Part shown: piece by piece, positions 1 through 32,798 of the stretch
How positions within the stretch are numbered: the first letter of the stretch is position 1
How the letters are laid out: each line of letters begins with the position of its first letter
DNA from: Gammaproteobacteria bacterium
Lineage (GTDB): Bacteria; Pseudomonadota; Gammaproteobacteria; Pseudomonadales; Azotimanducaceae_A
Direction of reading: 5' to 3'
DNA: 32,798 nt
Assembly: GCA_012960755.1 (NCBI GenBank)
Contig: DUAT01000053.1
Span: forward strand, 1 to 32,798
Notes under the pieces: model-generated
Told to the model about the DNA's origin: nothing
The model's database searches: none
The model's input: only the letters and a program-made list of their open reading frames with translations
Program-made: the position numbers and the translations under genes

Positions 1-61
1 AAGAAGTGCAGATGAAACGCGAAGCCCGCCGCGGCGATTAATCACTCCAAGGGGTAGTATA

Positions 62-1445
62 TTCCAATCCAGAAATGAGCCTGAAGGGAAGGAGCATTAA
101 GCCCTTGACTTGAGTCGCTCATGGAGTTGTTGAAATAGATTATCTCGTGCTGAATTCATCTGTTCAGCGGCTTCATTGTCAGTCATTTCAGTGGCAAATG
201 CATTCAGCTTTTTGATCGTTTCACCTGGCTTCAAATATTGGCTGGGTCGAGGCAAGGAGAGGAGTTTTTCATAGGGCGTCATCATGTCCTGGTAAAGGTA
301 CTGCTTCCGGGACTTGCCCTTATCATCCATCACCGTGGTTGGGAAATAGCAAGGTCGATGGAAGTTGATATAGCGATAGACTTGCTCGCTGTTGAGCGCT
401 GAAAAATCATCAGCATAATGTTGTGGTATGTGCATATAGCCATACAGCTTGCGCACAACAGAACCATTCTTACTTTCAACTAAACCATTATCATTACTAT
501 GTCTTGGTCGTGATTTTGTGAACTCAATGTGCAGCTTTTCTAACAGCTCAGCAACAGTATAGTTGATGTATTCCCCGCCATTGTCTGCATGAAAACCCCT
601 TATTTTAAAGGGAAAACTAGCCAGTATCCGGTTCAGCGCTGGTAACATAAATACCTCACTGATCCGTTCCAGGGTGAACACCACCTGGAATTGGGTGACC
701 TCATCGACGGCATTGATATGGTAGATCCCTTTGCGCTTATCCTGATCGCCTTGATGCACTGAATCGATTCTGACATATCCAGGCTGGTTATTCGGACAGG
801 GCTTGCGGCGCTGACCGATAGGCGCAGTCCTGGGTCGTGTTTTTGTCAAAGTACATCGTTGTCGCTGATAGGTTTTAGATACACGCAGGTTGTACAAGTG
901 TGCGACAGATATACCGGCCAACTGTTGATACTCGACCTGGCCAAAACGTTTGAATGCACGTTCGCAAAGCTTCTTGAGCACCGCGCCGCTGGGTTGACTA
1001 TGCCGCTCATCCATGGTCGCCAACAAACGAATATCAGCCTCGGTGTATGCCCGCTTGAATCCGTTACGACGAGCAAGGCGGACTTTCACGGTGCCTGTTT
1101 TTGAGTATTGCTGTATTAGTCGTTTGGTTTGCGCCCGGGAGTAGCTGGTAACTTTCATCAGGTATCGCGTAATGGTGCCCTTGTCGGCTTTGCTGAGAAG
1201 CAGATAGTTGTGCTGCACCAGCGTCTTCTGGATCCAGCGGTAGCGCTCTTTCTTACTGGTCGCCACGCTGAAGGCCACTTCCTGGGTCCCCGCTAAAAAC
1301 TGCTCTATGGCAGCCAATGTCGTTAATTGTCTCAAGCTCATGATCGTTTTCATCCCACTGATCATGAACGACTACAATGGCCGCTTCAGGCTCATCTCAT
1401 ATTGGAAACACTTTTCTGCCTGCTTCAGGCTCATCTCATGTTGGA
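62..1445 (-). mobile_element. Insertion sequence with related end repeats and one DDE transposase gene
   Basis: The transposase gene is flanked by inverted copies of one sequence. Positions 62-86, read on the minus strand, and 1384-1407, read on the plus strand, share the 12-mer CTTCAGGCTCAT and then ATTGGAA. A second direct copy of the right-hand repeat lies at 1423-1445, giving tandem transposase-binding-type repeats at the promoter end. The exact tips and any target-site duplication are not certain because the window begins only 61 bases before the left repeat. The repeats and an intact reading frame suggest a recently active element. Confidence 0.7.
97..1365 (-). CDS. Transposase with integrase-type DDE catalytic core
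   Basis: This protein would catalyse cutting and joining of the surrounding insertion sequence. The 422-residue frame is intact. The N-terminal third carries helix-turn-helix-like segments that should bind the end repeats. The retroviral-integrase-type core has all three acidic residues: Asp201 in YVRIDSVHQGD, Asp261 in GFHADNGGEY and Glu297 in NGLVESKNG, with 35 residues between the last two (a D-35-E spacing). It resembles the large integrase-core transposases (IS481/ISNCY-like) of Gammaproteobacteria, but the exact IS group cannot be settled here. The start is ambiguous: ATG codons at residues 1, 5 and 9 are all possible and no strong ribosome site singles one out. The gene reads away from the double repeat at 1384-1445, which probably overlaps its promoter and would allow self-regulation. 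Confidence 0.9.
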   Translation of the reverse strand: MISGMKTIMSLRQLTTLAAIEQFLAGTQEVAFSVATSKKERYRWIQKTLVQHNYLLLSKADKGTITRYLMKVTSYSRAQTKRLIQQYSKTGTVKVRLARRNGFKRAYTEADIRLLATMDERHSQPSGAVLKKLCERAFKRFGQVEYQQLAGISVAHLYNLRVSKTYQRQRCTLTKTRPRTAPIGQRRKPCPNNQPGYVRIDSVHQGDQDKRKGIYHINAVDEVTQFQVVFTLERISEVFMLPALNRILASFPFKIRGFHADNGGEYINYTVAELLEKLHIEFTKSRPRHSNDNGLVESKNGSVVRKLYGYMHIPQHYADDFSALNSEQVYRYINFHRPCYFPTTVMDDKGKSRKQYLYQDMMTPYEKLLSLPRPSQYLKPGETIKKLNAFATEMTDNEAAEQMNSARDNLFQQLHERLKSRA

Positions 1446-1513
1446 GAAGACTGGGGTTGTCGTATTCCGAACGTATAGGGTAGAGTAGCCACAAATAGGG
1501 CGTTTGTTTTTCC

Positions 1514-1519
1514 TATACT
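1514..1519 (+). promoter_or_regulatory. Possible -10 box before the cupin gene
   Basis: TATACT lies in the ten-mer TCCTATACTC at 1511-1520. The same ten-mer occurs at 2401-2410 ahead of the carbonic anhydrase gene. It resembles a sigma-70 -10 element, but no convincing -35 is visible, so this is only a candidate. Confidence 0.25.
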
Positions 1520-1548
1520 CGAAAAGGCAGGCCACTAACTGTGCCTAT

Positions 1549-1569
1549 CCGCTCAGATTTTCTGAGTGG
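1549..1569 (+). promoter_or_regulatory. Hairpin in the leader of the cupin gene
   Basis: CCGCTCAG at 1549-1556 pairs with CTGAGTGG at 1562-1569 (one G-U pair) around a five-base loop, about 45 bases before the cupin start codon. It could be a leader or mRNA-stability hairpin. There is no T-run after it, so it does not look like a standard terminator. Confidence 0.3.
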
Positions 1570-1614
1570 AGCCTGATCAACTTTACTTGCGAGCCAGACT
1601 TTTAAGGAGACGCC

Positions 1615-2058
1615 ATGAACACATTTCTACCCATCATACAACCGGCAGATAATGCTCCAGAGCCGTTGAATATTGGCGGTTTTCAGATAACCGTGCTTGC
1701 GTCAACCAAGCAAACCGGTGGCTACGAATTATTTCGTATCACTGGCCCTGAGGGGACGGGTCCCGGGCCACACTACCATCCATGGGACGAATCTTTTTTT
1801 GTTCTGAGCGGAACGGTTTATTGCGGGATGAATGAGGAAAAAACGCTGGCAACCGCCGGTACCCTGATTCATGTACCGGGTGGAACAACACACTGGTTCA
1901 AATTTGCCGAAGGCGGTGGAGAGTTTTTTTCGATAACCTCACATGGACATGCATCGCAAATGTTCACCGCATTCAACAAGGGAGTCAATTGGGAAAATCC
2001 CGACCGTGAAGCCCTGATTGCGCTGGCCGCAAGCTACGGGCAAGTGGTGGTAGCCTAA
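1615..2058 (+). CDS. Single-domain cupin protein
   Basis: A small beta-barrel protein of 147 residues with one cupin domain filling most of its length. The first cupin motif is clear: GPHYHPWDESFFVLSG supplies His53, His55 and Glu59. The second motif, HVPGGTTHWF, supplies His93, so the usual 3-His/1-Glu metal site is complete and an enzymatic role (dioxygenase, isomerase or quercetinase-like) is possible. No substrate can be named. The start is well supported by AAGGAG seven to eight bases before the ATG. There is no signal peptide, so it should be cytoplasmic. It stands alone between a transposon and an eroded IS91 fragment, with its own possible promoter, and no operon partner helps assign its function. 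Confidence 0.85.
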   Translation: MNTFLPIIQPADNAPEPLNIGGFQITVLASTKQTGGYELFRITGPEGTGPGPHYHPWDESFFVLSGTVYCGMNEEKTLATAGTLIHVPGGTTHWFKFAEGGGEFFSITSHGHASQMFTAFNKGVNWENPDREALIALAASYGQVVVA

Positions 2059-2064
2059 ACGCCA

Positions 2065-2092
2065 GGAATAATGGGGTCGGAATAATGGGGTC
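2065..2092 (+). repeat. Tandem 14-bp repeat of the GGGGTCAGAGT type
   Basis: GGAATAATGGGGTC occurs twice back to back (2065-2078 and 2079-2092) and is followed by AGAGTAAA. Motifs of the form TGGGGTCAGAGTAAA are common near REP-associated or IS200-like elements in Gammaproteobacteria. No such transposase gene is present here, so this is a leftover or a stand-alone repeat. Confidence 0.5.
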
Positions 2093-2109
2093 AGAGTAAA
2101 AAAGGGGGC

Positions 2110-2250
2110 TTGCCACCAAAGCGCATGATCGTGCACCCAGGAGTAGGCGCCCCAGCCGAGCAGGTAGGCTTGTGCCGATACATCATCAGGCCGGCAGTAT
2201 CCGCAAAGCGGCTATCGATGAGCCGAAACGGCAGGGTTCTCTACGCCCAG
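2110..2250 (+). pseudogene. Eroded fragment of an IS91-family (Y2/HUH) transposase
   Basis: A short reading frame here translates to a stretch containing GLCRYIIRPAVSAKRLSMSR. This closely resembles the conserved middle of IS91-family transposases (consensus roughly LCRYISRPAVSEKRLSLT), preceded by GVGAPAEQ, which matches the region just upstream in that family. Some residues between the two parts are missing, and the frame stops at a TGA soon after the match (LYAQMLELV*). Both ends of the gene are absent, so only about 45 codons remain. It is a separate relic from the C-terminal IS91 fragment near 8239-8517. The rest of 2251-2400 shows nothing recognisable. Recognition rests on remembered family sequence, not on a search. 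Confidence 0.6.
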
Positions 2251-2402
2251 ATGTTGGAGTTGGTGTGAAATAGAGTGGTGAGGAAGTAGAAATGAGCTTT
2301 CATCGGGTAGCAGGTGCGATAATTCACTGTAACTCAGGCAAATGCTGACGTAAATTGAGGTTCAATACATTCGAGGTTTCGGCAATATAGCTTTAATGCT
2401 TC

Positions 2403-2452
2403 CTATACTCTGAAACTAGAATTACTCTTGGTCTTGTCATCGAAGTAGATAG
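2403..2452 (+). repeat. 50-bp repeat, copy A, ending at the cassette insertion point
   Basis: These 50 bases recur without mismatch at 30463-30512. The copies diverge right after ...GTAGATAG. In copy A the next bases are TTAGGT, so the final G of the repeat is the G of a GTTAGGT core site (2452-2458). It may therefore be the 3' part of an attI-like or other recombination site. It includes TATACT (2404-2409), a possible promoter element for the downstream cassette gene. Confidence 0.6.
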
Positions 2453-3292
2453 TTAGGTGATCAACAAGTGAAGAAAGGCATGTGTAATGTAGAAAAAAAA
2501 TCAAATAAATTGACGTTCGATGGACGGCGACGATTTCTTAAAAAGGCCGGTCTCGCTACACTCGGCGCCGCCCTAGGCTCGCGGGCATTGGCTGCTGCTT
2601 CTCCAAAACCAGAAAATGTCATTTCAGCCAATGAGGCTTTGGATCGCCTTATGGAAGGAAATATGAGGTACGTAAATGGCGACTCTAAACTGCACGACTT
2701 CAACGCGGAGCGTGAAGCCCTGGTTGGAGGTCAGAACCCGTATGCTGGCATCCTCAGTTGTGCCGATTCGCGGATTGTGCCTGAGTACGCTTTTGATAGT
2801 TCTCGTGGCGACCTATTTGTAGTTCGTGTCGCAGGTAACTTTGTATCCACGAACGGTCTGGCCAGTCTCGAATATGCTGCTACATATCTTGGGACTCGGC
2901 TTTTGATGGTTCTTGGGCATCAAAAATGCGGCGCAATCTCAGGCGCCATATCTGCGATTCGTGAGGGTACGGTGTTGCCTGGCCGGCTCCCGGAACTGAT
3001 CGAATCCATAGCACCTTCTGTTGGTTTGGCAATCGGTCAGCCTGGAGATCTTCTCGAGAACGCTGTTAGAGAGAATGTCCGGTTAAACGTCGCTGCGTTA
3101 AGAGCCGCCTCTCCGATCCTAAGCGGGATGGTCGCCAGGGAGGAGTTGCGAGTTGTGGGCGGCGTCTATAATCTGGAATCTGGCCGGGTTGATTTGCTTA
3201 GTTGAGCAACGCCAAATGCCACCTAACCAGTGCGATCAAGTTGCTCCCTTCGGTCGCTGGACTGGCCTATCGGCCAGCACTTGTTGCAGGCG
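2453..3292 (+). mobile_element. Integron-type gene cassette carrying the carbonic anhydrase
   Basis: The segment has the layout of an integron cassette. It starts inside GTTAGGT (2452-2458, fits GTTRRRY), has the gene start only 15 bases later, and ends in an attC-like site whose right core is GTTAAAT (3292-3298). Recombination between the G and TT of the two cores would excise exactly 2453-3292. No integrase gene lies in the window, so whether this belongs to a full integron array or is a stray cassette is unknown. Confidence 0.55.
2468..3205 (+). CDS. Beta-class carbonic anhydrase with Tat export signal
   Basis: It should interconvert carbon dioxide and bicarbonate. The zinc ligands of the beta class are in place: Cys98 and Asp100-Arg102 in SCADSRIVPE, and His151 and Cys154 in GHQKCGA. 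The N-terminus is a twin-arginine signal: RRRFLKKAG (residues 20-28), a hydrophobic stretch, and ALAAASP as a likely cleavage region. The folded zinc enzyme would therefore be exported to the periplasm. At 245 residues it is the usual size for exported beta enzymes. GTG at 2468 is preferred because AGGTGA precedes it at good distance; ATG at 2480 is the alternative and keeps the whole signal. The gene fills an integron-like cassette, followed 16 bases later by an attC-like site. Confidence 0.9.
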   Translation: MKKGMCNVEKKSNKLTFDGRRRFLKKAGLATLGAALGSRALAAASPKPENVISANEALDRLMEGNMRYVNGDSKLHDFNAEREALVGGQNPYAGILSCADSRIVPEYAFDSSRGDLFVVRVAGNFVSTNGLASLEYAATYLGTRLLMVLGHQKCGAISGAISAIREGTVLPGRLPELIESIAPSVGLAIGQPGDLLENAVRENVRLNVAALRAASPILSGMVAREELRVVGGVYNLESGRVDLLS

Positions 3293-3298
3293 TTAAAT
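3221..3298 (+). other. attC-like recombination site (59-base-element type)
   Basis: The 78-bp sequence begins with ACCTAAC (fits the left core RYYYAAC) and ends with GTTAAAT (fits the right core GTTRRRY). Inside these, TGCGATCAAG on the left arm pairs imperfectly with CTTGTTGCA on the right arm, leaving unpaired bases as attC sites do. The centre holds a perfect CTGGCC/GGCCAG hairpin at 3263-3278. Position just after a gene's stop codon is also typical. Folding of the bottom strand has not been computed. Confidence 0.65.
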
Positions 3299-3314
3299 TA
3301 CAATAGGTAATGTT

Positions 3315-3599
3315 GTGCTAGATAATATAGCCAATTTCAAATCTACTTGGTATAAGATTCCATGTGTTTTACTTATTCTGTCTCCTTTAATTGCTCCTCA
3401 GTACAATCAGGGGTATGACAGCTACATTCAGAACCTTTTCATTTCCTTTACCTTTGTGGGCTGTGTTTGTAGTGTTATCTGGTTTCTCCAGGTCAAAAAA
3501 GTCCTTCCTAGAGTTGTCATCGGGGTTATTGCAAGCTGCTATGTGATTTTTTCGGTATTGATAATTGGCGGGTTTATTCGTGGCAGCATACAAATTTAA
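3315..3599 (+). CDS. Small membrane protein of unknown function, possibly truncated
   Basis: A 94-residue protein with three likely transmembrane stretches: about residues 15-30 (IPCVLLILSPLIAPQ), 40-60 (LFISFTFVGCVCSVIWFL) and 65-88 (VVIGVIASCYVIFSVLIIGG). No family is recognised. The GTG start at 3315 follows an AGGT. It lies 17 bases after the attC-like core, so it looks like the gene of a second cassette; many cassette genes are small, unnamed membrane proteins like this. Its stop codon (3597-3599) falls exactly where the minus-strand intron-like sequence begins. The original C-terminus may therefore have been longer and its own attC site replaced or interrupted. Base composition is more AT-rich than the block to its right. 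Confidence 0.6.
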   Translation: MLDNIANFKSTWYKIPCVLLILSPLIAPQYNQGYDSYIQNLFISFTFVGCVCSVIWFLQVKKVLPRVVIGVIASCYVIFSVLIIGGFIRGSIQI

Positions 3600-3708
3600 T
3601 CGGGTAGCCGGGGGTCTCTAACCCCCAGCCCCACAGCACTGTACATGTAGATATGCATATGGCGGTTCAGGTAGGTACATGTAGATATGCATATGGCGGT
3701 TCAGGTAG
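3599..3708 (-). mobile_element. Remnant 3' end of a group II intron, with domain V duplicated
   Basis: Read on the minus strand, the segment starts with GAACCGCCATATGC... and ...CATGTACAGTG, resembling the domain V hairpin (consensus GAACCGCCGTATGC...ACGTACGGTG). This is followed by a perfect hairpin (GGGGGT/ACCCCC, a domain VI candidate) and a CTACCCGAT terminus typical of bacterial intron 3' ends. The domain V unit is present twice as exact 34-bp tandem copies (3641-3674, 3675-3708). No reverse transcriptase or 5' part is present. Identification is from remembered consensus, so it is moderate. The intron end abuts the cassette-like gene to its left; group IIC introns are known to target attC sites. 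Confidence 0.55.
3641..3708 (+). repeat. Exact 34-bp tandem duplication
   Basis: The unit beginning GTACATGTAGATATGC occurs at 3641-3674 and again, identical, at 3675-3708. The unit length equals the length of a group II intron domain V. The next base starts the coding remnant of the AhpD-like gene, so the duplication lies at the junction of two blocks. Confidence 0.9.
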
Positions 3709-4126
3709 GCCCAGGGCTCTGGAGGCGTTTTCCGGATTTTTCCACCAGGTCATGGCTGACCCGCGCCTGGAGGAAAAATACCGGGAACTGGCGTACCTGA
3801 AAACCGCGATGCTGGCCGGCTGCAAGCTCTGCATCGCCAACCACACCGCCTCGGCCAAGGCCGTGGGCGTTAGGGAACAGCAAATCGCCGCCCTGGACAC
3901 CTACCAGGAGAGCGGCGAATTCAACGAACTGGAAAAAGACATCCTGCGCTTTACCGAGCATGTCGCGGGCGAAAGCGGAAAATCGCCCGAGCCGTTGTTG
4001 GCGCGCCTGCGCGAGGGCCTCGGCAACGACGGCGTCATCATCCTGACCCAGGTGATCGGCATCGCCAACCTGTTCTCGTGCTTCAACAACGCCCTGCATA
4101 CCTACAACAGCGAAGACTACGCCTAG
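3709..4126 (+). pseudogene. AhpD/carboxymuconolactone decarboxylase-family protein, 5' end lost
   Basis: The recognisable part reads RPRALEAFSGFFHQVMADPR and then contains the family's redox motif in AGCKLCIANHTASAKAVG. AhpD-like proteins use this CxxC plus a nearby His as alkylhydroperoxidase or disulfide-relay centres; others in the family are decarboxylases. An open frame continues upstream to an ATG at 3653, but that part is translated from the duplicated intron sequence (it repeats TCRYAYGG-like residues), so it is not the native N-terminus. The first part of the gene was replaced by the junction at about 3709. The remaining 138 residues cover most of the domain, so a chimeric protein could still be made. 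It is the first gene of the GC-rich block and is followed 17 bases later by the kinase gene. Confidence 0.7.
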
Positions 4127-4143
4127 CGGGACGGACACGTACT

Positions 4144-5328
4144 ATGGCGGAAAACTGGTCGAACGAGCCGGCCGTCGTGGCCCTTCGGGTGTCGCGGCAA
4201 TTGCTGCGGGACCGGATTTTCCGGCCCAAGGCAGTCAGCCTGGAGGATGTCCCCTCCTCGGTCGAAGCCATTACCCCGGCCTGGTGGACGGCGATTTTTT
4301 GCCGGGATACACCGGCCGCGCAGGTCATCGGGCAGCGCCTTCTTACCCTTTCCAAAGGCACCCACGAGCGCCATCGTTTCGAGCTGAGCTACAACGATGC
4401 CGGTCAGGCGGCGGGGCTTCCCGAAGCGATCTTCACCAAATCGCTGCCGACCCTGGTGACCCGGATGATCGGCGGTTACAACGGCACGGCCCGGGCCGAG
4501 GGGCGTTTCTACATGCGCATCAGGCCGGAGCTGGAGATCGAAACCCCGCTTGGCTATCACGCCGCCTTCGATCGTCGAACACTGGCCGGCGTCAACGTGC
4601 TGGAGGATATCGCCGCAACCAGGAATGCCCAATTTTGCGACTTCCGCACCCGCGTGAGCCGGCAGATGGCCGAAGACATGGTCGATCTGCTGGCCAGCCT
4701 GCATGGCCATCTTTACGACCACCCCCGGCTCGACGCGGAGTTCCGCTGGGTCGCCAACTTCGCCGACTGGTTTCGCATCGGCGCCGGCAAGATGAAGACG
4801 GAACGTTATACCCAGGCGGCGATCAAACGGGCCGGCGAGCTGATCCCGCGCGACATCGCCGAGCGCCGCGCGCAAATCTGGCCGGCCACGATCGCGGCGG
4901 CGCGGATCCACCAGACCGGGCCACGCTGCCTGCTTCATTCGGATGTCCATATCGGCAACTGGTACCAGACTGGCGGCGGCGCCATGGGATTGTGCGACTG
5001 GCAGTGCCTGACCCAGGGGCACTGGTCGCGCGATCTTTCCTACCTACTGTCAACGGCGTTGACGCCTGAAGACCGGCGAGACTGGGAACGCGATCTGCTG
5101 CAACGTTATCTTGAGGGACTGAGCGCCGCCGTTGGCGGCGACATCGCCTTCGGTCCGGCCTGGGATCAATACCGGCGGCAAATGCTGCATGCCTTCTGGA
5201 TGTGGACGATTACCTTGTGCCATTCGCCGTTCCTACCGGCGATGCAGAGCGAGGAAACCAGCCTGGCGATGGTCTCACGCATCGCCACGGCAATGTCCGA
5301 CCTGGACAGCCTGTTGGCCCCCGATTGA
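4144..5328 (+). CDS. APH-fold phosphotransferase (small-molecule kinase)
   Basis: This 395-residue protein has the aminoglycoside phosphotransferase-like kinase fold, in the branch that includes ecdysteroid-kinase-like and other metabolite kinases. The catalytic loop LLHSDVHIGNW gives His265, Asp267 and Asn272, and the metal-binding Asp285 lies in GLCDWQ. It should transfer phosphate from ATP to a hydroxyl of an unknown small molecule, in the cytoplasm. The ATG at 4144 is chosen because it begins the conserved sequence; an open frame upstream overlaps the previous gene and is not native. It lies between an AhpD-like gene and an acyl-CoA ligase in the same GC-rich operon-like run, which suggests a catabolic rather than an antibiotic-resistance role. 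The substrate cannot be inferred. Confidence 0.8.
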   Translation: MAENWSNEPAVVALRVSRQLLRDRIFRPKAVSLEDVPSSVEAITPAWWTAIFCRDTPAAQVIGQRLLTLSKGTHERHRFELSYNDAGQAAGLPEAIFTKSLPTLVTRMIGGYNGTARAEGRFYMRIRPELEIETPLGYHAAFDRRTLAGVNVLEDIAATRNAQFCDFRTRVSRQMAEDMVDLLASLHGHLYDHPRLDAEFRWVANFADWFRIGAGKMKTERYTQAAIKRAGELIPRDIAERRAQIWPATIAAARIHQTGPRCLLHSDVHIGNWYQTGGGAMGLCDWQCLTQGHWSRDLSYLLSTALTPEDRRDWERDLLQRYLEGLSAAVGGDIAFGPAWDQYRRQMLHAFWMWTITLCHSPFLPAMQSEETSLAMVSRIATAMSDLDSLLAPD

Positions 5329-5398
5329 TTGATCCGGCGCCGAATTGCGACGCTCGATATTTACCATGGTAAGGTAGCGGCAAAAGGAGAGGCGAACG

Positions 5399-7060
5399 AT
5401 GCAGGAGCTGCCGAAAATCTCCGAGCGCTACAGCGCCGAGGAGATCAAGTCGTTTTACGATGCCGGATACTGGACGACGCAAACGCTTACCGACCTGGTC
5501 GATCTCTGGGCGGACAAACAGCCCGACGAGATTTTCGTAACCGATGCCACTTCGGCGCTTACTTTCGGCCAGTTGCGCGAGCGCGCCTATAGAGCTGCCG
5601 CCGGCCTGGCCCGCAGCGGCATCGAGCCCGGCGACCGGGTCGTCATTCAACTGCCGAACTGGAGCGAATTCGTCACCGCCGTGGTCGCCGTGGCGCGCTG
5701 CCGGGCCATCGTGGTGCCGATCATGCCGATCTACCGGCACGACGAAGCAAGTTATATCGTGCAGCATTCGGGCGCCCGCGCCGCGATTACCTGCAAGGAT
5801 TTCGGCGGCTTCGATTTTGCCGCCATGTACCGCGACATCGCGCCCGATTGCCCCGAATGCGCCGCCGTTTACCTGGCCCGCGCCGCCGCGCCCGAAGCTG
5901 GCGCCCTGCCGCTATCGGCATTGCTGGTTGACGGCGAACTCGACGACATCATGGCCGAACTCGGAGCCCCGCCCGGGCCCGACGACGGCAACCTGATTAT
6001 CTACACCTCGGGCACCACGGCGCGGCCCAAGGGCTGTTTTCATACCTGGAACACCATGGCTTTTTCGGCCCGCGTGATCGCCCGGAACCTGGCCTTCGGC
6101 AGCAAAGACGTAGCCTTCGGTCCGTCCCCGGTGACCCACGGCACCGGCTATATGACCAGCGTGCTGGTCCCCCTGTTTGTCGGCGGCAAGAGCCATTTGA
6201 TGGAAGCCTGGGATCCGGCCGAGGCGCCGCACCGGATTGCCCGGCACGGCTGTACCACGGCGATGACGGCAACGCCGTTCCTGCAGATGCTGCTCGACGC
6301 CCATGATCCTGACGCCCACGACCTAAGCAGCATGCGGTTGTGGGTGGCGGCGGGCGCACCGATCCCGGCCCCGGTGTTCGAACGCTCCCGGCAGGTCTTC
6401 CCCGGGTTAGAGGTGCTGAGCCTCTATGGCCGCAGCGAAAACTTTCTCACCACCATGTGCAACACTGGCGACGACCCGCTGCTGTCGACGACATCGGACG
6501 GCTGCGCGCCGCCCGGCATCGAGATTGCCGCCGTCGATGGCCACGGGGCAATGCAGCAGCCCGGCGTGGAAGGCGACCTGTGCTACCGGGGACCGGGCCA
6601 TATGGTGAAATATTTCCGCCAGTCGGAATTAACGGCGGAGCTGTTCACGGAGGATGGCTTCTCGCGCTCGGGCGACCTGGGCACCATCAACGAGGCGGGC
6701 TACCTGCGGGTCACCGGCCGCCTGAAGGACATCATCATCCGCGGCGGCATGAATATCTCCGCGGTCGAAGTCGAAAGCCTGCTGCTGAGCCATCCGTCGG
6801 TGCAGAACGCCGCCGTGGTGGCGATGCCCGACGAGCGTCTGGGCGAAAAGGCCTGCGCCTACATCGTCCCAACAGCGGGCGCGCAACCGTCTCTCGAAGA
6901 CCTGGCCACCTACCTGCGTGAGGAGCATGACTTCGCCATCCAGAAACTGCCCGAGCGGATCGAACTGGTCGAGACCTTGCCGATGACCGCCACCGGCAAG
7001 GTGCAGAAACACCTGCTGCGCGCGGACGTGGCGGAGAAGCTTGCGCAGGCTGGGGGATAA
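5399..7060 (+). CDS. Acyl-CoA ligase (AMP-forming, ANL superfamily)
   Basis: The 553-residue enzyme should activate a carboxylic acid as acyl-AMP and then acyl-CoA. The P-loop IIYTSGTTARPKG lies around residues 200-212, the adenylate-binding LYGRSE motif around 341, and the hinge motif GRLKDIIIRGGMNISAVE around 440. The catalytic lysine is Lys534 in TATGKVQKH. Overall it resembles medium-chain or cyclohexanecarboxylate-type CoA ligases; the substrate cannot be fixed from sequence alone. The ATG start at 5399 has a strong AAAGGAGAGG ribosome site. It follows the kinase by 70 bases in the same direction and precedes a TauD-type dioxygenase. Together they suggest a short catabolic operon for an organic acid. 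Codon use is GC-rich like its neighbours from 3709 to 7985. Confidence 0.9.
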   Translation: MQELPKISERYSAEEIKSFYDAGYWTTQTLTDLVDLWADKQPDEIFVTDATSALTFGQLRERAYRAAAGLARSGIEPGDRVVIQLPNWSEFVTAVVAVARCRAIVVPIMPIYRHDEASYIVQHSGARAAITCKDFGGFDFAAMYRDIAPDCPECAAVYLARAAAPEAGALPLSALLVDGELDDIMAELGAPPGPDDGNLIIYTSGTTARPKGCFHTWNTMAFSARVIARNLAFGSKDVAFGPSPVTHGTGYMTSVLVPLFVGGKSHLMEAWDPAEAPHRIARHGCTTAMTATPFLQMLLDAHDPDAHDLSSMRLWVAAGAPIPAPVFERSRQVFPGLEVLSLYGRSENFLTTMCNTGDDPLLSTTSDGCAPPGIEIAAVDGHGAMQQPGVEGDLCYRGPGHMVKYFRQSELTAELFTEDGFSRSGDLGTINEAGYLRVTGRLKDIIIRGGMNISAVEVESLLLSHPSVQNAAVVAMPDERLGEKACAYIVPTAGAQPSLEDLATYLREEHDFAIQKLPERIELVETLPMTATGKVQKHLLRADVAEKLAQAGG

Positions 7061-7154
7061 ACCGGCGTCCTGTGCGCGCTACGGAACAACATCCCGCCGT
7101 ATTGAAATCGCCGCGCCGGCGTGCGAATTTAGCTTCCCAAAGGCGCGCCAACGC

Positions 7155-7985
7155 ATGACATACGAAACCATTCAGGTGAAACAACTGAACCCGGTCCTGG
7201 GCGCGGAGTTCGCGGGCATTAACCTCTCGCAGCCGCTGGGCAACCAGACCTTCAAGGAGCTGCACGATGCACTGATGGAACACCAGGTGTTGTTCTTCCA
7301 CGATCAGGAGATGAGCCTGGACGAACACAAGGCTTTTGGCCGGCTATTCGGCGAGCTGCACATCCATCCGACGGGGCAAAAGACCGGGGAGCACCCGGAA
7401 ATCCTGACCCTGCGGTCCGACAAAAATTCAAAAGTGGTGGCGGGCATGCGCTGGCATTCCGACGTCTCCTGCGACCTCGACCCGCCGATGGGCTCCATCC
7501 TGCACCTGCACGAGATCCCGGAAGTCGGCGGCGACACCATGTTCGCCAGTATGTACGCCGCCTATGACGCCCTGTCCGAGCCCATCAGAAACCTCGTCGA
7601 TCCGCTGCAGGCGTGGCATGAATCGGCCCACGTGCACCGCGACCGGCTGGGCCACAAGGGCAAAACCTGTGACGGCGAAGGTGCCTATCCGGTATCGCTA
7701 CATCCCATCGTGCGCACCCACCCGGTGACGCGGCGTAAATGCCTGTTCGTGAACGAGAATTTCACCACCCGTATCGAGGGCCTGAACAAGAACGAAAGCG
7801 ATGCGATGTTAAAAATGCTCTACGAGCACATCGCCACCCCAGAATTCCAGTACCGTTTCGCCTGGCGCGAAAAATCCGTCGCCTTCTGGGACAACCGCAG
7901 CACCCAGCACCGCACCGTCTGGGACTATCACCCCAATGGCCGCCTGGGCTACCGGGTCACGGTCGCGGGCGACCGGCCGTTCTGA
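7155..7985 (+). CDS. TauD/TfdA-family 2-oxoglutarate and Fe(II)-dependent dioxygenase
   Basis: The 276-residue enzyme should oxidise a small substrate while decarboxylating 2-oxoglutarate. The iron ligands are His101 and Asp103 in RWHSDVS and the distal His252 in STQHRTVWDY; Arg263/Arg267 in GRLGYRVTV are the likely 2-oxoglutarate contacts. Length is normal for the family, whose members hydroxylate taurine, aryloxy acids, sulfate esters and other acids. ATG 7155 matches the usual N-terminus (TYETIQVKQL); upstream in-frame sequence to 7041 overlaps the ligase and is unlikely to be translated. It is the last gene of the GC-rich run. A second, clearly different member of the same family is encoded at 29207-30022. 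Confidence 0.9.
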   Translation: MTYETIQVKQLNPVLGAEFAGINLSQPLGNQTFKELHDALMEHQVLFFHDQEMSLDEHKAFGRLFGELHIHPTGQKTGEHPEILTLRSDKNSKVVAGMRWHSDVSCDLDPPMGSILHLHEIPEVGGDTMFASMYAAYDALSEPIRNLVDPLQAWHESAHVHRDRLGHKGKTCDGEGAYPVSLHPIVRTHPVTRRKCLFVNENFTTRIEGLNKNESDAMLKMLYEHIATPEFQYRFAWREKSVAFWDNRSTQHRTVWDYHPNGRLGYRVTVAGDRPF

Positions 7986-7992
7986 GGGGCCG

Positions 7993-8202
7993 TCACGCCG
8001 GTGCGCCGGCGCCGATATCGACGTAGGTAAACTCGTCTGCCGTCGAGACGACGCGCGAAGGCGGGTCGTCCACTCTTACCCGCTCGCCCTGCCCGTCCAT
8101 GGCGATATAGAGCCTTTTTGGTTGATCCGCTGACTTCGCCATTACCGGCAAGACCAATCGAAGTGTCGGGAAACTCGCTCCGCTCGGTCGGACGTAGCTC
8201 AA
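7993..8202 (-). CDS. Possible small reading frame, hypothetical
   Basis: A 69-codon frame faces the dioxygenase gene from the other strand. Its last 40 residues (from RLYIAMDGQGERVRV to VDIGAG) look protein-like in composition. It could be the C-terminal remnant of a gene cut off at the IS91 junction to its right, since the frame lacks a convincing ribosome site and its first residues are unremarkable. No family is recognised. It may equally be chance. Confidence 0.3.
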   Translation of the reverse strand: MSYVRPSGASFPTLRLVLPVMAKSADQPKRLYIAMDGQGERVRVDDPPSRVVSTADEFTYVDIGAGAPA

Positions 8203-8238
8203 TTTAACAAGCGAGCCGCAAGTGTAACCCTCCCAAAA

Positions 8239-8517
8239 AAGAGTACCAGGTCAATTAAGAAATTGAAGAACAAAGGGCATGACAAAAGACACAAAATGGC
8301 TGAGCAAGCAGCGAGCCGGAATGATCTTGTTGCACCATTAACCTGGGCTCAACGACTCAAAAGAGTCTTTAATATTGATATCACCCTATGCCCCTTGTGT
8401 GGGAGGGCTATGCGTGTCATCGCCGACATCACTGATCCAGATATCATCCAGAAAATCCTGGATCACATCGAAGCGCAACCACCACCGACTAAACCTGCAA
8501 CAGCAATCCAATCCTAA
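8239..8517 (+). pseudogene. C-terminal remnant of an IS91-family (Y2/HUH) transposase
   Basis: The frame contains APLTWAQRLKRVFNIDITLC, then PLCGRAMRVIADITDPDII, then a short helix ending in KILDHIEAQ. This is the standard C-terminus of IS91-family rolling-circle transposases, with its Cys-x-x-Cys zinc-type motif. The catalytic HUH and two-tyrosine regions are absent; the frame is open further upstream into unrelated GC-rich sequence, so the 5' part was lost around 8200-8240. The element's downstream end follows at 8569-8731. The same end sequence is found twice more in the window. Confidence 0.8.
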
Positions 8518-8568
8518 AACATGCCTGGATAAACAAGCCAAATCACCCCTGCCCGACCTAAAAGTTGC

Positions 8569-8731
8569 CTAAGTGATCAACCCGCTCACCTGTAAGCCAG
8601 TAGATCAGCGCCATGACAGTCATTGACCATCCAAAAGATCATTACGTCACAACGTCCAAAATTTCGGTGAACATCTACAATTGTGATACTTGACCGTTCT
8701 CCCGAATATGTGGTTTATTTGCCTTATTCTC
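8569..8731 (+). repeat. 163-bp IS91-type element end, copy 1
   Basis: This sequence is repeated at 28611-28773 with one mismatch, and its last 38 bases (CCGTTCTCCC...TTATTCTC) again at 30211-30248. It lies just downstream of an IS91-family transposase C-terminus, where that family carries its replication-origin end (oriIS). All three copies stop matching immediately after TTATTCTC, marking the true tip of the element. The tip contains GAATA...TATTC, which can form an imperfect hairpin. Just inside is CTTG (8691-8694 region), the tetranucleotide associated with IS91-family insertion. Confidence 0.75.
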
Positions 8732-8943
8732 AGAATGTTGCGCAAATGGCGTCACTGTCAAAGTGTCGCGTTGGGGAATTTCTCCATGAGATGTCCAACC
8801 AGTTAATCCAAATCCATGGTGGTATAGGCATGACAGATGAATTTGATGCAGGTTTGTACCTGAAGCGGGCACGGACATTGGAGACTACTTTTGGGAATCG
8901 ATCATTTCATCGCGATCGATATGCGACCCTGGCGGGGTTCTAA
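8732..8943 (+). pseudogene. C-terminal fragment of an acyl-CoA dehydrogenase
   Basis: Directly after the element tip, the frame reads KCRVGEFLHEMSNQLIQIHG, then GGIGMTDEFDAGLYLKRAR and ends HRDRYATLAGF. This is the highly conserved C-terminal end of acyl-CoA dehydrogenases, including the IQxHGGxGMTxE motif. About 70 residues of a usual 380-400 remain, so FAD and substrate sites are gone. The break coincides with the end of the IS91-type repeat, so the 5' part was removed when the element arrived. A start codon at 8683 would lie in repeat DNA and is not native. Confidence 0.85.
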
Positions 8944-8976
8944 GCCAAACAACCATCGGAAATCATGGGGAATGTG

Positions 8977-9417
8977 ATGAGTGTGCAAATTCGGGCGGCC
9001 AAATTGTCTGACGAAGTACAGTGTATGGAATTACTGAATTTACTGGGAGAAAAGGCGGGCGAGGCATTTAGCCCATTGGCATCAGAAGTGTTTAAAGGGT
9101 TGCTCGATGAATCAGGTGGCCAGATATTGGTGGCTTCAGACGAAGAGCAATTGTTAGGTATGGTCAGCGTCTCGTATAGCAGGGCCATGCGATATGGTGG
9201 GGAGTATTGCCAGCTTGAAGAACTGATTGTCAACCCGGCAGCGCGAGGTAAAAATGTTGGCGCACTCCTGATGAATGCTATCGTAGATAAAGCCAGGCAA
9301 AGGGGCTGTGCCGATTTCGGACTTTATCTCATCGCAACGACTGAATCGAACCAGTCTTTTTATGAAAAATTTGGCTTTACCAAAGTGGGCTCCGAAATGC
9401 GTCAAAATCTGGGGTAA
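8977..9417 (+). CDS. GNAT-family N-acetyltransferase
   Basis: A 146-residue protein with a single GNAT domain that would transfer an acetyl group from acetyl-CoA to an amine. The acetyl-CoA loop is visible as the V-x-P-x-x-R-G-K/x-x-x-G pattern in VNPAARGKNVGALLMNAIVD (around residues 88-107), and the C-terminal strand has the usual SFYEKFGFTKVG. The substrate cannot be predicted. ATG 8977 is preferred because it follows TGGGGA at good spacing; ATG 8965 is in frame and would add four residues. It starts 33 bases after the acyl-CoA dehydrogenase fragment and may once have shared its operon. Confidence 0.88.
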   Translation: MSVQIRAAKLSDEVQCMELLNLLGEKAGEAFSPLASEVFKGLLDESGGQILVASDEEQLLGMVSVSYSRAMRYGGEYCQLEELIVNPAARGKNVGALLMNAIVDKARQRGCADFGLYLIATTESNQSFYEKFGFTKVGSEMRQNLG

Positions 9418-9784
9418 CTCCGCGCAGCTAGAGCAAATCGGCTGGGCCAGCTTATTTGGCTTCCACAGAATCCTTTAGATACCTGACAAATTCCCGACCA
9501 ATTCCCGACCAATTTCCCCCCCCCGGTGATCGAGACAAAACCAATCTCTACGGTGGCGGTATTTCGATAGCTCGCCGTCTCTCCAATTTCTCCTTAGTGT
9601 AACTTCCAATGATTATTTTCTGCGAATCAGCGCCCGTTGCCTGCCAAGGCTACAGAATTAGCGGCACATTCGATATCTGTTGATAAAGTTATTGAACCTG
9701 TAGACAATAACTTTGAATATCTAGTAAGATAATGATACCAACGATCCAATCTATTGGTCTCGGGGGTGAGAATTCTTAAGGAGA
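9418..9784. other. Intergenic region before the TonB receptor, no gene seen
   Basis: Both strands lack a plausible gene. The only structure noted is a short tandem repeat, AATTCCCGACC twice (9489-9510) plus a degenerate third copy ending in a run of nine C. The 150 bases before the receptor are AT-rich and should hold its promoter, but no unambiguous -35/-10 pair was picked out. Confidence 0.5.
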
Positions 9785-9790
9785 ATGGAG

Positions 9791-11929
9791 ATGTGGACCA
9801 ACAAAATTGTAAAAATAGTCACAGTGGTTTCACTGGCCTGCATGGTACAAATGGGTGTCCAGGCAGCTGAGCAGGAAATTGAAGAGGTGGTGGTAACGGC
9901 GCAGAAACGAGAGCAAGCGGTACAATCAATCCCAATAAGCATCAAAGTCCTGCTGGGTGATATGCTTGAAACCGTCAATGCTGACAGTCTGGATGACATC
10001 ACCCGGCTTGTTCCCAGTATGTCGATGACGGACCTCTCCCGTGGCGGCAATAATGTGCAGATTCGGGGTTTAGGTTCGAATGTGGCCTCGGTTGGGACTG
10101 TTGCGATTTATAATGATGGCATCATTTCGGCTAATCGCATCCAGTCCAGTGGGACCTTCGCCGAACAGGATTCAGCGCTCTATGATGTCGAGCGAATAGA
10201 GGTGCTAAGGGGTCCACAAGGTACGCTGTATGGTGAAGGTTCCTTTGGCGGTGTTATTAATATTCTCTCGAGGCGCCCGAATGCGGAAAAATTTGAAGCC
10301 TCTTTCTCAGGCACCTGGTTTGATACAGACGAGGGTTCTTCAAACAACGCAGATTATGCCGGAATGGTTAATATTCCACTGGTCCAGGACAAGTTAGCCG
10401 TTCGATTGGTTGCTTTTGACTATGACCACGAGGGTTATATCGACGCGGTTAATGTGCTGCCGCTGTTCTTTGGTGGTCCACCCGAGATGGTTGGCGAGGA
10501 TGCCAATACAGAAGGTGTCACTGGCGGTCGAATTATGGTTCAGTGGTCTCCAACAGAGACTTTCGATGCAACGTTGATCTACAAATCAGAAGAAGCCGAT
10601 ATTGGCATCAGCAATTTTGATTCTCCTAACCTGATGGGCACTGTGAACTCCCTTGCAGGGACATCCTTTGCGACGGACCTTACCCAGGCCGTTTTCAGTC
10701 CTACCTTTGGAACGGAAACCGAAACAACAGAAACCATACTCGAAATCAACATTGACCTGCCGATGGGTACGCTGACTTCGATCACAGGTTTCGGAGAAGT
10801 TGATATCCAGAGTCTGTCTGGCCTGAAATCAAGCGGCGAAGCATTTAGTGAAGAAATTCGTCTGGCCTCAACAGCAGGCCGCGCGTTTGACTGGATAGTC
10901 GGTGCCTACTTTCGATCGGCTGAAAAAGATATCAACTTCAACGGTTCGGCCTTCAGGGGCGATGAACTCGATCAATGGTCCGTGTTTGGTGAGATCTACT
11001 GGCCATTAATACAGGATGTCACGGCAACTTTGGGTCTTCGGTATGCAGAACACGATGTTGATGTTGATGACAGGTTAAACGGTTTGGCGACCGTGTCGGA
11101 TTCCTTCGACAATATTTCTCCCAAGATTGCCATCGACTGGCAGTTAAGTGAGGACACGCTCGTCTACGGTTCCATCACCAGCGGCTTCAGAGCCGGTGGT
11201 GCCAACGCTGATGAATCCCTGGGTACAGATCCAAGCTACTCCGTGGGTTTCGATGCGGACGAGATCTGGAACTATGAAATTGGTATGAAATCAGCCCTCT
11301 GGCAGAGTATGGTCACCGTAAACGCTGCACTTTTCTATATCGACTGGACTGACATTCAGATAGATAAAGCCATCACAAGTGTTGTCAGCCCGCCAGTGCA
11401 ATTTATCGTGGTGAATGGCAATGACGCGCACAGTTTCGGGTTTGAAACAGATATCACGATCAGGCCAGCTGAGGGGTGGGAAATTGTATTAGGAGGTTCA
11501 GTGCTTGAGGCGGAATACGATGGTGGTGTTATTGATAGTGCATCAATCGGCCTGGGTATTCCCATCGACGGTATGACGTTACCCAATACGCCGGAATGGT
11601 TGTTCAACGCCTCGGTTGAAAAGAGTTTTGAGATTGGCAGTACAGGTATCGATGCGTATGTTCGTGGTGACTATACCGCCAGGGACAGCTCCTTCGCTGA
11701 TGTGCCCAACGATCCTCCTCCCGGTGGGGATTTCGAAAGTGGATCATTTGAAATGTTCAACCTTCGTGGCGGGCTGCGCAGAAATAACTGGGAAGTTCAG
11801 CTGTTTGCGACAAACCTGTTAGATGAAGAGGGCAGCAGTTTCAATTTCTTCGATGGTGGTTTTGGTGATGTTCATGTGTTCTTAAGACCGAGGACGGTTG
11901 GCGTTAACCTGAAGTTCCGTACGAACTAG
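9791..11929 (+). CDS. TonB-dependent outer-membrane receptor
   Basis: This 712-residue protein should take up a scarce substrate through the outer membrane using TonB energy. A signal peptide (residues 1-25, ending GVQAAEQ) is followed by the TonB box region EEVVVTAQKREQ. The plug domain carries NVQIRGLGS and VLRGPQGTLYGEGSFGGVIN (about residues 85-160), and the rest is beta-barrel ending in an aromatic-rich strand (TVGVNLKFRTN). ATG 9791 is chosen because AAGGAG lies seven bases before it; ATG 9785 is too close. The class (with EEVVVTAQKRE) is often used for siderophores but also for peptides, sterols and sugars. The next gene begins four bases after its stop, and its hydrolase neighbours argue for a peptide or amide substrate rather than iron. 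Confidence 0.95.
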   Translation: MWTNKIVKIVTVVSLACMVQMGVQAAEQEIEEVVVTAQKREQAVQSIPISIKVLLGDMLETVNADSLDDITRLVPSMSMTDLSRGGNNVQIRGLGSNVASVGTVAIYNDGIISANRIQSSGTFAEQDSALYDVERIEVLRGPQGTLYGEGSFGGVINILSRRPNAEKFEASFSGTWFDTDEGSSNNADYAGMVNIPLVQDKLAVRLVAFDYDHEGYIDAVNVLPLFFGGPPEMVGEDANTEGVTGGRIMVQWSPTETFDATLIYKSEEADIGISNFDSPNLMGTVNSLAGTSFATDLTQAVFSPTFGTETETTETILEINIDLPMGTLTSITGFGEVDIQSLSGLKSSGEAFSEEIRLASTAGRAFDWIVGAYFRSAEKDINFNGSAFRGDELDQWSVFGEIYWPLIQDVTATLGLRYAEHDVDVDDRLNGLATVSDSFDNISPKIAIDWQLSEDTLVYGSITSGFRAGGANADESLGTDPSYSVGFDADEIWNYEIGMKSALWQSMVTVNAALFYIDWTDIQIDKAITSVVSPPVQFIVVNGNDAHSFGFETDITIRPAEGWEIVLGGSVLEAEYDGGVIDSASIGLGIPIDGMTLPNTPEWLFNASVEKSFEIGSTGIDAYVRGDYTARDSSFADVPNDPPPGGDFESGSFEMFNLRGGLRRNNWEVQLFATNLLDEEGSSFNFFDGGFGDVHVFLRPRTVGVNLKFRTN

Positions 11930-11933
11930 CTTA

Positions 11934-14246
11934 GTGCGTGGATTGGTCCGCAGGTATTGCGTACTGGTGCTGTTATTGTTGTCAGCTTCTTGCAATACAT
12001 CGGACCAGACAACGACCAGGAGCGAGATGCCTGAACTGACGTTCGACAGGGTGGCGGCCAGATATGCGAAGATAGCTCAACACCGTTCCGGGACGGAAGG
12101 TGATCTGGCCACGGCAGACTGACTGAACGACGAAATGATTGAGCTTGGCATTGAATCCAGTCTGCATCATTGGCCCTTGCGGGTTTTTGAACTGCATGAT
12201 TCAGTGCTGACCCTGGGAACGGCTCAAATTGATTCCATGCCGTTCTGGGATCCGTTACCCACTGGTTTGGATCTGAGGGCACCCCTGGTTGATTGGAATA
12301 GTGCGGAACCAGGTGACGATCTAAACGGTAAAATTGCGCTGTACCGGCACCTTGAAGGCAAATTTGAGGCAGGCTTTAATGTGGCACCGCTGGTTAGTAA
12401 AGCGGCCGAACGCGGTGCCGTCGCGTTTATTATGATTGTGGATCACCCGTTGGATGAGGTCTCTGCGCAGAACGCGGTCGCACCATATCATCAGCTGGCG
12501 CTTGAATTACCTGCTCTGGTCGTTGGCACCAAAAACGCCAAGTTGCTCCTGCAGGCTGCCGCAGAAGGCACTGTCGCGGAATTGTCCCTATCAGGTAGCT
12601 CAAGAAACGGATCAGCTGCCAATGTGTTTGGCAAAATTGATCGCCAGGCGCAACAGACGGTAATCATCACGACAGGTATCAGTGGCTGGTTTGAATCCGT
12701 CAATGAGCGTGCGCCTGGCATTGCGTTATGGCTTGAACTGGCAAAGTGGGCAGTTCAGTCTGATTTTGAAATCAACTTTGTTTTTGCCGCCTTTTCCGGT
12801 CATGAGCTTGCAACCATGGGTGTTGATCACTTACTGCTCGATGACTCGTTACCGCCAGCAGATGAAGTCGCTTTATGGTTGCACCTGGGTGCAGGTCTGG
12901 CGGTAGAGAATGCCTGGCTGAAGGAAACCGCAACCAGTGTCCAGTCATTGGAACCTATTCTGAAGGAGATTTTTAAGCACGATATTGCTGTGCGACCAGA
13001 GGCGAGAATGCCAACCGGGAGTGAACAGTACAAGGCAATGATCGCCGGATATCCTGTGGTTGGGCTCTTTGGTGCTGCCGGGAATATCCACACAAGACTT
13101 GATGTAATTCCTGCCATCAACCGTGAACGTTATGAGAACGTCAGGCGCAGGTTGCAGGACCTGATCATTAGAATGTCTGGTCAAGGGGTCTCACAGGAAT
13201 TGTACTTCCCTGGAGGCAACAGGGATTGGGCCCGACTGGATCCGGAACAGCTGGGTTGGGATATGGACGCGCTGGAAGTGTTCTATGAATTTGCGGAACA
13301 CCAGCATAGTTCCGGGGTCGTGATTCTGAAGGATGGTCGCATTCTTTCTGAAAGATATTGGCCACTCCAGAATCCTAAAATAGCCGGTGAGGTGGGTTAC
13401 CAGGAAGTCTGGTTTCATGGGATGAACGAGCAGGGATGGGCCAGGGAAGATGTCGCATCGGTGCAAAAGAGTGTTATTTCCATCCTTGCCGGTATCTCGA
13501 TAGACAGGGGATTGCTGAATCCGGAGGCGCCGGTTACAGAGTATCTGGGTGAGGGCTGGTCAAACGTCGATAAACAGCGTGAATCGAAAATTCTGGTCAG
13601 ACATTTGATGTCCATGACGGGTGGGGTGAGTGAAACACTGGACTTAAGATTCCCCGCCGGAGAGCAATGGGAATATATCAATAAGGCATACTCGCTGGTT
13701 AACGATGTCATCCAGGTTGCCACCGGTCGATTACCAAATGAGTTTACTTCCGAATGGCTGACAGACCCCATAGGCATGAAGAGATCTGGATGGATCGAGC
13801 GATCGGAGTTCTTCCGCCAGTGGAATATGAACGGTTTTGTAACCGATGCGCGGGACCTGGCGAGGTTCGGCTTATTGATACAGGCAAAAGGGCGATGGCG
13901 GGATAAACAAATTGTATCCAGTGGCTACCTGGACCAGGCATTAAGTCCTTCCCAGGAACATAACCCATCCTATGGCTGGTTGTGGTGGCTGAATAATGAA
14001 GCGGGCTGGCGCTGGGTGGGTGGTGATGAAAATATAAACAGCGGCAAAATGATACCGGCTGGGCCTGTTGATCTTGTCAGCGCCATGGGCAATTCGGATC
14101 GCCGCTGTTATGTCGCGTCAGGTCTTGGGCTGGTGGTGACGCGAACCGGCTCAACCGGCAGATTAAATGATGATGGCAGCCCGGTGTCCGGTGGTGCGTT
14201 CGATCGCGAGTTCTGGCGGCTGTTGTCAAAGGCGCTGCCAGAATGA
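11934..14246 (+). pseudogene. Lipoprotein: PA/M28-like region fused to serine beta-lactamase-fold hydrolase, interrupted by TGA
   Basis: Starting from GTG 11934, a lipoprotein signal (VLLLLSASC) and about 40 more residues run into a TGA at 12120-12122. The same frame continues for another 2.1 kb. The surrounding sequence (ATAD-stop-LNDEMIELG) fits an M28 peptidase helix where Trp (TGG) is expected, so one base change explains the break. Of the 770 codons, roughly 110-230 resemble a protease-associated domain and 240-400 an M28 region whose metal ligands look degenerate (FSGHELATMG instead of GEE). From 430 on it has a beta-lactamase-fold domain with Ser509 in SVQK and EYINKAYSL as second motif. 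ATG 12135 could restart a protein lacking export. It is four bases after the receptor gene and likely cotranscribed. Confidence 0.8.
12120..12122 (+). other. In-frame TGA inside the M28/beta-lactamase lipoprotein gene
   Basis: The frames before and after this codon are the same (start 11934, next ATG 12135, difference divisible by three). TGA is used as a normal stop elsewhere in the window (for example 14244-14246), so the genetic code is standard. The next base is C, a context known for weak UGA termination, so partial read-through is conceivable. A sequencing error or a real nonsense mutation is simpler. Confidence 0.85.
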
Positions 14247-14263
14247 TTTCCCGGGTTAACCGG

Positions 14264-15358
14264 TCAGATGAGTTGCCTGACATGATCGATAACAAACCCG
14301 GGATGTTCGTAAGGAAACATGTGCGAGGATCCCGCTGGTGCCAGTACTTTTTCGCCTTTGCCGGATAACTGAACTTGTTGTTCGTTTGATTCGTTGAGCG
14401 TCTTCCAGAAATTTGATTCCTGCCGTGGTGAAAGTTCCAGCAGTTCCCGTAATTGCTTTTCGGTACTCGCGATTTCTTCTGCAGATGGATTCGCCAGTAG
14501 CAAACGTAATGGAATGTCACCCAATGCACCCTGCCCGATGACCATATCAAATGGATTATTCATCGCTGCCCTGAAAGTTGCCGCTTCCGCAATAACAGAT
14601 TTAGGTTGCAGGGAGTTTCTGTTGATGACCTCTGCGTGCTGACTTAAACACCGGTAGAAATCGCTTGTTTTGTCATCAATCTCGGGATCGCCAACCCGCG
14701 TTAACCCGAAGTGAAACCCGAGTGCCCGCCACGGTGCCAGTTGCATCAGCCTGCCAAACGAAAGATTCCCGAGGATGCTGACGTTGACTGGTGGTGTTGG
14801 ATCCATCAAGACAAGTCCGGCGACCAGGTCAGGATAATGATGCGCGAAGTTAAGGCTGAAAAGACCGCCAAACGAGTGCCCGGCAAGAACGAAAGGGCCT
14901 TGTTCGCCTGCAGTTTCCAACAGATTTTTCAGGTGCCGTACTTCACTTTCGATTGTTATCGGTAAGGTGGACAGGTCGCTCCAGCCGGCACCAACCCGGT
15001 CGAAGAGAATTGATCTTGTTTCTGTGCGAATCATTTCATGTAGATGGAACATCACCAGACCCTCACCGTGCCCGCCGCCAACCCAGATGACGGGGTAATG
15101 GGTGCCCTTTTCTCCCTCGGCGAGGATATGTGTTTTGACTCCATCGACTACAAATACGCTGCCAGGCGTTACGTCAGACAAGGAATCCACCAATTTGAAT
15201 TTCAGGACACCTGAAAATAATAGCGCGGTTGTTATAAACAAAATGATAGAAAATATTGCGGAAACGGGGGTAACCGCCAGCGCTATGAGAAATACCCCTG
15301 ACGTGATGTAGAGGCCTGCATTTTTACCTGCAAGGAACTGGAGTATTGTATTTCGCAT
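14264..15358 (-). CDS. Membrane-anchored alpha/beta hydrolase
   Basis: A 364-residue enzyme with two N-terminal transmembrane helices (about residues 15-32 and 34-52) followed by an alpha/beta-hydrolase domain. The nucleophile elbow is GHSFGG (Ser162); the oxyanion region is in VIWVGGGHGEG and a C-terminal histidine is available in GSSHMFPYEHP. It should hydrolyse esters or amides at the membrane. Start: the ATG at 15358 shares one base with the TAA of the upstream gene (TAATG), a classic translational-coupling junction; the longer open frame to 15403 is not needed. It is the last gene of the minus-strand operon transporter - beta-lactamase-fold hydrolase - alpha/beta hydrolase, and converges with the lipoprotein gene ending at 14246. 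Confidence 0.88.
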   Translation of the reverse strand: MRNTILQFLAGKNAGLYITSGVFLIALAVTPVSAIFSIILFITTALLFSGVLKFKLVDSLSDVTPGSVFVVDGVKTHILAEGEKGTHYPVIWVGGGHGEGLVMFHLHEMIRTETRSILFDRVGAGWSDLSTLPITIESEVRHLKNLLETAGEQGPFVLAGHSFGGLFSLNFAHHYPDLVAGLVLMDPTPPVNVSILGNLSFGRLMQLAPWRALGFHFGLTRVGDPEIDDKTSDFYRCLSQHAEVINRNSLQPKSVIAEAATFRAAMNNPFDMVIGQGALGDIPLRLLLANPSAEEIASTEKQLRELLELSPRQESNFWKTLNESNEQQVQLSGKGEKVLAPAGSSHMFPYEHPGFVIDHVRQLI

Positions 15359-17025
15359 TATCGTTTTACCAGACTTCGCTTTTCGAACCTGACATCCAGG
15401 CACCGGCTCAGGTTATAGCGAAGCCCATTGACCTGATTCGATTCATCACGTGTGAAAAGGATCTGAACATTCGTGCTAGATGGCTCGCCGGCAATAACGC
15501 TGGTGAACAAATCTCCAGTGACGTGATTGAATTCTTTCCAGACCAGATTCCTCAAGGGTGATGTTAGTTCGATCTCCACGCCTGTATTGTGAACGGTCAC
15601 CAGATGTGTCTCTTGTAATACGTCACTCCAGTACTGGCCTTCATAATCTGCCAGCTGTGTAAGGTGGCGGTCAGGCGAATCGACTGGTTTTGTCAAATTG
15701 ATCACCGGTGTGTTGCCCAGTACAAGTTTAAAACCATTCCCTTCCAAAACATTCCCTTCACTCGTCGAAAGTATGATTTTCAGGGGAGAGCCTGTTTTCA
15801 AACCAATAAAGGTATTGTGGCCTGAATTTTTTAGACAATGTCTTTCTCCCAGGAAGTAACAGACCCACGCATCCTGCTCCCGGGCAGTCTCCAGAATCAG
15901 CGCGTCAGTTTCGGATGCGAAACATCCTAACGGCAGTTCCATTCCAGCTTCTGGGATTGATGACGAAACACCGGCGTGTTCAGTTTGACCCGGTATAATT
16001 CCTGCGATCTTATCTGGTGTTTCCAGCAGTCCCGGGTCAAAAACATTGGTGAACAAGATGATACCCAGGTCCCTGTCAGGGAAATACGCGAAATCACATA
16101 GATAACCCGGCATTCCCCCCGCATGACTGACTTTAAGTTCGCCGGATTGCCGCGTCACATTGATTCCGCAGCGATATTCAATCAGCTGGCCGTCGTTCAG
16201 GCGGTTCTCGGCTTCCAGGCGATGACGGAAATCAGGACCAAATAACTCATCGTTTCGATAATTGTGAAACCATCTAACCATATCATTGAGTGTTGAGACC
16301 ACACCGCCGTCACCGGAAAGCTCGACCAGCATCAAGCCGTCTTCGTAGTCGCCATCTTCGTGTGGCACATAACCACGAGCCGCATGAGGTGTTGAACTTG
16401 CCATCTCAGGTGCGAGTTTCGAATTTAACATGCCAAGCGGTTCGAATATTTCAGTCTGCATAAAGTCAGCTATCGTGGCCCCTGAAAGTCGCTCGATGAT
16501 GGATGAAAGCAGGACATAGTTGGTATTGGAGTAGGTGCAATTATCCCCCGGTTGAAACATCAGGGATGTGTCGCGGGTTAATAATTCGGTTATTTGCGAG
16601 CGTGAAATATTGTTTTCAACCCCCAGGCCTGAAAACAACAACATATTCAGACCATCCCTGAAGCCGCTGGTCATGGTCAACAAGTGGTTAACTGAAATTC
16701 GGGCACCAAACTCCGGCAGTTCCGGAAGATGTTGTCGAATATCGTCCTCCAGATTCAGTAACCCCTTGTTTTCGAGGATAAGAATGCAGGTGGCGCACAT
16801 ATGTTTGGTGGTAGAGCCGAGCCTAAGGATGGTATCGGCCGTAAAAGGCACATCGTCTTCAAGATTGGCAACCCCATATCCACGTTGATGGATAACGATT
16901 CCCTGGGAGACAACGGCCAGATTAACGCCGGGGCTGTGGGGTTTATCGTATTCGCTAAAGAGTGCATCAATCTGGCTCGAATAGTCGCCAGCTATCCCTG
17001 ACTTACTGAGCGTCACGCCTGACAT
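15358..17025 (-). CDS. Serine beta-lactamase-fold hydrolase (class C/EstB/D-aminopeptidase-like)
   Basis: The 555-residue protein has the full active-site set of the beta-lactamase/penicillin-binding-protein fold: Ser71-x-x-Lys74 (STTK), Tyr165-Ser-Asn167 (YSN) and His301-Ala-Gly (HAG). The catalytic domain ends near residue 345; the remaining 200 residues form a beta-rich C-terminal region as in D-aminopeptidases and related esterases. There is no signal peptide, so it is cytoplasmic, which argues against a role in antibiotic resistance or cell-wall synthesis and for hydrolysis of an imported amide, ester or D-amino-acid peptide. Its start overlaps the transporter gene by 13 bases, and its stop overlaps the next hydrolase start, so all three are translationally linked. 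Confidence 0.9.
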   Translation of the reverse strand: MSGVTLSKSGIAGDYSSQIDALFSEYDKPHSPGVNLAVVSQGIVIHQRGYGVANLEDDVPFTADTILRLGSTTKHMCATCILILENKGLLNLEDDIRQHLPELPEFGARISVNHLLTMTSGFRDGLNMLLFSGLGVENNISRSQITELLTRDTSLMFQPGDNCTYSNTNYVLLSSIIERLSGATIADFMQTEIFEPLGMLNSKLAPEMASSTPHAARGYVPHEDGDYEDGLMLVELSGDGGVVSTLNDMVRWFHNYRNDELFGPDFRHRLEAENRLNDGQLIEYRCGINVTRQSGELKVSHAGGMPGYLCDFAYFPDRDLGIILFTNVFDPGLLETPDKIAGIIPGQTEHAGVSSSIPEAGMELPLGCFASETDALILETAREQDAWVCYFLGERHCLKNSGHNTFIGLKTGSPLKIILSTSEGNVLEGNGFKLVLGNTPVINLTKPVDSPDRHLTQLADYEGQYWSDVLQETHLVTVHNTGVEIELTSPLRNLVWKEFNHVTGDLFTSVIAGEPSSTNVQILFTRDESNQVNGLRYNLSRCLDVRFEKRSLVKR

Positions 17026-18413
17026 TTTCGTTCTGCCCTCTCTGTTCTTGTTTCCAGTTTTCGGCGGATGATATTGTGGCGACGTGCATCGATGGGGAAG
17101 TTCCAGATTAAGGGTAATGTTGCCAGTTGGAAGATACCCGGCGCGGCGACGAACATAATCAGCATACCTCTCTTTGCAAATTCCGTATTCTCATAACCTT
17201 CAGCCAGTTCGTAGCCAAATACCGCGCCTAACATGATAAGTGCCAGACCGCCTGTTGAACCGAGCGCCTTGACTGCGAACATCATGAACGCGTAATAATT
17301 GCCTCCACGATCCACGCCGGTTTTCAAAATGTCATAGTCAATGACGTCGCCCAGAATTGAAAATGGAGCGATGGCGCTAACACCGTTGCTGAGTGCGTAC
17401 AGCGCCATCAGAATGTAGGTAGGGATTACAGCGGCCGGCCCCGGTTCTACCCAGAAAAACGGCACCAGGGCAAACGAATTAACCAGCCATCCCCAGGCCC
17501 AGGCACGGTGCTTCCCCAGCCACGCCGTAATCCTGATCCAGATGGGTACACTGCACAAACCCGAAATCGTCGTAACCAGAAGAATTGATGCGAATGCATC
17601 GGGAATCAGCAGGTACGTGGAAATGAAAGGGTAGAGCAGTGCAACGAAGAAGCCATAACCCGTACCGGCAATGATATAAGCCAGAATAAAACGCTGGAAT
17701 GGTTTGTTGGCCTTCACTGAGTACCAGACACCAGCAATACTGGTTCTTGCTTCATTCGAGATGCCTCGTCGTGGCGCAAAATTTGCCGCCAACAGAACAA
17801 GCATCGGAACTAAAACGAGTACCGTGACACCGAGGATCCAGAGTGTGTCGACGGTATACTCGGCATCATCCAGCAGGCCAAGTGTCACCAGTGCAAGGGG
17901 GATAAGGGAAAAGAGCATACTGCCGGAATTATCGGCGAAACCTTTGAAACCAAAAATACGATTCCGATCTTCGTAGTGCGGGCTGAGTTCGTGACCCCAG
18001 GCGTAATGAGGAATAGCAAACATGGTTGTGCCGGTGAAAAAGGCGACTGTCCAAAAACCAAAGTACAACACACCTGCCTCAGGCGGAATTCGAAACAGAA
18101 ACACCATACTTACCAGGGTGATAACGGCGCCTGCGATTATCCACGGAAGACGGGCACCCAGGCGGGTTCTGGTTCTGTCTGACAGAAAGCCGATTATCTG
18201 GTCCGAGACGGCATCATAAAATGAACGCAAAAGTACTATGGTTCCGATTGCTGTCACTGAAATCTTTGCATTTTGTACGTAAAGGGTTGGCAAAACGGCG
18301 TAGACGGGAACGGTAACCAGTGCAAAACCGAGCCCAGGCAGGGCATAGGCGATCAGCTGCAGGGTATTAAGTTGTCTGGCGGATTTTTCGGTCTGTGGAT
18401 GATCGGTCACCAT
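17013..18413 (-). CDS. GPH-type (MFS_2) cation symporter
   Basis: A 466-residue integral membrane protein with about twelve hydrophobic segments. It belongs to the glycoside-pentoside-hexuronide/cation symporter branch of the major facilitator superfamily, recognised by the loop with RSFYDAVSDQIIGFLSDRTR, and by HYAWGHELSPHYEDRNRIFG and DRGGNYYAFMMF. It should bring a small solute from periplasm to cytoplasm with a cation. GPH relatives in Gammaproteobacteria with peptidase neighbours often transport non-sugar substrates, so the substrate is open. It is the first gene of the operon reading toward 14264 and overlaps the beta-lactamase-fold gene by 13 bases. The intergenic region upstream contains TTGAA/TTCAA dyads that may bind the adjacent TetR regulator. 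Confidence 0.88.
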   Translation of the reverse strand: MVTDHPQTEKSARQLNTLQLIAYALPGLGFALVTVPVYAVLPTLYVQNAKISVTAIGTIVLLRSFYDAVSDQIIGFLSDRTRTRLGARLPWIIAGAVITLVSMVFLFRIPPEAGVLYFGFWTVAFFTGTTMFAIPHYAWGHELSPHYEDRNRIFGFKGFADNSGSMLFSLIPLALVTLGLLDDAEYTVDTLWILGVTVLVLVPMLVLLAANFAPRRGISNEARTSIAGVWYSVKANKPFQRFILAYIIAGTGYGFFVALLYPFISTYLLIPDAFASILLVTTISGLCSVPIWIRITAWLGKHRAWAWGWLVNSFALVPFFWVEPGPAAVIPTYILMALYALSNGVSAIAPFSILGDVIDYDILKTGVDRGGNYYAFMMFAVKALGSTGGLALIMLGAVFGYELAEGYENTEFAKRGMLIMFVAAPGIFQLATLPLIWNFPIDARRHNIIRRKLETRTERAERKCQA

Positions 18414-18420
18414 AATTCAA

Positions 18421-18460
18421 TTGAATCATGGTTCAATAAAATATTCCACATGTTTGAATA
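18421..18460. promoter_or_regulatory. Candidate TetR operators upstream of the transporter operon
   Basis: TTGAATCATGGTTCAA (18421-18436) is a 16-bp inverted repeat with only two non-matching pairs. Fourteen bases on, ATGTTTGAATA (18450-18460) resembles the sequence ATGTTTGAACAT (reverse of 19239-19250). Both lie just upstream of the transporter start and just downstream of the TetR gene's stop. Confidence 0.4.
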
Positions 18461-18505
18461 AGTTGTCCTTTTATAAACATGCACCGAACAATTCTTTGTG
18501 GAGTA

Positions 18506-19105
18506 CTAGACAGAGGCCAGGGTTTTGCGGGTAAGTTCGATAAAGTACGCAGTAATTTCTGCCATATCCATTTTGGAATTACCAATCCATCTGGGAATCC
18601 AGTTGAAGGCGCCCATGATGTAGCGCCCTGCCAATTCAGCGTCGCATTCTGCAATACTACCGTCCTTTATCCCCTCTTTAACCCAGTCAGTAACGCAGCT
18701 TTGTGCTTTATCGAGACGTTTGTGTAATTCCGTCCGCTTCTTTTTGTCTTCGATTGCATCAATTTCGTTCAGAAGCGCTGCGGGCTCGTGGCTGGTGAAA
18801 GAATGACTTGCAACGTACTGGCAGACTTTGTCCAACCCATTTTCACCGACTTCATTGGCATTATTCCTGGCGGTGTCTATTTCTTCCAGGGACATGAGAT
18901 AACACTGGTACAGGAGGTCATTTTTGTTTTTAACGTAGTAGTAGAGAGCCGTCTTGGTTATGTTAAGGCCTGTGGCCACATCGGCCAATGAAGTGGCATG
19001 GTAACCCTTCTGGTTAAAAAGATTTGCCGCCTCCTGTAGCACCGCAAGTCGTTTCATTTCGGATTGAGCCTCTTGTGCCTTTTTCCAGGCCGTGTTGCGA
19101 GCCAT
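18506..19105 (-). CDS. TetR-family transcriptional regulator
   Basis: The 199-residue protein has the standard TetR layout: an N-terminal helix-turn-helix (about residues 20-66, with NQKGYHATSLADVATGLNIT and KTALYYYVKNKNDLLY), then an all-helical ligand-binding domain with a TetR_C-like region seen in acyl-CoA-responsive regulators. It probably represses until it binds a pathway compound. It is oriented like the transporter operon, lying directly upstream of it with a 92-base gap, and diverges from the proline iminopeptidase gene. This makes both flanking intergenic regions likely targets; candidate operators are at 18421-18460, 19239-19250 and 23397-23448. The start is supported by the match to the usual N-terminus; the ribosome site is modest. 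Confidence 0.93.
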   Translation of the reverse strand: MARNTAWKKAQEAQSEMKRLAVLQEAANLFNQKGYHATSLADVATGLNITKTALYYYVKNKNDLLYQCYLMSLEEIDTARNNANEVGENGLDKVCQYVASHSFTSHEPAALLNEIDAIEDKKKRTELHKRLDKAQSCVTDWVKEGIKDGSIAECDAELAGRYIMGAFNWIPRWIGNSKMDMAEITAYFIELTRKTLASV

Positions 19106-19238
19106 TGAATTTCCTTCAGTTAATGAATCTTCAAAGCATTTATCCTACCTGAACGCAGGGTAAAAATCTTTGAATTTTGCAACGGCGATCAGTGATATCC
19201 TATTGATCAGTGAATCATAAGTATCTTATAGTTACTTA

Positions 19239-19250
19239 ATGTTCAAACAT
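19239..19250. promoter_or_regulatory. Candidate operator between the TetR and iminopeptidase genes
   Basis: ATGTTCAAACAT is a palindrome except for its two central bases. It lies 26 bases before the iminopeptidase start and in the divergent promoter region of the TetR gene, and shares the TTGAA/TTCAA half-site with sites near 18421-18460 and 23397-23448. Confidence 0.4.
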
Positions 19251-19275
19251 CCTGATCTGCGGAGAAAGCTAAACG

Positions 19276-20235
19276 ATGGTCGATAACGGAAACTGTTTTT
19301 ACCCTCCCATAGAGCCCTTCAGGACCGGACGACTGAAAGTGTCCGATTTACATGAAATTTATTTCGAAGAATGTGGCAATCCAACAGGTAAACCCGTCGT
19401 GTTTCTACATGGTGGGCCTGGTGCCGGTCTGGTTCCGGTTTACCGACAGGCATTTGATCCCGGGTGTTATCGTATTGTGCTGCTGGACCAGCGAGGTTCA
19501 GGCCAGAGTACGCCGAAGGGAGAGCTGAGGGGAAATACCACCTGGGATCTAGTGGCTGACCTGGAAAAATTAAGGGAACACCTGGGTATTGATTGCTGGC
19601 AAGTGGCAGGTGGTTCCTGGGGCGGTACGCTTGCTCTGGCCTATTCCCAGACTCATCCCGAGGCGGTGACGGAAATGATAATCCGCGGACCGTCCCTGTT
19701 CCGGAAGCTCGAACTGGACTGGACCCATAAGCCAGGAGGCGCAAGTAATATTTATCCGGAGGCCTGGGCTGATTTTATTTCGCTGATCCCGAAAGATGAG
19801 CAAGGAGATCTTGAAGCCGCGTACTACCGGCGGTTGATCAGCGAGGATAAAAATATTGCAGGCAAGGCAGCGAGAGCCTGGGGTGCCTGGGAGACAGCGC
19901 TGGTGAGTCTTGTTCCTGATGCGGATTTCATGGCCCAGCATGAGGCGGTTTATGAACAAAGCCTTTCCCTGCTGGAATGTCATTATTCGGTAAACCGGGC
20001 CTGGATTAAAAGCGATTCGCAGCTACTCGATGGTGCAGGCAGCATTCGACATATCCCCTGCACCATGATTATTGGCCGATATGATCTTGTGACGCCGGTA
20101 ACAATTGGTTGGGAATTGAAGCAACGTTGGCCGGAGCTGAATCTGGTGATTGTTCCGGCAGCAGGGCATGCATTTACGGAACCCGCCATTGCCCGCGAGA
20201 TGGTCAGGGCATCGGACCACTATGCGAATTGTTAG
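19276..20235 (+). CDS. pip: Proline iminopeptidase (peptidase family S33)
   Basis: This cytoplasmic enzyme should remove N-terminal proline from peptides. The 319-residue alpha/beta-hydrolase has the family signatures: HGGPGAG oxyanion region (residues 45-51), DQRGSGQSTP (71-80) and the nucleophile elbow GGSWGG (Ser114). Asp270 (GRYD) and His298 (AAGHAF) complete the triad. Length is typical for bacterial Pip. ATG 19276 is preceded by CGGAGA. It is transcribed away from the TetR gene across a 170-base promoter region with a candidate operator, and converges on the S41-DUF885 gene. Being one of four or five peptidases in the block, it fits a role in final breakdown of proline-containing peptides in the cytoplasm. 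Confidence 0.93.
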   Translation: MVDNGNCFYPPIEPFRTGRLKVSDLHEIYFEECGNPTGKPVVFLHGGPGAGLVPVYRQAFDPGCYRIVLLDQRGSGQSTPKGELRGNTTWDLVADLEKLREHLGIDCWQVAGGSWGGTLALAYSQTHPEAVTEMIIRGPSLFRKLELDWTHKPGGASNIYPEAWADFISLIPKDEQGDLEAAYYRRLISEDKNIAGKAARAWGAWETALVSLVPDADFMAQHEAVYEQSLSLLECHYSVNRAWIKSDSQLLDGAGSIRHIPCTMIIGRYDLVTPVTIGWELKQRWPELNLVIVPAAGHAFTEPAIAREMVRASDHYANC

Positions 20236-20278
20236 GTATCTCAACGGCCGCAGAATGAATCCCGGTACAACAGTGTGC

Positions 20279-23200
20279 TTAATCCGAAGTAGCGTATGGA
20301 CTTGCCTCGGAAACAGCATGCAGGAATTCCCGCTCCAGGATGAGAAGCGGCAGTGAACCATGACGCAACAAGAGATCATGGAATTCTGGCAAGTTAAATT
20401 GACCGCCGCGTTTTTCTTTCAGGATTTCTTTTAGTTCCCGAACTTTCATCAATCCCAGTTTGTAGGAACACAATTGGGCAGGGACCGCGCAGGAACGGTG
20501 CACGACATACCTTGCGAATTCTTCGGGCATGCCGGTTTGTTCTACAAACCAGTCGATAGCCTGTTGGCGGGTCCATTTTTTTTGATGAATACCGGTATCT
20601 AAGACCAGATTGACCGTGGATATTAATTCGGCCCGCAGCCCCAGTAAACGATGTTCCGGTGATGTGCCCTGCCCCTGGTCTAACGGCAGGGTTTCCGCGT
20701 ACTTCGCCCAGCCTTCAATGTAGGCATCAAACGTGATGGTGCGGTTGAACAGGGGCAGGGATTCATTTTCCAGTGCCAGACTCAACTGCAGGTGATGGCC
20801 GGGCCAGGTTTCGTGGTAGACCAGCACAGGCAGGTTTGGCGTGTCGGCGACTAACAGGTGATGAAGATTCAGTTCAAATTTGCCGTGGCGGGAGCCATCC
20901 AGCGAGGGCGGATTGTAGGTCTGGTTTCGTGATAACTCTGTAAATTTCGGTATGGCCTCAACCACGACATCTGCAGCGGGCAACTTACGGAACCACTGGG
21001 GTAGTCGTTCTTTGACATCCTGCAATAAGGTCTTTGCCTCCTCGATAAGATGAGTTCGCGTTGCCGGGGTGTCTTCGAGTCGTATCTGGCTTTCCCGGAT
21101 CAGTCGCTCAAACGATTCCTTGATGGGCATAGCAGGGTAACCCAGTTGGGCAAAACCCTGGTTGATATTATTTTGGATAACGCTCGTTTCTTCCAGCCCC
21201 AGCTGGTGAATTTCCTCCGCACTGAGCGCTGTTGTCGTGGCGCCACGCAGCAGAAATTCATAATAGTCCTGCCCGTCCGGTAGTTTCCACACACCGGCGT
21301 CATCGTTCGCTTTCGGTAAGGCCTGTTCCAGGGTGAGCAGCAATTCCCGGTAGGACTCATATATTTCCGGCAGCAGTTGGTTGAGCCGCGCTGATAATAG
21401 TTCGCGACCTTCAGGAGACAGATCAGCTAAGTCAGCCGTGCGGGCTTCGAAGTTTGTAACAATGACATTTTCGTCATTGTCAGGCTGGATAAAGCTTCTG
21501 ATCTCTTCCAGTAAATCTTCAAGAATGAAATCTGGTGGTGTAATGCCTTGATCAAACTGGTCGTTAAACACAACCATGCCATCACGCACCAGACCAGGTA
21601 TCTGGTTCACCCTGCTGACGTAATCCCGGGCATCCCGGGCATGACGAAACGGGTGCAGTTCTCTTAGGAATAAAGGCAGTTCTGACTGGAGCCCAACGGA
21701 AGGGCAGAAAACATATTTATGGGACAGGAAGCGCTCACCCTTTGTCCCAACCCAGTTTCGTTCCTGTGCATAGCTGAGAAAAAATTCAAACACTTCCGCA
21801 CTGATTTTCTGCCCTGGGTCCAGCGTTGCCCTATCCAGAGACTTCAGCTCGGTTGTTAATCGAACTAACAGTTCAACACGACGTCGGTCAGCTGTGTCAT
21901 CTACCTTACTGAACCGGTCCTGGGGACAGTGGATACCGTCGACCTCGAAGACTCCCATATGAGTCGGGTATTCAGGTACTTCCATCATTAGCTCGATGAA
22001 CGCCCGTTGCATAAATTGCTCGAATGGATTACCGGTTTTTTTACGGGCTGTTTCCCTTGTTCCGAAATCAATGGCCAGTTGAACTCCCTGCAGCAATGAA
22101 TTGCGCAGGTCGTCGATGACCATAACCGGTGCCGGAATCGCCGGTTGAAGTCCATAACTCTCGTATACCGTACCGTCCGGCAGGGCATAGATTTCGTTTG
22201 AGAGGGTTGTTTTCCACCCGTTTGGCAGGTGTTTCGCCAGGTCATCCGAAAAAATACCCATCGTTGGCTGGCCGACGTAGGTCACATTTGGCAGTGCGAT
22301 CATACACATGGCAAGTATTTCACCGGCACTGGCTGTGCGTTCTGCGGCAAGCATGTAAACAGGTTTGGAAAACTGCTTGTTTCCTTGAGGTTCCAGGTAA
22401 AGTTGCTGAGTTGGTCCGAACGCTTCGCCCTGTCGAGCACGTTTGGTAAATGCGAGACTTCTTCGGTCGGTAAATCGATTGGCGATAGCGATGCCGATTT
22501 TGTCGAAACCACCACCATTAACTCTGATATCAAGAATCAAGGCGTCGGCGTCTGCGAAATCATGCATTACCGTGTCCAGAATTTGTTCTGCGGCTTCAAG
22601 GTCGTTTTGTAAAAAGGTCGCAAATTCATGTCGTGTTGCCGGCAGGCCGGAGGCATTTTTTGCTTCAGGTGTGTCAGCCAGGCCGTACAAACGCATCACA
22701 TTCAAGTAGGCGACGCCAGGTGCAACAAATCCCCAGTTGAAAAGTCCATTACCCGCCGTCTTACCCTGGTGGTGAAGAATTTCTTCCTGCAAAAACACCT
22801 GGTAGGACTGAATGGTCTTTGCTTCTCCCAGGGAAGCCGAATCCAATTGGAATGCATCCATAAAGGCAGTTTTCAGCGTTAAGTTTTTGTCAGATACAAA
22901 TTCCTCTCCCATGCCGATGAGGTGAACATGATTGTCCTGTAGCGGCGCCAGCATAGTCTTAAAGAGATGGAACAGTTGTTCATCCGTGGTGTTCTGATTC
23001 ACTTCAGCGCGGCAGTTTTTGTAGGTCTGCGACCAGTCGACCTGGTGCCTCCCAAAAAATGCATAATCCTGTTGGAAGGTTTGCCAGAGTACTTCAAAAT
23101 TAAATTCAGGGTCAGAAAATCTGCCTCGTTCGATGTATTGGACATTTGAAGGCATCGAGTCTATTCGATCAAATTCATACTGGGTGATGTCACCGTTAAC

Positions 23201-23380
23201 AGTCAGCACCACGTAATCCTGTTCAATTGAAATGAGACTGAAGCCCAGTTCAAATTGACTGTTGTTTCCGCGCTCGAACTCAACACAGGATACATCTGTT
23301 ATATCGTAGAGCGCATAGTGGTCCTGCTGCACTAACAGCAGCCAGCCATAACCCCTTGATTTCCATATACCTTGAATCAT
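20279..23380 (-). CDS. Two-enzyme fusion: S41 (C-terminal-processing/tricorn-like) protease plus DUF885 metallopeptidase-like domain
   Basis: This 1033-residue protein joins two hydrolases. Residues 1-85 form a beta-rich leader domain. Residues about 90-440 are an S41 serine protease: DNHVHL (149-154), LDIRVNGGGFD (283-293) and the active-site Ser351 in ERTASAGE. Residues about 450-1030 are a DUF885 domain with the putative zinc-binding motif HETWPGHH (His856, Glu857, His862, His863), preceded by VLVY as usual. DUF885 members are mostly separate exported proteins of about 600 residues; here no signal peptide is visible, so the fusion looks cytoplasmic. The frame is uninterrupted, so this is not an assembly of two genes. 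It diverges from the S9 peptidase gene over a 109-base promoter region with TTGAA/TTCAA dyads. Confidence 0.9.
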   Translation of the reverse strand: MIQGIWKSRGYGWLLLVQQDHYALYDITDVSCVEFERGNNSQFELGFSLISIEQDYVVLTVNGDITQYEFDRIDSMPSNVQYIERGRFSDPEFNFEVLWQTFQQDYAFFGRHQVDWSQTYKNCRAEVNQNTTDEQLFHLFKTMLAPLQDNHVHLIGMGEEFVSDKNLTLKTAFMDAFQLDSASLGEAKTIQSYQVFLQEEILHHQGKTAGNGLFNWGFVAPGVAYLNVMRLYGLADTPEAKNASGLPATRHEFATFLQNDLEAAEQILDTVMHDFADADALILDIRVNGGGFDKIGIAIANRFTDRRSLAFTKRARQGEAFGPTQQLYLEPQGNKQFSKPVYMLAAERTASAGEILAMCMIALPNVTYVGQPTMGIFSDDLAKHLPNGWKTTLSNEIYALPDGTVYESYGLQPAIPAPVMVIDDLRNSLLQGVQLAIDFGTRETARKKTGNPFEQFMQRAFIELMMEVPEYPTHMGVFEVDGIHCPQDRFSKVDDTADRRRVELLVRLTTELKSLDRATLDPGQKISAEVFEFFLSYAQERNWVGTKGERFLSHKYVFCPSVGLQSELPLFLRELHPFRHARDARDYVSRVNQIPGLVRDGMVVFNDQFDQGITPPDFILEDLLEEIRSFIQPDNDENVIVTNFEARTADLADLSPEGRELLSARLNQLLPEIYESYRELLLTLEQALPKANDDAGVWKLPDGQDYYEFLLRGATTTALSAEEIHQLGLEETSVIQNNINQGFAQLGYPAMPIKESFERLIRESQIRLEDTPATRTHLIEEAKTLLQDVKERLPQWFRKLPAADVVVEAIPKFTELSRNQTYNPPSLDGSRHGKFELNLHHLLVADTPNLPVLVYHETWPGHHLQLSLALENESLPLFNRTITFDAYIEGWAKYAETLPLDQGQGTSPEHRLLGLRAELISTVNLVLDTGIHQKKWTRQQAIDWFVEQTGMPEEFARYVVHRSCAVPAQLCSYKLGLMKVRELKEILKEKRGGQFNLPEFHDLLLRHGSLPLLILEREFLHAVSEASPYATSD

Positions 23381-23396
23381 TGCAGTAACTGAATTT

Positions 23397-23448
23397 ATGG
23401 TTTGAACGAAGAGACAATAACACAGAACCCTTGTTCAATACATTTGAA
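23397..23448. promoter_or_regulatory. Candidate operators in the divergent S41-DUF885 / S9 promoter
   Basis: ATGGTTTGAAC (23397-23407) resembles the half-palindromes near the TetR gene. At 23434-23448 TTCAA and TTGAA form a perfect dyad separated by five bases. Both lie between the divergent peptidase genes and could bring them under the same TetR regulator. Confidence 0.35.
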
Positions 23449-23489
23449 AGTGTATTATATCCCTTTAATTAATGCTGTAGGTAGGCGAT

Positions 23490-25628
23490 ATGCACTGGCT
23501 GAACGTAAAACAGGCTTTCATGGTGATCGCAGTGACGATTATTTCCGTTGCCGGCTGTTCTGGCGAAAGCGCTAACCAGGCGTCAAAATCGGTAGATCTT
23601 GTTAAAGCCGCCCCGGCCGCAAAGGTCCTGCCGGAACTGTTGCCACTCCAGCTGCTTCTTGCCCAGGAGGAATTCCTCGCTCCCCAGATCAGTCCTGATG
23701 GACATTGGATCAGCTATATTGCGCCCCTGGAAGATGTGCCAAATTTTTACGTTGCACCGGTGGATGACCCGCAAAATGGCAAGCCAGTCACTCATTTTAC
23801 ACATAGAGGTGTGCAGGCTACAGACGTCAGCGGCGAGGTAATGTATGTCTGGCATAGTGATAGCAATCACCTGATCTATCCGAAAGATTATGATGGTGAT
23901 GAGAATTGGGACATTCACATTGTTGATACCACCACGGGCAAAGATCAAAACCTGACGCCTTCCCCAGGTGTTAAAACAACGATTATCGCCTATGATCGAA
24001 AATTCCCGGACCAGGTTGTCATTCAGGCAACCGAACGTCATCCCATGCTGCCGGATGTGTATCAGCTTGACCTTAAAAGCGGTGAACGGACCAGTGTCTT
24101 CGTTAATCCTGGCACTGCGTTGGCTTTCCTTGCAGATGGTGATTTGAAACCTCGACTGGGCATCGCTTTGAATGCTGCGGGCGGTATTGACATCACGCGG
24201 GTGATTGAGGGCAAAGAATTGGCGCCTTTTCTCACAATTTCTGCCGAAGATCTGCCAGCGGTAACGACGTCTGCGTACCAGAAGATCTTTCGGATGGACC
24301 CGCTTAATGAACTCCTTTATCTGTACGATGTGGAAGGTCGTGATACCACGGCGTTTATTAGCCTGAATTTATCTACGGGAAAGAAACATGCCATCGCGCA
24401 TGATGAACGTGCTGATCTGGCTGGCATCCTCTATGAACCCATCACTAACAAACCACTTGCCTATGCTACAAACTGGACCCGTACAGCATGGCATGCGATA
24501 GATGACTCGGTGAAAGCTGATATTGAATTCCTGAATCTCAAGTCAGAAGGAGATTGGTGGGTCGTTAGCCAGACCGATGACAATAACAAGTGGATCATCC
24601 GCGATATGCTGTCACACAAGCCGATTCGTTTCTTCATCTACAATCGAAGCGAAAGGACTGTGGTTGATCTTTTCACCAGTACACCCGCACTGGAAGGGCT
24701 GGCGCTTTCAAAGTTGCACCCTTATACGGTTCGTACCGATGATGGGCTGGACCTGGTTTCGTATCTGATGTTGCCACCCTGGCTCGACCCGGATGAGGAT
24801 GGTCGACCGTCCGAGCCGGTGCCTACGCTGGTTCTGGTGCACGGCGGTCCCAGCGATGAACGTGCAGTTTTTGCATTTGGTCCGTTCCTGCACTGGCTGG
24901 CGAATCGCGGCTATGGAATTCTGTATGTAAACTTTCGTGGATCCGCTGGTTTTGGCAAGGCGTATATGAATGGTCAAACGCGGGAATGGGGCGGCAAAAT
25001 GCACCAGGATGTGCTTGACCAGGTCGACTGGGCGATTGCTGAAAAAATTGCTGATCCGAACAGGGTTGCCATCATGGGCGGCAGTTACGGTGGTTACGAG
25101 GTGCTGGTGGCGATGACCATGACACCGGACAGATTTGCCTGTGGAATCGACCTGGTTGGACCCTCAAACCTCGAAATATTTATGCCCCATTGGGATGAAG
25201 ACCGGATGGGTGTGGTTCTGGGTGATCCGCGCACCGAAGAGGGTAGAGGTTTCCTTCGATCCCGATCACCCATTAATTTTGCGCACCAGACAAAGAATCC
25301 AGTACTGATCGGGCAGGGCGCAAAGGACTCGAGGGTTCCGCAGTACCAATCTGACCTGATTGTTGATGTCATGAAGGACCATGGTGCTGCCGTAACCTAT
25401 GCGTTATATCCGGATGAAGGCCATGGGTTGATGCGAACAGAAAACAGTTTTTCCTTCTGGGGGATGGCAGAAGTATTCCTTGGAGAATGTCTGGGTGGGC
25501 GCAGTTATCCCATCGGCACTGCCCTTGAAGGCTCAAGTATACAGGTGCCGGTAGGTGCCGAATTTATCCCGGGATTGACAGCCGCTTTGGCTGATCTCAA
25601 AACAGGTGATATCAATGAGCCGGAATAA
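23490..25628 (+). CDS. S9-family prolyl oligopeptidase-like peptidase, lipoprotein
   Basis: A 712-residue serine peptidase that should cleave oligopeptides, often after proline, at the cell envelope. The N-terminus is a lipoprotein signal with SVAGC (Cys23). Residues about 45-420 form the beta-propeller typical of S9 enzymes. The C-terminal catalytic domain has HGGPSDERA (oxyanion region), VNFRGSAGFGKAY, the nucleophile motif GGSYGGYE (Ser532), Asp613 (GAKDSRVP) and His645 (DEGHG). Length is as expected for DPP/acylaminoacyl-peptidase-type S9C enzymes. Its 3' end overlaps the aminotransferase gene by 14 bases, so the two are translationally coupled: peptide cleavage outside and nitrogen handling inside are made together. 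Confidence 0.93.
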   Translation: MHWLNVKQAFMVIAVTIISVAGCSGESANQASKSVDLVKAAPAAKVLPELLPLQLLLAQEEFLAPQISPDGHWISYIAPLEDVPNFYVAPVDDPQNGKPVTHFTHRGVQATDVSGEVMYVWHSDSNHLIYPKDYDGDENWDIHIVDTTTGKDQNLTPSPGVKTTIIAYDRKFPDQVVIQATERHPMLPDVYQLDLKSGERTSVFVNPGTALAFLADGDLKPRLGIALNAAGGIDITRVIEGKELAPFLTISAEDLPAVTTSAYQKIFRMDPLNELLYLYDVEGRDTTAFISLNLSTGKKHAIAHDERADLAGILYEPITNKPLAYATNWTRTAWHAIDDSVKADIEFLNLKSEGDWWVVSQTDDNNKWIIRDMLSHKPIRFFIYNRSERTVVDLFTSTPALEGLALSKLHPYTVRTDDGLDLVSYLMLPPWLDPDEDGRPSEPVPTLVLVHGGPSDERAVFAFGPFLHWLANRGYGILYVNFRGSAGFGKAYMNGQTREWGGKMHQDVLDQVDWAIAEKIADPNRVAIMGGSYGGYEVLVAMTMTPDRFACGIDLVGPSNLEIFMPHWDEDRMGVVLGDPRTEEGRGFLRSRSPINFAHQTKNPVLIGQGAKDSRVPQYQSDLIVDVMKDHGAAVTYALYPDEGHGLMRTENSFSFWGMAEVFLGECLGGRSYPIGTALEGSSIQVPVGAEFIPGLTAALADLKTGDINEPE

Positions 25629-26997
25629 CCAGCCGTTCCTTTCAGATATCGCAAACCTGGTTCACGGTTACACCGACCTGTCTGGCATTCAGCAGAGTGG
25701 GCCTGTCATTATCGAACGGGGCGAGGGTGTGCGCGTATTTGATAGTGCCGGTAAAGGTTATATCGAAGCCGCAGCGGGTATGTGGTGCACGGCGCTGGGG
25801 TTTAGTGAACTTGAGCTCGTCGATGCCGCTGTCGAACAGCTAAATAAACTGCCCTATTACCACACACTTGCTTCAAGGTCGGTTAATCCCGCGATTGAGC
25901 TGGCAGAGAAGCTGGCTGAACTTGTGCCCATCGATAACGCGCACATCTATCTCGCGGTTACCGGCTCAGAGGCGAATGACTTTCTGGTGAAATTTCTATG
26001 GTACTACAATAACGCCATTGGACGACCTCTGAAGAAAAAGATGATAAGTCGCCAGGGTGGTTACCATGGCGCAACTGTTGTGGCATCGAGCCTGACCGGG
26101 CTCACAAAAAATCATGGCATGTTTGATGTGCCTTTGCCGGGATTTTTACACACGGCAGATCCACACTTCTATCGTCATGGTCTGCGTGGAGAAACGGAAG
26201 AAGAATATGTGAACCGAATCGTGGATGAGCTGGAGGCCATGATCATCGCTGAAAACCCGGAGACAATAATGGCGTTTATGGCCGAACCGGTGACAGGAGG
26301 TGGTGGCGTGGTGATACCGCCGCCAACGTATTACGGGAAAATTCAGGAGCTTCTTAAACGGTACGATATTGCTTTTATTGCCGATGAAGTTATCACAGGG
26401 TTTGGTCGCACGGGTGAAATGTTTGGCTGCCAGACATTTGGTATCTCACCGGATGCGATGACCATGGGTAAAGCCTTGTCGTCCGCGTACCAACCTATCT
26501 CCGCTATTGCAATGTCAGATGACATTTACCAGGGATTGGTAAAAGGAAATAACGAAAATGGTCATTACTTTGGTCATGGTCAGACCTATTCCGGTCATCC
26601 TGTCGCCGCTGCCGTGGCCCTCAAGGTACTGGAAATATTTGAAAGCAGAAATATTGTCGAACATGTAAATACAGTCTCCGGTGTATTCACGCAGAGGATG
26701 CAATCCTATCTTCAGCACCCGCTGGTGGGTGATGTTCGATCGGTAGGTCTCATTGGTGCCGTTGAGCTCGTTGCCGGTAAGTCAACAAAAAACGGATTCG
26801 ATCCCCAGGGGATGGTTTCAAGCTTTCTGAAGCAGCGATGTGAAACCCACGGACTGATCGTTCGACCCGTGCAGGCAGGTGATGGTGTTGCATTTTGCCC
26901 GCCACTGATTATCAGTGAAGAAGAGATCGATGAGATGTTCAACTGTTTTGACCTGGCATTGGAAGATACCACCCGTTGGGTAGAGCAAAAAAACTAG
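25615..26997 (+). CDS. Class III PLP-dependent aminotransferase (omega-transaminase type)
   Basis: The 460-residue enzyme should move an amino group between an amine or omega-amino acid and a keto acid using pyridoxal phosphate. The cofactor lysine is Lys286 in MGKALSSAYQPISA; the cofactor-binding Asp lies in FIADEVITGFGRTG, and VTGSEANDFLVKF and GGYHGATVVASSL are the phosphate-binding and substrate regions. The usual class III length and order are present. ATG 25615 is chosen because AGGTGA precedes it by five bases; a GTG nine bases upstream is less likely. It overlaps the S9 peptidase gene by 14 bases. With the adjacent DAO-family oxidase it suggests that the released building block carries an amine or beta/omega-amino group, not only standard alpha-amino acids. 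Confidence 0.92.
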   Translation: MSRNNQPFLSDIANLVHGYTDLSGIQQSGPVIIERGEGVRVFDSAGKGYIEAAAGMWCTALGFSELELVDAAVEQLNKLPYYHTLASRSVNPAIELAEKLAELVPIDNAHIYLAVTGSEANDFLVKFLWYYNNAIGRPLKKKMISRQGGYHGATVVASSLTGLTKNHGMFDVPLPGFLHTADPHFYRHGLRGETEEEYVNRIVDELEAMIIAENPETIMAFMAEPVTGGGGVVIPPPTYYGKIQELLKRYDIAFIADEVITGFGRTGEMFGCQTFGISPDAMTMGKALSSAYQPISAIAMSDDIYQGLVKGNNENGHYFGHGQTYSGHPVAAAVALKVLEIFESRNIVEHVNTVSGVFTQRMQSYLQHPLVGDVRSVGLIGAVELVAGKSTKNGFDPQGMVSSFLKQRCETHGLIVRPVQAGDGVAFCPPLIISEEEIDEMFNCFDLALEDTTRWVEQKN

Positions 26998-27099
26998 CCA
27001 GCTTTAACTAAAGTGGACCCAACCCAGGGACGCAGCCTGGTGTGGATTCAAGCGCAAAAACCCCTAAACTAAATGCCATTCGACCCGGAGGTAAATCAA

Positions 27100-28341
27100 A
27101 TGATTGAAAATGCCGATGTTGTCGTCGTCGGTGGGGGCGTCATGGGATTGTCGGTTGCCTACCAGCTTGCCCGACGTTCAAACTTGAAAATTATTCTGCT
27201 GGAAAAGGGAGCAGGTATTGGAGAAGGATCGACCGGGACGTCTTCTGCAGTCTGTCGTTATCGTTACTCCTTTGATGAAATGGTGCGCCTGGCGCGGGAT
27301 GGTATCAATACCTACACTCACTGGAGTGAATTCACCGGGGTGAAAGTGCCACGTGCTGAATATCATAACGATGGTGTTTTGTGGATGCCGGGCCAGGACT
27401 TGCACTGGGCAGCGAAGGAACATAAACGTATGACCCGGCTGGGAGTCAAGACAGAAGTGTTGGATGACCAGATGGTTTCAGAGCGATATCCCGGTTTAAG
27501 CCTTTGCACAATTGCGCCGGACAGATTAAGCGGCGAGGGACATGATTGTGAAACGGGAGGGCAGCACTACTTTGAATCAGGCGGCGGCTATATTGATCCT
27601 GTTGCTGTTGCAGAAGACCTTGCGGAAGCCTGCCGTCGGGAAGATGTTGATATCAGGTACAACATTTGTGTGGATAAAGTGGAAAGTCTGGCGTCTCAGG
27701 TAACAGGGGTCAGGATGATCGATGGTGAAGTGATTAATACCCCGCGGGTTGTCAATGCGGCGGGACCGTGGTGTAACCGACTATTTAGCGCAATTGGTCT
27801 TGAGGTTCCCTGGACCCTCGAGCCTACCCGGGTCCAGATTCTATATCTAGATCGCCCAGAGGAACTGAAAGGATCACTGCCTGTTTGTGAGGATTTTGCC
27901 GGTGGTATCTATTTTTGTCTGCAGAATCGAGGGCAGCAAATCGTCGTGGGGTCGCTCCGTGAAGAGGACGAGCAGGAAAGAGTTGATTCGTTGGATAAGT
28001 TTAATCGTTTTGCCGACGATGAATTCCTCCATCCCACGTTACATGCACTACACCATCGCCTGCCTGATTTGCCTTACCGGGGCAAGGTTCGAGGGTATTG
28101 CGGTCTCTATACAATGAATCGGGAAGATGTTCATCCTATTGTCGGCGAAACACCCGTAGAAGGATTTTTTGTTGTGAACGGCTTTAGCGGTCATGGGTTC
28201 AAACTGGCTCCCGCAATCGGTGCCTTGCTCGCAAGACAGATTACCGGAGAAGACCGGGAAGGTGATCCAGAGATACCAGATGAATTCCTGGCCTATGACA
28301 GGGCCCCTTTAGTCCTGGAATCGAAGTCGGTCTTAGCCTGA
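27100..28341 (+). CDS. DAO-family FAD-dependent oxidoreductase (sarcosine/glycine/D-amino acid oxidase-like)
   Basis: A 413-residue flavoenzyme expected to oxidise an amine or N-methylated/D-amino acid. The dinucleotide-binding motif VVVGGGVMGLSVAYQLA sits at residues 7-23, followed by EKG...GSTGTSSA, as in sarcosine-oxidase-beta-like DAO proteins that bind FAD. The C-terminal GFFVVNGFSGHGFKLAPAIG segment is the family's second conserved cofactor region. ATG 27100 is preferred: GGAGG lies eight bases upstream and the residue pattern starts directly; ATG 27073 would add nine uncharacteristic residues. It follows the aminotransferase by about 100 bases in the same direction. It is the last complete gene of the 20-kb module. 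Confidence 0.9.
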   Translation: MIENADVVVVGGGVMGLSVAYQLARRSNLKIILLEKGAGIGEGSTGTSSAVCRYRYSFDEMVRLARDGINTYTHWSEFTGVKVPRAEYHNDGVLWMPGQDLHWAAKEHKRMTRLGVKTEVLDDQMVSERYPGLSLCTIAPDRLSGEGHDCETGGQHYFESGGGYIDPVAVAEDLAEACRREDVDIRYNICVDKVESLASQVTGVRMIDGEVINTPRVVNAAGPWCNRLFSAIGLEVPWTLEPTRVQILYLDRPEELKGSLPVCEDFAGGIYFCLQNRGQQIVVGSLREEDEQERVDSLDKFNRFADDEFLHPTLHALHHRLPDLPYRGKVRGYCGLYTMNREDVHPIVGETPVEGFFVVNGFSGHGFKLAPAIGALLARQITGEDREGDPEIPDEFLAYDRAPLVLESKSVLA

Positions 28342-28610
28342 TACTCCTGACGCCCTCGCAGGAAAAATCAATCTTCGGGAAAAAGGTCTCACCACCGGCA
28401 AAATTGTCATTCAGGTAAACCGTTTGTGCAGAACTTAAAAACCGTTAGCATCATAAATCTGCCCGTATTGAAGGCAATAACACTCACGGTTTTCAGGTTC
28501 CGTATATGGGCCAGTTAATCAGTCAGAAGTAACTGACTGGCCTTCGATTCCGTCAAGCGCACTATTAACAGAGTCGTGGTAACATTTTTTGCTATCCAGA
28601 AACTGTCTGA
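28342..28610. other. Non-coding stretch at the end of the module
   Basis: No plausible gene is seen. The main structure is a perfect inverted repeat, CAGTCAG/CTGACTG (28520-28526 and 28533-28539) around AAGTAA; no T-run follows, so it is not a standard intrinsic terminator. The sequence changes abruptly at 28611 into the IS91-type repeat. Confidence 0.5.
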
Positions 28611-28773
28611 CTAAGTGATCAACCCGCTCACCTGTAAGCCAGTAGATCAGCGCCATGACAGTCATTGACCATCCAAAAGATCATTACGTCACAACGTCTA
28701 AAATTTCGGTGAACATCTACAATTGTGATACTTGACCGTTCTCCCGAATATGTGGTTTATTTGCCTTATTCTC
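28611..28773 (+). repeat. 163-bp IS91-type element end, copy 2
   Basis: Identical to 8569-8731 except one base (C/T) and in the same orientation. Unlike copy 1 there is no transposase coding sequence before it, so this copy was either left behind by a one-ended event or has lost its gene. It stops at TTATTCTC, and the next bases belong to a broken recombinase gene. Confidence 0.9.
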
Positions 28774-28838
28774 TTTGAAGAATTGGATAAGCAGTCGAAG
28801 ACGCGATTGATTAAGCTTCAGCAGGATACTGACTGGGC

Positions 28839-29084
28839 TACCACGGCAGAGATATTTTGGCAACGATGGCGTGTAAAGATTATGAACTTCGAAGGCAGAG
28901 GTCAGCACAGGGAATTGCAAAAGCTAAGGCTCAAGGAGCTTATAAAGGTCGACCTGAGAACAAACAGTGTAATAATGGCATAGCGAAGATGTTATCTGGT
29001 GGTATGACGTACACTGAAATACAAAAAGCCACCGGGGCATCGAGAGCGACAATCGCCAAAGTTAGGTCCAGAGCGAGCCGCTAA
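28839..29084 (+). pseudogene. C-terminal fragment of a serine recombinase (resolvase/invertase)
   Basis: The frame contains MACKDYELRRQRSAQGIAKA, then KAQGAYKGRPENK and ends with a helix-turn-helix YTEIQKATGASRATIAKVRS. This is the end of the resolvase catalytic domain (the RKDYExRRxRQxQGI-type E helix) plus its DNA-binding domain. The catalytic serine and N-terminal region are absent. The region 28774-28838 reads in a different frame and shows no clear match, so the break is near the element tip at 28773. The C-terminal portion cannot act alone. Confidence 0.8.
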
Positions 29085-29115
29085 TTCCTCTATGCCAACT
29101 TGAACGAACTGAAGA

Positions 29116-29131
29116 GTGCAGTTAATTGCAC
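29116..29131. promoter_or_regulatory. Palindromic candidate operator upstream of the second dioxygenase
   Basis: GTGCAGTTAATTGCAC has perfect five-base arms (GTGCA/TGCAC) and a near-symmetric centre, 76 bases before the dioxygenase start. It has the shape of a LysR, GntR or TetR-type operator, but no regulator gene is adjacent. Confidence 0.35.
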
Positions 29132-29206
29132 AAATCGGCAATGGTCCTGAACTGAGGAGATAACAATTCGCACAGGACAGCGTTAGGACTATCGTGAGGT
29201 TGTAAT

Positions 29207-30022
29207 ATGGAATACTCTAATATAACTCCGACATTTGGTGTCGAACTTGGCGAAGGCACCCAGCTTGCGCAATTTAGCGACGCGGAAGTCACTGAGTTAA
29301 AACAACTGGCAGCAGAGCACGGTATTGTCGTGGCCCGAAACCAAAAGATGGATATGCAGGCCCAGGCCGAATTCGGGCACCGGCTTGGGACGCTGATGAA
29401 TTCGCCCGTGAACAAAGCGGATATTCCTGAAGAGTTGATCGTTATTCATGCTGGTCCCAAATCCAAAGCTGTCGCTGGGCAGGGGTGGCATTCAGATGTC
29501 TCCAGTGAAGCGGTGACTCCCGGGCTTTCTATGCTACGAATGGAAATTGTGCCACCGAGTGGTGGAGATACACTCTTCGCAGACATGTATCAGGCCTTTG
29601 AAACATTGTCGCCGTCAATGCAGGCGTTCCTGAAACAACTGCACGCACTGCATGAACCCAGGGGACATTACCTCTACCTGAGCGGTGCCAAGAAGCTTGA
29701 AGAACTGCCATCTGCGGTTCACCCGGTTGTTCGCACACACCCGCTAACCCGTCGTAACGCGCTCTATGTTAACAACGGGTTTGTGGCGAAGATTGTTGAG
29801 TTGAACCCGCGCGAGAGCCAAGCATTGCTGGCGATGTTATATGACCACATCGCGTACTCGGTGAGTTTACAGTGCCGGGTGCAGTGGGCACCGAACACCG
29901 TGGTCTTCTGGGATAACCGTGTCGTCCAGCACCATGCTTCGTTTGATTATCACCCCGAGGTCAGGCGTGGTTACCGTGTCACTGTGGTGGGTGAAGCACC
30001 CTGCCTCGCGGATGAGGGTTGA
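29207..30022 (+). CDS. TauD/TfdA-family 2-oxoglutarate and Fe(II)-dependent dioxygenase, second copy type
   Basis: The 271-residue enzyme has the family's iron site: His95 and Asp97 in GWHSDVS and His242 in VVQHHASFDYHP, with Arg residues in RRGYRVTV for 2-oxoglutarate. It differs widely from the protein at 7155-7985 outside these motifs, so it is not a recent duplicate and probably acts on another substrate. ATG 29207 has TGAGGT upstream. It stands alone: upstream is a recombinase fragment and downstream, facing it, an amidohydrolase fragment. A palindrome at 29116-29131 suggests its own regulation. It is one of the few intact genes in the right-hand junction region, which may mean selection has kept it. 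Confidence 0.9.
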   Translation: MEYSNITPTFGVELGEGTQLAQFSDAEVTELKQLAAEHGIVVARNQKMDMQAQAEFGHRLGTLMNSPVNKADIPEELIVIHAGPKSKAVAGQGWHSDVSSEAVTPGLSMLRMEIVPPSGGDTLFADMYQAFETLSPSMQAFLKQLHALHEPRGHYLYLSGAKKLEELPSAVHPVVRTHPLTRRNALYVNNGFVAKIVELNPRESQALLAMLYDHIAYSVSLQCRVQWAPNTVVFWDNRVVQHHASFDYHPEVRRGYRVTVVGEAPCLADEG

Positions 30023-30038
30023 TTGATTTCCAGTGAGT

Positions 30039-30210
30039 TTACAGCGCCTTGAAGAGTAAACCTCCCTTTATCACGATATCGATATTTTCCAGCAGGCGAA
30101 TATCTGATAGAGGATCACTTTTTACAGCAACAAGATCGCCGTAATATCCTGCCTGGAGTGTTCCCACCCGATCTTCCCATTGCATGACACGCGCCGCACC
30201 AGACGCTTGG
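30039..30210 (-). pseudogene. C-terminal fragment of an imidazolonepropionase-like amidohydrolase
   Basis: On the minus strand the frame reads GAARVMQWEDRVGTLQAGYY, then GDLVAVKSDPLSDIRLLENI and ends DIVIKGGLLFK. This is the conserved end of metal-dependent amidohydrolases (typical form: AAxLLGxEDRIGSLEPGKxADLVAVxGDPLxDI). The metal-binding barrel is missing. Upstream, the frame passes straight into the 38-bp element tip (translated as ENKANKPHIRENGQ), so the rest of the gene was removed there. An open frame to 30416 exists but its first part is unrelated DNA. Confidence 0.85.
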
Positions 30211-30248
30211 CCGTTCTCCCGAATATGTGGTTTATTTGCCTTATTCTC
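30211..30248 (+). repeat. 38-bp copy of the IS91-type element tip, copy 3
   Basis: Identical to the last 38 bases of the two 163-bp repeats and in the same orientation. With the CTTG at 30206-30209 the match extends to 43 bases with one mismatch. It has only the tip, not the inner 120 bases: on its left is the amidohydrolase remnant, on its right unrelated sequence. Confidence 0.9.
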
Positions 30249-30462
30249 CCCGCTTACTTGAGCAGACACGCGAGGCACTACTGAAAGTTCGTTTAGGTAA
30301 GTAATCTGGTTCGAATCTCTATTGGAGGTTGAACCGACGTTGACTGATATCCCGGATTGTTTACCGGCAATATTTCGGATCGGATTCAATAATAAGAAAT
30401 TACCCACCGTATTCAATAGAAAATACCGTGGTATTTGCGGTATGTAATTTGGCTATACCTTT
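30249..30462. other. Intergenic remnant, no gene recognised
   Basis: Neither strand gives a convincing product. The stretch becomes AT-rich toward its right end and leads into the 50-bp repeat at 30463. It may be debris of an earlier insertion. Confidence 0.4.
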
Positions 30463-30512
30463 CTATACTCTGAAACTAGAATTACTCTTGGTCTTGTCAT
30501 CGAAGTAGATAG
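30463..30512 (+). repeat. 50-bp repeat, copy B
   Basis: Identical to 2403-2452. Its last eight bases (GTAGATAG, 30505-30512) are also the first eight bases of the 77-bp repeat at 30505-30581. Here the repeat is followed by GGATTTT and not by a GTTRRRY core. Confidence 0.9.
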
Positions 30513-30581
30513 GGATTTTAACCCGCATTTTTTCAAGATTGCCAAAGTATCTTGATCAGGATTTTTGCATTAAAAGAGTCA
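30505..30581 (+). repeat. 77-bp direct repeat, left copy
   Basis: Identical to 32722-32798. It contains the hairpin TCAAGAT/ATCTTGA around a nine-base loop, with outer TTTTAA/TTAAAA arms. Together with the right copy it brackets the AT-rich segment. The right copy runs to the window end, so the true repeat could be longer. Confidence 0.95.
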
Positions 30582-30769
30582 GGGGGGCAGCTTTCCGGCA
30601 GAGAATAGTCAGCTTCTGCCCATGGTTGATCATTATTGGAAGTAAATATTTTAGCATCAATGATGATCAAATCGACATTTTCTTGATCATAGTTATCTGA
30701 AGTAGATACACATGATGTGAATGTAAAAATAACTAGCCCGACCAACCATATGTGTTTTTTAAAATTCAT
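30582..30769 (-). pseudogene. N-terminal fragment of an amidohydrolase lipoprotein (YtcJ-like)
   Basis: The frame starts with a lipoprotein signal (MNFKKHIWLVGLVIFTFTSC) and continues VDLIIIDAKIFTSNNDQPWA, the usual opening of YtcJ-type amidohydrolases (ADLIxxNGKIYTxDxxxPWAEA). It then runs into repeat DNA and stops after 78 codons, so the catalytic barrel is gone. The gene lies 25 bases downstream of the flavoenzyme gene, in the same AT-rich style, and was probably its operon partner. It is not the other half of the amidohydrolase fragment at 30039-30210: family type and base composition differ. Confidence 0.75.
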
Positions 30770-30793
30770 TATCCAAACATTATGACCAATTAA

Positions 30794-32674
30794 TCACCCC
30801 AATTCGTATACCGCTCTATGCGCCATCTTCATAGCCACTAGGGCACTGGGATAGGGTTCGGAATCACTATTGGCAATCGTTATTCGGCCAAAAGGTTGTC
30901 TTCCTCTTTTTACCATTTCCTTCATGTCAGAATCAAAAAGTGCGTTTCCACCATAGGAATAGCCGTGCGCCCAACGATTCACCGTAATGGTCTCGACATC
31001 TCTATCAAAATCAAAAGATCCCTTTGGCAGCATCCCTCCTAAATGAGACCTGAGTTCATCCTCATAGTCTTTGAACTGCAAGCTTAGCATTTTGTATCTA
31101 GCCTCTTTGAATTGCTCAATGGTTGGTGTACCGGGAATTTCTCCAGTTGGGAGGCTGGTGAATTGCATCACACATGGATCGTTGGGGGATTTGGTAAACT
31201 CATACCCTCCCATACTCACTGGGAAATCCATGAACATCACCTGGTGCATATTCCCCGGGCACAGCACCATTCCAATCTCAGCTTCTTTGATGGCGTTCCA
31301 GTTCTTTAATCCCACGGATGTGTATATCAATGGAACCTTTGACTGACGCCTCAAAGCCGCATGTTGCTCTTCAGGAAGATTTGGAACAATATGAGGAATC
31401 ATCATATTGTAACAGGCCATTACCACGCCTTTGCCTTTGACCTGATATAATTTGTCGTCATTGATATAGTTAACAAAAACTTCACTTGAGCTTTGGGGAT
31501 CGCCACCATGCTCAACCTTCACAACTGTGCTGTTCAATCTAAGGCGCACAATGTTGCTGGATTTATCTAATTCGTCATATTTGAATTTGGATAAAATGAT
31601 TTCTTCGGCATTGTTTCCTTTGCCGATATTTGGAATCATTTTTTTCACCAACAAACGAGCAACTGTGGCATTTCCATCAGGAAAATGATGAATGTATGGA
31701 TTATTCTCATCGTATTTTTCTTTAAAAACAAATCCCAATGCACCGCGTCCCTTTGCTTCAGCGATGGTCATTACGTCAGTTCCACCTCTTCCCCAGTCGT
31801 TTGCAGAATATCTGGCCATTCTCAGAACGCCCGGATCATCTACACCTAAAGTGTTTTTCAGGTAATCGTAATATGCTGTTGTATTTGTGTAATCTTCCAA
31901 TTCCTCTTCAGGAACGTCTAGCAAATGCAGTCCTCCTTTTAATACATGAAGCAACTGATCTTTGCCCTTCTCACTTAATGGTGATTGCTGCACAGCCTCT
32001 TCATCTGATATTTTTATTCCTTGCAGGCCTTCTACAAAATTGGGGAAATTACAAAAGGGGTGCTTTACCAGTTTGTCTTCTCCAAATTTTTCTTTGTTGA
32101 AATAAGTGGCTGAGCCCAAATTGTGTTTTTCGTAGAAATTCACATCATAGGCAGTGTCAAACCGATCTAGATCCACGCCTATATCCTTCAAAAGGTCAAG
32201 TATGAGCTCCGATTCCTCATGCGGATGTACAAGCGTCTGTGAGCCACCATGAATGATTCGTGTGTCACCGTCTATCGTGTGTTCGTTCCTTTTGGCATGC
32301 CCGCCAAAATCATCATGATTATCCAGTATGAGTACCTTCTTGCCAGTGCCATTCTTTTGCTGATAGAAATAGGCTGCCGCCAAACCACTAATTCCTCCAC
32401 CAACGACAATCAAATCATATTCTTCCTTCAAGACAGTGTCAGGCCCCCAATCCGATTTCTTACCCCATGCTTTGGCATGAGCGTGCGTATTTGATCCTAT
32501 GTGACTTCCTCTCAGTCCGGTAAGTGAGGGGGGGTAATATTCTGGATCGAGTGTATCCAAAACAGCTGGACTGGTACATCCGAATGGCAACATTGAAGCT
32601 CCAGCGGCCATTAAAGTACCGTTAATAAAATCCCTTCGGGTTATTTTACTCATTATCAATTTATTTATTTTCAA
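30794..32674 (-). CDS. Tat-exported FAD oxidoreductase, spermidine dehydrogenase-like
   Basis: A protein of about 620 residues that should oxidise an amine in the periplasm. It opens with a twin-arginine signal (SKITRRDFINGTLMAAGASM), then PEYYPPSLTGLRGSHIGS, a stretch characteristic of spermidine dehydrogenase-like proteins. The FAD-binding motif DLIVVGGGISGLAAAYFYQ and NHDDFGGHAKRNEH follow. The C-terminus ends PYPSALVAMKMAHRAVYELG. Start: AGGAGGAGG lies five bases before a TTG at 32674 and too far from the ATG at 32653, so TTG is preferred; an ATG at 32701 overlaps the ribosome site. Base composition and lysine-rich codon use differ from the rest of the window and resemble Bacteroidota, suggesting transfer. 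Exact substrate is uncertain. Confidence 0.8.
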   Translation of the reverse strand: MKINKLIMSKITRRDFINGTLMAAGASMLPFGCTSPAVLDTLDPEYYPPSLTGLRGSHIGSNTHAHAKAWGKKSDWGPDTVLKEEYDLIVVGGGISGLAAAYFYQQKNGTGKKVLILDNHDDFGGHAKRNEHTIDGDTRIIHGGSQTLVHPHEESELILDLLKDIGVDLDRFDTAYDVNFYEKHNLGSATYFNKEKFGEDKLVKHPFCNFPNFVEGLQGIKISDEEAVQQSPLSEKGKDQLLHVLKGGLHLLDVPEEELEDYTNTTAYYDYLKNTLGVDDPGVLRMARYSANDWGRGGTDVMTIAEAKGRGALGFVFKEKYDENNPYIHHFPDGNATVARLLVKKMIPNIGKGNNAEEIILSKFKYDELDKSSNIVRLRLNSTVVKVEHGGDPQSSSEVFVNYINDDKLYQVKGKGVVMACYNMMIPHIVPNLPEEQHAALRRQSKVPLIYTSVGLKNWNAIKEAEIGMVLCPGNMHQVMFMDFPVSMGGYEFTKSPNDPCVMQFTSLPTGEIPGTPTIEQFKEARYKMLSLQFKDYEDELRSHLGGMLPKGSFDFDRDVETITVNRWAHGYSYGGNALFDSDMKEMVKRGRQPFGRITIANSDSEPYPSALVAMKMAHRAVYELG

Positions 32675-32721
32675 GTTTACCTCCTCCTGGCCAAACACCA
32701 TCGTGGACGTATACTGTATAT

Positions 32722-32798
32722 GTAGATAGGGATTTTAACCCGCATTTTTTCAAGATTGCCAAAGTATCTTGATCAGGATTTTTGCATTAAAAGAGTCA
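32722..32798 (+). repeat. 77-bp direct repeat, right copy (runs to window end)
   Basis: Identical to 30505-30581 over all 77 visible bases and in the same orientation. Left of it the sequences differ, so GTAGATAG marks the left boundary of the shared unit. Its right boundary lies outside the window. Confidence 0.95.

Follow-up and report, generated by a model that had tools for sequence, protein, structure and literature searches.

Putative ISCR-type oriIS ends on both sides of a 20-kb gene block in a gammaproteobacterial contig

In the rolling-circle model, transposition of ISCR elements runs from oriIS to terIS, and one-ended transposition, in which neighbouring DNA is moved, can proceed from oriIS even when terIS is lacking. 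The downstream (oriIS) side of ISCR1 has been described as variable and often occupied by resistance genes, and complex integrons have been modelled as a circle recombining with another ISCR copy. The 22-mer of the ISCR1 oriIS is printed in PMC13023784, and a length of 232 bp is reported for the ISCR1 region that contains oriIS (PMC6218425). For ISCR8, many copies are reported on environmental plasmids, and its nine full sequences were considered too few to judge its capacity for DNA mobilization. A narrow literature search, covering few subscription journals, turned up no study that connects ISCR or IS91 with catabolic clusters. Links between ISCR-like elements and pesticide-degradation genes have been described, and hence a catabolic passenger would be uncommon, yet not unprecedented.

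Here, we describe a window (the whole stretch of DNA analysed, 32,798 bp) in which features of these elements recur as remnants. The window shares with ISCR elements (ISCR1, ISCR2; ISCR_clade_Ia) a transposase C-terminus, the register of the oriIS tip, and part of the tip sequence, whereas no full-length ISCR was seen. As in ISCR cargo regions (i.e., complex class 1 integrons, sul2/floR neighbourhoods), a gene block lies beside and between like-oriented oriIS ends; in contrast to those regions, the cargo would be catabolic and its movement is a candidate event.

The direct repeat and its ISCR assignment

A 163-bp sequence at 8569–8731 had been noted in a first-pass annotation to recur at 28611–28773 in the same orientation with one mismatch, and both the repeat search and the alignment bore this out. 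The repeat search delimited a direct repeat of 166 bp, with both copies on the forward strand and a spacing of 20,042 bp (copy 1, 8566–8731; copy 2, 28608–28773), and mismatches at 8568/28610 and 8657/28699. Compared without gaps, the flanks of the two copies agree at 20 of the 100 bases before the repeat and at 23 of the 100 after it, and each of five local alignments of 400-bp flanks, covering every pair but upstream of copy 2 versus copy 3, scored below the maximum of 50 shuffles; thus, the similarity of copies 1 and 2 stops at the limits of the repeat.

Upstream of copy 1, the open frame at 8191–8517 (forward strand, stop at 8515–8517) matched positions 433–490 of 509 of the NCBIfam family NF052416, ISCR_clade_Ia (E 1.8e-14), in agreement with the earlier annotation, which had placed this copy after an IS91-family transposase remnant. 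The match spans the C-terminal 58 residues and scores 53 bits, compared with a cut-off of 925 for the full-length protein, because only the C-terminus remains, without the catalytic part of the transposase. The left limit of the remnant is approximate, since the family match begins at residue 39 and the plasmid matches at residue 8, and no Pfam family was above its cut-off in the 8191–8517 fragment. When the fragment was compared with plasmids by tblastn, the 15 matches listed were 41–46% identical, while 274 of 5000 records, outside those listed, had their best place at 60–80% identity. One of the listed relatives (H15) sits between tet(X3) and sul2 genes, a context that we take to be that of ISCR2. 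Among phages, the fragment was found in 7 of 50,697 records, all below 60% identity.

The last 22 bases of the repeat, GTGGTTTATTTGCCTTATTCTC (8710–8731 in copy 1 and 28752–28773 in copy 2), agree with the ISCR1 oriIS of PMC13023784 at 15 of 22 positions in the same register, the first nine bases being identical; mismatches thus number 7 of 22 relative to ISCR1, and 9 of 22 relative to the ISCR2 copy in L004. At one fixed register, at least 15 of 22 matches have a probability of about 2e-5, and across both strands a match of this quality is expected about 0.4 times per simulated window, so that the oriIS argument depends on the fixed register. Another match of this quality within the window, at 16830–16851 on the minus strand, was taken as chance. 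From the transposase stop to the tip the distance is 214 bp, compared with the 232 bp of ISCR1. Judged by these sequence comparisons, the repeats are the 3′ (oriIS) ends of an ISCR-type element of the IS91 family, copy 2 being a solo end of 166 bp without transposase; the initial IS91-type assignment is therefore supported and can be sharpened to ISCR-type oriIS ends by the transposase match, the tip, and the spacing.

Folding energy over 8650–8731 was close to that of shuffled sequences (z −0.25 and −0.48 for the two strands), and no exact 8-bp dyad was present near oriIS. A search for an outward promoter in copy 1 returned one 9/12 match, against 0.7 expected from shuffles, and Rfam and tRNA scans gave no match at their cut-offs. 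In distant mode, the 163-bp repeat had no match in plasmids, and no stretch of viral contigs contained the exact 21-mer of the tip. In genome contigs, the 21-mer occurred once, in a Bacteroidetes MAG and apparently inside a protein-coding gene, and this occurrence was judged to be chance.

Additional tips and truncated genes

The view that the repeat exists in only two copies did not hold, since a third copy, a solo end of 43 bp, was identified at 30206–30248 on the forward strand, its last 38 bp being exact, compared with no such end in 100 shuffles. Copies 1–3 have one identical right end, followed by AGAA, TTTG, and CCCG, respectively, and their left ends vary: copy 1 extends into the transposase gene, and copies 2 and 3 extend back from the tip by 166 and 43 bases, respectively. 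None of the three keeps the 5′ part of the element, and a full-length copy was not found. Classic IS91 targets are the tetranucleotides GTTC/CTTG, and no common tetranucleotide of this kind was seen at the right flanks of the tips. Furthermore, a fourth tip of a different, ISCR2-like type lies at 1499–1520 on the forward strand, with 18 of 22 positions identical to the ISCR2 tip from L004, the best match across 12 simulated windows being 16. A 16/22 match to ISCR2 at 2389–2410 was left out of the tips, as it overlaps another repeat of 54 bp. All four tips point in the same direction, rightward, and end at 1520, 8731, 28773, and 30248.

Genes are cut at these ends. A C-terminal part of an acyl-CoA dehydrogenase (8734–8943, forward strand; PF00441 positions 88–145 of 150, E 1.1e-6) starts at the tip of copy 1, in a frame that is open through the tip, and the C-terminus of an amidohydrolase (30039–30205, minus strand; PF01979 positions 293–342 of 345, E 9.3e-6, at 25.5 bits barely above the cut-off of 25) abuts copy 3 on the left. 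To the right of copy 2, at 28851–29084 on the forward strand, lies what may be a resolvase-like C-terminal helix-turn-helix remnant, its HTH_7 match (E 0.0023) falling short of the Pfam cut-off and its Trp_repressor match (E 2.7e-6) barely exceeding it; no catalytic domain was matched there in Pfam. The stretch 28342–28607, considered as a dehydrogenase remnant, was dropped, having no Pfam match, and the right flank of copy 3 likewise had none.

Other features of mobile or repeated DNA are found towards both ends of the window. An open reading frame for an rve/IS481-like transposase (97–1365, minus strand), barely above the Pfam cut-off and below that of NCBIfam, lies left of the ISCR2-like tip. 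A carbonic anhydrase gene occupies the stretch 2452–3298, preceded by GTTAGGT (2452–2458), which we take to be core-like, and followed by a presumably attC-like stretch (about 3221–3298) ending in GTTAAAT; this may possibly be an integron cassette, and folding of the attC-like stretch was no better than that of shuffles. A 34-bp exact tandem repeat at 3641–3708 resembles, on our assumption, a remnant of group II intron domain V, with no Rfam match at the cut-offs. On the right, a 77-bp exact direct repeat (30505–30581 and 32722–32798) encloses an FAD oxidoreductase gene and finishes exactly at the window end, a layout that would arise if the contig had passed a single time around a loop of 2,217 bp, be it a tandem copy, a circle, or an assembly loop. 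The 8-mer GTAGATAG recurs at 2445–2452, 30505–30512, and 32722–32729, at the edge of two repeat families (54 and 77 bp).

Gene content and base composition of the block

Between copies 1 and 2, the block (8965–28341, both strands) encodes, according to family scans, products from a GNAT protein to a DAO-family oxidase. Together with the GNAT protein are encoded a TonB receptor, a protein with a C-terminal beta-lactamase-fold domain, an alpha/beta hydrolase, an S12 beta-lactamase-fold hydrolase nearest to D-aminopeptidase and below the cut-off of that model, an MFS_2 transporter, a TetR regulator, an S9 peptidase, a prolyl aminopeptidase (above cut-off), and a class III aminotransferase (above the cut-off for PRK06105). 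The DAO-family oxidase comes closest to N-methyl-amino-acid and sarcosine oxidases, without reaching the cut-off. The family scans thereby confirmed a set of receptor, transporter, regulator, peptidases, and amine-handling enzymes between the ends, as had been proposed from the open reading frames, and we infer a role in the uptake and breakdown of unusual peptides. No resistance gene was named by the scans, which covered part of the open reading frames.

At 20279–23380, the block also encodes a Tricorn_C1-S41-DUF885 fusion; among four matches from 7,998 scored candidates, selected by words from the first 500 residues, only its own cluster spans the whole protein. In the Bacteroidetes genome with the tip match, DUF885 was absent (0 of 1), the control being found in 2 of 14. 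In viral contigs, the aminotransferase gave one pattern match and no relative. In plasmids, the aminotransferase and the TonB receptor were below 60% identity in every matched record (1852 and 1627 records, respectively). Genome searches centred on E. coli or on plasmid loci reached no related genome; in the latter, the aminotransferase matched one of four plasmid records, at 32–33% identity. The window from 8000 to 32798 had no match to plasmids in near mode.

Directly left of the ISCR remnant lies an island of 63% GC (3640–8150, forward strand) with a CMD protein, an ORF at 4078–5328, a carboxylate-CoA ligase, and a TauD protein, three of the four genes being assigned by Pfam and ORF 4078–5328 standing outside the family scan. 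GC3 is 0.76–0.82 in the four island genes versus 0.47–0.55 in 13 genes of the block, and the TauD gene to the right of copy 2 has a value of 0.57; the CoA ligase of the island is 78–79% identical to two proteins named Alphaproteobacteria MAG. GC content breaks sharply at about 8.15 kb, left of copy 1, and shows no break at 28.77 kb; past the last block gene, at 28.4 kb, it falls from about 0.50 to 0.41–0.45, a level maintained across copy 2. In four-base statistics (×1000), 28774–30205 differed from the block by 309–316, against 178–205 within the block, in a comparison of a 1.4-kb stretch with 5 kb that carries no length control.

Origin of the arrangement

Since transfer starts at oriIS, an end would be expected to carry the DNA on its transposase side, which for every tip in the window is the left; copy 1 would then not be the carrier of the block, and only copy 2 could be, for which no partner end on the left is needed. 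If any end carried DNA, the 63%-GC island, foreign in composition and on the transposase side, is a good candidate passenger of copy 1. On the other hand, the cargo of ISCR1 frequently lies on the side of oriIS, so the position of the block right of copy 1 does not alone exclude cargo status, and a circle joining an existing copy would leave its cargo between two like-oriented copies, as in the window. The direction argument therefore weakens, and does not exclude, mobilization of the block; movement of the 20 kb as a unit is possible, at well below even odds.

We somewhat favor a reading in which the repeats are solo, 5′-truncated oriIS ends of one ISCR-type rolling-circle element, from several separate events in an IS-rich mosaic region. 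They may stem from individual insertions that were one-ended or abortive, or may be what later decay has spared, the constant right end marking where transposition would start and the left end being variable. The block would then lie between two of these ends, of which there are at least three, and would probably be resident beside the acyl-CoA dehydrogenase gene, the C-terminal part of which is still found next to copy 1. This reading draws on the three copies with a common right end and differing left ends, on the ISCR_clade_Ia C-terminus before copy 1 together with the register match to the ISCR1 oriIS, on the dehydrogenase truncated right of copy 1 and the amidohydrolase truncated left of copy 3, on the description of oriIS-started, one-ended transposition, and on a GC break at about 8.15 kb and none at 28.77 kb. 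Several points count against it: the frequent location of ISCR1 cargo on the oriIS side; the four-base statistics that separate 28774–30205 from the block; the lack of a shared IS91-type target tetranucleotide at the right flanks; the failure to find a full-length copy, and hence a terIS for comparison; and the like orientation of four tips, which independent insertions would give one time in eight.

As an alternative that we consider doubtful, if far from negligible, the block would be an ISCR passenger, transferred from the oriIS of copy 2 leftward through the block, with the block and copy 2 inserted beside an earlier ISCR copy, or with a circle recombined there via the 166-bp repeat. Copy 2 does have the block on its transposase side, the block begins on the left with a truncated gene, such as an arbitrary end point would produce, near-identical direct repeats are expected from circle integration by homology, and both the ISCR1 cargo side and the complex integron model fit such a route. 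Yet neither a second locus, an empty site, nor a circle was seen (plasmids and one genome-contig scan), GC content does not break at copy 2, and the genes of the block, being oriented both ways, do not form a single operon. The S41-DUF885 protein cluster was present on 10 contigs and the aminotransferase cluster on 12; in both cases the longest contig, presumably one and the same, measured 35,938 bp. The ligase cluster of the left flank was on 10 contigs, the longest of 32,807 bp. Some contig thus seems to carry block proteins without the left-flank ligase, which would suit a passenger in another location (unless the ligase is cut or below 90% identical there), although the 35,938-bp contig may merely start at the repeat, where it would have been broken. 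The same difference in longest contig between left flank and block could also reflect misassembly, with segments that belong to different places or genomes brought together at the 166-bp repeats. Usual assembly k-mers are shorter than 166 bp, a strong GC break lies 0.4 kb left of copy 1, and the window ends exactly in the 77-bp repeat. Nevertheless, we regard an assembly error as improbable, as the ligase was found on 10 contigs with a longest length close to the 32,798 bp of the window, a sign that the layout on the left probably arose in more than one assembly, and the GC break is located at the transposase remnant, not at the repeat.

Beyond the preferred reading of solo ends from separate events, the region might be viewed as modules arranged in series, with a like-oriented ISCR oriIS closing off the right side of each (four tips), a broader proposal that we hold to be rather unlikely. 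Such an array would have been built by repeated one-ended ISCR insertions in an environmental bacterium, with the 20-kb block as one module, passenger, or circle.

In brief, ISCR ends as such are already known. The nested solo oriIS ends described here, constant on the right and variable on the left, offer natural junctions at which the start and the stop of such transposition can be studied, and give a hint that metabolic genes are reshuffled in connection with ISCR elements.
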